Source: Tachypleus tridentatus (Eukaryota; Arthropoda; Merostomata; Xiphosura; Limulidae). Taken from it: 64,000 bases of DNA. Below the pieces are notes generated by a model that was given only the letters and a program-made list of their open reading frames with translations, was not told the origin of the DNA and made no database searches. Within the stretch, counting starts at the first letter, position 1. Each line of letters starts with the position of its first letter. Location: assembly GCF_004210375.1 (NCBI RefSeq), contig NC_134834.1, positions 162,273,290 to 162,337,289 of the forward strand, given 5' to 3'. Below, one piece after another: positions 1 to 64,000 of the stretch. Made by a program: the position numbers and the translations under genes.

Positions 1-671
1 TGTGTAATTCTGTTACAAGTTATTCATTAGCTTGTTATCACCGAGTGGACTGTTAGAATTATTCTTAATTTTGAAAACTAAAAGTTTTATAACTATAATG
101 ATACCTTCTTTTTTATTACTGCTTTTTCTCTTTTTATATTAAACTGATTGCAAAAGTACATATTATAATTTCAATCATTTTATGAATTCTTTTACTTCAA
201 TGGTTCCCAACCCCCTGTCTAAAGAGAGATTTCAGCTAGCCCGTAAGATATAAATATAGCTGTTGAAGTATATTGTTTTACAATGTAACTTAAAATTACT
301 TGTAAAAAATTAACATTGTGTGGATTGGTCCATGAAATTTGGAGAATAGAACTAGCTTGTCTTTAATGATAAAAACATTGGGAGCCTCTGTCTTATGAGA
401 CATTTATTTAAAAAATATTAAAATGTATATCCTCTCTAAGTTTCTGGCCCACCTGCTAGTACAGTGGTAGGTCTATGGATTTACAACGCTTAAATCAGGG
501 GTTCGATTCCCCTCGGTGGGCTCAGCAGATAGTCTATGTGGCTTAGCTATAAGAAAAACACACACACACACTCTAAGTTTCTTAATAAGTATCCAGTGTT
601 ATGGTCCATTTTTCACTTTGAAAATAATCATGAATAATATTTTAACATAATTAACCTAATGAATTTTCTAG
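1..671 (+). other. Intron of Fat-like gene
   Basis: No exon seen. It contains a 120-bp-family SINE at 446-570. Confidence 0.7.
446..570 (+). mobile_element. tRNA-headed SINE, 120-bp family
   Basis: The head resembles a tRNA with a B-box-like GGTTCGATTCC and the tail ends in a CA run. It is flanked by the 12-bp target duplication CTCTAAGTTTCT (434-445 and 571-582). Confidence 0.9.
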
Positions 672-1765
672 GTTTGTTCGTGTGGATTTCTTTTGTCGAG
701 CTCTGGTCGACCCAGGAGTTTGCGGAAGTCAGCCTTGCCGTAATGGAGGAACATGTAAAGATATGGGAGACATTTTTTCTTGTCATTGCCTGCATCGATT
801 CTCTGGTTCTTACTGTGAGTTTGACAGCAACCCTTGTGCCTCAAATCCCTGCCTGTATGGTGGAACTTGCTACAATGAAAACAACGACTTTCATTGTCAG
901 TGTGCACCAGGTCTCACTGGCAAGCAATGCAGTTATGGACGATATTGTAATCCAAATCCTTGCCAAAATGGTGGCATATGTGAGGAAGGAATTTCTGGAC
1001 CTATTTGTAAGTGTCATGGTTTTCATGGTAAGTTTTGTCAGTTTGATATTGATGAATGCCAGGCTAATCCTTGTGCTGCAGGATCCACGTGTATCAACTT
1101 TCGAGGAAGTTTCCAGTGCCATTGCCAACTGAATATGACAGGACTTCTGTGTACAGAATCACAGTATACTACTTCAGTCACATCTACAAACATAAACATC
1201 ACCAGTGAAGAAATAATTGGTATTGTTGTAGTAATTGCTTTCATAGCTATTGCAGTCTTGATATTTCTCTGCTGTTGTCGTTTCTATCAGTGGAAACGGC
1301 ATCACAGGCCTCAGAACAATAGCCTGCAGGAAGATTCAGCTAATGAAATAATGCTGAAGAATGCAGTGGGAAAGGCCAACTTTAATAGGATGAGTAAAGT
1401 AAGCAACTTAGAAGTGACACCTTTTATTAGACCCATGGTCCCTCCTCGACCAGTTTCATACACCCCCAGCACCCAGGAGTCTCTGAGTGTTATTAACAAT
1501 TTTGATACGATTCATAGTTATGGAAGTGCTGCTGATGATCTTGAGAGCATTCCATGTTATAACCATGACTATCTGCAGAACATCAACAAACCAGTGATTA
1601 GTGTGGCACCAACTCTTTCTCCTCCAGTGATTAGTGTGGCACCAACTCTTTCTCCTCCACTACCATCCAATTCTGCATCTGATTTGGATCCAGTTATTAA
1701 AGAAAGTTGGGAACATGACATGCAAAATTCTAGAGAAAAAATATGTAAAAACAAGATCCAGAATG
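672..1765 (+). CDS. Fat-like exon: four EGF repeats, transmembrane helix, proximal tail
   Basis: The acceptor is ttttctag at 664-671 and the donor is G|gtaggt at 1766. Counting from the GTG at 682, EGF repeats lie at about residues 14-45, 52-83, 89-119 and 126-157, each with six cysteines. The fourth begins with DIDEC, a calcium-binding signature. A Thr/Ser/Asn-rich linker with N-glycosylation sequons precedes the TM helix at about 178-199, which is followed by Cys-Cys-Cys-Arg and a basic stop-transfer stretch. The tail contains proline-rich VPPRP and a duplicated 11-residue unit (1591-1656). The open frame continues past the donor to 1809, but that is intronic read-through. The exon begins with the last base of a split codon. 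Confidence 0.9.
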
Positions 1766-4700
1766 GTAGGTACAATATTATAATAGTTATTCATTTTTTA
1801 ATACCGTAAAAAATATAAGTGTATGGGTTAGAATTTTATTTTTATATAATGAATTTTATTGTGGTGAATTGAAATAAGATTTATTCATTTTGTTACTTAA
1901 AGTATAGAATTATCAAAAAAAATAATCATATCCAAACACATTAAGTTCATTTTAATTTCAAGTGTTATGATATAAACATAAACAGTTACCAGATTTGAAA
2001 CCAAGAATTTAATATTTGCATGAAGCACAGCAGTAGGGAAGTTTAGACACTTGGTTTTGTCTTTCAATTTGATAGACCTTAAGTGTCAAAAAGCAGTATA
2101 TTTTTCCTCATTTTTTATGATAGTTCCAATCCTACCATCTAGAGGCCCTTCCAGTTTTGGTTTGTCTTCAGATTTGAGTTCAATAGATGACTTTTTAGGT
2201 AAGTGTAATGTATCTTATATATGTACCTTATAAACTTTCTTAGAACAGTGTTTTCAGGGATTCTTGATCCTATGATTTATTACAAAAAAAGATGTTTGTA
2301 ATAACTGTTACGTTTTAATACTTGAATTGCTTTACACTGTTTATCTCAACTGTTCTAAAGGTGTCTTATGTAAGAGATGATAAACGTTAAATTAATTTTG
2401 CAAGGTGGTCCTTGTTAAAGTTTTAGAGAATATTGTAAGTCAGAGAATTTGTTTTGTGTTTGCAATCTACATCTTTTTATCTTATGTGGTACTTAATATC
2501 TACCACATATTAAGTACCACATAAGTACCACACAGATTAACTAATGGGTACTTTGTAATTATTTATGATTTTTACATAATAGAAACACACAATTCGGAAT
2601 ATTAAAACTAATAAAGTTTTGTTTAAAATACATAAGTGTAACTTTAAACTGAAAAACGTTTGCTAACTTAACTATTATTGTATGTTTAGGCATTTTCAGT
2701 TTAAAAAAAATTGAATTCATTTAAATTATGGATAAAGATCTTGTGTTCTTCTGTTTAGTTATGTACTCTGAAACTCAGAGCTACTTTGACTAATGTATTT
2801 GATCAATACAAATATTTGCAAATATTATTGGAAAGTAGTTTGAATAGACAAGTCGATGGAGGCCTAACTTTGTGTTTCTTTCAGTGTTTATTCATTTCTG
2901 AACTTTTCCTATACATGTGTATTTTTCTAATTTAGTTGAAGATAACTATTAATATCATGAAAACAGTTTAAATGACAAGACAATTCTTTCCAACTTCAAC
3001 CGTGGTTTCTTGAAAGGTTTTAATAATGATACTGAATGGATGTGGCCCAGTGAACTGTCTTTAAACATGTGACATATGCTACTACCCATCAAAGTCAAGT
3101 CGCACATGGTACATTAAAATTTGTAAACAGTGCAATATCTCAGTTGTTTCAGTGATTCAATTTTATTTTCAGAACCTCTTTGTAGTTAAAAACTGAAGAA
3201 GTTGTATTTATAGGTAATAAATTATAAATGTTTCTGTAATCTCTTTTCTGATATGAAAGCTTTTCTATCCTAAGTGTCTAACACAAGTATTAATGGTACT
3301 TTGTTCTTTTAAGGGGGGTGTAGGGACCAATTCACAAGGTAGTATTTCTAGAATTTCTTGTGTGTTGAAGATGTTTTGTTTCAAAAGTTATGATGCAGTG
3401 CTATGTGAGGAGTTGGTTATTAATGCACAGTTGTCTCTAATTTAAAATTATACATTATAGACAGGTAGCAATCTAACTTTGGGTTACCATTTCCTGACCA
3501 AATAGTGAAATTTGACTGCCATTTATTTAGTGTACCCATGGTTCCAAGGGGTGGAGCATACCTTTTCAAAAATGGGTCACAAACCTCAAAACCTTGAATT
3601 CACAGTCTGTTTATTTTAACCATATGGTAATGTCCAGGCTTTTATCTGAATAATTATAAGGTTATGTATATGATAGTACAATCCCTCATGTCCAAGTGTT
3701 AGATACTGATTGTAAATAAACATTACATTTATCCATGTAATCAAATTACCCAAGAGTGGTAATGTAGAATACATTTTTTATTCCATAGTAAACTTAATAC
3801 CATTTTGACCCAAATTCATATATTCAATTAAATGAACTGTTTGACTAAAGTTGTTGTTTTTAACTTACTACTGTTACTTACTTTTATTACAGTGTAAGTT
3901 TTTATTTACAATGTGTATTATAATAGACTAAACGAAATGCTGCTCCAACTTATAAAAATATATCAATAAACTTGTGCCTGGTCAGGACTTGTACTGTTTA
4001 TAAATATTTGTATCAATGTAAATTTCAATAAATATCAAAGGAGTTAAGAAAAAAAAAATCCAATTTACTAGCAATTAACAGAATGTTTTAAAAGTAAATC
4101 ACTTGTGACTATCAATATCAAACAATAATTAATAATTCTTTTTAACTATATTTTGTAAACTAACTCATTTTCAAGATCAAGGAAGGATTTTTACTTAGCC
4201 ATTAGTCCTTGAAGTTGCACCTCCTGTAACCAATTGTTACTATAAATCTACAAATTATTTGACAACATTAATATCTGTATGCCACATCTATGGGAAGCTT
4301 GTGTCAGTCGCATAGTATATACATACTGAAATCCAAGGTGCTCTAAGATCAGTTAGTACTTTTATGTAACTAAAAATTCAGGTGAACTAAATAATAGAAG
4401 GAATAAATAATTGATAAAAAATAAAAGTAGAATTTTCTATCTCACAATATGCTCACACAAATAATTTTATATCTGTCCAATGTAGGGTTAATTGTATAAA
4501 TTATGTTTATCACATTGTCTCAGTGGTTTTGAATGTTATTATAAATAACTGCTAAGTAAAAGAAATGCAATAATTCAATACTTACCTTGTAGACTATTAA
4601 CTTAATTATATCTTAACAAAAAAATCTTGTTTCACAGTGTTTAGAAGACATAATAAAAAAAGGTTAAATATTAGTGGTCCAGAACTAAGACAAAACTTTG

Positions 4701-7700
4701 TATCTTAATCTTGTCTTTAAAAATTTTTACAAAAAAGTAAATACTAAAACTACCAATATCAGCTGTTGTTATTAACAACTCCAAAATTTCATATATAGCT
4801 TGACTTGCATTGGCAGTACCAAATCCAGTCTTGTCTGTTCTACATTAATTAATAAGTCCGTAAGTTAGTATGATTGTAAGTATTTTATGGTTACTGTGAT
4901 ATTAGAGAACTGCCACGTATAGAACATATAGCTTAGCTTTGCCATTTGAAAGATTTTACTTTATAATTGAGGGGGCAAACGTTTCCTGATCAAATATATT
5001 TATAATTCTTTGTTTATTGTTAGTCTGAAACATTGACTTCAAAAATAAAGATTTTTAAAGATGTGCTTATTGTATGAGGCTACACAATTTTATAAATATG
5101 CTTTTCTACAAAATACTGAAAATGAAAGATAGAGTAGAACCAGAATGTAATTATGTGCTTTAATATATTTAACTTGTGAATAATTATTTTAAAATATTAC
5201 AGGAGTCAGTCTTTTAAGGAAAGGGGTTTAGACATTTAATACATCAGAGGTTAGAATTTAATTTAAAAAATGTATTAACCCACTATTATCAATAATAATG
5301 AGTTAGTTATTACCAACTAACTAATGCTATTTGTTAGATCATCTGACTTGCTCTACAACCAAGAAAACATTTTGAAGTATTTCAGTTATTTAGTTATTTT
5401 GATTTAAATCTTTAATCTGTATTAAAATATCATTAAAACTAACTAATTTTGATATTTAATCCTCTTAAAAGTAATATTTGTGGTTACTCTTGTATTAAAT
5501 ATTACCATTTGTAATTACTCAGTACAATATTTAAATTTATTTAGTATAATAAATTGCAACAGGATTATAAGGTTGTGTGTGTGTGTGTGTAAAAGAAAGT
5601 CCTTGTAAACTTTTAAGTCTTGGAATCTACAATATTTAGATAATTAACAAGTTATTCTACATATTTTGTTATTTGTTAATCATAAGTAGGAAGTTTTAGT
5701 TTTTTCTCAATTTTATTTGCTCATTCTTGGTGGTATTGTATCTTTTCCTTGTATTGTTACTACTAAGTAGCTTTTCCCTTCTCATTTTCCTTCAATCCAG
5801 ACCAGCCAAAGGAGAGGAAACCCAAGGATTCTAAAGAAGGTAGAGGTTTCTTTCAAAAACATCTGATTCTGAATGATAACAATATGTAACAAATTTTGTT
5901 CCTGGATAGCATGTTATTTCTTAATTTGAAAACTTCATTACCCAGGTCACAAAAGCAAAGTTTGAAGAGAAAAATAGGTCTTTTCCATTTACTTTAGGCA
6001 TAAGCAATTGGGAAATAACACTTTCTACCCAGGAACATGAAAAAGTAAAAATGTTGTTACATAGTGTAATATATTGCAAGTTTAATTTCCTGTTCTGTGT
6101 TATAGCATAGTTTTCAGCCAAAACAAAAGGCCTGTATTGTAGCTTCTATATGAGTATAGAGTGGAACTTAATTAAGTGAAAAATATATCAATGGTTGCTT
6201 TTAGCCTTTTTTTCTTCCTCATATTTTCCATGATAAATTACTTCACAAAATATACATGATATTCAATACTTAAACGGCATACCAGTACTTAGTGAATTAG
6301 TCCTGCTATTTATATTTCAAAAAGCCAACTAGGGAAGATTGTTTTAGCTGTACAAGTTCCTATTTATTCTAGAATTCACTTAAAAGATTAAATTCCAAAC
6401 ACACACACAGAAAGGGAAAAAAAATGAATGTGAACTGTGAAGAATCTTTTATAATAATTTATTAATCTGTGTTAGCTTTTAGTATGAAATAGAAACTGGA
6501 ATTTTTTGAAGGTTTTCCACCAAGTAAGTTCAGGTTTTATTTGAGGGAAGTGTGGTAAGAATACAAGAGATTGTGAAGATAGAGTAGGTAGCTGATGATA
6601 TGAGGATAGAGTTTACAGCAGTAGGTAGAGAGAAGGTGGGAAATATGAATAAGACAAAAGAGAAACTAGAGAGCAAAGAGGAGAAAATGGAAGTTTACTG
6701 ATGGGTATTGGAATAGATTTTGCAATCTTCTAAGGAGACCCTTTTAGGGTTAGGCTTAGGGGGTTTGTTGTTATTCTTTTGTTTCAAAAACATTGTGGAG
6801 GATCTTAATTTTTTGATTTTAGCTTTTTGTGCGATGAGTAAGTATCCTTCATAGGTGATAACCCTGTTTGTAATAGCAGCTTTTAATTTGACAAATACAA
6901 GCTCAGTAGAAGTTATTTTATATAACAAAATGATATTAATATCCAGTAAATTTAGAAAAGATGGCTTACCTTTGGTTCTAGTATTAAAATGTAAGCTTTT
7001 GTATTTAAACTACCCAATGACAAATCTTAACATTTGCAATTAACAATTCGCAATTTAAAAATTTACTAGAATACTGATCCTTCCAAATGAGTATCAAAAA
7101 GTATGATATTTAAGTAACCCTCAAATTTCTGACTAGATTTTCTACTGTTATTTGATTGTGAGGTCCATGCATACAGCATAATATTGATCAATCTTATAAT
7201 ATTGCATGTTACAAATTACAGAATTGACCAAAATATTGAGTTAAAATGCACAGTAAACCCTTGACAAGTGTAATGGAATGACCACATATACCATGTACCA
7301 ATCAAACATTTACAACATGATTTTTTTGCTCAATAACTTCTTCCCTCAACTTATACATGGGGTACAAAATCCATAAACATTTTCTTTCATTTTAATTCAA
7401 AGAACCCTGAAGCTGTCTTTAAGTAATTGTACAACCTATGAGTATTTTTGGTTGGTCAGAGAGAGGAATCTTTTTTTTCTTTAAAAAAAAAGTCCAAAGT
7501 CCATAATTTCAAATTTTATCCTTTCTTTAAAACATAGCAGAGGAGAGATTAGGAGTAAAGCCCTTGGTGAGTCTATATATATTCTCAAAATGAAACAAAA
7601 CATAGTAGAATTAAGCTGAACAAAAATATACAGAAGAAATTACAATTTTTTTGGTGAAAAAGTTTATCTAAAATTAAATTTGTATTCAAAAGCCAATGTT

Positions 7701-10700
7701 TACCTTTCAAGTCGCTCCTCAACTTATAGGTGGGGTATCTATAAAAACACCTCTGTTTTATACTAATTTAGTTCTCTACTTATACATGAGTATATATAGT
7801 AATTACAATACCAGTGGTATCTGTATTTAAACCTTTTGAATGTGTCTGACACTATTATATTATTGAGAACTTTTTTCACTAACAAAGTAAGTGCCCAATC
7901 ATAATTCTGAGGTCAGTATACTTGGAAACAGTGTTGGAGACATTCATTTCTTATTTTTTCAATTATGACATTATATTTTGCCTATTAACTTCCTGTTAAT
8001 AGCATAATATTATTCTGTTAATTTTTCAATACTTTTAGAGGTGGTTGTGTAAAAACTGAAGAAAAATCAGGGCTTAATAAACCAGTCATCTCACAATCAT
8101 TAGATACAAGACTCTCTTTATCATTCCTTCAAAGGTCCATCCTAACATTTTATTTACTATCAATTTATTTAATGTTAGTATTTTCAGCCAATTGATTTTC
8201 ATAATTTTCTGTTTCACTAACTTTCTTGATCTTCTATAACCTTCTGAACCATCCATCATACCAGTCAATTTAAATTTTTTAAATTTCTAATGCTTTTCTA
8301 TAATTTTATCTCTTATACCCTTTGTTAACCATCATTTTCTTTCTGTAAGTATGAGTATGTTTAGTTTGAATATTTAAAAATTTGTCTGAAAAGTTTCCAC
8401 ATTTGATCAGTGTTTCCAAATAATTCAGCTGCCCAATTCAAAACAACTAATTCACATCCCTTAAAATTTGTAGTAAAAATATCCTTATTCCTGATCTTCA
8501 TATGCAGCAAAACATCAAACAGAGCAATGATCAGTTGCACCCAGATGTTCCTGAATCTTCACACTCATAACCATTTCTATATTACAAATTTATGATAAAT
8601 CTAAAATAGGATTATTTTGTGTATATTTTTTGACCAGTTGGAAAAGAAAACCATTTTGAAAAGTTTCCAAAAATCCTTCTTCCTCATGGTTTTACTGAAG
8701 CATTTTTCAATCTATATGCCTGAAATTAAAATCACCAATAATTATGAATCTTACTGAAAGGTTTCTCATTTCTTATTAACTTCACCAGTACCATCTGGTG
8801 GTCTAAAACAAATTCACAAAAGTCTTTCCCCTCTACACCTGCTAACGGAAACCTAGTTCGATTCAATCTCCTCACTAGTATCTTTGACTCAGTCTTGCTA
8901 TGATCTTCAATATCCTCAACTTCAACAGGATGTAACTCCCATTTTACATATAAAGCTGTTCCTTCCCCTCTCTTTAGCACTCTATTAGACATGCTGTAAC
9001 ATTGTATTTCAAAGAAATTTCTGTCCTAAAAATCATCAACATTTAACAATCTTTCAGTTATTCCCATTATATTAAAATCTTCCATTCATACTTCTAAAGT
9101 TATCTATTTTATTTGTTCTTTTATCATCACAATAGTAACAACTAAGCCTACCTTTGAAACTATTCCTGTACTTTGTTACTATGCTAAACTTTTCTTTACA
9201 TCTTACTTTTTCTGCATTTAATTTATCCTGGTCCTCATCACTGTTCAGTTCAAGTTTAACATTTCCCCTATATTGAGTTAATAGCCCATGTAAACAAGCT
9301 AGCCCCTACTTAATTTAACTTTAAACCATCCATTCCAAAAAAACTCCCATTGAATTAATCCCATAAGTACAACCAGCCAATTTGCTTATCCTGATATATT
9401 AACCTAAGCCTGGCATGCAGCCTTAGTGATCCACTCATAATTTTATCTTCACAGTTAATTCTCAGTAATCTTCCTGACACAGTTATGGCCCTTTTCAGTA
9501 AAAGCCTTTATAAATCCCATGTACTTATCTATTAGCTCCTCTGATGTACCTTTTACTACATCATTAGCCCTATACACATGCATTCTGCATAACTGCTGGC
9601 TCCTTTTATTATATCTCTTGCTTATCGGTCCCCCCCCCTATCTTTTTCCCTGGATAGGATAATTGATTCTTTACTCCTTATTTGCCCCACAGACAATCCT
9701 GTATGCATAGTTCATCAAAGAATCATCTATAACTATAACCTTAAATGCATCATTCTTTGCAGTTCTTCCTTATGTGTATTAGCTGAAAGGTGAAATCTAT
9801 TGCTCAATATAACATGCTCATTACAATTAAGTCTACTACTTTTAGCCTTCATAGTATTGTTTCTAACCTTCTCAAAGTCATTATTAGTTACTGAATCTCT
9901 TGCATATAAATGCTTAAATTCCTTTTAAACTCCTGCTCTCACTTCCAACAGTTTATATTTCTCTTTATATACTGCCTTTATTTTGATGAGAGTGGCCCAC
10001 ACTTCTTCTTCAACCTGCAAACTCTACAAACAAATTGCACATCTTCACTGCTAGCTTTCTTAAAAGTACATACCAGTCCCACATTTCCAAGATCCATAAG
10101 TTCCTGTGGTGAGTAAAGGACAACTTAAACACAATAAATATGACTTACTGACCACAATGTCTTGTCTTAAGATTTATCTTCATGTAGAGTTGCTAATGAA
10201 GAGGTGTAATAGTTAAAATACTCAATAACAGTCTGCATTTTACATTATTATGTCACTAAAATTGTGAATTCTGATGACGACTGAACAAAATTAGAATGGA
10301 TACTCTAGTTGGACTGAACTAAAAAATAAATTCTTTCCTAATTACTTTTGGAGAAAATCACCATTTTCAAAAGTGTTTAATTTATATTTATTATTTTTTA
10401 GGATATCATTGGGATTGTTCTGACTTGGCTATTGTTCAGAAACCTCTTGGTGACATCACTGAAATTTCCTTGAAAGAAGTTACAGATTCATCTAGCATGG
10501 CAGATACCAACAGCCGAAATAGTCAGACAGAGCTTCTTCCAAGTGTTCATGAAAAAAAATTTCCTCGAGCCCTAGATGCTGATAATAGTATTGAACTTGA
10601 TTCTGCCATTTCAGACATCACTGGGGGTTTGGGGGACAGTAAGAGTCAAACAGATGTTGATCATTTTCAGACCACTTTACAGCTAAGTGATAAGGAACTT

Positions 10701-11099
10701 GCTGATGGAGAAGACTGCATTTCTTCAACTTTCAACTACACCTTCCATCCTAACCAGTACTTACCTATACATGAGCAACATTGGAATCAGTCTGGAAGTC
10801 ATAGACAAACCTCATATGACCAGTCAGATGATGATGGTGTTTTTGCTTATGGGTTTCCATCACAGGTTAGTAAAGAATTCATGATTGACGTAGCCAAAGA
10901 TCTTTGCCAGAACTCTGGTTTGGACAGTTTATCAATGTTGGCAGCAGGTTATATATCCACTAATGCTTCTTGTTCTGATCTTTCTACCAATTTATGTGAA
11001 ATAGAAGACAGTGAAGTGAACAGTGATATGGAGATTGAATTCATGAATGGGCAGATATCTAACAAGTTAGGAAATCAAAGTATTGGAACTGTGATTTAG
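672..11099 (+). CDS. Fat-like atypical cadherin, 3' end of gene (4 exons, 5' end outside window)
   Basis: Join of 672-1765, 2124-2198, 5801-5839 and 10402-11099. After a one-base partial codon it gives 634 residues and a TAG stop at 11097-11099. All junctions are GT/AG, and the three internal junctions are all phase 1. Order: end of an upstream domain, four EGF repeats (the last calcium-binding, DIDEC), one TM helix, then a tail of about 430 residues. FAT1-type cadherins likewise have four EGFs between the laminin G domain and the membrane. The tail carries the FAT1-like block GYHWDCSDL across the last junction, a NQYLP block, and STNASCSDLS followed by an acidic stretch, matching the FAT1 STASCSDVS region. 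The last three residues T-V-I fit a class I PDZ ligand, as FAT1's T-E-V does. The family acts at the plasma membrane in planar polarity and actin organisation. Fat-like (Drosophila kugelei/FAT1-3) is preferred over Fat (FAT4) because of these tail blocks. Confidence 0.88.
1591..1656 (+). repeat. Perfect 33-bp tandem duplication inside Fat-like coding exon
   Basis: Two identical 33-bp units, 1591-1623 and 1624-1656, encode PVISVAPTLSP twice. Identity at every base, including third positions, points to a recent duplication. Confidence 0.95.
2124..2198 (+). CDS. Fat-like 75-nt cytoplasmic exon
   Basis: A pyrimidine-rich acceptor ending tatgatag precedes 75 nt, then a strong donor gtaagt. Entry and exit are both phase 1, so it can be skipped without shifting the frame. 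It encodes a Ser-rich peptide with the cores PSRGPSSFG and DLSSIDDF. The downstream open frame past 2198 is intronic. Confidence 0.8.
2199..5800 (+). other. Intron of Fat-like gene (3.6 kb)
   Basis: AT-rich, with no coding signal on either strand. Notable items are a perfect hairpin at 2481-2525 and a GT run near 5574-5592. No recognisable transposon. Confidence 0.7.
2481..2525. repeat. Perfect 19-bp inverted repeat, 7-nt loop
   Basis: The arms at 2481-2499 and 2507-2525 are exact reverse complements. The loop is ctaccac. It lies inside an intron. Confidence 0.95.
5801..5839 (+). CDS. Fat-like 39-nt microexon in cytoplasmic tail
   Basis: A good polypyrimidine acceptor (ttcaatccag) is followed by 39 open bases and the donor gtagag. 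The phase is 1 in and 1 out, so it is frame-neutral. It encodes a strongly basic, Lys/Pro-rich peptide (QPKERKPKDSKE). Short, frame-neutral cytoplasmic exons are known to be alternatively spliced in vertebrate Fat genes. It lies 3.6 kb and 4.6 kb from its neighbours, so only splice sites and frame support it. Confidence 0.7.
5840..10401 (+). other. Last intron of Fat-like gene (4.6 kb)
   Basis: The 5' part (5840-8040) shows nothing coding. The 3' part is mostly an antisense LINE relic. Confidence 0.7.
8045..10120 (-). mobile_element. Decayed LINE: ORF1-like, esterase-like and endonuclease segments, no RT
   Basis: Read on the minus strand with frameshifts and stops. Around 10,100-9,900 is a Cys-containing (CRVCR), Lys-rich ORF1-like segment. 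Around 9,450-9,270 is a segment with GMDGLKLN, typical of the C-terminal motif of SGNH-esterase-like ORF1 domains of CR1-type LINEs. From 8992 to about 8300 is an exonuclease/endonuclease/phosphatase-like segment with RGEGTALYVKWELHPVE (the usual RGGGVALYVK motif) and a later LG-T-DH motif. Near 8240 lies the Lys/Arg-rich GYRRSRKLVK stretch that usually sits just upstream of the RT. I could not find an RT with a YxDD box beyond it. The exact ends are uncertain. It is inactive and lies antisense within the Fat-like intron. Confidence 0.7.
10402..11099 (+). CDS. Fat-like terminal coding exon
   Basis: The acceptor ttattttttag ends at 10401. The first two bases complete a Gly codon and the frame continues YHWDCSDL, the counterpart of the YHWDTSDW block in FAT1. 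Coding continues to the TAG at 11097. The exon is rich in Ser, Asp and Glu, with NQYLP near the middle and ASCSDLS near the end, then an acidic run and the terminal TVI. There is no FPPPP Ena/VASP site of the kind found in vertebrate FAT1. Confidence 0.92.
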
Positions 11100-11961
11100 T
11101 GTATATTACCTCTCAACTACTAAGAATTTATACAACTATCATATGCCTTGAATAACTTCTCTTCTTAGTATAAAAACAAGCTTCTCAGCATTCCTTTGAC
11201 ACAAGATTGTGGTAACAGAATCCCCATTAAGCGGCTGTTTATGTTTTCTTGAAAAACTGTGTATAGTGCACATTGTGCCAAATATGTATTATCACTTCAA
11301 TCAAATCGAGTAGTTCACTTAATTCTACGTTACTGTGGATGCATTATTATTATTACAAGTGGGAAAAGAACTGGTACTTCCCATGTTTCCATTGTTATAC
11401 AATGTTAACCCAAGATGTTTATTATTTTGCTGCAGTGTGTAGAAAGGTTTGAGAATATATACATATGTACAGATAAAATATGTAAAGTGGCCACATTTGA
11501 AGATGTCTACACTTTCCTGAAGAGGATACAATAGAATTGTGGAACTTAAATATTAGTGATGATCTGTAAATATCAGTAAATGTTAAAGAGTTTGGGAAGG
11601 GAATCAATGATCCCCCCAAACAAAAAACATCATCATCAAGACACACACACACACACACACACAAAAGGGAAATTTTAATGTTTACTTTTCTCAGTGTTTG
11701 GTACACAAAAACAGTTTTTAAGGACCATGTGGTTCCTTTATTGTCTATAGGTTATGACAAATATGAGATTTATAGTAATTTACAGAATGATTTGCACATT
11801 TATTTTGGTTATAGTTGAAATACCAAGGCTTACCGAGCTCTGTTTTTAGATCCCCCTCTATGGACCCTGACAGTTTAGAGTTACATTTGTGATCAGTGAA
11901 GGTTCAACTCATATATTTTTTAAATTAATCCACTCCTCAGGTCAACTATATCACGAATAAA
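11100..11961 (+). other. Probable 3' UTR of the Fat-like gene
   Basis: Non-coding AT-rich sequence directly after the stop. It includes a CA microsatellite at 11640-11664. The first consensus AATAAA is at 11956-11961, with further ones at 12619 and about 12986. The cleavage site is inferred. Confidence 0.5.
11956..11961 (+). terminator. Candidate polyadenylation signal, Fat-like gene
   Basis: AATAAA about 860 nt past the stop codon. Another copy at 12619-12624 could be used instead. Confidence 0.4.
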
Positions 11962-12080
11962 TTGTGAATCACATTTCCTAATTGAGATGCTTTTTTGAAT
12001 TAAGATGGATTCTTTCTTTAACTTTGAACCAATTGAGTTTTCTCCCCTGTTGATAATATCTAACAAGAGCACTATATGCT

Positions 12081-12202
12081 TGTTTGTTTGTTTTTCTTAT
12101 AGCAAAGCTACATCGGGCTATCTGCTCAGCCCACCGAAGGGAATTGAACCCCTGATTTTAGCGTTGTAAATCCGGAGACATACTGCTGTACTAGCGGGGG
12201 GC
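12081..12202 (-). mobile_element. SINE, 120-bp family
   Basis: Reverse orientation, with TSD CACTATATGCT at 12070-12080 and 12203-12213. Confidence 0.9.
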
Positions 12203-13765
12203 CACTATATGCTAAAGTGTAACGAAAGTCTTTAAAGTTTACATCAAGTGAATGCTACGTATTCAGTAGAAAGTTCTTTCAGTAATGTAATACTTCGTTG
12301 CTTATCATAAACTGGCCTCAAGGGGCAATGAAATGTTGTGGACATGGATTACTATACATTGAAATATGAAATACAAAATTTTAAAAGATTTTGTGCATTT
12401 TGTGTGAATTTAAAAAATCTTATGACATTCCTGTTTGTTTGGATTTCTTATATTTTTATCTCTTCGTCAAGCGTGGTTCGAAGAACATGATTCTAGTCGG
12501 TGTAGATTCACAAATTATTTAGATTTTGAAAATAGCTGTTGAAGCATGCGCAATGTTCTTTTGAGAATATAATAACTCTTGCTACGTTGATGTGGTTTAA
12601 TTAAAATTGTTCATTTCAAATAAACATTTTTTAATGTTAGGAGAAAAATTATAATTTCTTACACATTTCTTCGTCCCAAAAATTGGACCGTGAAAGTCCG
12701 CAATCAAATGCTGTTCGCACAAAGGTCGGACCGAGTTGTACTGTTGAAAACAAAACAAAAATATTAAAAATGCTTTTCTTGTTTTATCGAAATCAAATGT
12801 GATGTTTGATGTTTAAAACTGTGACAATTGAGCGAATTCACTCATCCAGAATTATATTACTGCCTCACGGTTATGATATTCCAGTTTGAATCGTAGTTAG
12901 ATGACGTTTTCTCACGTGATGCGTAAAGCATGCATGTGATAATTGAGATAGGATTTGTTTTCGTTTGTACAAGTTTGGAGTTTAAATAAAACTCGCTACG
13001 GTGAAGAAAAATCATCCATATTCTATTTCCTGTTATTTCTATCTTTTCATAAAGGTATATAAATTAAAGTCTATAATTTTAACTGTACTATGACGAATCA
13101 AAGTGCCCTGTACAAGAATTGGCCCTTAAAACACACACATATATATAAATATATAAAATCACATTTACTTTTACATAAAACCTAGTGTAATATATAAAAC
13201 ATTTTAACGACAAAAGTAGCTGGTAAAACCTATCATCAACTTGAATATAAAATCATTAATTCAATAATGAAACAGTTTATGCTGCACGCATTTTAATATT
13301 TCGTATAATTTATTAGTGGTTACTTGTAATTTATTTAATCAGATATTTGTAATATGCGTATGTTGTATAAGGTGGCCAGGATTGGTTATCATAAATTCAG
13401 CCCCTTGTGTGAGCTTCACCATTTGGTTAGAATGTGCGATTTTTGTTTATTATTTGCAGATTCACTCCAACTAGTTTGTTTTGTCTTCAATTCGAAACTG
13501 TGGAAACATTGAGAAAAGCTGGTTTTTAAACTTCATATTCTGATGAATTCAGTATTTGGAAACAAGATATTATCACAGTTAATTAATTCGCTGATCTGTG
13601 TAAAAAAAATGTGCGTAATAAACTAGTGGTTTTGATTTTCGTGTTCGTTTGTGTGCTGTGTTTTATAACTATCATACAGTTATATAGATATTAGTACTTA
13701 TTATTTCTTCTTTTATACAACCTATCTATAACGTTTGCTCTTTCCAAATGTTATTGCCAAATACA

Positions 13766-13980
13766 GCCCAGTAGTCAACGTATCAAACTGCGGGTTTGAG
13801 GCACCATGGTTCGCATCCCGTTACTGCATTAAAAGTATTTAAAAAAAAAACGTGCACCGCGCTTTGAAGTTGGGGTGCGTTATAAACGTGACAGTCAAAT
13901 CCCACAATTCAGTCTTACAGAACCAGCCCAAAAGTTTGCAGTGAGTCTAGTCTATCACTTCAAAATTAGGAACGGATAGA
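13766..13980 (+). mobile_element. Old diverged copy of 275-bp SINE family
   Basis: Retains a B-box-like GGTTCGCATCCC and the core around 'gacagtcaaatcccac'. Heavily mutated. Confidence 0.55.
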
Positions 13981-14391
13981 GGAGATAAAGATGTACAAGT
14001 TTCTGCTTGTTTATCCTGGTAAACACCAAAAATAGAGATATAGAAAGTCTAAAGCTGCATCATGGGTTTACTTTTTTTTCCACACAGACCTTTTGCAACT
14101 TATTCCATGGAATTCCATCATGCGCTGCAGTTTTGACAGTTTCAAGCATGTCTCTTGTGCAAGGTTATGACTTTTAAGTTAAGTGGGCATGAAAGGAGTC
14201 TGTCTGTTATTAAACACCATTTCTAGTAACCTCCATAGCCTGATGCGGCTACTAACCACGTCGAACACCCAGCGCAATTTGGTATCCAATCTTGATAGGT
14301 TGGATTCTCCAGTCGTGTGTTGCTCGCATCCTTGATGGTGAAGACATAAAATCTGTATTTTAAATCTAAGATCAAGCTCATATCCAACATA

Positions 14392-15298
14392 CGAGGGCTG
14401 TTCAAAAAATACGCGGACTAACGTCATAAAACAAAATGTATTTTATTTAGAAGTTACAGGTCTGGGACCCTTTCAAAGTACTCTCATCCCCAACACACAC
14501 ACTTATCCTAACGGTGTTTCCACTTGTTGAAACAGTCCTGGTACGCTTCTTTTGTAATGTCCTCCAGCTCCTTCGTCGCATTTGCCTTAATCTCGGGAAT
14601 CGTCTCAAATCTTCTTTCTTTCAAGGGTCTTTTGAGTTTGGGGAACAAGAAAAAAATCACAAGGAACAAGGTCAGGTGAGTAGGGGGGGGGGAAGAACAG
14701 TGATCGAGTGTTTGGCCAAAAACTCACGAGTTCTGAGGCACACATTTCGCAGCAACGCGGTGCATCTTCAATTTTTCGGTCAAAATCTCGTAACAAGATC
14801 CAACTGATATCCCACACTCTTTAGCAAGCTCCCTGACAGTCAGACGTCGATTTGTCCGCACCAGGGTGTTGATTTTGTCGACGTGTGGGTCGTCAGTTGA
14901 CGTGGAAGGACGTCCAGGACGCTCATCATCTTCAATGGACTGTCGACCATCCTTGAAACGTTCATGCCACATGAAACATGCCGTACGCTTCATAGCAACA
15001 TCACCGTAAGCCGTGTTAAGCATAGCAAAAAGTTTTAGTCGCAGATTTTCCAAGTTTAACACAAATTTTCACAGCAAGTCGTTGCTCCTTCAGGTCATTC
15101 ATTCTGAAATCCGCCAAACGAAAAAATCGCACTTCACTTAAAACCGCGTAGCTAATACACAAATGAAGATATCTGAAATCGGGAAATGGCGTCGTAATCA
15201 GCTGATCTGTGCGAACCTAGCGACACCAAACGGATTCCCCTGGAACCAACTGGAGCCGCGCAATTCAAACAGTCCGCGTATTTTTTGAACAGACCTCG
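14392..15298 (-). mobile_element. Internally deleted mariner (Tc1/mariner) transposon
   Basis: 907 bp bounded by inverted repeats (14392-14419 and 15271-15298) that begin CGAGGGCTGTTCAAAAAATA on the left and differ by one base (CGAGGTCTG) on the right. TA dinucleotides flank both ends (14390-14391, 15299-15300). On the minus strand a mariner transposase N-terminal region is readable (GRPSTS, RRLTVRELA, SVGSCYEIL helix-turn-helix part). It joins abruptly to the C-terminal motif PPYSPDL followed by CDFF. Full-length mariners are about 1.3 kb, so roughly 0.4 kb is missing, including the first two catalytic aspartates. Confidence 0.93.
14600..15102 (-). pseudogene. Broken mariner transposase
   Basis: The likely original ATG is at 15102-15100. 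An extra base in the T-run near 15030 shifts the frame between the first 25 or so residues and the DNA-binding region (open 15062-14724). The central catalytic core is deleted and the C-terminal remnant is in another frame (14817-14605). It cannot encode an active enzyme. The retained N-terminal part holds the paired-like HTH DNA-binding region. Confidence 0.88.
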
Positions 15299-15454
15299 TA
15301 CAGTCTACAACAACAACATCAAGTGTTTACACCAAATTTTGTATATATTAAAAATCTTTCGCGAAAATGTGATGATTTACTGCATCTTTATTTCTCACAT
15401 CAGAAAGGTATGGACCAATAAAGGGCAAACATCGTCAGATTGTTTGCTTTAAAA

Positions 15455-15732
15455 AATTATTGCAAAACTACAACTACACAAGGCTCTATGAACCAGTTAC
15501 CCCTAATTTTGAACTGATAAGACTAGAAGGAAGGCAGCCAATCAACTTTATTCACTACCAACTGTTGGGCTACTTTAATCGAATAGTGGAATTTGATTGT
15601 CACTATTTGTCACTTAAAATGCATCCACAGTCAAAAAACGTGGATCGTATTTTTGCAGCAACGGGACACAAACCATACATACTCAGCTTTACAGTCTAGC
15701 ACTCTTAACAACTAAACCACTGCCCAACTGTC
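15455..15732 (-). mobile_element. Old diverged 275-bp SINE copy
   Basis: Keeps the body pattern 'gactagaaggaaggcagcc' and 'gttgggctac' in order, at lower identity than the young copies. A short open frame here is repeat-derived. Confidence 0.65.
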
Positions 15733-16169
15733 ATCATCGGCTTCAGAAAGGATCAATGCTTATTTATGGTACAGAATCTTTCTTTGAAATGCCTAGTTAA
15801 ACCTTTTTTTTGATGTAGACGTAAGTGCCATCTAGAACTAAGTATTTCTTCTTTCCCACAACACACTGTCAATTCCAGAGGGCGAGTGTTTTGAAAATTG
15901 ATATGTCGTGGCCCAAACCCTGAATAAAGTAGAATAGGGCTGCTTACTAAAGCTGCGTGAGTCGAGTATTCTTTCTGTACGATAAGATAATCCTTTCAGT
16001 ATTCTATTCGACAAGACAGCACAAAGCTTAACAAACAGGGCAGTTAAATATGTCCACACAGTTTGCACATGGGTATTTCTGAAAAATGAAAGACTGATGC
16101 TAGGCCAACAGATTTAGATATTTGTTATCGGACAAGACGGGAAAAAAATCAAAGTACTTCTTAACAGCT

Positions 16170-16291
16170 GCCCATCCCTAGTACAGCGGTATGTCTCCGG
16201 ATTTACAACGCTAAAATCAGGGGTTCGATTCCCCTCGGTGGACTGAGCAGATAGCTCTTCGTGGCTTTGCTATACGAAAACACACACACAC
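16170..16291 (+). mobile_element. SINE, 120-bp family
   Basis: Nearly consensus copy with TSD TCTTAACAGCT at 16159-16169 and 16292-16302. Confidence 0.92.
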
Positions 16292-17410
16292 TCTTAACAG
16301 CTAGTAGAAATGGTTCATCCTAGTGTATTTTGGCGAGTTTTTGTGCAGTTATACGAGCGAAATCCAGTAAATTAATGATTTTATGTTATCAATCGTGTTG
16401 AAATGCATATAGTCCTTCAGTTGAATGTAGTCTGTAGAAACTAACTCTCTCCGACAGGAATAATAATACTGTACTTTAGAAGTGTGTGGGTTCTAGCTTC
16501 AAATAGGATAACAGCAAGTTCGTGCTGGGTCATGTAACACACTTTGCATGAAAAGAAAGTCTGTTAACGCAGTGCTCCGCCCGATATTTGTGAAAGGTGC
16601 ACATTTAAGTAGGATCATATCTGTCCATATAATCATTAACTGCAAAGACTGAAATATTGTTTATATTGAAAAATCTTATCAGTAACATTACGTTATCCAG
16701 TGGAATATTCGAAAGCAATAGGCTTAATACTTGTGATAAAAATCGCAAGCTGCACTTTTTTATTCCTCTTAATTTGCTCATTTTGGATTTAAACTTAGAG
16801 TAGAATAAAAGCCTTTCAGACAAATGCTTCAAATCACGGCCCAGGAAGCCTTTTGCTCAATACCAGAACTCATCAGCTGGAGAAAAGTTTATCTGAAACG
16901 TGGTTTATAGTAGCGGTGCAATAATTTCAAAAATATGGTTCAAACACTCAAAGCTGGTGAAACATTTGGAGTGGATAGCCTGACGTTTCTGTTAAGAAAT
17001 CACGTAAACTGTAGAATTATAATTTGTATAACAAATAGAAGTTCTGCATATCTTATATTTCATATTGTAGCAAGTTTACGGAAATATTCATACTGCTACC
17101 GTATATCCTACTAATCATTTCTACTACAACCCATCATGTTCTTTCTTAACTGCATATAGACTAAATTTTCTTTATTTTTTACTTAATTACACAAACTCGC
17201 GTACTAAATTATTAACACATACAAGAATGTTTTCTTTCCTCTAAAACTAAAATCGGTTACACGATTGAACAATGAAAGAAAACAAAGACGCCAACATCAG
17301 AGAGACAAACTGGAAGAAACTAGAGTAGGACAATGAATGTGTAACAGAGTAACGTTACTAGGTACAGGTTTCATAAATTAATTTGGACTCAATTTATTGT
17401 TGTTAGATAC

Positions 17411-17684
17411 AGGCATGGCCAGGGGGTTAAGGCACTCGACCCGTAATCTAAGGGTCGTGGGTTCGAATTCCCGTTACACCAAATGTGCTCCCCTTTCGGC
17501 CGTAGGGACGTTATAATGTGATGTTCAATCCCACTATTCGTTGGTAAAAGAGTAGCCCAAGAATTGGCGGTGGGTAGTGATGACTAGCTGCCTTCCCTCT
17601 TGTATTAGAGTGCAAAATTAGAGACTGCTAGCACAGATAGCTCTTATGTAGCTTTGCGCAAAATTCAAAAACAAACAAACAAAG
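17411..17684 (+). mobile_element. SINE, 275-bp family, full length
   Basis: tRNA-like head with GGTTCGAATTCCC, then the common body, ending in a CAAACAAACAAA tail. Confidence 0.9.
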
Positions 17685-17914
17685 CAGTGATACAGTATAA
17701 TGTTGGCTTTATTTATGCAGTTAATGAATGTGTTTATGAGTATGGATGTCGGAATTACATGAAGAACACTCGAAAACAAAGTATAAACTATTAATAGAAA
17801 CGGAAGATAACTGGAGAGACACTCTAGAGAGACACATACTACCGTCAAGCTATGGTGGTAGTATTCTGCTCTCAACAAATACAAATACGAAAATGTGTTC
17901 GTGAGTATGTTGCT

Positions 17915-18050
17915 ATCAATGGACACAGTGGCAAAACGGTATGTTTGCGGACTTACATCGTCAGAAACCAGGTTTTGATACCCGTGGTGGTCAAAGGTAC
18001 AGAGAGCCCACTGTGTAGTTTGGCACTTAACTGCAAACAAGCAGTTTTGG
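17915..18050 (+). mobile_element. Third SINE type, diverged
   Basis: Head 'gcaaaacggtatgtttgcgg' with GGTTTTGATACCC, body ending 'tgtgtagtttggcacttaa'. Same type as the insertion at 22995-23126. Confidence 0.6.
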
Positions 18051-18307
18051 TAGAACAATGAAGAATGATATTCTACATATGTCCAACCAAGTTTCATCAA
18101 AATCCCATCATTTTTGACCGATTTCAGAGCAAAAATAGTGTAAAAATCGGTCCCCGTGTTAACATATAGATAATTTTTTTTTTTGCTGTGACCTTCACAC
18201 TCCAAAAACTAATCACATCTAAGTTGGGTCGAAGTCCAAATGTATACTAATTTTCGAAAAATCGTGTTGACAAACACACTGAAACACCGACGAAAACGTG
18301 TGCGTTT

Positions 18308-18405
18308 TGTTATAGCAAAGCCTCATCGGGCTACTTGCTGTGTCCACCGAGGTGCATCAATCCCCTAATTCTAACGTAAATCTACTGTCCCACTATAAAA
18401 ACATA
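18308..18405 (-). mobile_element. 120-bp family SINE, degraded
   Basis: Matches the tail and B-box half in reverse. The head is eroded. Confidence 0.6.
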
Positions 18406-18604
18406 ACCTCTGTCCATTTGGTGGCAAAAGTAAATATTTGACATTCAAAAATACACGTAATAGTGATTAATATAAACATACCAAAAATGTAGAGATTATA
18501 AATTTCGATTCGGTTTTGAAACTAAGCCTTTGGGAAACATTTTCCAGTCTATAATCTCTGTGCAAGTATATAATCAATTATGATTTTCCGTGCTAGAATA
18601 ATAA

Positions 18605-18821
18605 TCCCCGTCGCTCCAAACATGCTCGCCCTTTCAGCCGTAGGAGCGTTGTAATATGACGGTCATTCCCATTATTAGTTGGTAAAATAGTACCCCAAGA
18701 GTTGGCAATGGGTGGTGATGACTAGCTGCTTTCCCTCTAGTCTTACACTGCTAAATTAGGGACGGCTAGCACAGATAGCCCTCGAGTAGCTTTGCGCGAA
18801 ATTCAAAACCAAACAAAAAAA
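18605..18821 (+). mobile_element. 275-bp family SINE, 5' truncated
   Basis: Starts inside the head just after the B box. The body and A-rich tail are intact. Confidence 0.85.
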
Positions 18822-19103
18822 CTTAATGCTCATTTCGAGGCTTGCGAGACAACCAGTGGCGCTCAGAAACGTTCGCTTCTCTTCAGTCCTACTGGCGGAA
18901 GTAAGGTTTGATCGACAGGTTGATATCTTAATGATGTGATGACAGTGTTCATGTGTGAGGAGTCTTTGAAAGGGAGAGTCATTATAAAAAATACGTCGAG
19001 AAAAGCAATGTTGTCGAAGACGGGTAGGCGAGGTTGGACAAGAGAGAAAGCTGAGCAGAAAGGCGCGGTCAGCAGTGTATCTGTTAATACTTAAAAATAA
19101 AAT

Positions 19104-19384
19104 GTTTGTTTGTTTCTTTGGAATTTCGCACAAAGCTTCTCGAGGGCTATCTGTGCTAGCCGTACCTAATTTAGCAGTGTAAGACTAGAGGGAAGGCAGC
19201 TAGTCATCACCACCCACCGCCAACTCTTGGGCTACTCTTTTACCAACGAAAAGTGGGATTGACCGTCACATTATAACGCCCCCACGGCTGGGAGGGCAAG
19301 CATGTTTGGCGCGACGCGGGTGCAAACCCGCGACCCTCAGATTACAAAGCGCACGCCTTAACGCGCTAGGCCATGCCAGGCCGG
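19104..19384 (-). mobile_element. 275-bp family SINE, full length
   Basis: Near-consensus copy flanked by an AAAATAAAATG repeat on both sides (about 19093-19103 and 19385-19395). A minus-strand open frame across it is a repeat artefact. Confidence 0.92.
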
Positions 19385-20426
19385 AAAATAAAATGAAATA
19401 CACATACATAAATATATATAAAGGTAAAAAAAGGAGGGGTGGAGTAGCAAGGTGGGAAATAGTCCTTTCAGGGGCTGGGAGCTGAGGGCTCTATAAAATC
19501 CAATAGCAAAGAATTTGTTTGTGGAGGAAACCTGAATGCCCGGAGAAAACCATTTTCACTGGACAGGCGCCAAATATTCAACTTGTCCAATGTGAAGGAG
19601 ACAGTAATGACAAGTTTTTAAAAGGCAAAAATAAAACCTTTTACATGGCGATTTAAAAGTGTATAAGTAAATCTGAACTAATTTGTATAAAATTCACACT
19701 AATGATTACTCGCATATACGTAAAAAAATCATACATACTTAGAAGCAGTTGAGTTAAACGAAATTTCATTTATTTTGTGAAGGAAATTCATAAGAACCTC
19801 AAGAGATAATTTCGCTAAATACTTATAGAGGACGTCACCACTGTATCAATAACATCGTTCAGGTCTGCTGACTTGAACAGAAAACATTTCTCCCGCTGTT
19901 AGAAAATGAAAATAATAAAATAAACTGGTCTTAACGGTTAATATAATATTAAAAACACATATATCTGCTTTGAAAATAATTAAAACATATTTCCAATTCA
20001 TAACATTCTACTTTATATATTACCCAAACAATTTATTACTGTAAAAGTGTAAAAATAATAATAAAAAAAGTCAGGAATTATACAGTCGTTCCACGCTTAA
20101 GTAAAGACAATACAATTGTAAACCATAACAATAATTCACAACACTGTCATGGACATGTTTATGGATATAACACTGAATCCTCTCCCAACAAAATGAAACA
20201 AACACAAACAGACAGCTCTATATGTATTGTCTACGTCAATCCTGCCACAGGCTTATCGCTGACCGTTTGTGTTATCAATTTTATTCTCTCGAGGAGGTTC
20301 ATCGACAGTTGAAGGAGACAGACAAGCAAAATTTATGTCGTTCTAGCACATTACAGTTAAGTACAGATCTCGTGCCGGTGACATCCAGAAATTACGTTCC
20401 ATGCACAGTAAAATCCAAATATCTTC

Positions 20427-20477
20427 ATGGATTCTTTGAAACGTTCTCTTGTTGTCTCGACGGTAACTTTTACCCTG
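20427..20477 (+). CDS. Gene A exon 1 (start codon, first half of TM1)
   Basis: The ATG opens 17 codons, MDSLKRSLVVSTVTFTL, ending at a perfect gtaagt donor in phase 0. The frame is chosen by phase match with exon 2 and by the equivalent exon of gene B (48110-48169). A longer open frame from 20222 overlaps it in a different frame and exits in phase 1, which does not fit exon 2. Confidence 0.72.
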
Positions 20478-23400
20478 GTAAGTATTATTCGTGTTCGAAG
20501 TTTTGAATTGAAAAGAGGGAAATAGAGACTAAAAGATTTACAAAAAAACGAGTTGGTTGTTACGTGATTAAGTGCAGTCGAAACACAATCTTCTGTAAAC
20601 GAGAAAAAAAATTAAGATCTGAGCAAGAAAGAATAACTGATTTAACAACTAATAACTTGTTGTACACAATGCTATATTTAAAAACAAACAAACATTCACA
20701 GAATAAATGTGAAACAAATGAGCAAGAGATACGTATTAAAATATATGTCCATATCCTGCATCATTAGGTATCACCTTAAAATTATTAGTTATAATAAGTT
20801 AAGTTTTACTTGAATTTTATCTCCGAAATTCATCTCACTGTACAATAATGATTGATTATATTCTTTGTTTACCAAGTAGTCATACCAAAATATTTAAGCT
20901 TAACTAACTGTTATACTGAACTTGTCTTTAATAAATTATATACACTAGATTAAGTGATTAGTTCCGTTTGTATTCCAAAACAAAGAATCCCGTTCATTCA
21001 CCACTGTTAAAAAGTATAATACGAGATAAATTATACTAACTGTAAAACAACATTACAGCACAATATACAAATTATAATACTGCTATTAAATACACTACTA
21101 CAATGCTGTTCACATATGTTTTAAGAACTATTTCTTTAAAAAAATTACTCGGAGAAAATGTTATAATGGATACGTCTTCATATAATTATTGTTTCTGTTT
21201 GACATTTTAGGTCTCAAAGCAGGAGGGCTATCTGCAACTCATATAATTATATCAATTGCATTACAAAATTGTGGGTTAAGGGATTCGACTCGTAATTTGA
21301 GGATCGCGGGTTCGAATCCTTGCCGCACCAAATATGCTCGCCCTTTCAACCATGAGGGCGTTATAATTTCACGGTCAATTCCACTATCCGTTGGTAAAAA
21401 AGTAGCCCAAGAGTTGGCGGTGGGTGGTGATGACTATCTAGCTCCTTCTCTCTAGTCTTACACTGCTAAATTAGGGACGGCTAGCACAGATAGCCCTGGC
21501 GTAGCCTTGCGCGGAATTTAAAAAACAAACGAAAAACAAAAACAAAATGGTGTGTTGCTATTTAAATACGTCTTGAAACAACTAAATAACTTAGACTCTG
21601 AACGATAATGGTGAATGAGAAAGACAAGGGATTTCTTTAATAAGAGATATTCCTACTCACGTGATAAATCTACATGAACGACATGGTTTATATGTATTCA
21701 AATAACACTCTTCACACTTTCTATAACACCACTATTGTTGGACATTTTGTTTTAGTGTGTGTAACCAAAACATCGATAAGATTCACATGCAGATACGAAT
21801 AAGGAAATACTGGTATTTCAGATTTCCCCCTTCTAATTTTACCTATTTGTTTTATGACTTCAAAATTCACTTTTCAGGAAATAATATTGTTAAGAATATA
21901 TAACAAATACAGCCTTCGGACTATGTATAAATATTTTAAATTGCATACATATACTTTCTAAGTGTACAAACATATAATACAGTCCTTACATGAATTAATT
22001 ACGTTATAAATATTCAAAAATAAATAAAATTAGTTAATATACTTCAACTTTTAAATTAAAATTTTATTCTAATTACACTTATTATTATTATTATAAAATT
22101 CAATTTATTTATTCTATAATGTTATACTTTTACTTAATTTTTATTTAAAACTATAAAACTTTCATAATTCTTACTGACTTCACACAACCAATTATTTCTA
22201 TCTTCTTATTACGTGTACTATTTATTTAAAGCAGCGCCAACAAAGTTTATAAGATAATTTTCGAAAAAATAATCGTTCATATTTTAAATTAAATTCCCCA
22301 AAAGGGAAAATATAGAAATATAGTTTTTTAGCGTGAAAAAAAATTTCAAGATACATTCATTAAAAGGTTCACTGTGATTTAGTGGGCTTTTTCGGGATAT
22401 CTAACACAGAATTTAGGTACATTTAACATTCATCGTAAATTATCTGTTTCACCAATATATAACTCACCTCAATTTATACATTCTAAAAGATATAGTACGT
22501 CCTTAGAATTGCAAGTAAATGAGTTATTAATAAACAACAAGAACAAACATTTTGTCCTTGATAGTTTTGGTATGTTTCATATAACCTAAATTACATAAAG
22601 CACATATGCACAGTTCTCTGTCACAGCTGAATATACTTTTTAGAACAATCTTTTTTAGGTTAATTCAATAACTGACATAAATTATAGGTTGCCTTCTTGA
22701 TGAAATAATTTTATTATTTCTATGTACATCTTTTAGTTTTTATCTACTATTTGTTTTAACTATATATTAACAAATGAAATATCAGTATGCATATTTGGAC
22801 AATTAGTCACAACAAAAGTATTATTTTCTCTTTAGGCTCTCCCATCTCTCTGTTTAAATGCTATGTTTTTAAATTAAAAATTTTATTCTCAGTAAGCTCA
22901 AAACCTCTAATTATAACTTTATAATTTAGTTCCAGTAACCTATTACCTCTCGTTTTTTTAATTGGATTGTTTGTTTTGAATTTCGCGCAAAGCTGTTGTT
23001 GTTGTATTGAATTAAGCACAAAGCTACACAATAAGCTACATGTGTTCTGCCCACCATGGGTATTGAAACCCGGTTTTTAGCGTTGTAAGTCCGCAGACAT
23101 ACCCCTAAGCCACTAGGGGGCTCGTACAAAGCTACACGAGGGCTATCTGCGCTAGCCGTCCCTAATTTTGCAGCGCAAGAGTAGAGGGAAGGCAGCTAGT
23201 TATCGTACCCCAATGCCAACTCTTGGGCTAATCTTTTACCAATGAATAGTAGAATTTACCGTCACATTATAACGCCCCCACGGCTGAAAGGGCGAGCATA
23301 TTTGATGCGACGGGGATTCGAATCCGCGACCCAAAGATTGCGAGTCGAGCGCCCTAACCACTTTTCTTTATTGGAAACCAAACGATATAATCTACTTGCA

Positions 23401-26400
23401 AGAGTTACATATTGATGAGAGCTTGTGGGTACGTTTTGTTTGTTTGTTTGTTTGTTTTTGAATTTCGCACAAAGCTACTCGAGGGCTATCTGTGCTAGCC
23501 GTCCCTAATTTAGCAGTGTAAGACTAGAAGGAAGGCAGCTAATCATCACCACCCACCGCCAACTCTTGGGCTACTCTTTTACCAACGAATAGTGGGATTG
23601 GCCGTCACTTTATAATGCCCCCACGGCTGAAAGGGCGAGCATGTTTGGCGCGACGATGATGCGAACCCGCGACCCTCAGATTACGAGTCGCACGCCTTAA
23701 CACGCTTGGCCATGCTGGGCCCTCTTTCAATGAACTAAACAAGTTGTATGGAGATTATGTGTCTTAATAGTTGGATAAATAGTTTTAAACTATAATAATT
23801 TCTGATGTGGTACTTCCCTCTGCCCATGAGATTAGCTTTTCCAATTTTGTGGTGTACTCTATATGCAAATTTTTATGACATATGCCACAAGCCTCTTACA
23901 CCCACCCTCTATTGCACTTGAAGATTTCAACATGTTTTCCATACAAATAATTAGGCACCATCTCTCTGCCAGTAGGAGAGCACTGACATCATATCACGCA
24001 TGTGGTTCCTTCTATGTGCTACTGCCAAATCATCATTTCTTATTTAGTTGTGCTTGAGTTCAGACATCTTTTTGTATATTCCAGTTATACCTACTTGGAG
24101 TACCTTAGTTTTACTTTATTTCGTTTCTTTACATGCAATTTTCACTTTTATTTTTAGAGCATTTATTTTTCTATGTTTTGCTGCCATATCTTTCTCTTGT
24201 TTGTTTAATGTCAAGCATGAATTCTGAAGTTTACATTACTACTTTGGGTCCTTTTAATTCATCTGAAACCATACTTTGGGCTACAGGTACGGGCTATTCA
24301 TTGTGGGATTTATTGGCATTTATTTGCAAGTAGTTTAAGCATTATGTGGTACAACCTTTGCCTCCTTCCATTGTCCCTCTTTCTTTTGAGCCTTTCAATT
24401 TATGCTGGTGAGAATTTTGATCATTTTTTTCAGCAAATATTAGTAGTAGTAACGAAAGACAAGAATCACCACCAATTTACATTTTCCTCGAGCAAAACAT
24501 AGTGATAATTTCATTGTTTGGTTTCGAAATAGTATTAACTGTATATAAATGTGTTACACACGTAAATAGCTAAACAGAAGACAAAAGATATAAAACAACT
24601 AAGTCCAGTTCTCAGGTTAATAGCGTTCTAAGAACATGTGTTGTAATATACCAACCACATTATATCCTATATATCCAGTGTCGATGATGCTTTGCACCTA
24701 CTGTAAACTATCAGTCTAATGTTATTCCCGGAGTGAACCAAGCAACAAGTCAAAGGAAGAGAGCTATATTAAAAATTATGAGTGAAACCAAAGAATATGT
24801 AGGAATTTGTCAAACATACTATACTTGATATAGCCGGTGCCAGTGAGGACTTTTGGACTAATACCAAGGCCTCTCAGGCCGGCTGGGATATAACAGGGTA
24901 AAGAATAGCACATATACAAATACTGCCTTATTTCAAAAATTATTTTCATTGTATAGCTAGAAGTTACAACAATACAGAAAACACTAATAGGTAATTATAT
25001 CACGAACTGGGAAATCAGAAGTAATTTAATAAAGCTTTCACAATCGTATTCCAAATTTTTTTAGCTGTTTCGTGTGTGTGTTTTTTTCTTATAGCAAAGC
25101 CACATCAGGTTATCTGCTGAGTCCACCGAGTGGAAACAAACTACTGATTTTAGCAAATCTGTAGACTTACCGTCTACAGACTTGCTGTTTCGTATTGCAA
25201 AAATTACAAAATAAAATTAACGACGTTTAGTGTGGCTTTTCTGAATGTAGTTTGAGTGCCATCTGTAGGCCAGCGCCACCATGCGAAGAAACTAGTGTTT
25301 CCTATTGACCCGTGGAATAATTCAAGAGCTTTAGACGTTTCAAAATTATATACGTTGCCTTGAGACCATGTCCAGTGACTAAAGTGAAACGACGATACTG
25401 ACCTGGTCCAAAGAGATGCTATTCATCATATTGCGTCTTTTTCGAACAGATAAATAAAAGTTTGGTTGTACAACGAGATATGGGCTGTAGTATAAATATC
25501 CACTATCCTCACTCTTGTGTAACCAGTATAGAAGCCATCTTTATTTTGACATATTCAGATGATTTTTCTAAATTTCTATTCGGTTGTGTGTGAAGTTATA
25601 ATATTCATATTAAACTGATGTATAAAGATGGTAAACATGTGCTAAACGTTTTACACAAATAAGGATTACATACTGCAACTTAAAACTCATGCTATTATGT
25701 ATACGTTTTTGTTTGGATTTATAGGGAATTTGTCTGTTTAATTAGGTAATGTATGTACATATTGGCTTGGAATGGGTAGAATTTTTATGTAGGTTAGTAG
25801 CTAAAGAGTGTAACCTAATGTCTTGTAGAACACGACAATAATGCTTTTAATAAATAGCAAACTAATATGAAAGTTCTATCAAATCAAGCCACACATACAA
25901 ATGAAAATTATTCCATTAGTTCGATATTGATATGAAAGTTCTATCAAATCAAGCTACATGCATGGATCAAAACTATTTAATCAGTTCGCTATTAATATCA
26001 AACTCCTACCACATCAAGCTAAATTAGTATTTCAAAAACTCCGTTTAATGAAATTTTCAGCCTTAAAGTCAGTAACACAAAGTTCCGACAAGCTTAGGTT
26101 AGTCCTAAATTCATAAAATAAAAATTTAACAATTCAGAATAATCAATTAAAATAAAAGAACGTACTGACTCGGCCCTAAACTGAAGTATTTGTCAGCTTT
26201 TAAATTTTCATGCAGAGAAAAGAAACAAAAAACAATCTACACTACACTACGTGAGCAACATGATGAATCTATTGTTTCTATTGGTGTTCGTAAAGGAATA
26301 TGGTACGCTTGTGGCAACTGGAATTATTCGTGGATTTGAGACTTTGTCTTGATGAAGTGAAAACAAAGGACGACATAACGTATTTATGGTTTTATAGCAC

Positions 26401-29400
26401 TTTTGATTTAGAAATATGTTCATTTCACGCGACAGAACTATTTTGAAACTATTTCGAATATTGTTGAATATTTGTCATCAATATAATTTCCGAGCAAGTG
26501 TTGTTTTTAGACAAGTAAGGAAACTTTTCAAAAAAGAACGTAAATGTATCAATCGTTAAAAAGCAATTTAAATAAGATGGCATGGATGACACTTGCATCA
26601 TCCCTACATAATAGCACATGATGCAAATGCCATCTCAACTATATTCTTTGAAATGTTTTTGAACGATTGATATCAGTTATCACCACATTCATCTACTCTT
26701 TAAAAAAGTTTTTCTTTATTTGTTTTTAATGTAGCGTTTCAAGAGACATATAAATGTTGTATTTATAACGAAGTCTTAAATACGATGAGGTTCCAACTGT
26801 AATATTTATTATTTATCTGTTATTGGCTTGTTATTCCTCTATTTAAGCTTTTTAAAGGAACACTAAATTTCTGCAGGAAAGCCGTCTTCAAGGGGTAATT
26901 ATGGTATCTTTTGCACCAGAATTATCATCATTACTTTAATTACTACTAGTTAATAATACATGTAAAGGCGGATACTCCGTTTGAAACTATGTCATCTCAG
27001 TGAAATTGGTTGACACCATTGTTTTGGTTTATGATGTATAATGTAATACAGAAGAAACAAGAACAAGAACGTCAATTTTTTTGTTATGATATTCACAAAC
27101 ATTCTCAAAACTTGTGACTCGGTCATTATATACATACTGTTATAAGGGAAACACTGATGACCTATTGAAGATGTATTAAACATACCATTTTGATGAACAG
27201 TCCGAGCCGCCCCTACATCTACGTAGACAGTGCTAATGCCTGCCTGATAATTTAGCGTTAACTGGACTTACCGGCATTATTATGACATTATGTCTGTACT
27301 AACTCTTGGACATAACTTTGAATTTATTTATGAAATCAGTCACAACTTTAAAATTATGTAATCAAATTATGTTTAGTTTGTTTCAGAAGTTTGTACTCGT
27401 TTGGTAAAACGTTTGTATTGTCTCCTCCTTAATATGTGGATACCCTGGTTAAGGGACAGTGGTGCAGAGATTTGCACAATCTCCCTTATATATATATATA
27501 TACCTGTAGCAAAACCAATCACTCATGTAGATAATCTAGAATTGTGGGATACCACATTGGGACCCTGGTCTGACCGAAAATATGGCATTTCATATAATAA
27601 ATTTACTTTTTCAACAACCAGAATTTCAAAATGACATCCAAATTAGTCAGCAGAAAATAAGTTCCAGAAATTGTGAACTGAGGTAAATCCTGATGTAAAT
27701 TATCAAATAGGCAATAAAGATTGTGTTGTGTTACTTGACAACTTTGGGTGGTTTGAGCAAAAGAGATTGTGTTGTGTTACTTGACAACTGTGGGTGTTTT
27801 GAGCAATAAAGATTGTGTTGTATTACTTGACAACTGTGGGTGTTTTAAGCAATAAATATTGTGTTGTGTTACTTGACAACTGTGGGTGTTTTAAGCAATA
27901 AATATTGTGTTGTGTTACTTGACAACTGTGGGTGTTTTGAGCAATAAAGATTGTGTTGAGTTACTTGACAACTGTGGGTGTTTTGAGCAAAAAAGATTGT
28001 GTTGTGTTACTTGACAACTGTGGGTGTTTTAAGCAATAAATATTGTGTTGTGTTACTTGACAACTGTGGGTGTTTTGAGCAATAAAGATTGTGTTGTGTT
28101 ACTTGACAACTGTGGGTGTTTTGAGCAATAAAGATTGTGTTGTATTACTTGACAACTGTGGGTGTTTTAAGCAATAAATATTGTGTTGTGTTACTTGACA
28201 ACTGTGGGTGTTTTGAGCAATAAAGATTGTGTTGAGTTACTTGACAACTGTGGGTGTTTTGAGCAAAAAAGATTGTGTTGAGTTACTTGACAACTGTGGG
28301 TGTTTTGAGCAAAAAAGATTGTGTTGTATTACTTGACAACTGTGGGTGTTTTGAGCAAAAAGATTGTGTTGTGTTACTGTGGGTGTTTTGAATTGTTTGC
28401 TACTGTTGATCATTTCATTCTTCTGCGAGTAAATATTTCTGAATCTCTCACATTTTCTATCTTTTAGCTTACAGGTCCCAATCACTATACATTAATTAAC
28501 AAAGAAACAGTTTTGGTAACCAAGGATTTTTACGAAGTTTATTTTGAGTGCGTTTTTTTGTTTAACTTGATTCTGTTTGCTGTTATTTGAGTAAATCTGG
28601 ATTATTGAGAACTATTTTTTAATCTTCACATAACCGATTTGTTTTATGTCGTACACCATTGCTGCGATCCACATATTGCATCATATTGGGTAGGTTTTTG
28701 TTCTAGCTTATTACAGCATTTACTGTAAAGAACTGACCAACAAAGTGAGTGAAACCGTTCGTTTAACTGAAAATAGAAATGAGATAAATCACAATACTGA
28801 TGCTGTTTTTGTTCCAGTTTTATGTGTGTTATTAGATATTCTATAACTGACAAAACTGGACCCACAAGTAAATTGATGTATAAAAAGGTTATAAAATATC
28901 CGTTTAAAAAGATGGTTACATCACATATTTAAGATACGGTTGAGAAGCAGGATGCTACAACTCAGGTTAAAGTAAAGCGCGAGTTATACTTTTCCTTTCT
29001 TCAGAAAACAAATATGTTGTCAATAATCAGTTTTAAAAAGAAAAGTAAGCGTGCACTGACTGCAACGTTTATCGCTAATAAAACACACGCACACTTTATA
29101 AGTTAGTGATACGTTTGGTTTAAGAACTTAACGCTTATGTAAACAACATCTTATAACATGTACTAATCTTGTTTGTTTGTACATGCTTCACGTATCCTAC
29201 AGTTTTACGAACGAATGTCATCGCTAATCTTTTTCATTGACATATAAAGATTGTTATTTTAAATCTGCAAATTATCAACCAAGTGTGTGTTTTTTTACAC
29301 ATTTACATCTTCACAATTAAAGTCACAAACATATCAGGTTTTAACCCAATATTATTCTGATTATTAAGAAAATTACAGGTTCCTGATTGTTGCATTCCTA

Positions 29401-32400
29401 CATTACGATTAAGAAAGCTGAAGAAGCCCATTATTTTGTACGATATTTTGTTATATAGTACTCACGTAATAGACGTACAAGATACAGTTTAAACCGTTTG
29501 TTTTCTTAAAAAAATATTTGATCGAAATCAAATAGGTTTTGCAGATTGTAATATTTTTCCATTTCTCCCACCCTCAAAGAAAAATACAAGTTTCATTTAA
29601 CGAATCTTTCCAGGTGGAGAGTATATGGAGCGTTATATGGAGTCTTTGGGCTATGTTGTTGTTGGAGAATCCTCAACCATTTATCACCGGTAAAAACAAT
29701 TCTATAGAAATGATAGCCGAATCTTTCAAGCAATTGTTATCAGAAGAAGATGGTAAGAACCAGTTTTCGTCTCTGTACAGGGTACAAAGTCCATAGATAC
29801 TGTAAGAACTATGATTATCAGACTTAAAACGCTATATGTAAAAGTACGATTCAGCATGACTTCACCGAGTTTTGTGAGTTGAAAACAAGTATTAAAATCA
29901 AAAACTAAACATGAGGTTTTATTGACTTTAACAAAAACATGTTTTTTAAACGTGTGTTATACTGAGTGTTTAAGTGTGAAAATACAAGTAGCTTGTGGTA
30001 TGATGGCAGTCGACTTGTATTTCCCAGTAAGAAGAGTAATGGGTTCGAGTTCCGTAGGTTTCAACTTTCAGTTGTTCTGAACTTCTTCAAACTTCGCTGG
30101 AAGAAGTTACCACACTTAAATTTCTTCAGTGATATCTCTGTAGGCCTTGTTTGGTGATTTGGACTTCGCACAGCAATAGAATCGAAACACCGATTTAACA
30201 GTTTACCTGTACGACTGAATAGGCTTTAGAGAGCAATACTCATTTTCTTGTCATTAAAATAAGCTAATCTAAATTAAACACAGATAATTATGTTAATATT
30301 CACATCAAAAAGAAAGAGAGCGATACATTATAATAACATCCTCCATCTTGGATGTCGTTAGTTTTTTTTTAATTAATAGCAACTAGGTTAAAAACAAATA
30401 CCCATGAACATAAAAAATAAAACAAACAAACAAACAACACACACACAACTGTATTGTTGGAGTGGTAAAATGCGACCTATAATAAGTTATTTCAATTCTC
30501 CAGATTTACTCTCTTTCCGCAATCCTCGTGGTCGGAGCACAGCCTAGTAGTTAACTCCCGTTTTTGTTTCTTCAGCGAAAAAGCTACACATTGCATCATG
30601 TCTACCGCGAGGAATCGAACCCCGGAATGTAGCATTGTCATTTCGTAAACTTATCACTGGATCTATCGGGTGACCAGGTGGGTAGTGTTCCGGACTTTGG
30701 ATCTGAAATTCTGTTTTGCGCTTTGTTACCTAAAATAAGTAAATGAAAAATGTACTACGCGGTTAGGGGCCGTGGGTGTATTAAAACAGTAACAGTCAAA
30801 TCCAACTGGATTTGCACGATTGCTGGTAGGTACTTTGACTAGCTACCTTTCCTTTAGTCTTTTAAAATTATTTTAAAATTAGGAACGACTAGTGCTTAAA
30901 ATCCTAGAGTAGCTTTGAGCACAATTCAGCAAACAAACAAGCCTCATACGTCAAATTAATTAAACAATGTAATTTAAAACTCGCATTTTTAAAAGTAAAA
31001 TGTAATTCTTTATTTTACATTATTTACTGTTTCACTAGCCTAAATAATTTAATCTTAAGACTGACAGGGAAATTACAAACCGGAAAAATAAAAATTATGA
31101 ACGATTATGCAGTTTGTATTTTACTCTTATTGTCTTAACAGCCTAAATATTTTAAGTTTCTGTAAGTAATCAAACAGCTACGTGAACGATATAGAAGCTA
31201 GAATGCCATCCGTAAGATTTATTTATCGCCCTACCCGTATCAAATACGTTTAGTATCTTCCTTATTAACCGCACTTCCTCGTCTTGTTTGATTAATACCA
31301 ATTACATTCCAATAAGCAACTGCACACAATTATCAGGTGAGATTATAGCACTGCCAATTGGTTTATTCTTACAACACTAAAATTCGAGATTCGATACCCC
31401 GTGGTGAAAAGTAGGCACATAGTCCACATCCTTTGTAGTTTTTCGCTAAAACAACAACAACAACAAACCTAGCACTAGTTTTAGAGTGTATAGTTTTATT
31501 TGTTCTGTGGGTGTAATGGTAGATGTTTTTTGCTCACTTGTTTATAACTTATAACGTGTGTATGTTATATATTATGAATTCATAACATAATTACATCAGT
31601 ATGAATGATGTAAAACTCCTAAACAAGCAAAGCATAATACTTAACTTAGCAATGTGTGTGGCATTACTACACATTTAAACTTCTCTTAATATTTTTGTTT
31701 GTTTGTTTGGAATTTCGCACAAAGCAACTCAAGGGCTATCTGTGCTAGCCGTCCCTAATTTAGCAGTGTAAGACTAGAGGGAAGGCAGCTAGTCATCACC
31801 ACCCACCGCCAACTCTTGGGCTACTCTTTTACCAACGAATAGTGGGATTGACCGTCACATTATACACCCCCACGGCTGGGAGGGCGAGCATGTTTAGCGC
31901 GACGCAGGCGCAAACCCGCGACCCTCGGATTACGAGTCGCACGCCTTACGCGCTTGGCCATGCCGGGCCAGTCTTAATATTTATTACATTCTTCTTTATT
32001 GGCCCAAGTCAGGTTTCCCATAAAAAGTATACTTTGTTCACGTGCACAATTTTAGTTGTAAATAAACACAATTTATACACTTTGTATATATATTAAAAAC
32101 ACTTACTGAGTCAGTAAAAAATGTGTCAATAACATTAATAGCAGTCTTATTGGGAGACAAAGAATATTTCCTCATTGAATTACGAGAGGAATAAACATGG
32201 GAAGATAATATGTAAAAATATAAAAAAAATTATCCAATTCAAGTAAGATAAAACAAGCGATTAATTTACACTAACACAGCCAGAAAACAACGTATTTCAT
32301 ATCTTAACTACTCCAAACACTGAAACCACGATTTGTAAACCTATATTTTTTTCCTTTTCAACTGATTAAGGTATCTTTGTATGAGTGGAATCTGAGTTTC

Positions 32401-35400
32401 ATATTTACTCTTTCTATATAAGAAGCCTTACCGGTGCTGTATCGAAGAAAACTTTCTGTATGTCTGTGAACGCATCTCCTTTTAAACGAGTTGACCGATC
32501 CAGACGAAACGAGGCGTGCTAATTTAATAGTCCAAATACAAACCAACTACATATGAAACTTTCCCATACATTCAAAAGTAAAATATTTTCCGCAATAACC
32601 CTTATATCGTTGCTGCAATAGCTATTATACATAGTAGAGTTCGAAGAAAACTGACATCACAACAACATTCTATAAGTTAAAGACTGTAAGTAAAATATTC
32701 AGCATTTTGGCTTATATTCCACACTAAACAAATAAAGTAAACCTCTCAAACAAATGAGTCAGTTTGCACATTTTCTATATTTAGTAATGAATATTTTTAA
32801 GGTATGATATTCAAAATGACTATTATTATTTAATTTTGGTCGTTCTCAAAACTTTATCATTACAAAATATTCAATGAACTGATTGTTGTTTTAAATCATG
32901 ACAGAACTTTTATGTTGTTTTTTTTGTTTGTTTTTTAGCTGAGAAACAGCGGGTCAATTCTAGAAGTAAGGATCATAAACAATATTGATCACTTTAGATT
33001 TTGCGTGCTACATTCAGTATTAAAAATTACTGACAAAAACTTTCATAAGTGGATTGAAATGCGTTAATCTGAAGAGAGACCTTTCCAATACAGTGTACGG
33101 TTAAAATATGGAATACACTACTCCAATAACATCTATAACTTGTATTTCAGAATAAGGTCTAAAGGTTGCATATTTCGTTTATTGCAGTTCACTTTGGCTT
33201 CGTCGTTTTCGAGATGATCCTAAGCATATTTTGGGCTCTTTGTGGGATTTCACTTCTGTATGGATATTTGGTAAGCCTTTATTGCAAATAATCTGTTTGA
33301 AAATACTTGGCCCAAAAAATTATTATTTTTTGTACTTAATATAAAAGCTATAATAATGAACCTCAAGAAAAAATAATTGTTATATCATGCCAGATTGCTG
33401 CATTACTCATGGTTATATTAATTAATGAACACACACGGTTTTAATGATAAACGTGTCCACAAGAGAAAAAGGTATTTCCCTTCATCCATAGTACGAATAT
33501 GCATTGTCTTCTAAAATTGAAGTTAATGTAATTTTATTATTATTGAAGTAAACATATTCGGATTTCACAAGAGTTATTATTGTTTTTAATAAACAAGATA
33601 ACATAATATAACTTTAAATCGAGCTGTAGCATATAACTTTAAATAGAGTTGTAAAATATAAGTAACTCGGTGAAGGCACTTTGATAAAACAAGCATTTCT
33701 TGTACAGTTATTATTTTTTCATTGAGAAACAGCTTAGGTACATATACCATTTTCAACATTAACTCGAATAGTGTTTCAAAAATAAGATGAATATACAGCA
33801 TGCACATACGTGACTGTAATGAAATAAAGATATTTTATCCTGACAACAGGTACTATAAACAGATTCAAACAGAATGTTGACTAAAAGTTGTATAAAACAA
33901 CATTTAATTTCAAGTGAGAGAAGAACACTTCAACAAGTGCGCCATAAAGTGTTATCTTTCCTCTCGGTAAGTCTGAAGGCTTATAACACAAAAAATTCGG
34001 GTTTCGATACCTACGCTAGATACCTACGTCTCAAATAGCTCATTGTGTAGCTTTGTGCTTAGCAATAAATAAAACAAAAAGGTTATCTTAAAGTAGTTTT
34101 GCTTTTTAATATCAGTAAATTCAGAACCATTAAAGTAAACATACTTATCCACTAAGATCGGCTGATATAATACAAGTACAACCTACTATTTCTATTGTTG
34201 TTGAGCTTAGCAATTAACATGGGTCACAAGATTTATTTACAAAGCTACTTGAGAGCTATCTGTTCTAGTCGTTCCTAATTTAGTAGCGACAATCTAAATG
34301 GAAGGCAACTAATCAACGTAACCTACTGCCAACTTATGGGCTACTCTTTTATCAACGAATAGTGGGACTGACCTTTACATAATAACGCTCCCCACGGCTG
34401 AAAGGTCGAGTATGTTCATTGAATAGGATTTGAACCCGTGACACGCAGGTTGAAAGCTCTAACCACCAGAATTTACGGAATATTGTTTTCTCTGTTCTTG
34501 GAATAAACAGAACATTTATTAATATACGATTATAAAAATATTGACTGTAGCAACATAGAAAACGAACACGAGAATTACACTGACGTAAAATGTCGTTGAC
34601 TAAAGTTTTAATTCTAGACAAAAACACGACGTTCTACTGATTTAAACATGAAATTTGGCCGTTACTTATCGAAACAAAGAAATAATTGGTTGTTTTTATA
34701 TATATCATTATACTATCTTTGATATAATTCATAAGCTTTACAAATCCTCCAAACAAAAAACAGGCATGATTACCTGTTAAACATTAAAACAAACAGAATT
34801 GTTATACTGGTTAAAACATGGAACTAGAACTAATGCTGTAAATCAAGAATGTTCTTGTAAGCGGAGTTCATTACTGCCACGTGTGTATGCAAGCATGGAG
34901 ATCATTTCCACGCAATTCTGAAATATTATACAAGATGAGCAAAACCGAGTGAAGATTATAAAAAAAATGTCATTATTGATATAGAATACTTGAAACGAGT
35001 TTTACGAGTACCAGAGCAGTCGAAAGAAATGAAAAAAAACATAATTAAATGAACAGAGTTTGAGCCAATGTTAATTAAACTTTACTAGACTCGTAAAAAA
35101 TTCTCCACATTTCTGGTACGATTTACTCCAGTCTTCTCACTGTAGTCAAGTGTGTTACAAAGGTTGTGCATTGCTTATTCTGAAGTGTACAGATCTGAGT
35201 GTAGTTTCAAGCCAAATCTTTTAAATACGTCGATAAAATAAACTCTCTATTGAGCAACGTATGTTAAAACAACTATATACATAATATATATCATTTTATT
35301 TCATTTGAAAGACACTAGCAGTGCTGACTTCCTGTTCAGACGAGTATGTAAAGTTTTGGTATTTGGTCTGCCAGTGTAATATAACTTATAGATAACAGAG

Positions 35401-38400
35401 TACATGCAAGAAGCTTACAACAGTTTATAGCAGACCACTATAACCTATGACATATTATTTAATGGTAGAAATGTCCCTCAAAAAAGTAAATCTTTCTTTA
35501 TATTAGAAGACATATTGTATGTGTTACTGTTAATGTTTATTTTGAAGACATACATTGAATAAATCGGACAAAATTATTATTTTTTTAGTCAGTTAACTTG
35601 TTTGTTTGCAGTTAAGCTCAAAAGGTACGCAATGGGTTATCTGTGCTGTATCCTCCACAATTATCGAAACCCAAATTTTAACATTTTAACTCAATAAACT
35701 TACTGCTTTCCCACTAGGGTACAATATTATTGGTAGATAATACGTGTATGATTCCCTCTTGTAAAAATTTCAATTCAGTAATTATTTACTGGCAAAATGT
35801 TCTACTATTCTAAACATTGAACTTCTTGTTATCCTATTGACACTAACATTAGTAGAGATTCATTAATATCGAACTATAGTTACTGGTTTGGGTGTTTTAC
35901 TTTCTCTAGTAGTTTTCACTTACCGTGTTAAGTGTATTAGAATTGACCGACGAGATATGAGTAACAGAAAGAAAATCAACAACAATTATGTTGGTTCACA
36001 GTTGACGATAAATTTAAAATATTAATGAGCCGCAAGTTATATATATTATTGATAATCATTTCACAAAAATTGCTAATGAGACAAAATTAGAATCGTGTTC
36101 AAATATTCAGCATAATGCATCCATTAAATATCTTTGTTTAAGAGCCAAAACTTGGGTTAAAGATTTGTAGATTATTTGAGTGATTTATATATGCCAATTA
36201 AATACGAGTAATCACAAAAAGAACAAATTCTAACACTTTAGTATTGTCCTATAGTGAATAAGAAAGGCATTTGATATTTTGTTTCCCCAAAACAACTAAA
36301 GAGTTTGAAATTTTAAAACCAATATATTAGTGAAGTACAAGTTTAGAAAATTCTTATTTTCAAAACGTGCACACCTTGTTAACTCTTCGTGCTTCGAATC
36401 AGAATTAATTTTGTCTCATAATATTTACGAACCAAAAATTATGGAACATCGCATGTTTTTAAAATAAGGCGTGTAATAAGTAAGGGCAAGAAGTTGACAA
36501 ATTACGACACTAGTTACGCTTAGAAATATAAATTATATATTTCATTTAGTACGATAATACTACTTAAAACAAATAAAATACTGAAACAATTTTAAATCTT
36601 GTTGGTTGTTTAAAAATAAATATATTGAATTGATTATTTTATTACTGTTTAATTTCAAAACACTTTCAAAAATTATTTCATTGGTAATATGGTCCCTAGG
36701 TTTAAAACAAACACGATACTAAATTACTCATTAATCCTCAAATGTACACTCAAGTACTGTCTGAAACTACTGTAGGAAAATTCAAATAAACTACTTCTGT
36801 AAGCTTTCGGTTTAAGCTCCAGCGTTCGGGTATTCAAACAATATAAGGAATGATCCTGCTTCAGGCAGAGGCCAGTTGATGCACGCTGCTACATGTAGGA
36901 AGAAGGCAAATTAATATTTCTTTGTGCTATGCTCATTTTATTTTCTGCCAGCATGTATATATATGAATATTTTATATTTTGTATGCATTATAATTTCCTT
37001 TAAAGTTGTAACCATTGTTGTTTTATCGTGATTTCAGAAGAAAAATATTACCTTCGTAATTCCGTGGATCGTAATAACTTCTATTGTTCTTCTATACGAT
37101 ATTTCTACATCTGTCTTCTATCTGAACTTACTAGTGGTAAGTCTATACCACATTTCTTAAAAATAATACCTAGATTTATTTAAAAGCATAGGATTTAAGT
37201 CTGAATCTTAGGGTTCCTAAAATTCTAATGAGACTTAGTTTCTCCGTTCAGGTAAATGGAATTTTTGTACATTTTTTGGCTAGTGTTGCATGGTCTATCA
37301 CAAAAAAATACAACTATGTTTCTGAAACTTTACAAAACTTCATATAATTTCTTAGATCATTACAGTTATACGTGAAGAACACAGTCACATAAAGAAGCAG
37401 AAAATTACAGTTTACTGAAAAATTGAAAATATCAGTTCCTCGGGCAGTAGTCTCAGCAAACAAATTCTCTTGGCAGAGGATGAAATCAGTAAATATCAGT
37501 TAACTTGAAGAGTAGGTTTACTATACATCACTTCCTCCGACAGAGGGCTCACTGAATATCAATTCCTTCAGCAGTAGACCTACTTGCCGTTAGTTTTCTT
37601 AGCATAATATTAATCAGACATTAGTGCAATGAGTTAGAAACATTTATGGTAATTCATTTTGAAATAAGTTCACTGGATATAACTTGAATATAACTGACAG
37701 CAGGTTTACTGAGAAGTATTCATCTCGGTAAGTTCCGGCATCATCTGATCTTATAGTAAATCTCATTAGGCAGTAGTTCACCAAGCAGTAGTTTGCTTGT
37801 CCTTTCAGATTATAAAATAGTAAAATAATTATATGTAGTTAAAATAATCAAAGCAGTATTCTAAAGTTAACTAAAGGAAAGGCACAATGATGAAAACTGA
37901 GATTCTGTTGAAACACAAAGCTTTTGATAGATAAGTTGGGAAAGCTATTAATGTAGGGATTTTATTTTCCATGTAAAGTCGAGATGGCTTAGTGTGTGTT
38001 TTCTTATAACAAAGCCACTGCCGTGTCCATCTACGGAAATCGAACCTCTAATTGTAGCCTAGTAAATTCGTATATTTAATGCTGTCCCAGCGGGATGCAG
38101 GTGGCTTACTTTGCTAGGTAATTATTAGCTAAATCAAGTAACATGTCTGCTTTTATCTTTATCTTGTTTGGTTTCTTTTTCAAGTTTAGTAGCTAGTCCC
38201 ATATAGATTTTTTTTTTATATTGAGATAATTTCCTTCCTAATGCTTCTTTGTTCACTTTTTTTATAATTATAGTATAGGTGGGTTTACTAGGTGTTAAAT
38301 ATCCTGTTGACACCTAAATGACCTCCCATGGGGAGTACATTTCAATTTTAAATTTATAATATATGGTACTTGCCAACAAGATTGATACATATAATTTTTT

Positions 38401-41400
38401 TTTCATAACACAAATATATATATATATATATTTTAATATACAAACAACAATATAAATTCTGATAACGGTTATTACAAATAACGACTTATATGCAGAAGTT
38501 TCACTAACTTGCAAACAATACTGAGTCTTCTGTCTGATCTGAAAATGAATATTGTATCGCCGGTTCACGAGGAGCGAATTAATTCTACATCAATACACTT
38601 CACTTTACGGGAAGCTAGCTAACTTCTTTACACGAGAGCTTTTTGTTTCTTTTTCTCCCGACGAAAATATCTAATGTCCTCCTATAAATACTGACATCTG
38701 GAGTTAATTCACTGAAGTTAAGCTGTTTGTAATGTTTGAAATCTATAAACGTTCGTGATCAAACATCTGTAGTTTCCCGATTGATAAGTATTGATCACTA
38801 TTATAGCCTGCGATGTTTATAGCATACTAACTATAGCAAACCAACAACAGTATCACACTGTCTCTTGGCGCATCGTTTTATAAAGTTTTAGAGTGAGGTT
38901 TTCGAAACTTCAGTAGGCAACAATAGTCTAAGATACGCTAGTGCTTTCGTAAGACATATTTGCTGATTCTTGCATTCAAGAATCTTCTTCTTCTGCACAT
39001 TTAGAGAACAAGCGGGGCTTTCACAATACGTATTTAACAATATACATTACACGCATTTCTAAATATATATTAAACTGAAACAAACATAGATGCTAAAATA
39101 AATATGTAATAGTAAATCCGTTACATAGGTTACAGAGTGTAATCTAAAACTTTATAACTTTTGCATACAATAATAATTAAATAGATAGTCAAAATCGTGA
39201 AGACTCTCTTGCTCTATCAAATGATGAAACTATAACTTAACTATGAGAACTAGACAGGAGCTATGATTGTTGAAAAAAGGAGATGATCAACAAAATTATG
39301 AAATCTCGCTTTTGGCTATTTGCCATTTTTCAACTTTGGGATGCTCTGGATAGCTGAATAGCGGCATATACGTTGGAGTTTGAGCGACTACACCTGGTAG
39401 GTCTTCATAATCTAAGTTCTATTGACGTGTAAACAACAAAATCTGCATGACTTTTGTATTGCTTTAATACAAGTGTCCGTGTCGTCCCGAGCACACTCTC
39501 TGATACTTTGTAACACCCTAGCTTGATTTACCCTTGATAATACTCTCTCTTATATGACTTTTTTTACAACTTATTCCTTGTAACACTATGTCTTGTACAA
39601 CCGATAACAGGATACAAACCATTAATCCTCTCCCGGTCCTGGGAGGGCAAAAGGTGGAAGTAAATCCAATTTTTCAGAAGAGTGCCTTTTGAAAGCAATT
39701 AGAAACTATGATTAATCGAAGACATGCTTTTTCCAGAAAATGTCTGCAATCAGAGTGGCAACGTAGACTTAAATATGGGAAATATGGGCAATAAAACAAA
39801 AACGAAACCGATGTGAGAATTCAACGGTTTAACAAACAACTTACATTATCCATTTTTTTTCAAATCTATGTTCAGCTGCTGCATTAATTTCAGAATCTTT
39901 ATCAGCTTATAGCAAGTCTTTATTTGGAAGAGTGCATTTTACCCTTCCTTTATCGGAGATGTCCTCACTCCAGACCCACCATATTTGCTATTTCTAATGT
40001 ACTTATTTATTTATAAACATAGATGTTTCAAAACTAAAAACAAAAGATCTGAGACTCAATTCGTGCCACTATAGTGCCCACTGCATTAATACAAGCTTCC
40101 ACACGTTGCAGAGGACAAACCTGACCTCATTTAGGAGGTCTACCGTTTTATATTGCTACCATATTATAAGTAGAGTTACAATCTGGTGAGTATAAATCGT
40201 TTAGATCTCATAAGTTGCCACTGAACCCACTGTAACGATTTTATAAACATGTCCAAAATCTGCACGAGATAATATTAAAAAATAACCAACCATAATCACA
40301 CTTGTGATCATCAACAATTATTATTTTATTTCTAATATGATTTGAAGTGAACTTTAGAAAATAGAACAGTACAGCACAACTTCCTCTCTTCAGAAGTAGA
40401 GATAATAATTATCAAAACTCTACTTCCACATTCTTAATGATAGATTTGGTAGTGTCTATTATCAAATCAGCAGAATGGTAGCCAAATTTTATTGACTTAA
40501 AAATCAAAGAAAACAAATAGATATTAATTAAAAAGAAAGATTAAAACGTCATTCGTAAGAACTACGGTGTAATATATAAGGAATAGATTAAAATACCACG
40601 AATTATAGTTAGTGTTAATGATTTCAAATACAGAGGTCAATTACACTGAACACAACACACATTCAGTTAATCTAACTTTGCCCTTGTTTCAAATTTAAAA
40701 GGTAAAAATGAGTAAATGCCATTGTGTTATTATCTCTAAGGCTGTCACAATTTATTTGAAAGGAATGTATAATAAGTGGCTCTGTTATCTTATCAATAGA
40801 GTTCTTTGAAAAAACAAGCAGAAGATACTTCCGTTGAAACAATAACGAACAATATCGCCCTCGTCTTCCTATTATTAGGTTTCTCTCGTTTTGGAATAAC
40901 TTTCTTGTGCATCAATGTAAGTGTATTTTACTAATTAGCAAACTAAACAATAGAATTAGTTTCGTTCCTTCTAAATAGAACCAGTGAGTGATCTGATGAT
41001 AGGCATGTTTAAGATTCTAACAATGACCAAGATCCGCGGTTTTTCTGGTATCTTCACGATATTTTTACTGCAACTGTTTACGTGTTCATTTTTTACTTTC
41101 AACCAGTTTCATGTCAAGTCAATCACTATGATGAAAATGGTTATTATGAGTAAAACTGTATACGAGAACAACAACAATTCTGTAGTTAGCGAACAGAACG
41201 ATACACCAGTAATCTGGGTGTGACTGTATCCGTCTTCATGTTTTAATTGTAATAATTGATTATTTTTATGATCTGGAAAACACCAAAGAGAGAAGCGTGG
41301 TACTTCTCTTTCTTTGCAGTGAGAATTATTATAGTTAAACCTTATTTTATGTCAGTGATTCTTCCCACTTGCAATAAAGTCTGTCATCTAAGTGGTGTAT

Positions 41401-44400
41401 TCTGAAACTATTTCAATACATTCCATATCAGTGGATCCACACTGGTATAGCGATATTTCTCCAGGTTTCAATTCCCGTAATGATTGTCCATTGTGTAGCT
41501 TTGCGTTTAATGCCAAACAATAGCATTTAGTATTTTATCAAGTTTTCCAGAAATAATTTCAGTCTGTTCTGCGTCAGTGATTTATTTTCTTCTGTGCAAG
41601 GAAATATAAAGTTATATCATGTGAGCTTTCTGGAAGTTATTTACATATGCAATGTATTAATATTATTTTCAAATCCCTTTCAGTTTTGTTTGTTTATTTG
41701 TTTTAGGATTTTGCACAAAGCTACTCGAAGGCTATCTGTGCTAGCCGTCCCTAATTTAGCTGTGTAAGACTAGAGGGAAGGCAGCTAGTCATCACCACCC
41801 ACCGCCAACTCTTGGGCTACTCTTTTACCAACGAATAGTAGGATTGATCGTCACATTATAACGCCCCCACGGCTGAAAGGGCGAGCAGGTTTGGCGCGAT
41901 GGGGATGCGAACCCGCGACCCTCAGATTACGAGTCGCACGCCTTAACACGCTTGGCCATGCCGGGCCTTTGTTTGTTTTGAATTTCGCACAAAGCTACTC
42001 GACGGCTATCTGTGCTAGTCGTCTCTAATTCAGCAGTGTAAGACTAGAGGAAAGGTCATTACCATCCACTGTCAACTCTTGAGCTACTCTTTTACTAACA
42101 AATAGTGGGATTGATAGTCACATTATAACTCCTCCACGGCTGAAAGAGCAGCAGCTCCTTTCAGAAATTTCGAAAATATAACTTTTAAAACGAAATCATT
42201 CACACGTTTTAAAATGAGCACATTAAGCTTATCGTAACTAATTTATATATAACTAAGCCTATTCTTCTTTGATTTGGACGTTACTTGTATGTTTCATATA
42301 AATAGTGAAGGAAGTTGGCTGCTGGAGGAACTAAAAACGATTTTAGTATTTTGTTTTCAGGTGATTCTTTTCATTTTGGTGGTCACAAGCACCATGGAGT
42401 ATTGGAAAATCAAAGACAAGGATTTATTGGTTAGTACATAATACAATTATTGAATGCACTTCAGTACTGTTCGACTCCTCTTATATGAAAAAAGAAATAA
42501 AACTACCACCAAATTAAAGAGATTACATTATACGTCATTATGATTTTCACATCGTATATTTAGTGGAAAAAAAACTGATAGTTTGAATTGGAAAACGATT
42601 TTGATAGCCAATATATTATAATTTAAATAAAAAGCTAGCTAGGAGATATGTTAACCTGTCCTTTCGATGCAGAACTATAGTTCTGAAGTTAATTAGTATT
42701 GAAGAAGCAGCAATTAAAGAGAGAACCAAATGCTGATTTATTACGACACACTCTGGTTCTCAAGTGAGGTACTTCGAATGTTCAGTCTTAATAAAATGAA
42801 TTAAACGAATATAAACCCGTTAACAATTATATTATTATTTTTAATCACGTACGACTCCTCTGTAAAGTTTCGCCACAAAGAAAAGAATAAAGAAATGGAA
42901 GAAAACAATAAAACGCCAGTTCTTTTAGAAATATCTTCATTTAACCTCAACTAAAATAAAGTTTACCTTCGAAACATATTTCTATCCTTCCGTTTCTAGT
43001 TGGTATACCTATGCAACACTCTTATCAAACACATTACAATTACAAAATGTATTGTTTTTATTTCTTCTTCCGGCAGGGCAGTAGTGCTATTGAACCTGAC
43101 ATGCGCTCTCAGTTTCAACCGGATGAAAGATATAGCCACCCCAAAATTCCAAGACGGTCGATAGATAACATTCGACAGTCCTCTTCATTTGCTCACATCT
43201 TACCACATTCCTCTAGGGAACCTTCTACAAGAGATCAAGACTACACGAAAAGATATTATGATAATGATGATCGTAGTCACAGTGCGTCGAGATCAGACCA
43301 AGAAAGACCGGACATTCACATGTTATCCCGTGGGAGACTGGAACCAGAAACTAGCATACAACCCCGTAAGTATTCATATTTCTTTTCTCAATATGTGTGT
43401 GCGTGTTCTTATAGCAAAGCCACTCGGGTTATCTGCTAGAGTTTGTGCGTGTTCTTATAGCAAAGCCACTCGGACTATCTGCTAGAGTTTGTGCGTGTTC
43501 TTATAGCAAAGCCACTCGGACTATCTGCTAAAGTTTTTCTAGTAAATCAGTGAAGAAATTTATTTATCTTTTGTTTTGTTTCTAAGTTATGCGGAAATCG
43601 TGATCAATTTCTACTTTTTCACTAATCGTCTACACGTTTTTATGACTTACTTTTTTTCTGCTAAATTACATTTAAAATGAGTATTCGTACTTTGTACCTG
43701 CGTTAAAGCTATAAATCGGTGACACTTTAAATTTAAAGCACATTTCTACGACGTTTGTTTAAATATTATTTGTACGTCTCTTTGCAGGAATTTCACGTCC
43801 CTCGAGGATTTGCTAAGGAACTTGAATCGTACAATGATTGTCGGATGATTTCCCGACAATTTTTTCTTCTTTTTTTTTTCTTGCAAGCTCTACGTCATTT
43901 ATGGTGTAATGGTTGCCATTATTTCGAAAGGTTGCTTAGAAAATGACAAAACTTACATTTTTATGCTGTGAACAAAGAATATAATTGCTTCATAATAAAC
44001 ATAAAAATATAGCTTCAGATGTTATTTAAATTGATAGACTTCACTCATCAGAAACACTGAGAACGTTTGTTTTTTAACCTTTATTTGATTTTTGATATTA
44101 TAGCCTATTCTACAACATTGCATATGAAAACAATGATAATAATTTTACTCTAATGACCAACAGTAATCAATGAAATACGCAGACAATCACAACATATCTA
44201 GCTAAATGCAGACAAGTTATTTATAGACTAAAAAAACATAACAGAGAGTGGATACACAATATCTTTTACACTACATCTTAATATTATATATAATATAATA
44301 TAATATAATATAATATAATATAATATAATATAATATAATATAATATAATATAATATAATATAATATAATATAATACGATCGAAGTTATTAGTAGCGTCAA

Positions 44401-47115
44401 ACGTATCCAACTCATGAACAATGCGGTCTAATCTTTATTAGTTAGAATTTAAGACAGTTATTTATACTGTCATGTAGACATTACGTTTTTCTCCGAAAGG
44501 GATCCAAAGGCTGCCTGGGGAGGTACCCTTTTTATTCACCTGCACCCTTTTACAGTAGTGTGTTGTCTGTCAGTTAGTTGGCCAAGCGTGTTAAGGCGTT
44601 CGACTCGTAATCCTAGGGTCGCGGGTTCGAATCTTCATCACACCAAGCATGCTCAGGCTGTTATAAGTGATGGTCAATCCCACTATTCGTTGATAAAAGA
44701 GTAGTTCAAGAGTTGGCGGTGTGTGGTGATGATTAGCTGTCTTCCCTCTAGCCTTACACTGCTAAATTAGGGACGGCTAGCGCAGATAGCCCTCGAGTAG
44801 CTTTGCGCGAAATTAAAAAAAACAACAAACTGTCAGTTAGTTTGCAACAACATACTCAATTGACGTCACGTAAAGTACGTTTAACGTTGTAATTTTCATT
44901 GTCGTGACATCAGTAAAACATGCGCCTGCTATAAATCAAGAAATTACGCACTCTGTAGATTAGAACAAAGCATGACAAATCAGTACTGACGAGAAAACCC
45001 ACTTGTAGAGAAAAATATATATGTAAAAACGGCTGGTTTGGGTTGGAAAACAAGAAACAAATATATTTGTAACTCTTAAATTTGGTTTTATTACTTCATG
45101 AAGCAAAACACTTCTGGGGACACTACACATGTACATGTAATTATATTTGAAGGCATCATGTTCTGATCAGAAGTTTATAATGTTGATACTTAAGTTTACG
45201 TTGTAATTATTTTGGATTTCATATGTTACATCTACGTTTGTCCCTAGAAGTCTAAAACAGTTTACTGTCATTCTATTTTTCTGCCCCCAACCCCCTCGAG
45301 TTGTGTTATATCACAAAAATTGTGTTTTATAGGAAAATTAAAGTTATCTAAGTACGTATTGCAGTTAGCCCGTATGTTAGTAAATTATCATTATACATAT
45401 TATAAATTTTTCTATTTTTCTCAATATGTCTTTCCCCCCTTTTCTACTCACATTAAACTTGATCACGAGATTACGTTTAAATCAGTTCTGTCTCTGTGGG
45501 TAAACGACTCTCATTGTTTGATGTAATTAGACCGCCAATGTTTAACACGAATGCTACAAAATATTTTCTCCCTTTAACTCAACAGAATAAACTTGTTGAT
45601 ATTCCAGTTACCGAACCTATAAATTAATCTAATTCAGCCATGTTTAGCCATGAATCTTTTTAAAACAGTCTTATTAGTAAAACTTAGCACTTTAGAACAG
45701 AAAGTCGTGTTTCCATTTATCTGTGTAATACAGTCACTAAGTATTTTGAATTCTAACTATGAATTTTTCGACAAGCGCCCTTATAAAGTCAAGACCGGCG
45801 GCTATCGATAAATTACGATAGTATTCTGGAACACTGATCATTGCATCAATCAAACATTGTTTTAAATCAGCGAAACGTATTGGACAAAGTGTCAAAGTAA
45901 ATAACATTTGAGACAGTAAAGTGTTTACAGAAATAGTGTTGCGTTATTAGAAACTTCTTTATTTTGATTTCAGATACATTTCGATTGAAAATTATTTTGT
46001 AGTAAGTAAAATAATATAAATAATCTTCATTCAATTTAAGGTAAATAGTGAGTAGTGCAGAATAAAGTTTCAACAAGTTTAACATTGAAAATATTTGTTT
46101 TCTACCAAAAAACAAACCCCATCAACGTAATCAGCATTAATTACATTTAGATCCAATTAGTTTATCTAATTAAAATTAACCTAATAGAAATATTATGTAA
46201 AAGCAAGATCAAGTGCCAATAACTTTTAACTTTAAAATATTTTTTCTAATAAATGATTTGTTTGTTTTGGAATTTCGCACAAAGCTACTCGAGGGCTATC
46301 TGTGCTAGCCGTCCCTAATTTAGCAGTGTAAGACTAGAGGGAAGGCAGCTAGTAATCACCACCACAGACAACTCTTAGGCTACTCTTTTACCAACGAATA
46401 GTGGGATTGACCATCACATTATACACCCCCACGGCTGGGAGGGCGAGCATGTTTAGCGCGACGCGGGCGCGAACCCGCGACCCTCAGATTACGAGTCGCA
46501 CGCCTTACGCGTTTGGCCATGCCAGGCCCTCTAATAAATGAAACAGTTTAATTATCTTTAATTTCACTTAATGGAAATATCAAGTGGAGCAAGTCCTAAT
46601 GTCATCCAGTTTTATCAACATTTCACAAATAATTGTCTTATTTTGTGAATTATCGCAGTTAGTTGAAATTGTTAGTTTTGAGATAAGATGTCAAAACTTG
46701 TTTAACTTCTTTCCTGTTTAAATTAGTGATTGGTTTTTATAATAAGGCCAATTTATAATTGTGTGATTTTAATTCTGTTCGCTTCAAATATCTTATTGTT
46801 AAGATGTACTGCATTTTTAACAGAAATAAACTTTGAATAATACGTATGAAATGTATATTTTAGTCCCGTTTATTGTCTCCCAGTCATCTATATTTATAAC
46901 GCAAAAATTCGTGGTTCGACCACTGCGGTGAGCATGTGTATATTGCTCATTATTTAAGGCGCATTCTAATATTCAACGTTAACAGTAAGAACCATTGGCG
47001 CGCTCTGTTCCTATTGTCAACTTTTATTATAGATGATTCACGCGTTACTTCGGAATTGGTTCAACATCCTCAAGGACCAGATAGAGCGTTGGTATTGAAA
47101 GATGCAATAAAGTAA
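20427..47115 (+). CDS. Gene A: predicted four-transmembrane protein, LAPTM/Mtp-like topology (9 exons)
   Basis: Join of 20427-20477, 29614-29752, 32939-32965, 33188-33270, 37038-37136, 40800-40916, 42361-42429, 43077-43365 and 47033-47115. This is 957 nt, 318 residues plus TAA. Every junction is GT/AG with matching phase. The start ATG follows an in-frame TAA at 20409. Predicted TM helices lie at about 8-34, 76-100, 104-128 and 152-184. A sequon (Asn-Asn-Ser) lies at 45-47 in the first loop. The tail at 188-318 is hydrophilic, Ser/Arg/Asp-rich and has no PPxY motif. Helix spacing (long first loop, short TM2-TM3 turn after LLYGYL, final helix then tail) recalls lysosomal LAPTM4/5 proteins, but the similarity is distant and no function is proven. 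A tandem relative lies downstream. No expression data are visible, so the model rests on frame and splice sites. Confidence 0.78.
21273..21545 (+). mobile_element. 275-bp family SINE, slightly 5' truncated
   Basis: Begins at the GGTTAAGG of the head. Body and A-rich tail are complete. Confidence 0.88.
22968..23362 (-). mobile_element. 275-bp family SINE interrupted by another SINE
   Basis: The two halves of one reverse-oriented copy, 22968-22994 and 23127-23362, flank a 132-bp insertion. Confidence 0.88.
22995..23126 (-). mobile_element. Third SINE type inserted in an older SINE
   Basis: TSD CAAAGCT at 22988-22994 and 23127-23133. It has a TTG-repeat tail and a tRNA-like head with a B-box-like GGTTTCAATACCC. 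This copy best defines the third SINE type in the window. Confidence 0.85.
23433..23721 (-). mobile_element. 275-bp family SINE, full length
   Basis: Near-consensus reverse copy with a five-unit GTTT tail. Confidence 0.9.
25073..25192 (-). mobile_element. 120-bp family SINE, diverged
   Basis: Tail and 'tagcaaagccacatcaggttatctgctg' core preserved in part; the head is eroded. Confidence 0.65.
25860..26010 (+). repeat. Diverged tandem repeat, about 65-bp unit
   Basis: The motif 'atatgaaagttctatcaaat' recurs twice and a third degraded copy follows (atatcaaactcctaccacatc). Confidence 0.7.
26500..26735. repeat. Long imperfect foldback, MITE-like
   Basis: The two halves are reverse complements with mismatches. 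Matching pairs include TATCAATCGTT (left, about 26547) with AACGATTGATA (right, about 26661), and ATGGCAT...TTGCATCAT with ATGATGCAAATGCCAT, around a loop of about 16 nt near 26609. Outer parts also pair (aaggaaacttttcaaaa versus its complement near 26700). Confidence 0.75.
27709..28395 (+). repeat. 46-bp minisatellite, 14 full copies plus a partial
   Basis: Each unit contains 'ttacttgacaactgtgggtg' and 'caataaagattgtgttg'. The first copy has variant bases and the last lacks about 10 bp. Copies differ mostly at two sites (gag/aag and aaag/aaat). Confidence 0.95.
29614..29752 (+). CDS. Gene A exon 2 (second half of TM1, first loop)
   Basis: Acceptor tctttccag, donor G|gtaaga, 139 nt, phase 0 to 1. 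It begins VESIWSVIWSLWAMLLLEN, completing TM1, then a polar loop with a sequon and an acidic end (SEED). Confidence 0.8.
30530..30945. mobile_element. Nested old SINE relics
   Basis: A + strand 275-bp family relic (tail at 30830-30945, ending 'gtagctttgagcacaattc') appears split by a reverse third-type copy at about 30560-30670 (ATCGAACCCC). Confidence 0.55.
31355..31468 (+). mobile_element. Third SINE type, diverged
   Basis: 'gagattcgataccccgtggtg' B-box region and a CAA-repeat tail. Confidence 0.55.
31695..31971 (-). mobile_element. 275-bp family SINE, full length
   Basis: TSD TCTTAATATTT at 31684-31694 and 31972-31982. Confidence 0.93.
32939..32965 (+). CDS. Gene A 27-nt microexon
   Basis: A long T-rich acceptor tract ending tttttag, 27 nt, then the donor gtaagg. 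Phase 1 in and out. It adds EKQRVNSR to the first loop. There is no counterpart in gene B, where exon 2 joins the next exon directly. Confidence 0.6.
33188..33270 (+). CDS. Gene A exon 4 (TM2)
   Basis: 83 nt, phase 1 to 0, acceptor tattgcag, donor gtaagc. It encodes TM2 ending GISLLYGYL. Gene B has an exon of identical length and phase ending IALLYGNS. Confidence 0.85.
33960..34080 (+). mobile_element. Third SINE type, diverged
   Basis: 'cgggtttcgatacc' and 'cattgtgtagctttgtgctta' are conserved in order. Confidence 0.6.
34231..34468 (-). mobile_element. 275-bp family SINE, diverged
   Basis: Reverse copy with many substitutions but a continuous alignment to the young copies. Confidence 0.75.
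35605..35725 (-). mobile_element. Third SINE type, degraded
   Basis: 'gtttgcagttaagctcaaa' tail and 'atcgaaaccc' head remain. Confidence 0.45.
37038..37136 (+). CDS. Gene A exon 5 (TM3)
   Basis: 99 nt in phase 0, acceptor gatttcag, donor gtaagt. It encodes a strongly hydrophobic helix beginning KKNITFVIPWIV. The paralogous exon in gene B is also 99 nt. Confidence 0.87.
37137..40799 (+). other. Gene A intron 5 (3.7 kb)
   Basis: Contains degenerate short repeats at 37420-37800, a SINE relic at 37990-38100 and a TA run near 38412-38430. 38570-40799 shows nothing I can name. Confidence 0.6.
37990..38100 (-). mobile_element. 120-bp family SINE, diverged
   Basis: 'gtgttttcttataacaaagc' followed by 'atcgaacctctaat' and 'tgtcccagcggga'. 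Confidence 0.6.
40800..40916 (+). CDS. Gene A exon 6 (loop and start of TM4)
   Basis: 117 nt in phase 0, acceptor atcaatag, donor gtaagt. A polar loop with Thr/Glu and a TITNN run is followed by IALVFLLLGFSRFG. It is paralogous to 63305-63415 (111 nt). Confidence 0.83.
41684..41967 (-). mobile_element. 275-bp family SINE, full length
   Basis: Near-consensus reverse copy ending in the head sequence CCGGGCC. Confidence 0.9.
41968..42152 (-). mobile_element. 275-bp family SINE, head missing
   Basis: Begins immediately after the preceding copy in the same orientation. More diverged, stopping in the body before the tRNA-like head. Confidence 0.85.
42361..42429 (+). CDS. Gene A exon 7 (end of TM4)
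   Basis: 69 nt in phase 0, acceptor ttgttttcag, donor gttagt. VILFILVVTSTMEYW completes TM4, followed by a Lys-rich start of the tail. Confidence 0.8.
42430..43076 (+). other. Gene A intron 7
   Basis: About 650 bp, AT-rich, nothing recognised. Confidence 0.6.
43077..43365 (+). CDS. Gene A exon 8 (cytoplasmic tail)
   Basis: 289 nt, phase 0 to 1, acceptor cttccggcag, donor gtaagt. It encodes a Ser/Arg/Asp-rich, probably disordered tail with several Arg-rich patches (PRRS) and a YYDNDDRS stretch. The open frame extends into both introns but is bounded by good splice sites. Confidence 0.8.
43392..43530 (-). repeat. SINE tail triplicated as a 46-bp tandem repeat
   Basis: Three copies of a unit containing 'gtgttcttatagcaaagcca' and 'tatctgcta', the reverse of the 120-bp SINE 3' end. 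It starts 27 nt after the exon 8 donor. The last two copies are nearly identical. Confidence 0.85.
43788..43816 (+). CDS. Gene A alternative terminal exon
   Basis: A strong acceptor (gtctctttgcag) opens an exon that, in the phase left by exon 8, reads ISRPSRIC and stops at 43814-43816. AATAAA follows at 43994-43999. It would give a tail shorter by about 18 residues than the distal exon. Use is inferred. Confidence 0.45.
43994..43999 (+). terminator. Candidate polyadenylation signal for the alternative exon
   Basis: AATAAA 178 nt after the alternative stop. Confidence 0.35.
44283..44374. repeat. (TAATA)n microsatellite
   Basis: About 17 nearly uninterrupted five-base units. The open frame across it is a repeat artefact. 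Confidence 0.97.
44580..44829 (+). mobile_element. 275-bp family SINE
   Basis: TSD CTGTCAGTTAGTT at 44567-44579 and 44830-44842. A short internal deletion near the B-box side of the body. Confidence 0.93.
46257..46529 (-). mobile_element. 275-bp family SINE, full length
   Basis: TSD TCTAATAAATGA at 46245-46256 and 46530-46541. Confidence 0.95.
47033..47115 (+). CDS. Gene A terminal coding exon
   Basis: Acceptor ttattatag, entering in phase 1. 26 complete codons (DSRVTSELVQHPQG...) lead to TAA at 47113, with a polyadenylation signal 67 nt further on. It keeps the frame set by exon 8. Confidence 0.72.
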
Positions 47116-47181
47116 CTTTTACGAGGAAGGTGACACTTACAGTTATTATAAATGTGCACGCAGTAACTATTTTTATTTAAG

Positions 47182-47187
47182 AATAAA
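47182..47187 (+). terminator. Candidate polyadenylation signal, gene A
   Basis: AATAAA 67 nt after the TAA stop at 47113-47115. Confidence 0.6.
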
Positions 47188-47230
47188 ATCACCGAAACAC
47201 ACATTTACTTTGTTTAGATATATTTTATCG

Positions 47231-47500
47231 CATGGCCAGATGGTTAAGGCGCTCGACTCATAATCTGAGGGTTGCGGGTTCGAATCCCCGTAACACCAAA
47301 CATGCTCGCCCTTTCAGCGGTGGGGGCGTTATAACTTTACGGTCAATCCTACTATTCGTTAGTAAAAGAGCAGCCTAAGAGTTGGTGGTGGGTGGTGATG
47401 ACTAGCTGCCTTCCCTCTAGTCTTTCATTGTTAAATTAGGGACGACTAGCGCAGACAGCCCTCGTGTGGCTTTGCGCAAAATAAAAAAAAACAACAAACA
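47231..47500 (+). mobile_element. 275-bp family SINE, full length
   Basis: Complete head (GGTTCGAATCCCC) and AACAACAAAC tail. The flanking duplication is unclear. Confidence 0.88.
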
Positions 47501-47838
47501 TTTTTATCTAGGACCGCTCTCTACTAAAAATATGTAATTACGACACCGAATGTGAAATACATTTGTTTGTAACCATCTCTGTACCAGTAAGCGTGGAATA
47601 GAAACTTCACAGCTTTTTTTGAGTCGAAGTAATTTACAGCGATCAAACGTAATTAATTGATAAGCAACAATAAAAGAGAATGGGAAAACCTGACGTACTC
47701 ATCGTACAGAATGAATGTAAAAATCAGTACTTTAAACACAGTCAACAGAATGTTGTTTTAGTTATAATAATTATGTGTAAAGAAATGTATACATGGGTTT
47801 CATTCACTCATAGCTTTTCAGAAGGTATCTGGTGTATA

Positions 47839-47868
47839 TTGTCCAATAAGTTTAAGCTTATTGGACAA
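47839..47868. repeat. 12-bp inverted repeat, 6-nt loop
   Basis: TTGTCCAATAAG and its exact complement flank tttaag. Confidence 0.9.
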
Positions 47869-48109
47869 GAGAATTACTATTATCACTCTGTTCATCATAC
47901 AGAGGGATTATAAAGTCCAACGTAGTATATCAATAATGAAGCGCTCTTTCTTTTATCTGACTCGGTAAGCAAGATACAACGGTAAACGGAGCTTCGATAC
48001 TATCAGTACTAATGTTGGCTTTTCAATCCTTCCCGAAAAGTTGAAAACAAAAAAATTCGAATTACGAACTTTTGCGAGTGAAACCTGACGTTTTGTGATT
48101 TGAACAGTC

Positions 48110-48169
48110 ATGTCATGTTGCGGATTTTCCCTATACATTTTAACTGTCAGTGCTGGCGTTTTCACAATA
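48110..48169 (+). CDS. Gene B exon 1 (start codon, first half of TM1)
   Basis: An in-frame TGA at 48101 precedes the ATG. 20 codons end at ATA|gtaagt in phase 0. It is parallel in position, length and hydrophobicity to gene A exon 1 (shared SL...TV pattern). Confidence 0.7.
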
Positions 48170-51100
48170 GTAAGTATTTTTGATTAATTAACACATACTG
48201 ATCAAACAAATAGGCTTAAAAAACTCAACGTAATAACGCTTATACTTTATCACATACAAATCACCCGTCAGGCTTAGCTTGGGTATTCAGTTTTATTATT
48301 AGCTGCAAATTAACAATATATAAATGTATAAATATAATATTCCTTCCATAAATTATATTAAATTTGAGTTTCTTTGAATTCATAAAACTGATTTTGAATA
48401 ATTGCAACAAAAATAATATTTGACGAAAACATATAGCACCTTTTAAAACCACGTGTTTTTAACTATTAAATTTACTTGAAGATTTAATGTTTGGTGTTTA
48501 AAACGTTACACACATAATCTAGTTTAATAATGTGTAATAAATTTGTATATATTACAATGTTTGAAATTTTGTTTCACATTTAACTTGACGAATGTTTAAT
48601 GTAAAGTGTTCCGTTTTGACGTACTTCAAGTTTTAAAGCGAATTTTATTTTTCTCTCTACTGAACTTAGAAGTGACTGTGGTATATTTACTAAAACACAT
48701 TTTGTAATATGTGACTCTAGTGGGATTGTTTATAGGTAAGTCTTTTAGTGCCTCGAGTACGTTTATCATCTATTAAACTCTGTTCATGTGGACCACCATA
48801 TCTCTACACTCATAACATAGAGCTGTTTAATTCCATGTGTCGTTCATTGTATTTAACTTTTGTTCTGATCGTAAGTCTACGACATCTCAAAATTACGTAA
48901 TTGATTCTCAGTTTAAGCAGGTGTTCCAAAAGGTCTAAACGAGATTTTGTGTTGTCCATTATTTTATCATAAATAAATAAAATATTTAATTCTGAATACG
49001 TAGATTAAATCATGTACACAAACAGCGTTGTCCTACTAAAACTGGATGTGTCAACGAAGATGGCGTCTGTCTGTACATATTGTCCGTTAAGTTCTTAATG
49101 CGACATTCATCATCGGGAATGGCTTCGCTATAAAAGCTTTACGAATCACTTCCCAATCCTTTTGACGTGTTTCACTTTGTGCATCATTCCCAACATTCTT
49201 TTCATCTCGCGGACCACAGTGGGATCTATACATCACGTTACTGCTTCTTTTCCATAATTAGGCAACCTTTCCACGAACCACCAATCGGACTAATTAGTCA
49301 GAAACGGCCGAAAGACATTCTGCACTATAGTATCAAATAAAATTGCCGCGGCTAAGGCTCAAAGAATTGTTCTTATTTAAACGTCGTATTTAGGGAGTAA
49401 CTAAAAGCTTAAGTTAACTACCGAGAACCCTCTAGAAGACATTAGTTTATTTGTAATACTAAATCACAAAACATATTTGAAATAGGTGGGCATTTTATCT
49501 TGCCAGATGTTTCGATATTTATTTGTTTTAAAACAAAGCCACCTTGTGCTGTGTCCATCGCAGAGCATCGAACCCCAAAATTCCACGTTGTAAGCTTATG
49601 GAATTACCACCTTCCTACCGGAGACATCCTGGTTAAAATCTTTATTTGAAGCTCTAAAATCAGTGGCACAACCAGATCTCAAGGAATCCATGGAGCAAAA
49701 CTACTTAGAAACTCTCGAGAGTCACATTGCATCCGTGTATTAAAACAGACTGTTAAACCTATGAAACATATTATTTATAGACTGGATAAGATACTTCGTA
49801 CTACAATCAGTCGAATACTGCAGTTTTTATGTTGTATTAGATTTCATGGTATAGAATTTGATAATTTGCATGAACAACATTTTTATTCTTCATACTCTAT
49901 CCCAGCAAGGAAAACAAAACTTGATGTCAAACTCAACTTCAAAAGTTAAGTAACCTCGATTGGTTGGTTCATTTGGTGTTTTATGGCGCAAATTAACTAG
50001 GCTATCTGCGCCAAACATCCGGTTTTAAGTTAAAGTAAAATTATTAAAATTCATAAAACGAAATTAAGGTAAAACAAAACAAAGTTTAATTTTTTGAATT
50101 AAAAATATAAATAGCATTGAATCAAATTTTTATATCTAGTCTTCAGCGGTAAAAGAAAAACTACAGTAATATAAGTTGTAAAGTTCTTTCTGTAGCACAA
50201 CTGTATTTATCATAATTCGCCGCCCCCCGCTAGTACAGCGGTATGTCTACGGATTTACAACGCTAAAATTAGGGGTTCGATTCCCCTCCGTGAGCTCAGC
50301 AGATAGTTCGTTGTGACTTTGCTATAAGAAAACATCCATCCATAACTCGCTAGGATGACTAAGGGGTAAGTTCAAACATCAGCATTAGTCACCTGAAGTT
50401 GGCCTTTCTAGTCCTGGTTTCGAGTTACTTGACGTTACGGCAATTTTCTAATTTCAAATCGAACTAGGTGGACTTTGATTCTTAAAATGGAATCACATTA
50501 CAAAAGGTCTAATTTATAAATAAAAAACTTAAATCGCTTTAAAAAGATTAATGGCCTTTAAAAAACTAAAAACATTTCTAAGGTAGACAGTGTCACCATC
50601 ACTAATAACACTGTCTAACGTTATGGATAAGCCTTGGGACAGAACATGTTTAAAATGGTGCCGTCGTTGAGAGTCGTAACGATGGCAAGAAAGTAAAATG
50701 TGACTTATTGTGATCTGAGTGTTACACAAACTGCACACTGGTGCATCAGTTCCAGATAAAAGAAAACGGTGAGTTAAAAAACTGTGACCAATGCGTAAGT
50801 CTAGTTAGAACAACTTCCTCTTTCCTATCCTTACGGAAGCAACACGGCCAAAGTCCAATAGACAGTTTTATTTGGAAAAGCTTGTTCTCACGTTGCTCAC
50901 TCCAAGTCGACTGCCAACTGGCACAGAGCCGAGCCTCGAATACAGGACCATAGTCCATGTATGGAACAGGCACAGCAGTAATAGTGACAGAGCAGACAAA
51001 ATAACCTCGAAACCTTACGGTATGAGATTCCTTTTCCAGTATGAACAAATTTAGTAAAACACATGAAACATGTTCGATTTTTAGGAATATTTTCAGAGCA

Positions 51101-54100
51101 ACCGAACTTTATACAAATGAAAGATATTAGAAGGGTGTAACAACAGGGAACGTGGTGTATGGTGTCAAGGCAACATAAACAATCAATTGATAGACTGTTC
51201 CTAGTTTTAATCAATTTATTAAAATAAAGAAACATATTACAGACTTATATCTGTCTCTAACAGATTTACATGATTGATTGTTCTCACCAGGACTGAGAAA
51301 ATGAAGACTCTCTCAATAAATATAGTGATAAGTTCATCTGTAGTGAAGAATACTGAAACTACTACTAATACAACACTAAACAGAAGTGTTCTGTTTGTTC
51401 TTTAGAGCAAAGCCACATTGGACTATCTGGTGAGTCCACGCGAAGAATTGTACAAAGAATTTTAGTGTTGCAAGCCCGTAGACTTATCTCTTTTTTATCG
51501 GGAATCTGTACGAGTGACTAATGCCAGAAATAACTGTGAATCGGAAGTGACCCTCCAGGTCAGACGTAAGGATTAATGTCTTGACGCTGTGGTGGATAAA
51601 TCATTCAAGCGGTTGTGGAAGTGTCCTGTTGTTCAGGCCAAAACTAATCGAGTTTTAAGGTGTATTTAATAACGTAATTGTCACAGGCCAAAATATGTAA
51701 CCATTTAATTATACGAGTCTCTACTTAGGTTTCGTTTAGAATATTGTGAACAATTTTGGTTTCCTTATCAAGTGGTCCCTCGTTGTTCGTATGTTATAAA
51801 ACCTTGTTACGATAAGTAGATATTATGTTACGTGTTTTTCATGTTAAGAGTCTAAGATCTATGCATGTATCTATTGAAAGGTCAGCCTGTATTGGTGTGA
51901 CACCTTGGCGCCCTGAGCCATGTATGTAACGTTTGATTATTTACATTGCTGTGATACCTTGGCGCCCTGAGCCATGTATGTAACGTTTGATTATTTACAT
52001 TGCTGTGACACCTTGTCGTCACGAGTCGCGCATACAATGCTTTTAATTGTTGCACCTTTTTAACTATAGAGTAAAACACATTTTTCTTATGTCTTTATAC
52101 GTGAAATGCCACGTGTGTTCATGACTTTGCGGATTAAAGGGTCCCTAAACATATATTAATTCCACACAAAAAATTAAAAATACCATCATTGTTACAATTA
52201 TTTCACTGGTCTAGGGATTGCTTTACATAGACCTTAATGATTTAAACCATTATTGCTTTACATAGACCTTAATGATTTAAACCATTATTGCTTTACATAG
52301 ACCTGAATGATTTAAACCATTATTGCTTTACATAGACCTTAATGATTTAAACCATTATTGGTTTACATAGACCTTAATGATTTAAACCATTATTGCTTTA
52401 CATGGACCTTAATGATTTAAACCATTATTGTTTGTGAGATCTTCACGGAATTACTCAATATGATAGAATATATGGACGTAGACTGGTTTAGTATTGGCCA
52501 AAGTTTCATCTTTAACTCGTATGCAGAATACATCACGCGAAGTGCACTAAACATTTCGAGGGAGGCACTAGTATCGGTAGAATAAAACATTAATACAACA
52601 ATGTTAGAAATTCCAAAACGTAACATAAAGATTAAAAGTGAGAAAACATGACTTACTGTGAATGTCAAGAAAGAAGCAGCCTTAAAGTAATTGTCAACAA
52701 CAAAAACTAAGGTTATGGTAGATGGTGATTCCACTAATTTAGTAGATGAATCTTTCTTTCTTGGATCCTATAAATCAAAGAGTGGTACAAACAGTAAAGA
52801 GATGCACAGACGACTGAGGGTGATCAAATTGATGTTTGGAGTCACTTGGCACCGTATGAAAGGATTGTGTCATTTCAAAACAAACGAATATACACTTAGT
52901 GAACCACCTATGATGTCCTCAGGTTGTACAGATGTGAGTCATGCCACTACACCAAGCACACGACAAAAACATCAACGCATTTAAATTGTGAAGTTGCAGA
53001 ATATTTTATACATGCTTCATGGTTTGCTTGTTTGTTTTGAATTTCGCTCACAGCTACACAAGGGTTATCTGCACCAGCCGTCCCTAATTTAGTAGTTTTA
53101 GACTAGAGGGAAAGCAGTTAGTCATCATCACCCACCGCCAACTCATGGGCTTCTCTTTTACCAACGAATAGTGGAATTGACGGTAACATTATAACATCCC
53201 AACGGCTAAAAGGGCAAGCATGTCTGGTGTGACGGGTATTCGAATCCACGACCGTCACCACCACCTGACCCTGCCGGGCCACGCGATCTTTATGGACTGA
53301 AGGGGACCGACTGCACATGATGGAGCAAATGGAAAACCGAGATAGCTTATTGAACATTATAATTTTGTCAAATAAAGTTTTACTTTATTTTGAAAAGATA
53401 ATACGCCTGTAAAATTCATTATGGTACAAAAGTTTCCATTCACATTATTTACTTGTGGAGTACCCTAGTGACGTACATTGTATTTACTTAAGTATATAGG
53501 ATCACAAACAGTCGATTTAAAAATAGCAGCCTTTTTGTCTGTTTTATTCCTGGTTTTTTACTGGCATTAATTTTGCCACCATTTGTGTTCAACGTGAACT
53601 AAAATTTTATGCACGAGCTGGATTTCGTAAAAGTCGGTCAAATTTATATTCATTTCTAAAACATATACTTTAATTAGTTTTAATTTCCCTAATTTCGAAC
53701 AATAATTTTAGCATTTTTGTGACATTTTTATATTTGTATAATAGTATCAAAATATCTTTGCTTCAAGACAATAATTCTAGCATCTTTACGATATTTTTAT
53801 TTGCAGAATATTATCACTATTTGTGCTTAAAAATAATAATTCTAATATATTTATGACATTTTTATCTGCTGTGTCCACCGAGGGGAATCAAACCTGTGAT
53901 TTTAGCGTTGCAAATCAGTAGACTTACCGCTATACCAGCGGGGTACCACTTCTTTACTCAAATAGTTGTTCTACCCCAAACATAAATGAGTGAAATAATT
54001 ATTTATGAATCAAAATTATTCAATAGTTTTAAAATTACCAATAAAAACTATGATCAAGGAGAGATTTCGTGTATAAGAAGAACCATAATTAAATATCATC

Positions 54101-57100
54101 TGACAATTCATTTTAAATATTTCAAAACGTATTCGTATTCTGTACTTAATGGCAAAGGTACTAAGGATCTCGGTCGCTGTCCCTAATTCTGAAGTACTGA
54201 CCAAACGGAAGGCAACCAATCAGCAACACTCCACCATTCGTCGTTCTCGCTGGAGGATTGACTGTCACGTCTGTAATGCACTCTTAGTAAACTGCATTCG
54301 TGCACTAAAAGCCACTCCTCTCTTTCAGATGTTTTACAATAAAGATATAGAAAAAAAAAGTAGAAGACACTTAAGATTTTACAACTTTAAAAAGGGTGAA
54401 GATTAAAAAGTTATGGAAAATCAAAATTTTCTTCATTACGTGTAACGCATGTTCGATAGATTTTTAAACACAGAACTGGAAATAAAATGTAATTTAAAAA
54501 ATGGAATATTCATGCTGAAATGGCTAATATACTAACGAAATTTAAAATGCATGCTCTTTAAATTAATATATTCATATAAATAATGAATGTCCACAAACTT
54601 CCTATCCCTGCTTTTATTACAGTAATGCGTTTAGTAAATTACTAGAAATTAATTTAGATGATAGAGGTAATGATGACTAGTGCTTCAAAAGTACTTTTGC
54701 TTGGTTTCCAATTAACCAATGTTGACTGACTAGTCAATAAATAAAGTTAAAAAAAGTTCGGTCTGTGAAAATAATAAATCCTTGAATCATCTTTCTAGTT
54801 ACGGTATATTCTCTTTTCTATCATGAAGGTCAAAAAGTATATAATTAGGTATAGGTATGTATATGTGAAAGCAAAAAAATATATTTATTTGTAGGCTTGT
54901 TTCTCCACGAAATATTTCCTGGCAGTTGAATAAATTTTAAGCAAATTCAGTGGAATGGTACATTGGACAAAGAAGCGTGTCAGAGAACGGTTATTACCCA
55001 ACCTAACCCAACAAAAGCAATGCCTGCAGCAACATGTGTTAGTTCAGCTAATGACACCACAGTCCTAGATCACTTTTTATTTTTTATTCCTTTACTTTGA
55101 ATTTCTTTCTGTACAATTTTTTAGATTTTTTCTTATAAAATATACTCTTTCATAGCAAAATGTCAAACATTCATATTTTTGCAGGCTCGGCATGGCCAGG
55201 TGGTTAATGCACTTGACTCGTAATCTGAGGGTCGCGGGTTTGAATCCCTGTCACACCAAACATGCTCGCCCTTTCAGTCGTGTAGGTGTTATAATGTTAC
55301 AGTCAATCTCACTATTCGTTGGTAAAAGAAGATTCAAAGGGTTAGCAGTGGGTTGTGATGACTAGCTGTCTTCCGTCTAGTGTTACACTGCTAAATTAGG
55401 GACAGCTAGCGCAGATAGCCCTCGTATAGCTTTGCGCGAAATTCAAACCAAACCATATTTTTGCCAGGTAAAATGGCAACATAAGCGTATGGTCAGACTC
55501 TTAACGTGGCAGGGCTACATCAAAAAATTACTTTAGGTTTTCAAAAATTATTTTTAGTTTGCAAGATTATGATAATCAGAAATCTCTAATTTTAGCATAG
55601 AAAGGAAGGAAGAACTTGTGTCTACTAGAGTATAAACAAACATTGAGGGAACAGAGAGATGGTAGTAATAGTAATAAGGTATTGTACCATCATTTCTGTG
55701 ACGTGAAATAAATTTGTTGTAAAATAAATTATGCATATGAGTAGAAATTTTCCATTTATCAGTTTAAGCTCTACATTTATTCCTTATGTAGGACAGGTGT
55801 CTCAACTTACATCTTTAATAATCTTAAAAGCTCTTTATTCTTTATACCATAAGTGGATCGTAGTTGTTAGTATCAAAGGTTCGCGAAACAACTACTTGCT
55901 ACATCTGTTATTTTATCAAGGATTTGAATTTATATATATTGTTCATACGTATTGTAAATTTCTACAAGATTAATAGTTAGCTCTTCCTATTTTGTTTTAT
56001 GGTAACGCCATCTATTGGTAGTTGCAAGTAAATACAAACTCTTCATTTCCTAAATTAATACATGAAGCAGAAACAGTAAATATCACACTTGTACAAATTG
56101 TGTAGAAAAGGCAAAACAACCAATATATGATGCTATTTATTCGGTTTTATAATTAAAGTGTACATTCTTTAACATATTTTCCACCAAACAAATTCTAGTT
56201 ATTTATATCCCATAAACTTACTTGGAAATCGATTTACCTTAATCTTCAAAGCGCGATTTTGGTAAATCTGTTGAATGTACTTCTGAGTAGATACTTTTAA
56301 ACGCGATTAGGACTAATTAATAGCTGTGAAACTTGAATGAAGCTTTTATATGATTCAATTTACAACAGTTCAGTTGAATGGTTGTTCAAAAGTTTTCTTA
56401 GTTTTGTTTTTATATTCTGGAATAAAAATCAGGCAACTGTAGCTAAAGCGTGCCGAGCGCTTGACCTTGGATTAGCATCACAAGAAAAACCCCTTACGCG
56501 ATAAACGATTTAGAATGTCTATAAATACAGCGGATAAAATTACAAAACTTGCATAAAGTACGAGTCGACAAAAAGGCTTATCTCAGCGTAGCAAAATCCA
56601 CGAATACGATTACAGTGCTTGCAAAACGTGATAAGTGATGTCGAAATACATACATGAATGATGAACAAAATGAATTTTTAAAGTAATGCCTTTACGCTCT
56701 ATTTTTCTGCATCTATAAATACACCGACGAAAATGGGTTTTACTTGCACATTTTTCGTTTTTTTAATTGTTTAATGGTTGAGGGTGACGACAAAAACAAA
56801 ATAATAATCATCAAAAGTTATGAGCTTACATAAAAAAAAAATGAAATAATTTAACCTCTTGCATGACAAATAACTCACCAGATAAAGCAAGTACAAAAAT
56901 ATTATATTAAATGGTAGAAAACCAAAACGGCTATCATAACACACACTTCTCACTAGTGGGGTCAGTACACAAAAGTGTAGAAATGTGAAACCGAGTGGAT
57001 CCATCCCCTTCATGCCAGGATGCAAAAATACTATAAATTTTAGTTCCAAGATGCATATCAACTCACTCACTACTTTTTATTTTGGTAGGTTAGGTCAGTT

Positions 57101-60100
57101 TATGCGAATTAGATCAAGTTAGACTAATTAGTAAATAATTACATGTTTATTCAAATAAAATATAACTTTAATTTAAAAAAAATGAAAATATTTTCCTATA
57201 TTTTCCCCTTTAAAGACCAATTCCACAAATTTGAATTTATATTTCGAAATCTGTAGGAATCCGAAAGTACTTGTAATGTGGTTAAGAGGGACATTGTGTA
57301 ACCAATGGTAACACGATTGACTCGTATCTTTCTTTGTGAGGTTTGGCATCGCAGGCATGAAACTGATGATATCTTCAAGCAAATTTTAAGAATATTTCTG
57401 GGTTTTCACATTTAATTTACTACATTGTCACTAGATACTTTGTATATTTCTGTGTGTTCTTATAGCAAAGCCACATTGGGCTATCTGCTGAGTTTACCGA
57501 GGGGAATCGAGACCCTGATTTTAGCGTTGTAAATCCGTGAACTTACCACAGTACCAGTGAGGGACAGATACTTTGTACTGGCTTGATGTCTTGCAGTTCT
57601 TTTAAATACATAGGCATACATGTAATGCTAGACGCCCCCCGCTAGTACAGCGGTATGTCTCCGGATTTACAACGCTAAAATCAGGGGTTCGATTTCCCCT
57701 CGGTGGGCTGACCAGATAGCCCGATGTGGCTTTGCTATAAGAAAACACAAACACACACACACAGTAATGCTAAAAATACTTCGTTGTTTCGAAAGCAAAA
57801 TAAATAAAGAATATTACTTTTCATTTCTACATATTTTAATTTATATTTCTGAAATCAGCGTTAAAAACTACAATTAGAAAAAAAAATTCTATTTGAACAC
57901 ACTGCATGAAACAGAAACGATCTCAAACCTCAAATAAGATTCGGTTTAAAAGATCGCAAGATAATGTTAAGAAACGAGAGCTAAGTACGCGACGCTAGAA
58001 AGAAAATCATAATTGTTTTACTATATATTCACTGTGCGTGCGTATGTGTTTAGTTTAATTTTAAGTAAAATGTTCTTTAATTTCAGAAAATAAAAAGTAT
58101 AATAGTAAAGCCATAACAAAAACGTGTGTTGTAGATTTATGAGAACCGCCAGCCATTTAGTTTAGTTCAAATATGAAGAATAGTTTGACAAATGGACGAA
58201 GCCATATAGATTTATATCAGTTATATCGTGATAAGTCTTCACTTACAGATTTCCTGAGCGATAACGGTGAATTCTAACAAGAGAACTAGAATTCAGTCTT
58301 TAAAACGACTATAAGTTTTTTTTTTCTTAATAAGATATAATATACCCATTGTAAGAAGCCTATTCAATAGCCTTTACAAATCATTCGTATTCGTTGCAGA
58401 GTACGTCGCTGCGTATCATTGTTTATAACTTTGTTCCATTACACTTATGACATTGTATTTTGTGTATTATCTATGCGATTATTTTACAAAACAGAATATG
58501 TTGTTGCTTAACTTTTCCAAGACAAAAGAACTAACAAGAAGTACATATATAGAGATTATTAGAGTTTACATGAAGAAAATAAGAGGGAATCCTCAACAGC
58601 CGCGGCACTTGACTTTCTGTTGGCAGGATTGTAGTAAATTAATCTACGAGACCTTTTCATTAGCTACGTATTTCTGCGCTAGCTATACCGAGCATGGGGT
58701 ACGCGAATATTCGATTCGATTTTAGTACTCATCAGAATCTGTACCAGCCTACCCTCAAGTTGCAATTCTTTAAGACAGGTTTAGAATAAATCAATCTATG
58801 AAACGTTAAGTGTGATCAATTACATCAATTGAAAGTGTTTGACCTCTTGAGTACAAAGGTGTGATTAAACTTCAAATTGGTCAAGAAATGGCAGAGCTAT
58901 AAGCTAAAAATTATTCTTTGAAAAAAAAAAAAAAACTCAGCCATTCTATGAGCTGCTATGTCGCGGATAAAAGTTATATTTCTGCTTCATTACATTAAAA
59001 TTAGAAGTGGCTGGATTAACCTGGATGAAAAGAGCAGGCAGATATTTTCGCGGAACTCTTACTTTAATAATTACTTCAAAGTCCTCATGACTGGTTGTTA
59101 ACTAATCTGATGTATTTTTCTTATATTTCAGCTGGAGAGCATATTTGGGATTTCCTGGGTAGTCATGGTCTGACGTTGATAGACACAAACCCAAATGAAA
59201 TTGAGTACAGCGCTAGTGAAGGTACGTAACAATTTTACTCTTCTCTTAAAAACCCGGAGAAAAGGAAAAAACAAAGTGAGTAATATATACTGATATATAA
59301 TAATGAACATACGAGTATATGAATGAGTGAGAAAGATACCTGATACAAAGAGAAATAAATCAACTATAATAATCAACCAAAATTAGGGAATCGATTCCCG
59401 TCGGTGGACACAGCAGATATCCCGATGTGGCTTTGCTAAAAGAAAATACACACACTTAACAAAAACATTTATATAGCTAGATAACAATTCAAGTTACATT
59501 TAGAACCAAGAACAAGGCGATTAGACCTGTAACCTATGAACAACTGTTTACTTAATTTAGTACAGAGTCGCATAATAGAATGTCTACTCTATGCCCACAA
59601 GTTCATAAACGTCCCTCTGATACACCAGAGAATCCTATGAACAAAAGCAACCACGTCTCGAATAAGAACGAGCTGAAGTTACATTTCGGACCAAAAACTT
59701 TATGAGTCATCACTTCTAGAATCAGGAACACGCCTAGCCATCACATCTAGAGTTTGAGAACAAAGGGAGTTACATCAAGACACGAAGAACAAGATGAGCT
59801 ACATCTAATGCCCGAGAGTAGGATTAGTAAATACTAGAAATTGAGAACAACAGAAATCGCGTATAGAACTTAAAACAAGATGGCTTAAATATAGTATAAG
59901 AAACAAAGACCAATGAAATCTGGAGTTAATAACAAAGTGGTTTATATCCAGAAGTTATGAATGTGATGAAACGTACCTATGAAATAAGAACAAGACGAAT
60001 TATTTCATAAACATAAGAACAAGGTGTGATGTATTCTTAAAATGGAACGAAAAGATTATTCTTAAGCCTAAAAATGGCAGGTCAAGTCTCGAATCTAATT

Positions 60101-63100
60101 GTTAGGTATGATATGTTAAAAAACTGAGAAAAATACTAAAATGTCTAAGAACACAGCAGATATGTTTCCGAATCTGTTAACAAGGTAAGATATACACCTA
60201 GAAACAGGGGACAAGGTGGGTAAAGTCTCGAACCTAGTAACATAATATGACGCAACTAATAACGATGAAAAACTCTTGTTTACAGTACGAGCACGTTTAC
60301 AATTAAAACCACGAACGACCCCCAGCGATTTGGACAATTTGATCGAAAAACCAACTAAATGTTTTTCTGTAGACGTGTTTTAAGTAACGTTCAAAATGGC
60401 TGAAAGCTACCACTGCTATTCATAGTGATATTAGACGTTCAATGGAATATCTAAACCAGCATCATTGCATGGTTCAATGTTAACACATAATCTACTTGAT
60501 AAAAGATGTTTTATGCATAACATGCATGGCGTAACCTTCATTTGACAAAACATTGTTTACTCAGAATGATTAACTGTCTTAAGTCCATTATCAAAGAAAG
60601 CAAGATAACCAGACATTTTTGAGAAAGAAATATTTCATAAAGAAAAAAATTAAACATACTTACTAGTCGAAATTATGTTTGCTCTCGAACACGTCTTAAA
60701 CTGTTCCTATGGCAATAAAATCGTTATAAATCTCTCCATTAAGTATCCAAACAGATATCTTCTTATTTCTATTCACAGAGGTAAGTATATCAACTCACCG
60801 TTCAAATAAACGTCAACGTGTGTATGACATTCATACTAAAAGGACACCAGTTTCTCCAAGGGAACTCGAGATTGACTTGTGTGCCTTAAACGTAGCGCGA
60901 TTTAAACATTTCATAAACCAAGTAGAAAATAATTATTTTAATGATAAAATAGTTTCTTTTAATTAGAAACGGAAATAATTTTACACGTCACATAAAGTGT
61001 TTATAAAAATAACAATTATTTTCATGACGTGCAGTTTTGTAGAAGTGATTAGCTAACAAAACAGAATCATTATTTTAAACATTACCGCTGTAAAGTTCAT
61101 TTATTTTTTCGGTTTCTAGCCACCGTATTTTCATATGTTTATCTTTTTTTTATTGCAGTGGATAAAGCTATAATAATAGCAACTGTGGTTCTTAATGGCC
61201 TGTGGCTCGTAAGTGCAATAGCCCTTCTTTACGGCAACTCAGTAAGTTTATAATCACTTGCAAGCTTAAAATATTATTTTTCATTATTTAAATTTAATAG
61301 GAATTAATGTTATCAATTTTTACTTAATTTAAACCAATCACAGATATCTTATCTACAATTGTATAATTCTTGAAGAAATAATTGTTACAAAAGAATCTTC
61401 GACACAAACACACTACAGTACAGAATGTTTGTTTTTGAATTTCGCGCAAAGCTACTCGAGAGCTATCTGCGCTAGCCGTCTCTAATTTAGCAGTGTAAGA
61501 CTAGAGGGAAGGCAGCTAGTCATCCCCACCCACCGCCAACTCTTGGGCTACTCTTTTACCAACAAATAGTGGAATTGACCGTCACATTATAACGCCTCCA
61601 CGGCTGGGAGGACGAGCATGTTTGGTGCGACCGGGATTCGAACTCGCGACCCTCAGATTACGAGTCAAACGCCTTAACACATTTGGCCATGCCGGGCCCT
61701 ACAGTACAGAAAACAGTTATACTTGTTTTTTTTTTAAAATGTATAAAATAATAGACACCAGATTTCTTAGTAAATAGTTTTGGTTTAAGAACAATTAATT
61801 TATGTTATAATAGATTATATAATTATTGTTATCTGCGGACTGTTATAATATTAAAAGATTTTGCCGTCAATTTTTCAGTCAAATCGAGAAAGTGATAGAG
61901 CGTTTAAAATATAGCTAAAACTATACACAAAAAAACAATGATTTTTCATTTAAAGATAAGTCTAAAGCCGTGGCTAATAATTTATCGTTATCTGCTAGCC
62001 ATAGAAAGTACGACTATCTTAAGTGTATATATATATTTTTAAAGATAACACTTCATTTCGAGAGGTGAACATTTATTTACAAGTACAGAACTATGATGAT
62101 AGGCGTTATTTTTTAATGTTATATCATTTTTTTAGTCCTATGTGTTTTGTACTATCGTCAGTTATGCGTTTTTAAAATATATTTTTTCGAAGCTTTAGTA
62201 TTGCTCTCATAAAATATTTCTTCGAAAAGAGCCTAAGTATTTAAAAACTTATTTTAAAGATAAATTTAACTTTACAAAGAATATTATACAAGTACAATTC
62301 ATTAGTTTTGTTGTAATAAAGATACTCAAATCGTGATAGAAAAGAACTGTGTATTTTTCTCTTATATGACAACTACAAGAAATTAGGGCCAGCAAATGCC
62401 TACACGAAGCAACAGTGTTTGTGATACTGGCAACAAGACATCATTTATTAAGATTGTCCTCGTATCATCCACCATACGATAAGGCTTAACATACCAGTTT
62501 GGGAAAGCATAACTGCAACGTTGTTTAGTGTTACGGAAATGTTCAATAAATGATACACACACATTCAACATAAGCACCAACTGGTTAAGAGTCGATTCAC
62601 GTATTCAGGAAAACTGAAAGATTTTATTTTCCTTTTCTCAAGAGTACTATCAATGAACTCGAAAACCCTCCAGTTTTACAAGTGATTTACACCTTTTATT
62701 GGTGAATTGGATTTTATCGAATAACTTCACAAATTAACTAGAAATCTTTCATTTTGTTGTACAATTACAAATTCCCCTTTCATTTAATAATTAAAACCAG
62801 CATTAAGTAACAACCAGACATTGTAGTTACTGGCTTTTAAATGTTTATTATTATTATTGATAAACAGCTTAATCATTTGGTTTCGTTATCATGCTACAGG
62901 TGAAATCCAAGGCTCTAATTACATTCTGGATGATTATCACAATTATCATGATTCCTTTCAAAGCTGCAGAAACAGGATACTATGGATTCAAACTACAGGT
63001 TTGCAATGTTATTTTATCAGTACCGTTGGCATTGCTGGTAAAAAAATACATTATAGAAAGTATCTAAAAATAATTGAAATTTATTCTGTTTCATCTGCAA

Positions 63101-63415
63101 CAAGCTCGTTTTCAGCAATGTTTAATTATCTTTCACTCGTTGTATTATAGTACCTTTTCTACCCCAGGATTTACCATATAACTCAATTTTGATTTATATA
63201 ATTTGGAACAATTTTATCTGTATTGAACCAGTATCGTTTAAAAAGATTAACAATACAGTTTTTACTTATGTATTCTAATGCAATAAACCAATTATATTTT
63301 ACAGAGCATCATTAAGTCCAGTAACTTGACTGTGGAACAAACAATCAGGAAAAATCTCTCCACCTTTTACTTGCTTATATGTTGTTCTATTGGAACAACC
63401 AACATTCTATTTAAC
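48110..63415 (+). CDS. Gene B: tandem paralogue of gene A, partial, apparent frameshift
   Basis: Exons 48110-48169, 59132-59221, 61159-61241, 62900-62998 and 63305-63415; it continues beyond the window. Exon order, lengths (83 and 99 nt identical) and phases follow gene A. It encodes TM1 (MSCCGFSLYI... then LESIFGISWVVM), a short first loop, TM2 ending ALLYG, TM3 and the start of TM4. The N-terminal Cys-Cys is closer to LAPTM-like proteins than gene A is. Exon 2 enters in phase 0 but must leave in phase 1, and its 90 nt cannot do that. A stop (TGA at 59171) appears after 13 codons, while a one-base shift restores an open frame to the donor. Either the gene is damaged, the sequence has a one-base error, or an unseen exon changes the phase. 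The first intron is about 11 kb. Confidence 0.65.
49515..49630 (-). mobile_element. 120-bp family SINE, diverged
   Basis: 'aaaacaaagccaccttgtg' and 'catcgaaccccaaaattcca' retained. Confidence 0.6.
50221..50340 (+). mobile_element. 120-bp family SINE
   Basis: Almost consensus through the head and core, with a short tail. Confidence 0.88.
50510..51010 (-). mobile_element. Jockey-like LINE fragment (RNase H end and C-terminal Cys/His motif)
   Basis: On the minus strand VPYMDYGPVF (cf. IPYxDLKP), WQSTWSEQRENKLFQIK, KEEVVLTRL, then after a frameshift CSLCNTQITISHILLSCHRY, the C-x2-C-H-C motif usual at the end of Jockey-clade ORF2. Only this 3' piece remains. Confidence 0.8.
51390..51500 (-). mobile_element. 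120-bp family SINE, diverged
   Basis: 'gagcaaagccacattggact' and 'agcccgtagacttatc' remain in order. Confidence 0.6.
51896..52020 (+). repeat. 54-bp tandem repeat, about 2.3 copies
   Basis: The unit contains 'accttggcgccctgagccat' and 'gtaacgtttgattatttaca'. The first two units are nearly identical. Confidence 0.92.
52217..52426 (+). repeat. 35-bp minisatellite, 6 copies
   Basis: The unit starts 'attgctttacatagacctta'. Only single-base differences between copies. Confidence 0.97.
52685..52870 (+). mobile_element. RTE-like reverse transcriptase C-terminal fragment
   Basis: TKTKVMV followed by SFFLGSYKSKSGTNSKEMHRR matches the KTKxMV ... F.YLGS ... EI.RR pattern found after the catalytic box of RTE-type RTs. 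A short relic. Confidence 0.6.
53027..53280 (-). mobile_element. 275-bp family SINE, head partly deleted
   Basis: Reverse copy. The segment between the B box and the end of the head is shortened. Confidence 0.88.
53862..53948 (-). mobile_element. 120-bp family SINE, tail missing
   Basis: Head and core only, ending 'taccagcggggtacc'. Confidence 0.75.
54155..54330 (-). mobile_element. Probable very old 275-bp SINE relic
   Basis: 'gctgtccctaattctgaagt', 'ggaaggcaaccaatca' and 'ggattgactgtcacgt' occur in SINE order. Confidence 0.5.
55183..55453 (+). mobile_element. 275-bp family SINE, full length
   Basis: TSD CATATTTTTGC at 55172-55182 and 55454-55464. Confidence 0.94.
57445..57565 (-). mobile_element. 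120-bp family SINE
   Basis: TSD AGATACTTTGTA at 57433-57444 and 57566-57577. Confidence 0.92.
57631..57763 (+). mobile_element. 120-bp family SINE, near consensus
   Basis: TSD GTAATGCTA at 57622-57630 and 57764-57772. Opposite in orientation to the copy 66 bp upstream. Confidence 0.92.
59132..59221 (+). CDS. Gene B exon 2, frame broken
   Basis: Acceptor tatatttcag, donor gtacgt. In phase 0 it reads LESIFGISWVVMV then TGA, aligning with VESIWSVIWSLWA of gene A. From about 59168 the open frame is shifted by one base (LTLIDTNPNEIEYSASE), aligning with the LLLENP region. Confidence 0.65.
59390..59456 (+). mobile_element. 120-bp family SINE, 5' truncated
   Basis: Begins at the B-box-like GATTCCCGTCGG and keeps the CA tail. 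Confidence 0.8.
59490..60250 (+). repeat. Highly degenerate tandem repeat, about 35-50 bp period
   Basis: Variants of 'gaacaagatgagctacatct' recur at irregular spacing (59511, 59787, 59875, 59987, 60017, 60180), with linking 'ctagaa' or 'cgaac' words. Confidence 0.6.
61159..61241 (+). CDS. Gene B exon 3 (TM2)
   Basis: Acceptor tttattgcag, donor gtaagt, 83 nt, phase 1 to 0. It encodes DKAIIIATVVLNGLW and ends ALLYGNS. Confidence 0.82.
61242..62899 (+). other. Gene B intron 3
   Basis: Contains one young SINE. The rest is AT-rich with no recognised feature; a minus-strand frame at 62383-62580 has no support. Confidence 0.6.
61426..61698 (-). mobile_element. 275-bp family SINE, full length
   Basis: TSD CTACAGTACAGAA at 61413-61425 and 61699-61711. 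Confidence 0.95.
62900..62998 (+). CDS. Gene B exon 4 (TM3)
   Basis: Acceptor atgctacag, donor gtttgc, 99 nt in phase 0. It encodes VKSKALITFWMIITII and continues to GYYGFKLQ. Confidence 0.82.
62999..63304 (+). other. Gene B intron 4
   Basis: 306 bp, AT-rich, nothing recognised. Confidence 0.6.
63305..63415 (+). CDS. Gene B exon 5 (loop, start of TM4)
   Basis: Acceptor ttttacag, donor gtaagt, 111 nt in phase 0. SIIKSSNLTVEQTIRKN aligns with SSLKKQAEDTSVETITNN of gene A exon 6, followed by a hydrophobic stretch with two Cys. Confidence 0.8.
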
Positions 63416-63561
63416 GTAAGTATAAAAAATAATAATGACTTATTCCAATATTTTAAGCAACAAATCTCACTTCCTGGGGTCTTAAAGCTCACTTATAGCT
63501 GCTCCAATACTTTCCTCATGCAGCAACATCTTTTCAATTTGTTCTCTTAAAACTTGACTTA

Positions 63562-63840
63562 CTGATGATGAATACCCGTTTCTGGTGTTACAAGTGCCTA
63601 CGCTGTTGTTGATGATAATAAATACCCGTTTCTGGTGTTACAAGTACCTACGCTGTTGTTGATAATGATGAATACCCGTTTCTGGTGTAAAAATGTATAC
63701 GCTGTTGTTGATAATGATGAATATCCGTTTCTGGTGTTACAAGTGCCAACGATGTTGTTGCTGACGATGAATACCCGTTTCTGGCGTTACAAGTGCCTAC
63801 GCTGTTGTTGATGATGATGAATTCCCGTTTCTGATGTATT
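63562..63840 (+). repeat. 50-bp minisatellite, 6 copies
   Basis: Copies begin at 63571, 63621, 63671, 63720, 63770 and 63820, each with 'aatacccgtttctggtgtta'. It lies 150 bp inside the intron after gene B exon 5. Confidence 0.95.
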
Positions 63841-64000
63841 CATGGTTATCCTGTTGCTGTGTTTAAACAGTTAGCGTCAACAAAATGTAATTATACTGAA
63901 TACTGTCTGTAATTATAATAAATTATATTATGATGTGCTTTTCTGGCGCACCGGTGAATTACTGAAGTTAAACGATACACACTAAAGCACATCGTAAACC
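63841..64000 (+). other. Right edge, intron of gene B
   Basis: No exon recognised. The TM4-completing exon of gene B should lie beyond the window. Confidence 0.5.

Follow-up and report, generated by a model that had tools for sequence, protein, structure and literature searches.

Two neighbouring four-span membrane protein genes in the horseshoe crab Tachypleus tridentatus and their possible affinity to the pasiflora family

Among four-span membrane proteins, LAPTM/Mtp proteins have C-terminal PPxY motifs, tetraspanins have a Cys-rich large loop with CCG between transmembrane segments (TMs) 3 and 4, claudins carry a W-C-C motif, and the pasiflora-type family is known to help seal cell layers. 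Whole-genome duplications have been reported for horseshoe crabs. According to one report (PMC4582180), the pasiflora family comprises Drosophila Pasiflora1, Pasiflora2, Fire exit, and six others, a PW at the start of TM3 is common to all members, the boundary between TM4 and the C-terminal region reads VxSQYQ in Pasiflora1 and VxS in Pasiflora2, and the two fly pasifloras are mutually only 15% similar. We analysed a window of 64,000 nucleotides of Tachypleus tridentatus (contig NC_134834.1, here C10), in which an earlier note had proposed two neighbouring genes, here A and B, as a local duplication of a LAPTM-like gene, and compared them with a second pair, genes C and D, found beyond the window on contig C3.

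Exon organization of genes A and B

Gene A consists of eight exons on the + strand (20427-43816) with phases consistent throughout, and its 876 nt of coding sequence encode 291 aa. The start exon (20427..20477, 51 nt, exit phase 0), which reads MDSLKRSLVVSTVTFTL, has no clear sequence match on C3 (best E 1.4). Exon 2 (29614..29752, 139 nt, phase 0 to 1) provides the remainder of TM1 and the first loop, exon 3 (33188..33270, 83 nt, phase 1 to 0) contains TM2 and LLYGYL, exon 4 (37038..37136, 99 nt, phase 0) contains TM3 with IPW and has the same length in genes B, C, and D, exon 5 (40800..40916, 117 nt) covers the second loop and the start of TM4, and exon 6 (42361..42429, 69 nt) the end of TM4 with VTS; the gene C counterpart of exon 6 likewise has KDLL at its end. 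Exon 7 (43077..43365, 289 nt) encodes a Ser/Arg-rich tail, and exon 8 (43788..43816, 29 nt) the final residues and the stop, at 43816. The tail comprises 105 residues, including 19 Ser and 16 Arg, and has no counterpart in 100 kb of C3. Hydropathy of the product peaks in four regions (residues ~7-35, 62-92, 90-127, and 134-180), giving gene A, by hydropathy only, the four TMs of the pasiflora family. The gene is open throughout and looks intact.

Homologous exons on C3, in gene C (E 1.4e-6) and gene D (E 0.018), are the reason why exon 2 of gene A was retained, instead of Pfam, which gave no backing to this choice. Pfam failed as a judge of this exon: one of five wrong exons (20573-20708) gave a DUF7027 match of 24.8 bits, and the chosen exon gave 19.5 bits in the 186-aa protein and 18.2 bits in the full 291-aa protein.

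Gene B begins with a 60-nt start exon (48110..48169, + strand, exit phase 0), which reads MSCCGFSLYILTVSAGVFTI. Exons 3 (61159..61241, 83 nt, TM2 and LLYGNS), 4 (62900..62998, 99 nt, TM3 with TFW, not PW), and 5 (63305..63415, 111 nt, second loop and start of TM4) have the same phases as in gene A, and exons 1, 3, 4, and 5 are all open with good splice sites. Exon 2 (59132..59221) was not found by a similarity search with exon 2 of gene A alone; a profile built from its counterparts in genes A, C, and D found it at E 0.031 (next best stretch outside gene A, E 1.5), and single queries gave E 2.1 with gene C and E 1.1 with gene D, so that the call combines a weak score with a suitably placed acceptor in the correct phase. 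Its 90 nt compare with 139, 142, and 145 nt in genes A, C, and D, where the phases require a remainder of 1. When four wrong candidates for exon 2 were inserted into gene B, none produced a match to DUF7027, DUF4728, or Mtp, and one of them gave PNTB_4TM at E 0.46.

Since exon 2 is out of frame and, after 13 residues (LESIFGISWVVMV), meets a TGA, we regard gene B as a probable pseudogene, barring an indel in the assembly. That it is functional, with the frame break being an assembly error or bypassed by splicing, is unlikely: the open exons with good splice sites and a B-D dN (0.56) below dS (1.32) would fit a working gene, but exon 2 is too short and broken in frame, the 80 kb past the window yielded no convincing last exon, and the exon 2 sequence is single copy, leaving no second copy in the genome for comparison.

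Much of the plan described in the earlier note was borne out, namely two head-to-tail genes on the + strand with similar exons, start exons of like design (51 and 60 nt, both with exit phase 0), a 99-nt phase 0 exon in each gene, a 117/111-nt exon, a long Ser/Arg-rich tail in gene A without PPxY, and a coding part small enough to be easily overlooked by gene finders (876 nt within 23.4 kb). Other parts needed revision. The gap from the stop of gene A to the first exon of gene B is 4.3 kb rather than ~1 kb; the 83-nt exon has the described length and phase (1 to 0) in both genes, but two residues follow LLYG before the donor; for gene A, the ATG exon at 20427, the 83-, 99-, and 117-nt exons, and the tail had been recognized, but the model also requires a second exon (29614-29752) and three exons beyond that of 117 nt (42361-42429, 43077-43365, and 43788-43816); and for gene B, the 83-, 99-, and 111-nt exons and their phases stand, but the gene is not complete and open.

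Alignment of the exon 3-5 proteins of A and B scored 100, compared with 16.2 +/- 11.5 for shuffles that kept the hydrophobic/polar pattern, none of which (0/5000) reached 100, and the exon plan was seen again in the two genes on C3. Judged from sequence, A and B are real neighbouring genes of one four-span family that arose by an old local duplication, the duplication of a four-TM gene being a point on which the earlier note was right. Short exons spread over 23.4 kb might in principle be chance open stretches, and one exon alone proves little, but the recurrence of one exon plan in all four genes across the two loci, together with the absence of comparable shuffles for A-B and for each of the six pairs among A, B, C, and D (0/1000 each), leaves this idea with a negligible probability.

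The second pair and the order of duplications

Genes C and D lie on C3 in the same order as A and B and are open in the exons found. Exon 1 of gene C resembles that of gene A in length (51 nt) and phase, although it ranked third in similarity and was picked by eye, and exon 1 of gene D (MGCCGCSLFAFTVIAAVFAL, 60 nt) was the clear best among the candidates. Over exons 3-5, identical residues numbered 46/92 for A-C, 36/97 for B-D, and 25/97 for A-B (26/89 for C-D, 21/96 for A-D, and 26/90 for B-C). Considering that A-C and B-D are closer than A-B, the tandem duplication predates the split of the two loci. For A-C, dN was 0.41 and dS 2.43, and the B-D values are those given above, dS being near saturation. 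We infer that the C10/C3 duplication was one of the whole-genome duplications of horseshoe crabs.

Neighbouring genes were also considered. The tail exon of a receptor, located 9 kb upstream of gene A, matches C3 weakly and equally well at two places (E 0.03, 43% over 40 residues, with an internal TAA). One of these places lies on the strand of gene C, 159 kb upstream of that gene, and the other is at 108.55 Mb; C13 holds a better, yet weak, match. No counterpart of the receptor exons was found within 130 kb of C3, the weak genome-wide matches falling outside. The two equal matches on C3 and the better one on C13 weaken the argument from a conserved neighbour.

Affinity to known four-span families

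The four TMs of LAPTM/Mtp proteins (PF03821) are shared by gene A, which lacks a profile match and PPxY. The PF03821 search suggested in the earlier note listed neither A nor partial B with a maximum E of 10, at which the HMMER filters still discard most matches above ~0.1, and C and D were likewise not listed. Elsewhere in the genome, PF03821 matched at 97.10 Mb on C6 (26.9 bits; cut-off 25.2) and at 98.98 Mb on C10 (23.7 bits), both matches being weak and interrupted by stops. Endolysosomal LAPTM/Mtp-like genes are thus a very unlikely explanation: four TMs in a small multi-exon gene are generic features, and the profile is silent at the A/B locus while weakly matching two other sites. The LAPTM-like identity put forward previously is therefore not upheld. 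As for tetraspanins, gene D has its best match to PF00335 (E 1.6e-4, 21.8 bits) and a CC near its start, but the score is below the cut-off (32.1), its TM3-TM4 loop contains no Cys, and A and C were not listed for this profile. Claudin/PMP22 proteins are similar in topology, but none of A, C, and D was listed for their profile, and the first loop of gene A lacks Cys.

Among Pfam profiles, DUF7027 and DUF4728 came closest to gene A. Without the tail, gene A matched DUF7027 (PF22954) at residues 61-125 (E 0.00096, 19.5 bits; cut-off 27) and DUF4728 (PF15860) at residues 76-147 (E 0.11, 13.6 bits; cut-off 26.7), neither cut-off being reached, as for all Pfam matches of A, C, and D. None of ten pattern-keeping shuffles (five of A and five of D) matched DUF7027, DUF4728, or Tetraspanin, and the best shuffle match (E 0.11) was to another family. 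DUF7027 and DUF4728 were not listed for C, D, or partial B; the best match of gene C was DUF7807 (E 0.029), and no Pfam match was obtained with partial B or with a four-gene consensus having X at open positions. Six-frame searches of the whole genome with DUF7027 and DUF4728 gave no match at E 0.001 and six at E up to 10, gene A being missed in both, so they say nothing about the absence of such genes; viewed by eye, two of the six loci were tandem repeats and none was family-like. Searches of PDB sequences with gene A and with a four-gene profile gave no match, nor did Rfam. No paper on DUF7027 was found, and among the matches listed for horseshoe crab, septate junction, and tetraspan, none contained 'horseshoe crab'.

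The pasiflora family shares with these genes four TMs, a PW opening TM3 (FVIPWIV in A and YAIPWIV in C), a VxS closing TM4 in A, very divergent paralogues, and a comparable size (258 residues in Pasiflora2 and 291 in gene A). On the other hand, B (TFWM) and D (LMWM) lack PW, the Trp of TM3 being common to all four genes and the preceding Pro present in A and C only; the VTS of A is not followed by QYQ, C has VKR and hence no VxS, the corresponding exon was not found in B and is uncertain in D, and the Pfam scores stay below cut-off. The best lead is pasiflora/DUF7027/DUF4728-like tetraspans, with membership plausible, judged from published motifs and Pfam profiles, and with each of B, C, and D departing from it in part.

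We tentatively prefer, at nearly even probability, a tandem four-span pair that predates the C10/C3 duplication, with A as a pasiflora-like junction protein and B as a decaying copy. The four genes may instead form a tetraspan family of their own, distinct from pasiflora, tetraspanin, claudin, and LAPTM proteins, whose tandem pair was kept through a genome duplication. This is possible, if well short of even, given that the members match differing Pfam families or none, all below cut-off, that Pro precedes the shared Trp in A and C only, and that no PDB sequence relative exists among those searched; IPW at the start of TM3 in A and C and VxS in A argue against it, as does the fact that the fly pasifloras are themselves just 15% similar (PMC4582180). 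A fuller version, in which a separate arthropod family carried tandem A-type and B-type genes across a whole-genome duplication, the PW-bearing A type gained the long Ser/Arg-rich tail, and the B type was retained on one of the duplicated chromosomes but lost from the other, is slightly less probable.

Possible role of gene A and fates of the copies

The tandem duplication came first, followed by the duplication that yielded the matching pair on C3. The product of gene A would be a small membrane protein whose two ends both face inward (topology assumed), with a larger first outer loop and the 105-residue tail on the inner side. By analogy with Drosophila pasiflora proteins, it might pack side by side with further spans within lateral membranes and act at epithelial or glial septate junctions, aiding barrier formation. 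Gene B would be a copy in decay, its counterpart D being open in the exons found.

The gene pair is real but fairly ordinary. Its analysis corrects a likely misfiling as lysosomal LAPTM and supplies exon-level models for genes with <1 kb of coding sequence in >20 kb. The pairs A/B and C/D together offer, in a horseshoe crab, a small case of unequal fates after the presumed genome duplication, with A open over its whole length, C and D open as far as their exons were found, B broken in the present assembly, and a single exon relic elsewhere on C10. If A is a junction protein, the little-studied pasiflora group would be extended in chelicerates.

Gene models of the tandem pair

Splice-bounded open stretches with the lengths claimed in the earlier note are present on the forward strand, where the open-frame model of gene A comprises eight exons (20427-20477, 29614-29752, 33188-33270, 37038-37136, 40800-40916, 42361-42429, 43077-43365, and 43788-43816). 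All of its introns are GT-AG (7/7), phases are consistent, and the product has 291 residues, with hydropathy peaks in four regions and a hydrophilic C-terminal tail of 105 residues (19 Ser and 16 Arg). Searching the window and 80 kb downstream by blastn (E 0.01) revealed no second copy of 12 exons (eight of gene A and four of its downstream neighbor, gene B), implying that these exons are not fragments of a local repeat. Gene A is very likely a real four-span gene.

Exons 3-5 of gene B (61159-61241, 62900-62998, and 63305-63415, forward strand) have the same phases as those of gene A and close lengths. When joined, they agree with gene A in 26/100 aligned columns (25/97 in the six-pair comparison), and the alignment score (100) was reached by none of 5000 shuffles that keep the hydrophobic pattern (16.2 +/- 11.5). 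The earlier note had described two head-to-tail genes with matching exons. The choice of the start exon of gene B (48110-48169, forward strand) is backed by a counterpart in gene D of a second pair (60 nt each; MSCCGFS and MGCCGCS, respectively). A profile of exons from A, C, and D places exon 2 of gene B at 59132-59221 of the forward strand (E 0.031; next best E 1.5); it translates as LESIFGISWVVMV followed by TGA, and its length leaves a remainder of 0 where 1 is required. This exon is single-copy in the genome, so a second allele for comparison is absent. A search of 80 kb by similarity alone, with A's end exon and D's uncertain one as queries, turned up no convincing end exon of gene B. 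As assembled, gene B is probably broken.

A 260-nt SINE-like repeat occurs at 17 places in the window (61436-61705 and 16 others, 71-90% identical). Tandem repeats are found directly past exon 5 of gene B (50-nt unit, 63563-63837) and at 27711-28378 (46-nt unit).

A second pair and the order of duplications

Searching the genome (2.17 Gb in 205 contigs) with gene A at E up to 10 gave 11 matches: seven in the window, two on contig C3, and two weak ones elsewhere. The C3 matches (E 0.022 and 0.82) are collinear on the minus strand and led to models of gene C (exons of 51, 142, 80, 99, 105, and 78 nt) and of gene D (60, 145, 83, 99, and 138 nt), which lies downstream of C; both have phases as in A. 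Exon 1 of gene C, a candidate ranked third, was picked by eye on length; a possible sixth exon of D at C3 107972685 was likewise an eye-based choice. No counterpart of the tail of A was found in gene C.

Over exons 3-5, identical residues amount to 46/92 for A-C and 36/97 for B-D, as against 26/89 for C-D, 21/96 for A-D, and 26/90 for B-C, and for every one of the six pairs 0/1000 shuffles reached the real score. These counts indicate that A partners C and B partners D, and thus that the tandem duplication came first. Values of dS are near saturation for A-C (dN 0.41, dS 2.43) and B-D (dN 0.56, dS 1.32), and undefined for A-D and B-C.

An inverted, near-identical but not fully identical copy of exons 1-5 of D and exons 5-6 of C lies ~430-500 kb away on the same contig (C3:108444296-108481228, forward strand), which reflects either an inverted duplication of recent origin or a haplotype left uncollapsed.

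Family identity

The earlier note had proposed a duplicated four-TM gene of LAPTM-like (PF03821) identity. This profile is listed for none of A, partial B, C, and D and yet matches elsewhere in the genome, with 26.9 bits at C6:97.10 Mb (against a cut-off of 25.2) and 23.7 bits at C10:98.98 Mb. Each of these two loci carries internal stops, as expected from reading through introns. The LAPTM reading of the four genes is therefore disfavoured. Among Pfam families, all below curated cut-offs, gene A without its tail matched DUF7027 (E 0.00096) and DUF4728 (E 0.11); with the tail, the values were E 0.0023 and 0.26. Gene C matched DUF7807 (E 0.029) and gene D Tetraspanin (E 1.6e-4), also below cut-offs, and partial gene B had no Pfam match. 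None of ten pattern-keeping shuffles matched any of these families (best E 0.11), indicating that the scores reflect more than hydrophobicity alone; however, the DUF7027 score of A rose to 24.8 bits with one of five wrong exon 2 choices, and a consensus of all four genes had no match.

Pasiflora proteins of Drosophila are described as having four spans, with the two termini on the inner side and the first outer loop being the larger one, and lengths of 169 and 258 residues. PW at the opening of the third span is common to all members, and the fourth span ends with VxSQYQ (Pasiflora1) or the shorter motif VxS (Pasiflora2) (PMC4582180). At these places, gene A has PW and VTS and gene C has PW but VKR, and B has FW and D has MW instead of PW. 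The product of A may act like a pasiflora protein, packing into the lateral membranes of cells that form a barrier, and its tail could be where inner partners dock or phosphorylation occurs. Taken whole, a tandem four-span pair with paralogues, a break of B as assembled, and pasiflora-like function of A has slightly less than an even chance of being right.

Neighboring genes and a possible link to genome duplication

Three rounds of genome duplication and assemblies of 1.7 Gb have been reported for horseshoe crabs (PMC7815833), and the A/B and C/D loci may be linked to this duplication. About 9 kb upstream of A lies a receptor tail exon (10323-11099, forward strand), for which six genomic matches, itself included, were obtained with a limit of E 1. 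C6:30.80 Mb and C10:14.74 Mb hold 62% copies, and C13:159.56 Mb has a match of E 0.008. The remaining two are equally good (E 0.03 over 40 residues, with an internal TAA) and lie on the minus strand of C3, one at 108.196 Mb, 159 kb upstream of gene C, and the other at 108.553 Mb. These matches weakly favour a duplicated block. The window itself is C10:162273290-162337289. A relic of exon 5 from an A/C-type gene was also found at C10:15245406-15245591 on the minus strand (E 0.017 with C; profile E 3.2e-7 within 10 kb). Judged by eye, its donor is TT, not GT; this relic and the receptor copy at C10:14.74 Mb lie on opposite strands, 0.5 Mb apart.

Regions 655-1809 and 10323-11099 (forward strand) encode EGF repeats (Pfam) with the hydrophobic span and cytoplasmic tail of a large receptor, which we take to be a Fat-like cadherin. 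An open frame at 14724-15068 of the minus strand presumably resembles the N-terminus of a mariner-type transposase.
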